This document shows positions 1 through 13,568 of a stretch of 13,568 nt of DNA, piece after piece. Every line of letters begins with the position of its first letter. The stretch's first letter is position 1. Below the pieces are notes generated by a model. That model made no database searches, was not told the DNA's origin, and was given only the letters and a program-made list of their open reading frames with translations. Made by a program: the position numbers and the translations under genes. The stretch is from a bacterium (GTDB taxonomy: Bacteria; UBA9089; CG2-30-40-21; SBAY01): positions 1 to 13,568 of the forward strand of contig JBFLYA010000103.1 in NCBI GenBank assembly GCA_040757115.1, in the 5' to 3' direction.

Positions 1-55
1 ATAAACTATAAACCATAAACTATAAACCATAAACTATAAACTATAAACTATAAAC
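1..55. repeat. Heptanucleotide array ATAAACY, 8 units
   Basis: Seven complete units and one 6-nt unit of ATAAACT or ATAAACC run from the first base. The period is exactly 7. The array is cut by the window edge, so a mirrored arm may lie upstream. No spacers separate the units, so it is not a CRISPR array. It matches in period, but not in word, the other heptad arrays between genes in this window. Confidence 0.9.
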
Positions 56-179
56 GAGTTTTGCATTTTGCTCTTTGGAGGAAATTGATAAAAATAGAGG
101 TTTTAAATACCCGCTTAAAAACTACAGTTTCCTGGTTTTGCAGAATCCTAAGTTACCAATTATAAGGAGGAAGTTAAAA

Positions 180-449
180 ATGCCAATTCATAAATCTGCT
201 CTTAAACGAGCAAGACAAAATGAAACAAGAAGACAACACAATGTTGCGGTTAAATCAACTCTAAAAACTTATACTAAAAAAGTAATTGAGGCAGTTGAGA
301 AAAAAGATGTCGAATCCGCAAAAAATGCCTTAAATACATCCATTAAAATGTTGGATAAGGCAGTGAGTAAAGGCATTATTCACAAAAATAATGCGGGCAG
401 ACGGAAATCAAAATTGACGATTAAAGTTAATAAGCTATCTTCTATGTAA
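180..449 (+). CDS. rpsT: 30S ribosomal protein S20
   Basis: S20 binds 16S rRNA early in assembly of the small subunit body. The 89-residue product has the usual length and the family pattern: a basic start MPIHKSALKRARQNETRR, a lysine-rich helix, and the motif KGIIHKNNAGRRKSKL near the C-terminus. I chose ATG 180 because AAGGAGG lies at 164-170 with a 9-nt spacer and the protein then begins exactly where S20 begins; the open frame extends upstream to a TTG at 75, but those residues do not resemble S20. The gene is followed 17 nt later by a small coiled-coil gene and then zapA, all on the plus strand and probably co-transcribed. I could not identify a convincing promoter between the heptad array and the gene. 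Confidence 0.97.
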   Translation: MPIHKSALKRARQNETRRQHNVAVKSTLKTYTKKVIEAVEKKDVESAKNALNTSIKMLDKAVSKGIIHKNNAGRRKSKLTIKVNKLSSM

Positions 450-466
450 GTGAGGAGGGTGTAAAA

Positions 467-694
467 ATGACGATAGATAATTTGACGCGATTAGAAGAAC
501 GGGTAAATAAACTATTGGATGAAATAGAACGCTTAACGAAAGAAAACCAACAACTCCAGGAACGAATAGCCGAGTTTCCTTATGGCGATCTTGAGGCACT
601 TAAATCCGAAAATCTATCATTGAAGGATGAACAAAAACAATTGAAGGAAAGAATAAATAATATACTTACTATGACCGAAAAGGTGTTAAGATAA
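467..694 (+). CDS. Small coiled-coil protein, ZapB-like
   Basis: This 75-residue protein is almost wholly a predicted coiled coil: heptads of Leu/Ile with Glu/Lys/Gln run from about residue 5 to 36 and again from 42 to 70, separated by a break around FPYGDL. Size, charge and position directly before zapA fit a ZapB-like cell-division factor, which in the known system bridges ZapA to the nucleoid at the division site. The sequence is low in complexity, so the family call rests mostly on context. GAGGAGGGTG at 452-461 is a good ribosome binding site ahead of ATG 467. The gap to rpsT is 17 nt and to zapA 30 nt, consistent with one transcript. Confidence 0.6.
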   Translation: MTIDNLTRLEERVNKLLDEIERLTKENQQLQERIAEFPYGDLEALKSENLSLKDEQKQLKERINNILTMTEKVLR

Positions 695-724
695 ATCCTT
701 CGATAGGGGGATATTTAAACTGCT

Positions 725-1003
725 ATGGAGCAAAATAAGATCGAGGTAGAAATCTTTGGCGCTAGTTATACCATTAAAAGTGATGAAAATCCTACATATA
801 CGGCAGAACTGGCTCAATTTGTCGATGAAAAAATGCGAAATATTACCCAAAAAACGGATACTGTCTCCACCGGCAAAATCGCAATATTAGCCGCTCTTCA
901 TATCGCTGATGAGCTATTTAAGATAAAAAAAACTATTGATTTTAAACTTGATAGATTAACGCGGAAAATAGATGCTAAATTAAAACAAATCCCAGAAAAA
1001 TAG
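725..1003 (+). CDS. zapA: Cell division protein ZapA
   Basis: ZapA binds FtsZ and promotes bundling of its protofilaments at mid-cell. The 92-residue product shows the family order: an N-terminal beta domain (KIEVEIFGASYTIKSDENPTY, residues 5-25), then the helix with FVDEKM (residues 32-37), then the ILAALHIADELFKIK segment and a C-terminal coiled coil. Length is typical. The purine-rich AGGGGG at 705-710 is 14 nt before ATG 725, a long spacer. It follows the ZapB-like gene in the same direction. Its stop is only 2 bp from the stop of the convergent DUF2723 gene, so no terminator fits between them. Confidence 0.9.
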   Translation: MEQNKIEVEIFGASYTIKSDENPTYTAELAQFVDEKMRNITQKTDTVSTGKIAILAALHIADELFKIKKTIDFKLDRLTRKIDAKLKQIPEK

Positions 1004-1005
1004 TC

Positions 1006-2391
1006 TCATCTCAGTTTCTTTATTTCCCTTTTACAAATTTTAAAAATAGCATTCCTTGGACTTGAAAAATATTCATATCGGGGATAAATAAGATAGATAG
1101 AAGAATAAGAAGGGTATTTTTTTATCATTATTTCTAAATTTCCCTTTTTCTTTTTGCAAGTAATAACCTTAATGTCTTTGCGGAGAAAAGAAACATTCTG
1201 GCAATACCAAAAACAAGTCGCATACCCCCAATTAGAGATGACTAAAGAATTATGGGGTAGCCAGCGTAATGCTTGAGAACAAAAGTCATAGGGGGAAAAA
1301 TACTTGCTCCGGTCAATTTTATATCCACCCAGCCAATATGGTAATTGAAAAGAAAAAAATAAACTAATAATTATAATGGCTTGTGTCCAGAGTTGTTTAT
1401 GCGGCGAAGTCCTTTTGATTAAAAACCAAATCCCCATGCCAATGAATAATGAAAAGAATAGATAAGTGGGAAGATATAAACTCCAAATATCACCAATGTC
1501 ATAATTTATACAAAAGATAACCAAAAATAACCACATTAAAGAGATAAGAAGTGTAAAATTTTTATTAAATGATTTAAGGAAACCTATAATTCCGAAACTA
1601 AAGGCAAAAGCAGGAAATTGGGTAATGAGTAAGAGAAAATAATGCCACAAATTTTTAGTGACCTCAAAAACTGGGCTACAAAAGAGTAATTTCTTAAAGT
1701 GGCTACCAGAGATATAGTTGAAAAAATCCTTGAAAGTAGTAACTTTACTCCAGTTGACTACGATAATATCATCAAATGACCGTATGGGAATGTAAAGATA
1801 GATACTCAAACCGAGGAAAAAAGGCAGGATGAATTTACCCAGCTGTCTAACTCGTTCTTTGATAATAAAATAGAAAAAAACAGGTAGAAAAAGGATAATT
1901 GTCAGATGATTCCCAAGGCTTAAACCATAGATAAAAAAGAAAAGGTAAAGCAAAAGTGTTTTTTTGCCTTGCCGCCAGATTAAAAAGATTACGATTAATA
2001 GACTTAGAAGGAAAATATTAAGTGTATAGACCTCAGCTTTGGTCGAAAGCGTCCAGCAGGTATAAGAAAACCCAAAACAAAAACTGGACATTAACCCTGA
2101 AAATCGAGACTGGGTAATGAAAAAGATAATGAGAAATATCAAACTACAACTAAGTGCAGAAAAGAGAGCGGACATTAAGTTTAATCTGAAGGCAATCTCG
2201 CCAAATGGAAGAAAGGTAAAGAGTTTACCTAGTAAAAGATAGAGGGGATAACCAGGGGCATGGGCAATGCTTAATAAATAGGCACAGGTAGCCAATTCAC
2301 CACTATCATCTAATCCAACTCCAGGAGTTAATGTTCGAAGATAAACACCAAAAGTAAAAAAGAAGATAAATAACGATAGCCATTTGTTCAT
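1006..2391 (-). CDS. DUF2723 multi-pass membrane protein (GT-C-like)
   Basis: The 461-residue product is a polytopic membrane protein. The diagnostic block lies in the first outer loop, residues 24-51: GVGLDDSGELATCAYLLSIA followed by HAPGYPLY. This is the hallmark of DUF2723 proteins (related to eukaryotic TMEM260), which resemble GT-C glycosyltransferases; acidic residues D28, D29 and E32 sit where the GT-C catalytic loop lies. About nine to ten hydrophobic helices follow, then a soluble tail of about 90 residues with several Cys and Lys. Substrate and donor are unknown. I chose ATG 2391 (MNKWLSLF) over the upstream TTG 2427 because that TTG is part of a sigma70 -35 box. There is no ribosome binding site before ATG 2391, as expected for a leaderless message. 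Confidence 0.85.
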   Translation of the reverse strand: MNKWLSLFIFFFTFGVYLRTLTPGVGLDDSGELATCAYLLSIAHAPGYPLYLLLGKLFTFLPFGEIAFRLNLMSALFSALSCSLIFLIIFFITQSRFSGLMSSFCFGFSYTCWTLSTKAEVYTLNIFLLSLLIVIFLIWRQGKKTLLLYLFFFIYGLSLGNHLTIILFLPVFFYFIIKERVRQLGKFILPFFLGLSIYLYIPIRSFDDIIVVNWSKVTTFKDFFNYISGSHFKKLLFCSPVFEVTKNLWHYFLLLITQFPAFAFSFGIIGFLKSFNKNFTLLISLMWLFLVIFCINYDIGDIWSLYLPTYLFFSLFIGMGIWFLIKRTSPHKQLWTQAIIIISLFFSFQLPYWLGGYKIDRSKYFSPYDFCSQALRWLPHNSLVISNWGYATCFWYCQNVSFLRKDIKVITCKKKKGNLEIMIKKYPSYSSIYLIYPRYEYFSSPRNAIFKICKREIKKLR

Positions 2392-2398
2392 CGGTAAT

Positions 2399-2427
2399 AT
2401 TATATATTTATTATTCCTTAAAGTCAA
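2399..2427 (-). promoter_or_regulatory. Sigma70-type promoter giving a leaderless mRNA
   Basis: Read on the minus strand, TTGACT (2427-2422) and a perfect TATAAT (2404-2399) are separated by 17 nt. The expected start point, 7 nt after the -10 box, is at about 2392, one base before the A of ATG 2391. This predicts a transcript that begins at the start codon. Confidence 0.75.
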
Positions 2428-2435
2428 CTTTTTTG

Positions 2436-2679
2436 GTAACCGTTCACCGCACAGACACAGAGACGCAGAGAAAAAATTAAAAACTATTTACCAGACGCAG
2501 GATTCCATCACGGATTTTCATCAGTGCAATCTTTTGAGGACCGACATCTCATGATTGATTAACAATTGGGTTTTGATGTCCTATGTATTCCAATGATTGC
2601 CTCAATAATCTTTTCTGTTATCTGATTTATTTCTCTGTTCCTCTGCGTCTCTGCGGTAAATTACCACCTGAACGCTTAC
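2436..2679. mobile_element. IS66-end-like mini-element with CAGAGA word arms
   Basis: This 244-bp gene-free stretch fills the space between the DUF2723 promoter and comF. It starts with GTAACCGTTCA (2436-2446) and ends with TGAACGCTTAC (2669-2679), an inverted pair matching the ends seen at 3501-3936 and 8965-9273. Just inside are two 26-nt arms made of 8-nt words such as CACAGAGA and CGCAGAGA: plus sense at 2446-2471, mirrored at 2632-2657. The centre has no open frame. No direct repeat flanks it (CTTTTTTG on the left, AAAGAATC on the right), so it is either old or assembled from two insertions. Confidence 0.6.
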
Positions 2680-2701
2680 AAAGAATCAGAATGGGACGAA
2701 A

Positions 2702-3430
2702 ATGCATCTTTTTGATGATTTAATAAATTTTATCTTTCCATCTAAATGTAGAACTTGTGGTAAATTGCTTCCAACTTTAGCAGAAAAATATATCTGTAAT
2801 GAATGTTTCTCAAAGATAAACAGGGTCAGTCCTCCTTATTGTGATAAGTGCGGAAAGATGTTAGTCGAGTCATTTAACGAGATTGAAAAACCCCTATGTG
2901 AAGAATGCCAGATTCACAAAAGACACTTTTTTAAAGCACGAATAATGGGTGTTTATGAAGGTATTTTACGAGAGAGTATTCATATATTTAAGTTTGAAAA
3001 GAAGATATGTATGCAAAAGCCACTAAGCGAATTACTGGTTAATTATCTTAAAGAACAACAAGGAGATTTAATTAGCCAGATTGACTTTATCATCCCGGTG
3101 CCATTACATCGAAAAAGATTTAGAGTGCGTGGGTTTAATCAGGCACAACTGTTAGCCTTTCATATTGGCAGGTATTTTAATCTACCATTAAATCTTGACC
3201 TGAAACGAATTAGATTTACCACGCCGCAGATGAATCTGGAAAGGGAACAGCGGATACAAAACATAAAAGGTGCATTTGCGGTAAAAAATCAGCATATAAT
3301 TACGGACAAACATCTATTATTAGTCGATGATATTTTCACCACCGGAGCAACTGTAAATGAATGCAGTAAAGTGCTTATGAAAGCAGGAGCAAAACAGGTC
3401 TTTGTCTTAACATTAGCCAGGGGAAGATAA
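2702..3430 (+). CDS. comF: ComF family phosphoribosyltransferase-like protein
   Basis: ComF proteins couple a zinc-binding N-terminus to a type I phosphoribosyltransferase-like domain; in naturally competent bacteria they are cytosolic and needed for DNA uptake, although many bacteria have them without known competence. Here four CxxC pairs (C16/C19, C32/C35, C47/C50, C66/C69) form the zinc region. The PRTase part includes PVPLHRKRFRVRGFNQAQLL and the PRPP-binding loop LLLVDDIFTTGAT with D209 and D210. The length of 242 residues is typical. ATG 2702 has only a weak GGGA upstream, but the start MHLFDDLINFIFPSKC is normal for the family. No other competence gene is visible in the window. Confidence 0.93.
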   Translation: MHLFDDLINFIFPSKCRTCGKLLPTLAEKYICNECFSKINRVSPPYCDKCGKMLVESFNEIEKPLCEECQIHKRHFFKARIMGVYEGILRESIHIFKFEKKICMQKPLSELLVNYLKEQQGDLISQIDFIIPVPLHRKRFRVRGFNQAQLLAFHIGRYFNLPLNLDLKRIRFTTPQMNLEREQRIQNIKGAFAVKNQHIITDKHLLLVDDIFTTGATVNECSKVLMKAGAKQVFVLTLARGR

Positions 3431-3461
3431 TCACTGGTGGTCCACTTTAGTTTGAAAAGGG

Positions 3462-3473
3462 GTAAGCATTCAG
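3462..3473 (+). repeat. Extra IS66-like end, GTAAGCATTCAG
   Basis: A second copy of the element end GTAAGCATTCAG lies 39 bp before the start of the 3501-3936 element in the same orientation. No partner end or direct repeat could be assigned. It lies between GTCCACT (3440-3446) and its complement AGTGGAC (3486-3492). It looks like the remnant of an earlier insertion. The rest of 3431-3500 has nothing recognisable. Confidence 0.5.
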
Positions 3474-3500
3474 ATAACAGAGAGCAGTGGACAGAAATTT

Positions 3501-3936
3501 GTAAGCATTCAGGTGGTGTAACAAAAGGAGATGTGGAGATTAAGGAGATAGGGAGATTTATTAGAAATTAGTAGAAACTAATAGAAATTTATGGAAATTT
3601 GGGTGGTGTCTGAAAATAACGCTAAGAGTGAAATCTATGCAGATTTGGTGTAAAAAAGGGGATAAGGAGATAAAAGGAGATATGGAGATTATTCATTGTA
3701 ATTTGCAAAATTTTAGAATGAATTTATCTCCTAATCTCCATAATCCCCATATCTCCTTTTCGGACACTATTTCAACCTTTATGCTAGATTGAGACACCAC
3801 CGAAATTTGTTGTTTTCCACAATCAATTTCTACCTATTTCTATAAATTTCAATCTATTTCTATTATCTTATCTCCATATCACCCTTATCTCCTTATCCCC
3901 TTTCTTACACTTTTGATATATAGCCTGAACGGTTAC
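3501..3936. mobile_element. Non-autonomous IS66-like element with 8-bp target duplication
   Basis: The ends are GTAAGCATTCAGG (3501) and CCTGAACGGTTAC (3924-3936), inverted copies of one another. Exact direct repeats AGAAATTT flank it at 3493-3500 and 3937-3944. IS66-family elements typically begin GTAA and make 8-bp duplications, so this is most likely a gene-less derivative. Each arm carries GGAGAT words of about 8 nt and TAGAAATTAG-type words of about 10 nt: plus sense at 3525-3600, reversed at 3810-3910. A second, 200-bp MITE is nested inside. It has no coding capacity. Confidence 0.75.
3602..3801 (+). mobile_element. 200-bp MITE, copy 1, nested
   Basis: The terminal inverted repeats are GGTGGTGTCT (3602-3611) and AGACACCACC (3792-3801). 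Exact 8-bp direct repeats GAAATTTG flank it at 3594-3601 and 3802-3809. The inside is a long imperfect hairpin built of GGAGATAA-like words around a short centre (TGCAAAATTTTAG). The same 200 bp occurs inverted at 10652-10851, with about eight mismatches by my count. There is no gene inside. The family is not assigned; 8-bp duplications occur in several IS families. Confidence 0.85.
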
Positions 3937-3942
3937 AGAAAT

Positions 3943-3971
3943 TTGACCTCTTCCCCTGTTAAGTTTTTAAT
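3943..3971 (+). promoter_or_regulatory. Candidate promoter for flgD
   Basis: TTGACC (3943-3948) and TTTAAT (3966-3971) are separated by 17 nt, each one mismatch from the sigma70 consensus. The first two bases of the -35 box belong to the right-hand target duplication of the inserted element. The start point would be near 3978, giving a leader of about 35 nt containing the strong ribosome binding site. No sigma28 or sigma54 signature was seen. Confidence 0.45.
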
Positions 3972-4012
3972 AATCTATGTCGATATTAATTAAAGGAGGT
4001 GAATAAAGAAAG

Positions 4013-4408
4013 ATGGCCGCAGTTACTCCTTTAGTAACTCAAGTTGATTTCCTAAAATTATTAGTTACTCAACTCGAATACCAAAATCCATTGGACCCAC
4101 TAGATAATGCAGAGTTCCTTGGTCAAATGGCAGAATTCTCTAATTTACAACAATTGATTAGTTTGAACGAAAATTTCAGTGAATTGACTACTAATTTCGC
4201 ATCCCTTAATAGTTCTATGCTAAAAACTCAAGCATTATCCCTCCTTAATACAGTAGTAAATTTTACAGACCCGGTAAACGGTGAGATTTTCACAGGCATG
4301 GTATATCAGGTAAAATTTATCGAGGGGATTCCGAAATTAACTGTTATTCACGACCAGGGAACATCCGAAATAGGACTTGATAATATCATTAGTGTTATGG
4401 TTCGGTAA
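4013..4408 (+). CDS. flgD: Flagellar hook capping protein FlgD, short form
   Basis: FlgD caps the growing flagellar hook and guides FlgE assembly outside the cell. The 131-residue product has the conserved N-terminus: DFLKLLVTQLEYQNPLDPLD (residues 12-31), then FLGQMAEFSNLQQL (residues 35-48). The C-terminus (VVNFTDPVNGEIFTGMVYQV, ending in LDNIISVMV) is a natural ending for short FlgD forms of about 130-150 residues, which lack the Ig-like part of enterobacterial FlgD. It therefore looks complete. AAGGAGGTGA (3993-4002) is a near-perfect ribosome binding site 10 nt before ATG 4013. A small unrecognised gene follows after 25 nt. flgE, fliK and other flagellar genes are absent. Confidence 0.93.
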   Translation: MAAVTPLVTQVDFLKLLVTQLEYQNPLDPLDNAEFLGQMAEFSNLQQLISLNENFSELTTNFASLNSSMLKTQALSLLNTVVNFTDPVNGEIFTGMVYQVKFIEGIPKLTVIHDQGTSEIGLDNIISVMVR

Positions 4409-4433
4409 AACTGATATTGAAAGGAAATAAAGA

Positions 4434-4757
4434 ATGGAACCATTAGACATAGAGGTTAATTTAGCTCAACAGGCAGAAGTAGGTAGAATGCAACAAGCCG
4501 GGATATACCAGATAAATGCCTGGCAAGAACAAATAGCAGGTAAACTGGAATTAGAGGCTGAAACTTCTCAAACATCAGTTCAAACCACTCAATTATCAGA
4601 AGAAGAACAAATTGAAAAAAGAAAAGGTGACCGTAACAAAAATCCATACTGGTGGAAAAAACAGTACCAGTATAAACAAATAAATAATATTCATCTTGAA
4701 GAGATACAACCAATTCCTCATCCAATCAAAGGTAGATTCATTGATGTCTTTAGATAA
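4434..4757 (+). CDS. Unrecognised small protein downstream of flgD
   Basis: I do not recognise a named family. The 107-residue product has a helical, glutamine-rich N-terminus (LAQQAEVGRMQQAGIYQ, residues 10-26), a Ser/Thr/Glu linker (residues 42-60), a basic aromatic patch with NPYWWKK and QYQYK, and a terminal motif IKGRFIDVFR. It has no signal peptide or membrane helix. Small proteins with a Gln-rich start and a terminal G-x-x-IDV motif occur in some flagellar operons; that link is from memory and weak. AAGGAAA (4421-4427) precedes ATG 4434 by 6 nt, and the gap to flgD is 25 nt, so the two are very likely co-transcribed. A secretion- or hook-related accessory role is only a guess from position. 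Confidence 0.7.
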   Translation: MEPLDIEVNLAQQAEVGRMQQAGIYQINAWQEQIAGKLELEAETSQTSVQTTQLSEEEQIEKRKGDRNKNPYWWKKQYQYKQINNIHLEEIQPIPHPIKGRFIDVFR

Positions 4758-4770
4758 AGGTAGCCCTTCA

Positions 4771-5186
4771 GATACGACGGCACAAGAAATGTGCGTATGT
4801 GTTTAGCGTGTTCTGAATGATGCTAATTTAAGGCGTAACTCTTTGGTAAATAATAAGATGCCGATGTAAAATATTCCACGAAGAGCTTAATGCAAATATC
4901 AAAATGTAAAAAGCAAAATGACAAAGCAAAATGCAAAAATACTTGTAAGGCAATAAAAAAAATCAAATATTAAAAATCAAAAATAAGAATAAAAGAATTC
5001 CTTAATTTTGATATTTGCTCTTTGATTTTTGATATGATATTTGATATGTCATTTTGCATTTTAATATTTAATTTTTGATTTTGTATTACACAACTTGTTG
5101 TGTTTGAAGTGGTTTCGCACTAAGTCAGTACCATTCATTTGTGCTCTCTGACCACGCTAAACAGGTACGAAATATGCCTCCGTATC
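4771..5186. mobile_element. 416-bp inverted-repeat element with heptad word arms
   Basis: This gene-free spacer runs from GATACG (4771-4776) to CGTATC (5181-5186). GTTTAGCGTG (4801-4810) is matched exactly in inverted orientation at 5153-5162, with partial similarity between the two ends around it. Inside, 4892-4939 is a run of 7-nt words (GCAAAAT, TCAAAAT, GTAAAAA) and 5001-5087 holds the reverse-complement type, so most of the element can fold on itself. ACACAACTTGTTGTGT (5088-5103) is a small separate hairpin. No clear direct repeat flanks the ends, so the mobile nature is inferred from the inverted ends only. Confidence 0.5.
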
Positions 5187-5217
5187 TTAGTGAGGCGAAT
5201 AGTTACGAAGGAGGAAG

Positions 5218-5658
5218 ATGTCAGGTATGAGTGATAATGAGAGTAAGAATTTTTGGCTTACAATTCCAGGTATTATCACTGGAATATCTGCTTTTGTCAC
5301 CGCAATAGGTGGACTTCTAATCGCACTTCATCAAACCGGACTGTTGGGACGACCAAATAACCCTTCGCAACAGATAGAGATTAAAAGAGACAAAGTCTAT
5401 GTTGTGGGTAATGTTCGTGATGAATCAGGTAATCCTTTGAGCGGGGCAACTATCATTGCTATTAATACAGATAATAAACAGGAAATTGGAAAAGAAACAG
5501 CAGATACGGATGGTTCTTTTGAGATGAAGCTGGAATTCGACCGAAACAAAGACCGCATTAAGTTAATAACCCAAAAAGATGGTTATGAAAAGTATACGAT
5601 AGTATTAGGAACTGAGCAGGTTTCGTATCCATCAATATTGCTCAAAAGTAAAAATTGA
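5218..5658 (+). CDS. Membrane-anchored carboxypeptidase-regulatory-like protein
   Basis: The 146-residue product has one N-terminal membrane helix (residues 11-42, FWLTIPGIITGISAFVTAIG onward), a short polar linker, and a beta-rich domain from about residue 58 to the end. That domain reads YVVGNVRDESGNPLSGATI and then ADTDGSFEM, the signature of the carboxypeptidase regulatory-like (CarboxypepD_reg) fold. In larger proteins this module is a structural or adhesive accessory at the cell surface. AAGGAGG (5208-5214) is only 3 nt before ATG 5218 and 12 nt before the in-frame ATG 5227, so the start may be the second Met. The FGE-like gene follows after 9 nt, so the two are presumably made together; function is unknown. 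Confidence 0.75.
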   Translation: MSGMSDNESKNFWLTIPGIITGISAFVTAIGGLLIALHQTGLLGRPNNPSQQIEIKRDKVYVVGNVRDESGNPLSGATIIAINTDNKQEIGKETADTDGSFEMKLEFDRNKDRIKLITQKDGYEKYTIVLGTEQVSYPSILLKSKN

Positions 5659-5667
5659 GAGGTAATT

Positions 5668-6552
5668 ATGACTTTGAAATTAAAAAGTATTATTTATGCA
5701 ATTAAGTCTATCGTTTTAACTCCGAAGTTTTTTCTTCTTATTTTAATATTCATCATTATTTCTAATGTCCAGGCTCAGCGCTTATTGCCTAAAAGCATAA
5801 TATCAATAAAAGATAAGGCTGAAATGGTGCTAATCCCTGAAGGTCCATTTATTTCGGGTATGAACCAGAATGACATTAGAAATCTTATAAGAGGACTTAG
5901 GACACCAATGATGGATATCTATAAATCTGAATTCCCAATGAAAAATAAAATTCTTGGGAATTATTACATAGACCGTTACGAAGTTACAAATGAACAATAT
6001 GAACGCTTTATGAAAGAAACAGGTCATCGAGCTCCGAAATATTGGGACTGGCCTCAATTCAACGGTAAGCGTCAACCGGTAGTCGGTGTAGGATGGGAAG
6101 ATGCGAAAGCCTACTGCGAATGGGCAGGGAAAAGGTTACCAACTGAGGATGAATGGGAAAAAGCGGCACGAGGGACCGAAGGATGGATATGGCCATGGGG
6201 AAATACGCCAGATGAAGGAAATTTTAACGGCAGGGAACAGGCAAACTATGGCCCTGTAAATGTAGGCTGTTTTCCATCAGGCAATAGTCCTTATGGAATC
6301 AGTGATATGGCGGGCAATGTCTGGGAGATGACTTCTGGTATTTGGTGGAAAGGTAAGGATAAAACAATGCACACAATGCGTGGAGGTTCTTTTCTTAATA
6401 TATCTCCAGATGTTCGAGTAACTATCCGTTGGGCCGCTAAGAATGAAAAAGAGGGCGCAGAGTGGCTTGGCTTTCGTTGTATAATGGATGTTAAAGATAT
6501 GGAAAGATTTTCTACTAAACCTATTTTGAAACCGGGACGCATTAAAAAATAA
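5668..6552 (+). CDS. Secreted FGE/SUMF1-fold protein without catalytic cysteines
   Basis: The 294-residue product starts with a basic stretch and a hydrophobic segment (residues 20-36, ending NVQA/Q) that reads as a Sec signal or anchor. The SUMF1 domain spans about residues 50-270: YIDRYEVTNEQYERFM, then GKRLPTEDEWEKAARG, WPWGN, GISDMAGNVWEM, MRGGSF and a final LGFRC. True formylglycine-generating enzymes have two Cys in a C-x(4)-C motif before the final GFRC; here the matching stretch reads VRVTIRWAAK, with Arg and Trp at those sites. It is therefore unlikely to make formylglycine; a binding or structural role is inferred. GAGAGG (5657-5662) gives a 5-nt spacer. The stop TAA abuts the next ATG. 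Confidence 0.88.
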   Translation: MTLKLKSIIYAIKSIVLTPKFFLLILIFIIISNVQAQRLLPKSIISIKDKAEMVLIPEGPFISGMNQNDIRNLIRGLRTPMMDIYKSEFPMKNKILGNYYIDRYEVTNEQYERFMKETGHRAPKYWDWPQFNGKRQPVVGVGWEDAKAYCEWAGKRLPTEDEWEKAARGTEGWIWPWGNTPDEGNFNGREQANYGPVNVGCFPSGNSPYGISDMAGNVWEMTSGIWWKGKDKTMHTMRGGSFLNISPDVRVTIRWAAKNEKEGAEWLGFRCIMDVKDMERFSTKPILKPGRIKK

Positions 6553-8580
6553 ATGAGTAATATTAAACGCTTGTCTATTCCTAATTCTATCCTTATACTA
6601 ACTCTTATTATCTGGTTTGGTTTGGTGGCAATAAATTACTATAAACATCACCCTTCGCTCTATCAGACACTTACGGGCTTAATTGAAATCTCGAGTGTCT
6701 TGTTCTTTCTTATCTTCATTTTACTTACTGCATTTCTTGGTGGGCATACTCTTTTCAATCTTTTTAAAATCGAGATTAAAGGATTAGAAAAATTCCTGTT
6801 TTCTATGGGGCTTGGGTTTGGGGTATTAATGTATTTAACCTTTTTTTTAGCCACGGCTGGGTTATTATATACTCAAGCGGTCTGTGGGGTAATGATAGCC
6901 ATTATCTTTTTGAGTATTAAAGATTTAAAAAAACTCATCCCTCAGAAACAGAAAAAGAAACCTAATCTTTCCCAAAAGACAAAAAATTATTCTTTACTTG
7001 ATTTAAGTTTAGCCGTTATTTTGTGTCTTACTATTCTTGGGGTTTTAATTAGCACATTGACACCTCATATCTCCTGGGATTGTGCGGTTTATCATTTGAA
7101 TGTTCCAAAATTCTATCTAAAAGAACATAGATTTATCCCAATTCTTCATATTGTTGCCTCTAATATGCCTTTCAATATCGAGATGCTTTATACCATAGCC
7201 CTTTCTTTGAAAAATCCTGTTGTGGCTAAACTCATCCATTTCTCATTCGGGATTTTAACCCTGTTATGTATCTATTCTTTTTGTAAAAGATACTTCAATC
7301 AACAGATAGGTCTATGGTCAATGGTAATTTTTTATCTAAATCCTGTGACACTTTTTGTGGCTAACATTTCCTATATAGATTTAGCGGTAACTTATTATTT
7401 TCTCCTGGCCTGCTATGATTTTTTTCTATGGTCAGACCCGATGAATCAGGATGCGAAAAAGGGACGATGGTTAATTTTAATGGCGATATTTTGTGGAATT
7501 ATGATGGGCGCAAAATATACCGCCGTCTTTGGTACATTTATTCTTGGTGCTGGGATTTTTATAAAACTCTTTTTTTCAGAGCAGGTTAATTTTTTTAAAA
7601 TATCAAAGCAAACCTTACTTTTTGCTTTTATCTCCTCTCTCTTTGTTATCCCCTGGCTTATCAAGAGTTATCTATTTACTGGCAATCCTGTTTATCCAGC
7701 GGCTTATAATCTATTTGGCGGAATTAACTGGGATAAGGAACTTGCTGACCAATTTGCAAAGTGGCAGTTTGGTAAAATGGGTAAAAAAGAGATATTATCA
7801 TATCTCCTACTTCCCTGGCAAATGACTATTCATGGAAATTATGGACAGATATTTGATGGTATTTTGAGTCCACTCTATTTAATTTTTATCCCTTTTCTTA
7901 TCTTCCTTAAGGAAAGAAATAAGGTCATAATCTATTTATTATGTTATTCTATGTCCTTTTTTATATTATGGAGTCTTTCTATTCAAATTTTGAGGTATCT
8001 GTTGCCTATTGTGCCGCTGTGGAGCATTATTGTAAGTTATGTGATAGATGCCGTTTCACACAAAGGCAAAATTCATAAGATAGCTATCTGGACGCCGACA
8101 TTGATTATCCTCCTTTCCATTCAACTTCCTCATCTTTTTCAGTATTCGACTGATGTTTTGGCCGCGGTCGGGTTAGAAAGTAAAGATGCTTACATCAGCC
8201 GAACATTTCCTCCATATAAGGTATTTAAGTATATAAATGAGAAACTAAGTGACCGTGCAAAAATCCTTTGTTTATGGGAAAATCGTGGGTTTTATTGTGA
8301 GCGGGAATACTTAGCGGATAGTTTCTTCGAGGCATCTCATATGTTAAAAATGATTCGAAAATGTGGGAGTGCACCACAACTATTAGAAGAGTTAAGAAAA
8401 CAAGGAATTACACATATCCTTATAAATAAACAATTAGCCGCAATCTTTTATGACAAAAAAGGTGTAGAAATAAAGATAATTGAGGAATTTCTCGGTAGAT
8501 ATTGTCATCTTCTCTATTCGGAAAATGATGTGGATTTGTATGAGATAACTGTTCAGCCACTAATTAGCACGGATAAATAA
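6553..8580 (+). CDS. GT39/PMT-like multi-pass membrane glycosyltransferase
   Basis: The 675-residue product has about 12-13 hydrophobic helices. The region around residues 170-190 (TPHISWDCAVYHLNVPKFYL) matches the first large outer loop of GT-C enzymes of the dolichyl/undecaprenyl-phosphate-mannose type (PMT_2); D176 is the likely catalytic Asp. The segment NMPFNIEMLYTIA follows. The last 120 residues form a soluble domain with RTFPPYKVFKYINEKL and THILINKQL. The enzyme would use a polyprenyl-phosphate sugar on the outer face of the membrane; the acceptor is unknown. The FGE-like stop and this ATG touch (TAAATG) and the start has no strong ribosome binding site, suggesting translational coupling. 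It ends a three-gene operon. Confidence 0.85.
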   Translation: MSNIKRLSIPNSILILTLIIWFGLVAINYYKHHPSLYQTLTGLIEISSVLFFLIFILLTAFLGGHTLFNLFKIEIKGLEKFLFSMGLGFGVLMYLTFFLATAGLLYTQAVCGVMIAIIFLSIKDLKKLIPQKQKKKPNLSQKTKNYSLLDLSLAVILCLTILGVLISTLTPHISWDCAVYHLNVPKFYLKEHRFIPILHIVASNMPFNIEMLYTIALSLKNPVVAKLIHFSFGILTLLCIYSFCKRYFNQQIGLWSMVIFYLNPVTLFVANISYIDLAVTYYFLLACYDFFLWSDPMNQDAKKGRWLILMAIFCGIMMGAKYTAVFGTFILGAGIFIKLFFSEQVNFFKISKQTLLFAFISSLFVIPWLIKSYLFTGNPVYPAAYNLFGGINWDKELADQFAKWQFGKMGKKEILSYLLLPWQMTIHGNYGQIFDGILSPLYLIFIPFLIFLKERNKVIIYLLCYSMSFFILWSLSIQILRYLLPIVPLWSIIVSYVIDAVSHKGKIHKIAIWTPTLIILLSIQLPHLFQYSTDVLAAVGLESKDAYISRTFPPYKVFKYINEKLSDRAKILCLWENRGFYCEREYLADSFFEASHMLKMIRKCGSAPQLLEELRKQGITHILINKQLAAIFYDKKGVEIKIIEEFLGRYCHLLYSENDVDLYEITVQPLISTDK

Positions 8581-8605
8581 TAGAGGAGAGACGGCACGGT
8601 GCTAG

Positions 8606-8794
8606 GGTCGTGTTGAGTAAGTTTTGCACGGGGTATCATCAGATTTCATAACCTGCAAACGGATAATTAGTAACTGGTAACTGGTAATTGGTTAAATAGT
8701 TTCGTCCTGAGCTCAGCCGAACGGTATTTAATTACCAGTTACCAATCACCAGTTACCAGAATCAAATTCCGTGCGTTATTTGTTCAACATGACA
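8606..8794. mobile_element. 189-bp element between CTAG repeats with GGTAACT hairpin
   Basis: CTAG lies directly on both sides (8602-8605 and 8795-8798). The left end GGGTCGTGTTGA is mirrored by TCAACATGACA at the right end, and a GCACGG block lies further in at both ends. Inside, arms of 7-nt words (GGTAACT, GGTAATT) at 8665-8698 pair with reversed words at 8725-8759 around a central palindrome CTGAGCTCAG (8707-8716). A CTAG-type 4-bp duplication and ends of this kind suggest an IS5-like mini-element, but that is tentative. No coding sequence is present. Confidence 0.55.
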
Positions 8795-8802
8795 CTAGAA
8801 AC

Positions 8803-8844
8803 TTCATCATTCTACATTCAGTATTCTACATTCGATATTCAATA
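8803..8844. repeat. Heptanucleotide array TTCNNNA, 6 units
   Basis: Six consecutive 7-nt units start with TTC and end with A: TTCATCA, TTCTACA, then TTCAGTA and variants. No mirrored arm is visible nearby. The array lies between the CTAG-flanked element and a candidate promoter. Confidence 0.75.
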
Positions 8845-8899
8845 TTATTCCTGTTACCTAAACGATTACGATATTTTTAAAAAATTCTCGGTCAGCCTC

Positions 8900-8929
8900 T
8901 TGACAAAATGGAAAGAATTGTTTTATACT
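8900..8929 (+). promoter_or_regulatory. Candidate sigma70 promoter for the histidine kinase
   Basis: A perfect TTGACA (8900-8905) and TATACT (8924-8929, one mismatch) are separated by 18 nt. The start point would be near 8936. The only plus-strand gene downstream is the kinase at 9324, with an inserted IS66-like element between. It could also drive a small RNA, but no terminator was seen to support that. Confidence 0.55.
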
Positions 8930-8964
8930 TAAATTGAACATTGGAATTGATAATGACTATATTT

Positions 8965-9273
8965 GTAAGCGTTCAGGTGTAAGTAGCACAAGTAATTATT
9001 TTTTATTCACTGCAATTCAGACACTGGACATCAGACACAAGACTATAGACTCTATTTATGCAGGGAATTAGGTAAACGTTCAGCTACTTAAAAAAATAAC
9101 TGTAAAATGTAAAATGAGCAATTAAAAATTTAAAAGTCAATTCTGTGTTCTGGCAGTAAGAATTGATTTCCCAATCATCTTGCATTTCATCTATCCTCTC
9201 ATTTTACATTTTTCATTTTACATTGCCCATTTTACATTATTATTAGATATTTTGTAATGACCTGAACGCTTAC
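8965..9273. mobile_element. 309-bp IS66-like mini-element with 8-bp target duplication
   Basis: The ends are GTAAGCGTTCAGG (8965) and CCTGAACGCTTAC (9261-9273), perfect inverted copies. The flanks are exact direct repeats CTATATTT (8957-8964 and 9274-9281). Ends and duplication length fit IS66-family derivatives. A third, internal end GTAAACGTTCAG (9072-9083) hints at a nested or older copy. It contains heptad runs: CAGACAC and TGGACAT types at 9018-9052, TGTAAAA at 9101-9114, and mirrored CATTTTA words at 9200-9241. There is no open frame of note. Confidence 0.8.
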
Positions 9274-9323
9274 CTATATTTGAAACCAATTATTGATAAC
9301 CGATTACCGACAACTAATAAAAG

Positions 9324-10622
9324 ATGGAATGTATAAAAATGCAAGTAAAAAAAGACAATACTAATCAAATAATTACAAGTCTGAGACTTCAGATAATTAT
9401 AGGAATAATAAATGCTATTTTTATAAATATAGCCATTAATCTCCTCATGCCGAAGGTTTGGCCCAATTTTCCTGTGGTAGAAGTTTGCATTTTAGTTGGG
9501 CTTTTACCTATTCTTGCTTTAATAGACTTAGCCCTTTTTGTCAAATTCAAACAACTTATCCTCAATCTGCTATGGATTTTGGTCATCGATGGCATTATCC
9601 TCACTACAATCCTCTATTTAATTGGTGAGATGAGATATTTATTTGTCTTCATCTATCTTATGCCCATTATGATGAGTGCCCCTATCTTTCCGCTAAGGCG
9701 TCTTATCATCCTCCCAATCGTTTATTCTCTCTTCTTTACCACCATGGTCTTTTTAGAGTATCTGGGAATGATTCAGATTATCGATACGCCTCATCTTGAG
9801 ATTACCATCTTCTATATTTTGCTGGTCTCAACCGTAACCATAATCCTTATTCATGCCATAACGATAATTATAGGAAGAACTATGGATAAAATAAATGAAA
9901 GGGATTGGCAGTTAAGATTGACCTATAAGGAACTGCAGGATTCACAGGATAAACTTGTTAAGGTAGAGAAACTTGCAGCGGTTTCTCAGATTGCCGCTGA
10001 GGCCGCTCATGAGGTAAAAAATCCATTACAGGTCATAAAATCAGGATTATACTATCTGAAAATAACTCACAAAGAGGATATTGATGCCCAGCAGACTATC
10101 CAGCAGATGGATAGTGCCGTAGGAAGGGCAACCGGGTTTATCAATGACCTGCTGAATTTCTCAAAGCCACTTGAGTTGAAAACGACTAAGTGCCAGGTGA
10201 ATAAATTAATCAAGGAGGCAATAAAGGAACTCCCTGAAGAACTTCTTTCTAATATCGATGTAACGCAAAACTTAGCCAGTGACCTGCCGGAGATTAATGT
10301 GGATTCTGACCGCATTCGTCAGGTGCTGGTTAATCTGGTGAAGAATGCGGCTGAGGCGATGGGAGGAGTTAAGAGTAAAAAGTTAAAAGTAAAAAGTGAA
10401 AGAGGGGGAGATTTTATCAAGATAGGCATCTCGGATACGGGCAAAGGCATAACCACAGAGGATATAAGCAAGATATTCGAGCCATTTTATACCACCAGAG
10501 GCAAAGGAATAGGTCTGGGGCTGGCTATCTGCCAGCGATTAATTGAGGCACACCAGGGCAGGATAGAGGTAGACAGTGAAGTTGGAAAGGGAACAACATT
10601 TGTGGTATTCCTGCCAATTTAG
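9324..10622 (+). CDS. Membrane sensor histidine kinase, orphan
   Basis: The 432-residue product has five to six N-terminal membrane helices (about residues 20-190), a short coiled linker, and a full kinase core. The H-box AAHEVKNPLQVIKSGL carries the phosphorylated H229; the N-box is VLVNLVKNAAEAM, the G1 box ISDTGKGI, the F-box IFEPFYTTRGKGIG and the G2 box LGLAI. The membrane part has no known sensor domain, so the signal is unknown. No response regulator is near, so its partner is elsewhere. ATG 9324 has no ribosome binding site; ATG 9339 is an alternative start. A heptad DNA repeat (10374-10401) is read in frame as a Lys/Ser-rich insert between the N and G1 boxes. Confidence 0.93.
   Translation: MECIKMQVKKDNTNQIITSLRLQIIIGIINAIFINIAINLLMPKVWPNFPVVEVCILVGLLPILALIDLALFVKFKQLILNLLWILVIDGIILTTILYLIGEMRYLFVFIYLMPIMMSAPIFPLRRLIILPIVYSLFFTTMVFLEYLGMIQIIDTPHLEITIFYILLVSTVTIILIHAITIIIGRTMDKINERDWQLRLTYKELQDSQDKLVKVEKLAAVSQIAAEAAHEVKNPLQVIKSGLYYLKITHKEDIDAQQTIQQMDSAVGRATGFINDLLNFSKPLELKTTKCQVNKLIKEAIKELPEELLSNIDVTQNLASDLPEINVDSDRIRQVLVNLVKNAAEAMGGVKSKKLKVKSERGGDFIKIGISDTGKGITTEDISKIFEPFYTTRGKGIGLGLAICQRLIEAHQGRIEVDSEVGKGTTFVVFLPI
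10374..10401 (+). repeat. In-frame heptad array AGTNAAA inside the kinase gene
   Basis: Four exact 7-nt units (AGTAAAA, AGTTAAA, AGTAAAA, AGTGAAA) are translated as part of VKSKKLKVKSERGG, between the N-box and the G1 box. That position is a surface loop in most kinases and is usually short. The period and style match the intergenic arrays. Confidence 0.8.
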
Positions 10623-10633
10623 AGAAATGAAGC

Positions 10634-10867
10634 CTCTCGGATAAAAAATTCGGTGGTGTCTTAATCTAGCATAAAGGTTGAAATAGTGTCCGAAAAGGAG
10701 ATATGGGGATTATGGAGATAAGGAGATAAATTCATTCTAAAATTTTGCAAATTACAATGAATAATCTCCATATCTCCCTTTATCTCCTTATCCTCTTTTG
10801 GACACCAAATCTGCATAGATTTCACTATTAGCGTTATTTTCAGACACCACCCAAATTTATCTGAGAG
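10634..10867. terminator. Hairpin after the kinase gene, split by the MITE
   Basis: CTCTCGGATAAA (10634-10645) and TTTATCTGAGAG (10856-10867) can pair over 12 bp with one G-U. They start 11 nt after the kinase stop. The 200-bp MITE lies exactly between them. Without it they would make a compact stem with an A/T loop, probably a terminator. It lacks a clear T-run, so the terminator role is uncertain. Confidence 0.45.
10652..10851 (-). mobile_element. 200-bp MITE, copy 2, inverted
   Basis: This is the reverse complement of 3602-3801, exactly 200 bp, with about eight substitutions and no gaps by eye. The terminal repeats GGTGGTGTCT and AGACACCACC are intact. The flanks (AAAAATTC and CAAATTTA) are AT-rich but not a clean duplication. 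The internal GTGTCC stem pairs better here than in copy 1. Confidence 0.88.
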
Positions 10868-10904
10868 CGTTCTAAAAAATAAAGGGGGTTTTGAATCTTT
10901 TACT

Positions 10905-11885
10905 ATGTATTTCCCGCAATATCGGCCAAGAAGATTAAGACAGAATGAAAATTTCAGAAGACTGATTTGTGAAACAACATTATCTGTTGATGACCTGATT
11001 ATGCCTTATTTTGTTGTTCATGGAAAAGGAATAAGACAGGAAATTCCATCAATGCCAGGTAACTTTCATCTCTCGGTAGATGAATTGCTCAAAGAAGTAG
11101 AACAAATCGTTAGTTTAAATATCCCGGCTATTCTATTATTTGGCTTACCGGCAAGAAAAGATGAATTTGGTTCAGAGGCTTATTCAGAAAGTGGAATTAT
11201 TCAGCAGGCGGTCAGGGTTATCAAAGAGAAGGTAAAGGAGATACTTATTATCACCGATGTCTGTCTCTGTGAATATACCTCATCCGGGCATTGCGGGATG
11301 GTAAAAGGTGGGAAGATTCTCAATGACCCAACTTTAGACCTTTTAGCTAAAATTTCATTATCACATGTCAAGGCAGGTGCAGATATGGTTGCTCCTTCAG
11401 ATATGATGGATGGTCGAGTTGGGGCTATCCGCAAGGCGTTAGATGAAAATGGCTACACAGATGTCCCGATTATGTCTTATGCGGTGAAATATGCCTCTTC
11501 TTTTTATGCCCCATTTCGTGAAGCCGCTCAATCTACACCTGAATTTGGCGATAGGAAATCATATCAAATGAATATTGCTAATGTCAATGAGGCACTAAGA
11601 GAAGCAAGATTGGATATAGAGGAAGGAGCAGATATAATTATGGTCAAACCTGCCTTATCTTACCTTGATGTCATCTATCGTGTCAAGTCCAAATTCCATT
11701 ATCCAGTCGCCGCTTACAATGTGAGTGGCGAATTTGCAATGATTAAATCCGCCGCAGATAAAGGATTGATTGATGAAAAAAAGGTTGTGTTAGAGGTATT
11801 AACCTCAATCAAACGCGCCGGGGCAGATATGATATTGACTTATTTTGCTAAGGATGTTGCAAAATGGATAACGGATGGGAAGTAA
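10905..11885 (+). CDS. hemB: Porphobilinogen synthase (5-aminolevulinate dehydratase)
   Basis: HemB condenses two 5-aminolevulinate molecules to porphobilinogen in the cytosol, the second step from ALA toward heme and other tetrapyrroles. The 326-residue product has the full family pattern. The zinc cluster [14 protein letters not shown] carries C120, C122 and C130, so it is the Zn-dependent type. The two Schiff-base lysines are K195 ([14 protein letters not shown]) and K248 ([11 protein letters not shown]). The start [12 protein letters not shown] is usual for the family. GGGGG at 10884-10888 is about 16 nt from ATG 10905, a long spacer, but no other in-frame start is visible. Its 3' end overlaps pgeF by 22 nt. 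No other heme gene lies in the window. Confidence 0.97.
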
Positions 11886-12574
11886 GAAAGATTGGTCCTC
11901 TAAATTATCTGGTTATGCCTGCTTTTGAATCCGTCCTGCAGGGCGTAACAACTAAAGAGATAGGAGAATTTAACTCGGATAACCCTGAAAAAATAAAAAC
12001 CAGACTAAACGAGCTTTTTGGGATTAATCAAATAGCCTGGACAACACAACTTCACGGTGATGAAATTTATGTCATTGGGGAAAATAATTTTAATCAATTT
12101 GGAACCCAAGAGGCAGATGGTTTAATTACCAATATCCCGGGAATTTGCCTGACGATTAGAATTGCAGATTGCCTGCCAATATTTATTTTAGATAAAAAAA
12201 ATAAGGCGATTGGTTTAGTCCATGCAGGCTGGCGAGGAACGGTGAAATGTATTGTTCAAAAGGCAATACTTAAAATGATAACGCTTTATGGCTCTTCGCC
12301 AGAAGATTTCATAGTTGGATTTGGCCCTTCAATTGGTGTCTGCTGTTATAAAGTCGGGAATGATGTGACGGAATTAATCAAGGATAAAGATTTAGTCAAG
12401 GATGGCTATTTAAACCTGCAAAAGGCAAATAAAAAACAATTGCTTGAACTGGGTATTAATAATATTATTCTCAACCAATATTGCACTTATGATGAGCGTG
12501 ATTTATTCTTTTCTCATCGAAGAGGGGATAAGGGGAGGATGATAGCGTTTTTGCAGATGGGAGTGATGGAGTGA
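11864..12574 (+). CDS. pgeF: Multi-copper/PgeF (YfiH) family purine nucleoside phosphorylase
   Basis: PgeF/YfiH proteins (laccase-domain fold) are zinc enzymes with purine nucleoside phosphorylase or deaminase activity; in E. coli the protein also affects peptidoglycan precursor editing. The 236-residue product shows the metal ligands and family motifs: QLHGDEIY, then [28 protein letters not shown], and [19 protein letters not shown] 11864 has AAGGA at 11850-11854 (9-nt spacer), inside hemB, and the genes overlap by 22 nt, suggesting coupling. The usual family end is near GRMIAFL; the last five residues (QMGVM) plus E and the stop are read from a word repeat that is mirrored after the next spacer. 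Confidence 0.92.
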
Positions 12575-12958
12575 AGGCGCCAAAAAGGGATATAGCCACA
12601 GAGTCACAGAGAACACAGAGGGAATATAGCAGTTATTAGTCAAAATTTTACTCAGAGTGGATAAGGGAAAAATCCCAAATCCCAAGCACCAAATTCCACA
12701 TACCAAAAAGCGAATTAGAGATTAGTGAATTAGAGATTAGATTTTACTAATTCGCTAATTCGCTTAATTCACTAATTCACTAAATGGAATTTGGAATTTG
12801 TGATTTGGAATTTCATAGCTATATCTATGTCAAATTTCGATTAATAAGTGCTATAATTCGTGTCCATTTGTGGCTAATTTCTCTAATTCTCTGTGAACTC
12901 TGTGCCTCTGTGGCTGAATGGTTACCCAAAATCACTATTCCACTACTCCATCATTCCC
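12557..12958. repeat. Layered word-repeat hairpin between pgeF and mgtC
   Basis: The spacer is a nest of inverted word repeats. From outside in: GGGAGTGATGGAGT (12560-12573, in pgeF) against a near-mirror at 12942-12955; CACAGAG words (12595-12623) against 12881-12914; AAATCCC heptads (12670-12697) against GGAATTT heptads (12786-12813); and GAATTAG or AGATTAG words (12712-12740) against CTAATTCG words (12747-12779). GGCTGAATGGTTAC (12912-12925) is a reversed IS66-like end without a left partner. It has no gene; short open frames there are translated repeats. Confidence 0.75.
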
Positions 12959-12979
12959 GGACTGAATGGAGGTAAAATA

Positions 12980-13447
12980 ATGGATTTTCGAGATATCATT
13001 TTACGGCTTTTATTAACCGTGGTTATGGGCGGGATTATTGGAGCAGAGCGGCAGATTCACCGCAAATCTGCCGGAATGAGAACACATATCCTCGTATGTC
13101 TGGGTTCGACATTAATGATGCTTATTTCCTTATTTATTTATGATACCTTCAAAGATGAAGTAAATGTTGACCCTGGTAGAATTGTTGGGCATGTCATCAG
13201 TGGCATTGGATTTTTAGGTGCTGGCACGATTATCGTTACTGGAGGTTCTATTCGAGGATTAACTACGGCGGCAACACTCTGGGTCACCGCCGCGGTAGGA
13301 TTAGCGGTTGGCTGTGGATTCTACTTAGCCGCAGGTATAACAACACTTATCATTCTCCTTGCCCTGATATGTTTAGAACCATTTGAAGAAAAATTCCTAT
13401 CAAAAGATAGAAAAGAGAAAATGGACAGCAATTCTCATTCTCTATAG
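12980..13447 (+). CDS. mgtC: MgtC/SapB family membrane protein, short form
   Basis: The 155-residue product has four to five membrane helices and the family motifs: GGIIGAERQIHRKSAGMRTH (residues 14-33), LVCLGSTLMML, then GHVISGIGFLGAGTI and RGLTTAATLWVTAAVGLAVG. MgtC in pathogens supports growth at low magnesium and modulates membrane ATP synthase; the role of short environmental members is uncertain. It lacks the C-terminal ACT-like domain of Salmonella MgtC. GGAGGT (12968-12973) with a 6-nt spacer fixes the start at ATG 12980; the open frame extends upstream into repeat sequence. It is preceded by the layered hairpin, with no visible promoter, and no magnesium-transporter gene is adjacent. 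Confidence 0.9.
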   Translation: MDFRDIILRLLLTVVMGGIIGAERQIHRKSAGMRTHILVCLGSTLMMLISLFIYDTFKDEVNVDPGRIVGHVISGIGFLGAGTIIVTGGSIRGLTTAATLWVTAAVGLAVGCGFYLAAGITTLIILLALICLEPFEEKFLSKDRKEKMDSNSHSL

Positions 13448-13568
13448 TTTCGTGATTTTTAGAAGATTGAAATCCCCTGAAAACACAAGGAAGAGGAATT
13501 ATTGCAAAGTTATGGCTAAACCATGAGTTGCAAAAAATAGTGAGTGAATTACAAAATTCCAAATCACA
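13448..13568. other. Gene-free tail with start of a heptad array
   Basis: No gene is visible. The last 15 bases (13554-13568) read AAATTCC then AAATCAC, the exact inverse of the words at 12800-12813, so another word array probably begins here and is cut by the window edge. Confidence 0.5.

Follow-up and report, generated by a model that had tools for sequence, protein, structure and literature searches.

The present locus raises the question of why a single stretch of bacterial DNA should contain many short tandem arrays that share a 7-nt step and differ in their words. The window examined herein is the whole stretch of 13,568 nt, and it was analysed together with part of its own genome and the genome of a sister species. 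The closest HemB protein from a named organism was only 68% identical to that of this lineage.

Results

Eight lag-7 arrays were observed in the window, at 1-61, 4957-4989, 5006-5088, 8662-8697, 8730-8760, 9196-9231, 10363-10405 and 12784-12814, compared with 0.03 arrays on average, and never more than 1, across 100 runs of a dinucleotide Markov control, and no arrays were detected in the window at lags 5, 6, 9 and 11. Tandem Repeats Finder agreed with these arrays and added two more, at 4889-4939 and 8808-8846. The CAGACAC words at 9018-9052, listed with a 7-nt step in a preliminary description of the sequence, form a degenerate array that neither detector reported. The 8-nt step attributed to the CACAGAG and GGAGAT words proved to be an irregular spacing of 8 to 10 nt. 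A comparison of the window with Rfam gave no match.

The lag-7 signal is genuine; it extends across the genome and is highly specific to 7 nt. The proposed autocorrelation against controls was performed on 1.69 of the 4.32 Mb of the assembly (462 contigs), mostly on the longer contigs, and a strong array was defined as a match of at least 86% over 21 nt. Under this threshold, 158 strong arrays were observed at lag 7, 97 at lag 14 and 63 at lag 21, with 11 at lag 8, two each at lags 6 and 9, none at lags 5, 11 and 13, and between 0 and 4 at each remaining lag in the range from 4 to 13, and the Markov control at the same threshold gave none. In other words, the 7-nt unit far exceeds other unit lengths (158 versus 0-11, control 0), as expected of heptanucleotide simple sequence repeats. 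Between genes, 74 lag-7 arrays were observed versus 2 after shuffling.

The majority of arrays are contained in dispersed elements, for the most part MITEs, and these elements nest in one another. The F1 elements have IS66-type ends, GTAACCGTTCAG, which are inverted and begin with GTAA. Genome-wide, 1015 CTGAACGNTTAC end sites were observed versus 50 with the reversed control, and the first sample contained 33 convergent end pairs. Exact 8-bp target duplications flanked 53 of 171 F1 pairs (0.4 expected from shuffling), compared with 4 duplications of 7 bp and none of 9 bp. At one locus (L051), matching F1 ends enclose an IS66 transposase gene (PF03050, E 1.9e-39) with two in-frame stops. The same end, GTAACTGCTCAGCA, an 8-bp direct repeat and a single transposase ORF are given for ISDge4, a member of the ISBst12 group of the IS66 family, which differs in being autonomous and for which the available portion of the report mentions no word arrays (PMC12898284). 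The ends held in common with a transposase-bearing, ISBst12-like element show, as far as sequence can, that F1 would be dispersed by a transposase recognising these ends. The same F1 ends enclose many different interiors. Heptads might have been seeded from the F1 end; lag-7 identity directly inside the ends was not raised over all end clusters, although many of the clusters with a single copy probably reflect chance matches.

Several elements of this type were observed in the window. A MITE at 2436-2679 carries 8-nt words, CGCAGAGA, in inverted arms, and in the sister the site is filled by an element with a different interior. The MITE at 3501-3936, with GGAGAT words, is flanked by the 8-bp target duplication AGAAATTT at 3493-3500 and 3937-3944; it is missing from the sister species, where a clean empty site with AGAAATTT is present, indicating insertion after the split from the sister. 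The right part of a third MITE, with ATTCTAC/ATTCAAT heptads, lies at 8800-8869 on the minus strand and has been severed by an F3 insertion, with full copies elsewhere in the genome (L034, L042). A composite at 8967-9273, multicopy in the sister, joins degenerate CAGACAC words to TGTAAAA/CATTTTA heptad arms at 9101-9121 and 9196-9241, and an F1-type element at 12586-12926, which has a same-site copy in the sister, carries 9-nt CACAGAG arms at 12594-12620 and 12889-12915.

Other families are inserted among and within these elements. An F2 MITE with ends GGTGGTGTCT is nested at 3602-3801 in the element at 3501-3936, with GAAATTTG on either side, and a second one, with GGAGAT arms, lies in the inverse orientation at 10652-10851 (minus strand). 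F2 ends also flank an IS1-like gene with the duplication CAATATTT on both sides, and this gene matches PF03400 weakly, below the curated cut-off (E 5.2e-4); F2 was likely moved by an IS1-like transposase. The severing F3 element, at 8603-8797, has IS630-type ends, TAGTGTCGTGTTGA, which start with TA, and encloses a GGTAACT heptad hairpin with arms at 8662-8697 and 8730-8760. F3 ends flank a DDE_3/HTH gene at C265:861-2074 (DDE_3, E 3.2e-20), and these common ends mark F3 as an IS630-type MITE. An F4 MITE at 4795-5168, with ends GTAYSTGTTTAGCGTG and GCAAAAT and TTTTGAT heptads, is flanked by the duplication GAAATRTGC, and the sister site is empty. An F6 element with TATAGCACTTATTAATCGAAAT-type ends and AAATCCC/GGAATTT heptad arms (12625-12856) is nested inside the element at 12586-12926. 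Transposases may likewise have dispersed F4 and F6. The heptad words are absent from the examined IS66, IS630 and IS1-like copies. The ATAAACY array at 1-60 (plus strand) belongs to family F9, of which it is a single arm truncated where the contig ends; the F9 flank follows, and the array forms no hairpin alone. The AGTNAAA array at 10363-10405 (plus strand) is not an element; it lies in frame in a histidine-kinase gene (9324-10622) and is conserved in relatives.

The preliminary description held that each locus has a different word and that simple copying of one element does not explain the loci. Instead, the word belongs to the family and recurs at every copy. About a dozen families of elements, each with a characteristic word, have been copied, and this accounts for the dispersal. 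Neighbouring loci show different words because the elements nest and because subfamilies differ in their interior. For 81 of 245 arrays, about a third, the sample contains no more than three similar copies. The genome has a repertoire of some 70 degenerate words. One-step links among 70 words, considered as a sign that words arise by point mutation, numbered 107.5 versus 68.5 +- 10 at random, a figure inflated by arrays that hold two word variants.

The statement that most arrays have a reverse-complement arm was borne out at 8660-8765, 9098-9241 and 12668-12816 (fold z of -4.9, -2.6 and -6.4, respectively) and failed at 1-60, 8803-8846, 9010-9060 and 10360-10405. Genome-wide, such arrays are a minority, as a complementary arm was observed in 88 of 245 sampled arrays, about a third, versus 10 of 245 in the control, and the AGAGGGC arrays are one-armed (0/15 with a complementary arm). 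In F3, the left arms contain 1 to 4 units and the right arms mostly 4. Coordinated copying between hairpin arms was considered and is unsupported, as the F3 arm lengths vary independently.

Within arrays of copies with conserved flanks, indels of 7 nt (191), 14 nt (65), 21 nt (26) and 28 nt (6) were observed, compared with off-register indels of 6 nt (27) and 8 nt (16), although the gap placement of the aligner favours unit multiples once array lengths differ. Gain and change of units between relatives was seen in the comparison of the sister genomes, where four of four 7-nt indels were single array units. The sister contains 622 matches to (GGTAAYT)3, compared with 121 in the genome of the window. 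Adjacent units were more alike than permuted units (p=0.007), with a small effect.

Discussion

Herein, we propose that the arrays reflect dispersal in MITEs combined with heptad-wise growth by slippage, a reading to which we assign a probability of approximately 0.78. Most arrays would ride short non-autonomous elements, mainly MITEs, of which the transposases recognise the ends only. Once present, a 7-nt tandem array would add or drop whole heptads through slipped-strand replication and would be locally homogenised. The hairpin arms would slip independently, and pairing would survive through the word family that the two arms have in common and not through copying of one arm from the other. 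The unit steps of 7, the gain and loss at the species level, the ends and the target duplications were observed; replication slippage is probably the enzymatic step, and the preference for 7 nt may be imposed by the polymerase. Generic slippage should also yield arrays of 5, 6, 8 and 9 nt, yet these are near absent, which counts against this reading, and a polymerase footprint describes this near absence and does not explain it. The arrays with few similar copies and the lack of heptad words in the examined transposase-bearing copies likewise count against the proposed reading.

Several other explanations have to be weighed. In an AT-rich genome fragmented into 462 contigs, the arrays might be suspected to be plain AT-rich low complexity or an artefact of assembly, but this is refuted because Markov and dinucleotide shuffles yield almost no arrays; moreover, GC-rich words such as AGCCCCG and ACTCGGG are common, and the same families are present in the independent sister assembly. 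A reverse transcriptase or telomerase-like enzyme might write heptads from a short RNA template, consistent with the fixed 7-nt unit, the many words and the two RVT_1 loci in the genome. However, units are more similar to their neighbours than permutation predicts and so are not independent copies of one template, the arms change independently, and some 70 words face only two loci, and the locus that was examined encodes a CRISPR-type RT-PrimPol fusion; the early suggestion of such an enzyme is unsupported, and we regard it as highly improbable. The words might also be subterminal transposase-binding sites, each transposase family having its own inverted word. Words in inverted arms near the ends of F1, F3 and F4 fit this idea, but identical F1 ends with many different interiors, IS66, IS630 and IS1-like parents without words, and the one-armed AGAGGGC arrays make it disfavoured and very unlikely.

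Selection might instead keep some arrays as regulatory leaders or RNA hairpins controlling translation, the others being derived copies. In F7, 18 of 24 copies are followed by a Shine-Dalgarno site at about +4 nt and a start codon at +17-21 nt (random positions, 2.9%), and 41 of 353 arrays overall abut a Shine-Dalgarno site, compared with 2.8% of random intergenic segments. By word, such arrays account for 14 of 26 with AATTACC and 10 of 29 with AAAGTAG, and TAACTGA heptads lie directly upstream of start codons in Beggiatoaceae. Against selection as the general cause, most families (AAACTAT, AAAAATT and others) never occur in leaders, many arrays lie within inserted MITEs missing from the sister, and the number of leader units varies freely. 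We consider this explanation unlikely, and growth by slippage within MITEs is preferred, although the leader placement of some arrays, which speaks against that reading, needs selection or target preference.

An excess of heptanucleotides over other units of 5-11 nt in prokaryotes was noted by Mrazek in 2007, as relayed in passages of later reports, which describe these repeats as mostly intergenic, variable between close relatives and sometimes in inverted pairs, and which propose slippage with a 7-nt polymerase footprint (PMC4679880, PMC4692102). The present arrays share the 7-nt dominance, the intergenic location, the variability and the inverted pairs, and differ from the repeats as relayed there in the some 70 degenerate words within one genome and in nested MITEs of several transposase families. 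The over-abundance of heptads in bacteria and the 7-nt slippage footprint are thus already proposed, and the present genome is an unusually rich, MITE-carried case. The earlier guess of slippage and the parallel drawn with cyanobacterial heptad repeats are both supported by the 7-nt unit changes, the 7-specific lag spectrum and this literature. Tandem heptanucleotide (STRR) repeats of cyanobacteria resemble the present arrays in unit length and in location between genes, whereas here the words are many, and hairpin arms and ends of IS type are present. The paired sites of Geobacter metallireducens also consist of tandem 7-8-nt words in opposite-strand pairs with dozens of copies; in the accessible part of that report they are read as regulator-binding and no transposon ends are reported (PMC2700814). 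BrickBuilt of Porphyromonas gingivalis is likewise a tandem repeat within a MITE, but with a 23-nt unit, one family and 19 copies (PMC4596501).

The dominance of 7 nt was noted in 2007, and no explanation was found in the literature searched. Dozens of words, visible gain and loss of units in two species, and a number of independent transposon families allow effects of sequence and position to be separated from the 7-nt step. The lineage also shows MITE interiors diversifying under fixed ends, and it points to a dispersed leader element before ribosome-binding sites. The minority of arrays abutting Shine-Dalgarno sites (F7, F5) probably affect translation. More tentatively, a copying activity in a 7-nt register, for example a polymerase slipping by exactly seven, might make heptads de novo at many unrelated sites across bacterial phyla; in this lineage, MITEs would have spread these arrays, and some of them (F7, F5) would have come to serve as mobile leaders for translation exactly before Shine-Dalgarno sites; we regard this as possible but doubtful. 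F7 and the rpsT leader of the sister resemble the Beggiatoaceae repeats in having 7-nt direct repeats directly upstream of start codons (PMC4679880). In contrast to TAACTGA, the F7 unit is TTACCAA/TTACCAG, or TAACTGG on the other strand, and it is part of a 100-nt conserved element that has a 5' motif of its own and lies beside a normal Shine-Dalgarno site. In the window, the rpsT leader (L184) contains about two heptads, AGTTACCAATTA, at 150-166 on the plus strand beside the Shine-Dalgarno site, compared with approximately eight units in the sister. The overall density in this genome is nearly 100 strong heptad arrays per Mb.

Abundance of heptanucleotide arrays

The present sequence, one entire contig (C103) of a 4.32-Mb genome in 462 contigs, carries rpsT, zapA, flgD, an FGE-sulfatase gene, a PMT-like gene, a histidine kinase gene, hemB, a laccase-like gene and mgtC. 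Eight arrays of tandem 7-nt words (lag 7) were observed in this window, compared with 0.03 under a dinucleotide Markov model. A survey of 1.69 Mb of this genome gave 158 strong arrays (at least 86% match over 21 nt) at lag 7, 97 at lag 14, 63 at lag 21 and 11 at lag 8, with 0-4 at each remaining lag within 4-13 and none in the control, and 188 kb of intergenic DNA contained 74 lag-7 arrays versus 2 after shuffling, bearing out the genome-wide excess anticipated in the preliminary description. The density in the sister species (G001) was 50 per Mb. Across 1.29 Mb comprising 80 hemB neighbourhoods of other phyla, five lag-7 arrays, spread over five different groups, three lag-12 arrays and 0-1 at other lags were detected. 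Together, these counts establish that the excess is real, specific to 7 nt and present at a low level outside this lineage. In a more distant family within the phylum (G008, L236-L238), seven lag-7 and five lag-9 arrays were observed in 60 kb.

According to the literature, heptanucleotides are in excess among the simple repeats of bacteria, and a 7-nt polymerase footprint has been proposed as the reason (PMC4679880, PMC4692102); paired tandem hepta- and octanucleotide sites are described in Geobacter metallireducens (PMC2700814), and a tandem repeat within a MITE has a precedent (PMC4596501). The novel findings are the array density, the number of words, the fact that MITEs belonging to several transposase families carry them, the unit steps as measured here, the independence of the arms and the leader family F7.

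Packaging in mobile elements

When sequences resembling the surroundings of 245 arrays were piled up, roughly twelve element families emerged and every family had its own typical word, a result that replaces the earlier picture of a different word at each locus. A complementary arm within 400 nt was found for only 88 of the 245 (10 in the control), and never for AGAGGGC, AAGTGGG or AGCCCCG arrays; thus, the view that most arrays have such an arm does not hold genome-wide.

About 1000 genome-wide sites match the F1 ends, GTAACCGTTCAG, versus 50 for the reversed control; such ends are almost as frequent in G001, in clear though lower excess in several other phylum members, and mostly close to control outside the phylum. 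An exact 8-bp target duplication flanked 53 of 171 F1 pairs versus 0.4 expected, and an IS66 transposase with two stops sits between F1-matching ends. ISDge4 of the IS66 family likewise shows an 8-bp repeat, with the end GTAACTGCTCAGCA (PMC12898284). The F3 ends, TAGTGTCGTGTTGA, bracket a 1.2-kb IS630-type element with a DDE_3/HTH transposase; the F2 ends, GGTGGTGTCT (145 sites, 4 in the control), bracket an IS1-like element with CAATATTT at both sides and weak Pfam support; the F4 ends occur 59 times versus 2. Nesting was observed for F2 inside F1 (window 3602-3801), F6 inside F1 (12625-12856) and F1 inside F4 (locus L246). Because the words were absent from the examined transposase-bearing relatives of F1, F3 and F2, and F1 elements carry many different interiors between equal ends, the words are cargo of the elements.

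A perfect F1-type end (GTAAGCGTTCAGG) lies within the reading frame of this IS66 transposase (L051:1273), and a degenerate one (window 8547-8580) apparently gives the PMT-like gene its last codons and stop (ITVQPLISTDK).

The window is collinear with G001 (L184). Positions 3501-3936 are missing there, where the empty site reads GGACAGAAATTTGACC and both window flanks read AGAAATTT; 4795-5168 is likewise missing, 12586-12926 occurs in both, and 2436-2679 is occupied in both with differing interiors. The laccase-like gene (window 12101-12110; L184:13226-13298) is about 60 nt longer in G001, apparently in frame. A sequence of about 90 nt (window 13448-13538) has many repeats in genomes G002 and G003 at 75-84% identity; Rfam gave no match in the window, this stretch included.

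Changes in array length

Between copies with conserved flanks, within-array indels measured 7 (n=191), 14 (n=65), 21 (n=26) or 28 nt (n=6), compared with 27 and 16 indels of 6 and 8 nt, respectively, and all four 7-nt indels between sister genomes comprised a single unit, in favour of the slippage suggested earlier. F3 left arms vary from one to four heptads, and right arms mostly stay at four. Adjacent units were slightly more similar than permuted ones (0.877 versus 0.861, p=0.007). These unit steps, the arm independence and the neighbour likeness are consistent with slippage plus local duplication. The same data argue against copying from arm to arm and against heptads as independent copies of an RNA template, and hence against the reverse transcriptase with a small template that had also been proposed.

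Arrays in gene leaders

The F7 family consists of AATAGGGCTTCACGAAATTA, a heptad hairpin and TTACCAAA. Of its 24 dispersed copies (L184:6498-6590, L198:9486-9612, L166:5128-5254 and 21 more), 18 lie directly 5' of the Shine-Dalgarno site and start codon of a gene, the genes being different ones. AAAGTAG- and ACTCGGG-type arrays (F5, end TATTTTCAGGAG) also often precede such sites; overall, 41 of 353 arrays abut a Shine-Dalgarno site, compared with 2.8% of random intergenic segments. The leader arrays, F7 included, resemble the Beggiatoaceae TAACTGA repeats (PMC4679880), with a different unit. F5 forms tandem units (L046:5664-6025, L195:1420-1878, L154:7172-7634) with a conserved frame, CTCCTGAAAATA ... 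TATTTTCATCC, around a slot whose word hairpin varies and differs between both species.

The rpsT leader holds about eight AGTTACC/AATTACC units in G001 versus about two in the window, and a 69-nt F7 insert lies 3' of rpsT in G001, with none in the window. Exact (GGTAAYT)3 matches number 622 in G001 versus 121 in the own genome, and, among about 270 genomes searched, the word also occurs in 5 from other phyla.

Elsewhere in the genome (contig C42, L173:67-3523), a 954-aa protein that fuses reverse transcriptase, TPR and TOTE-type primase-polymerase adjoins a protein weakly matching Csx1/CARF-HEPN models; this reverse transcriptase is of the CRISPR type.
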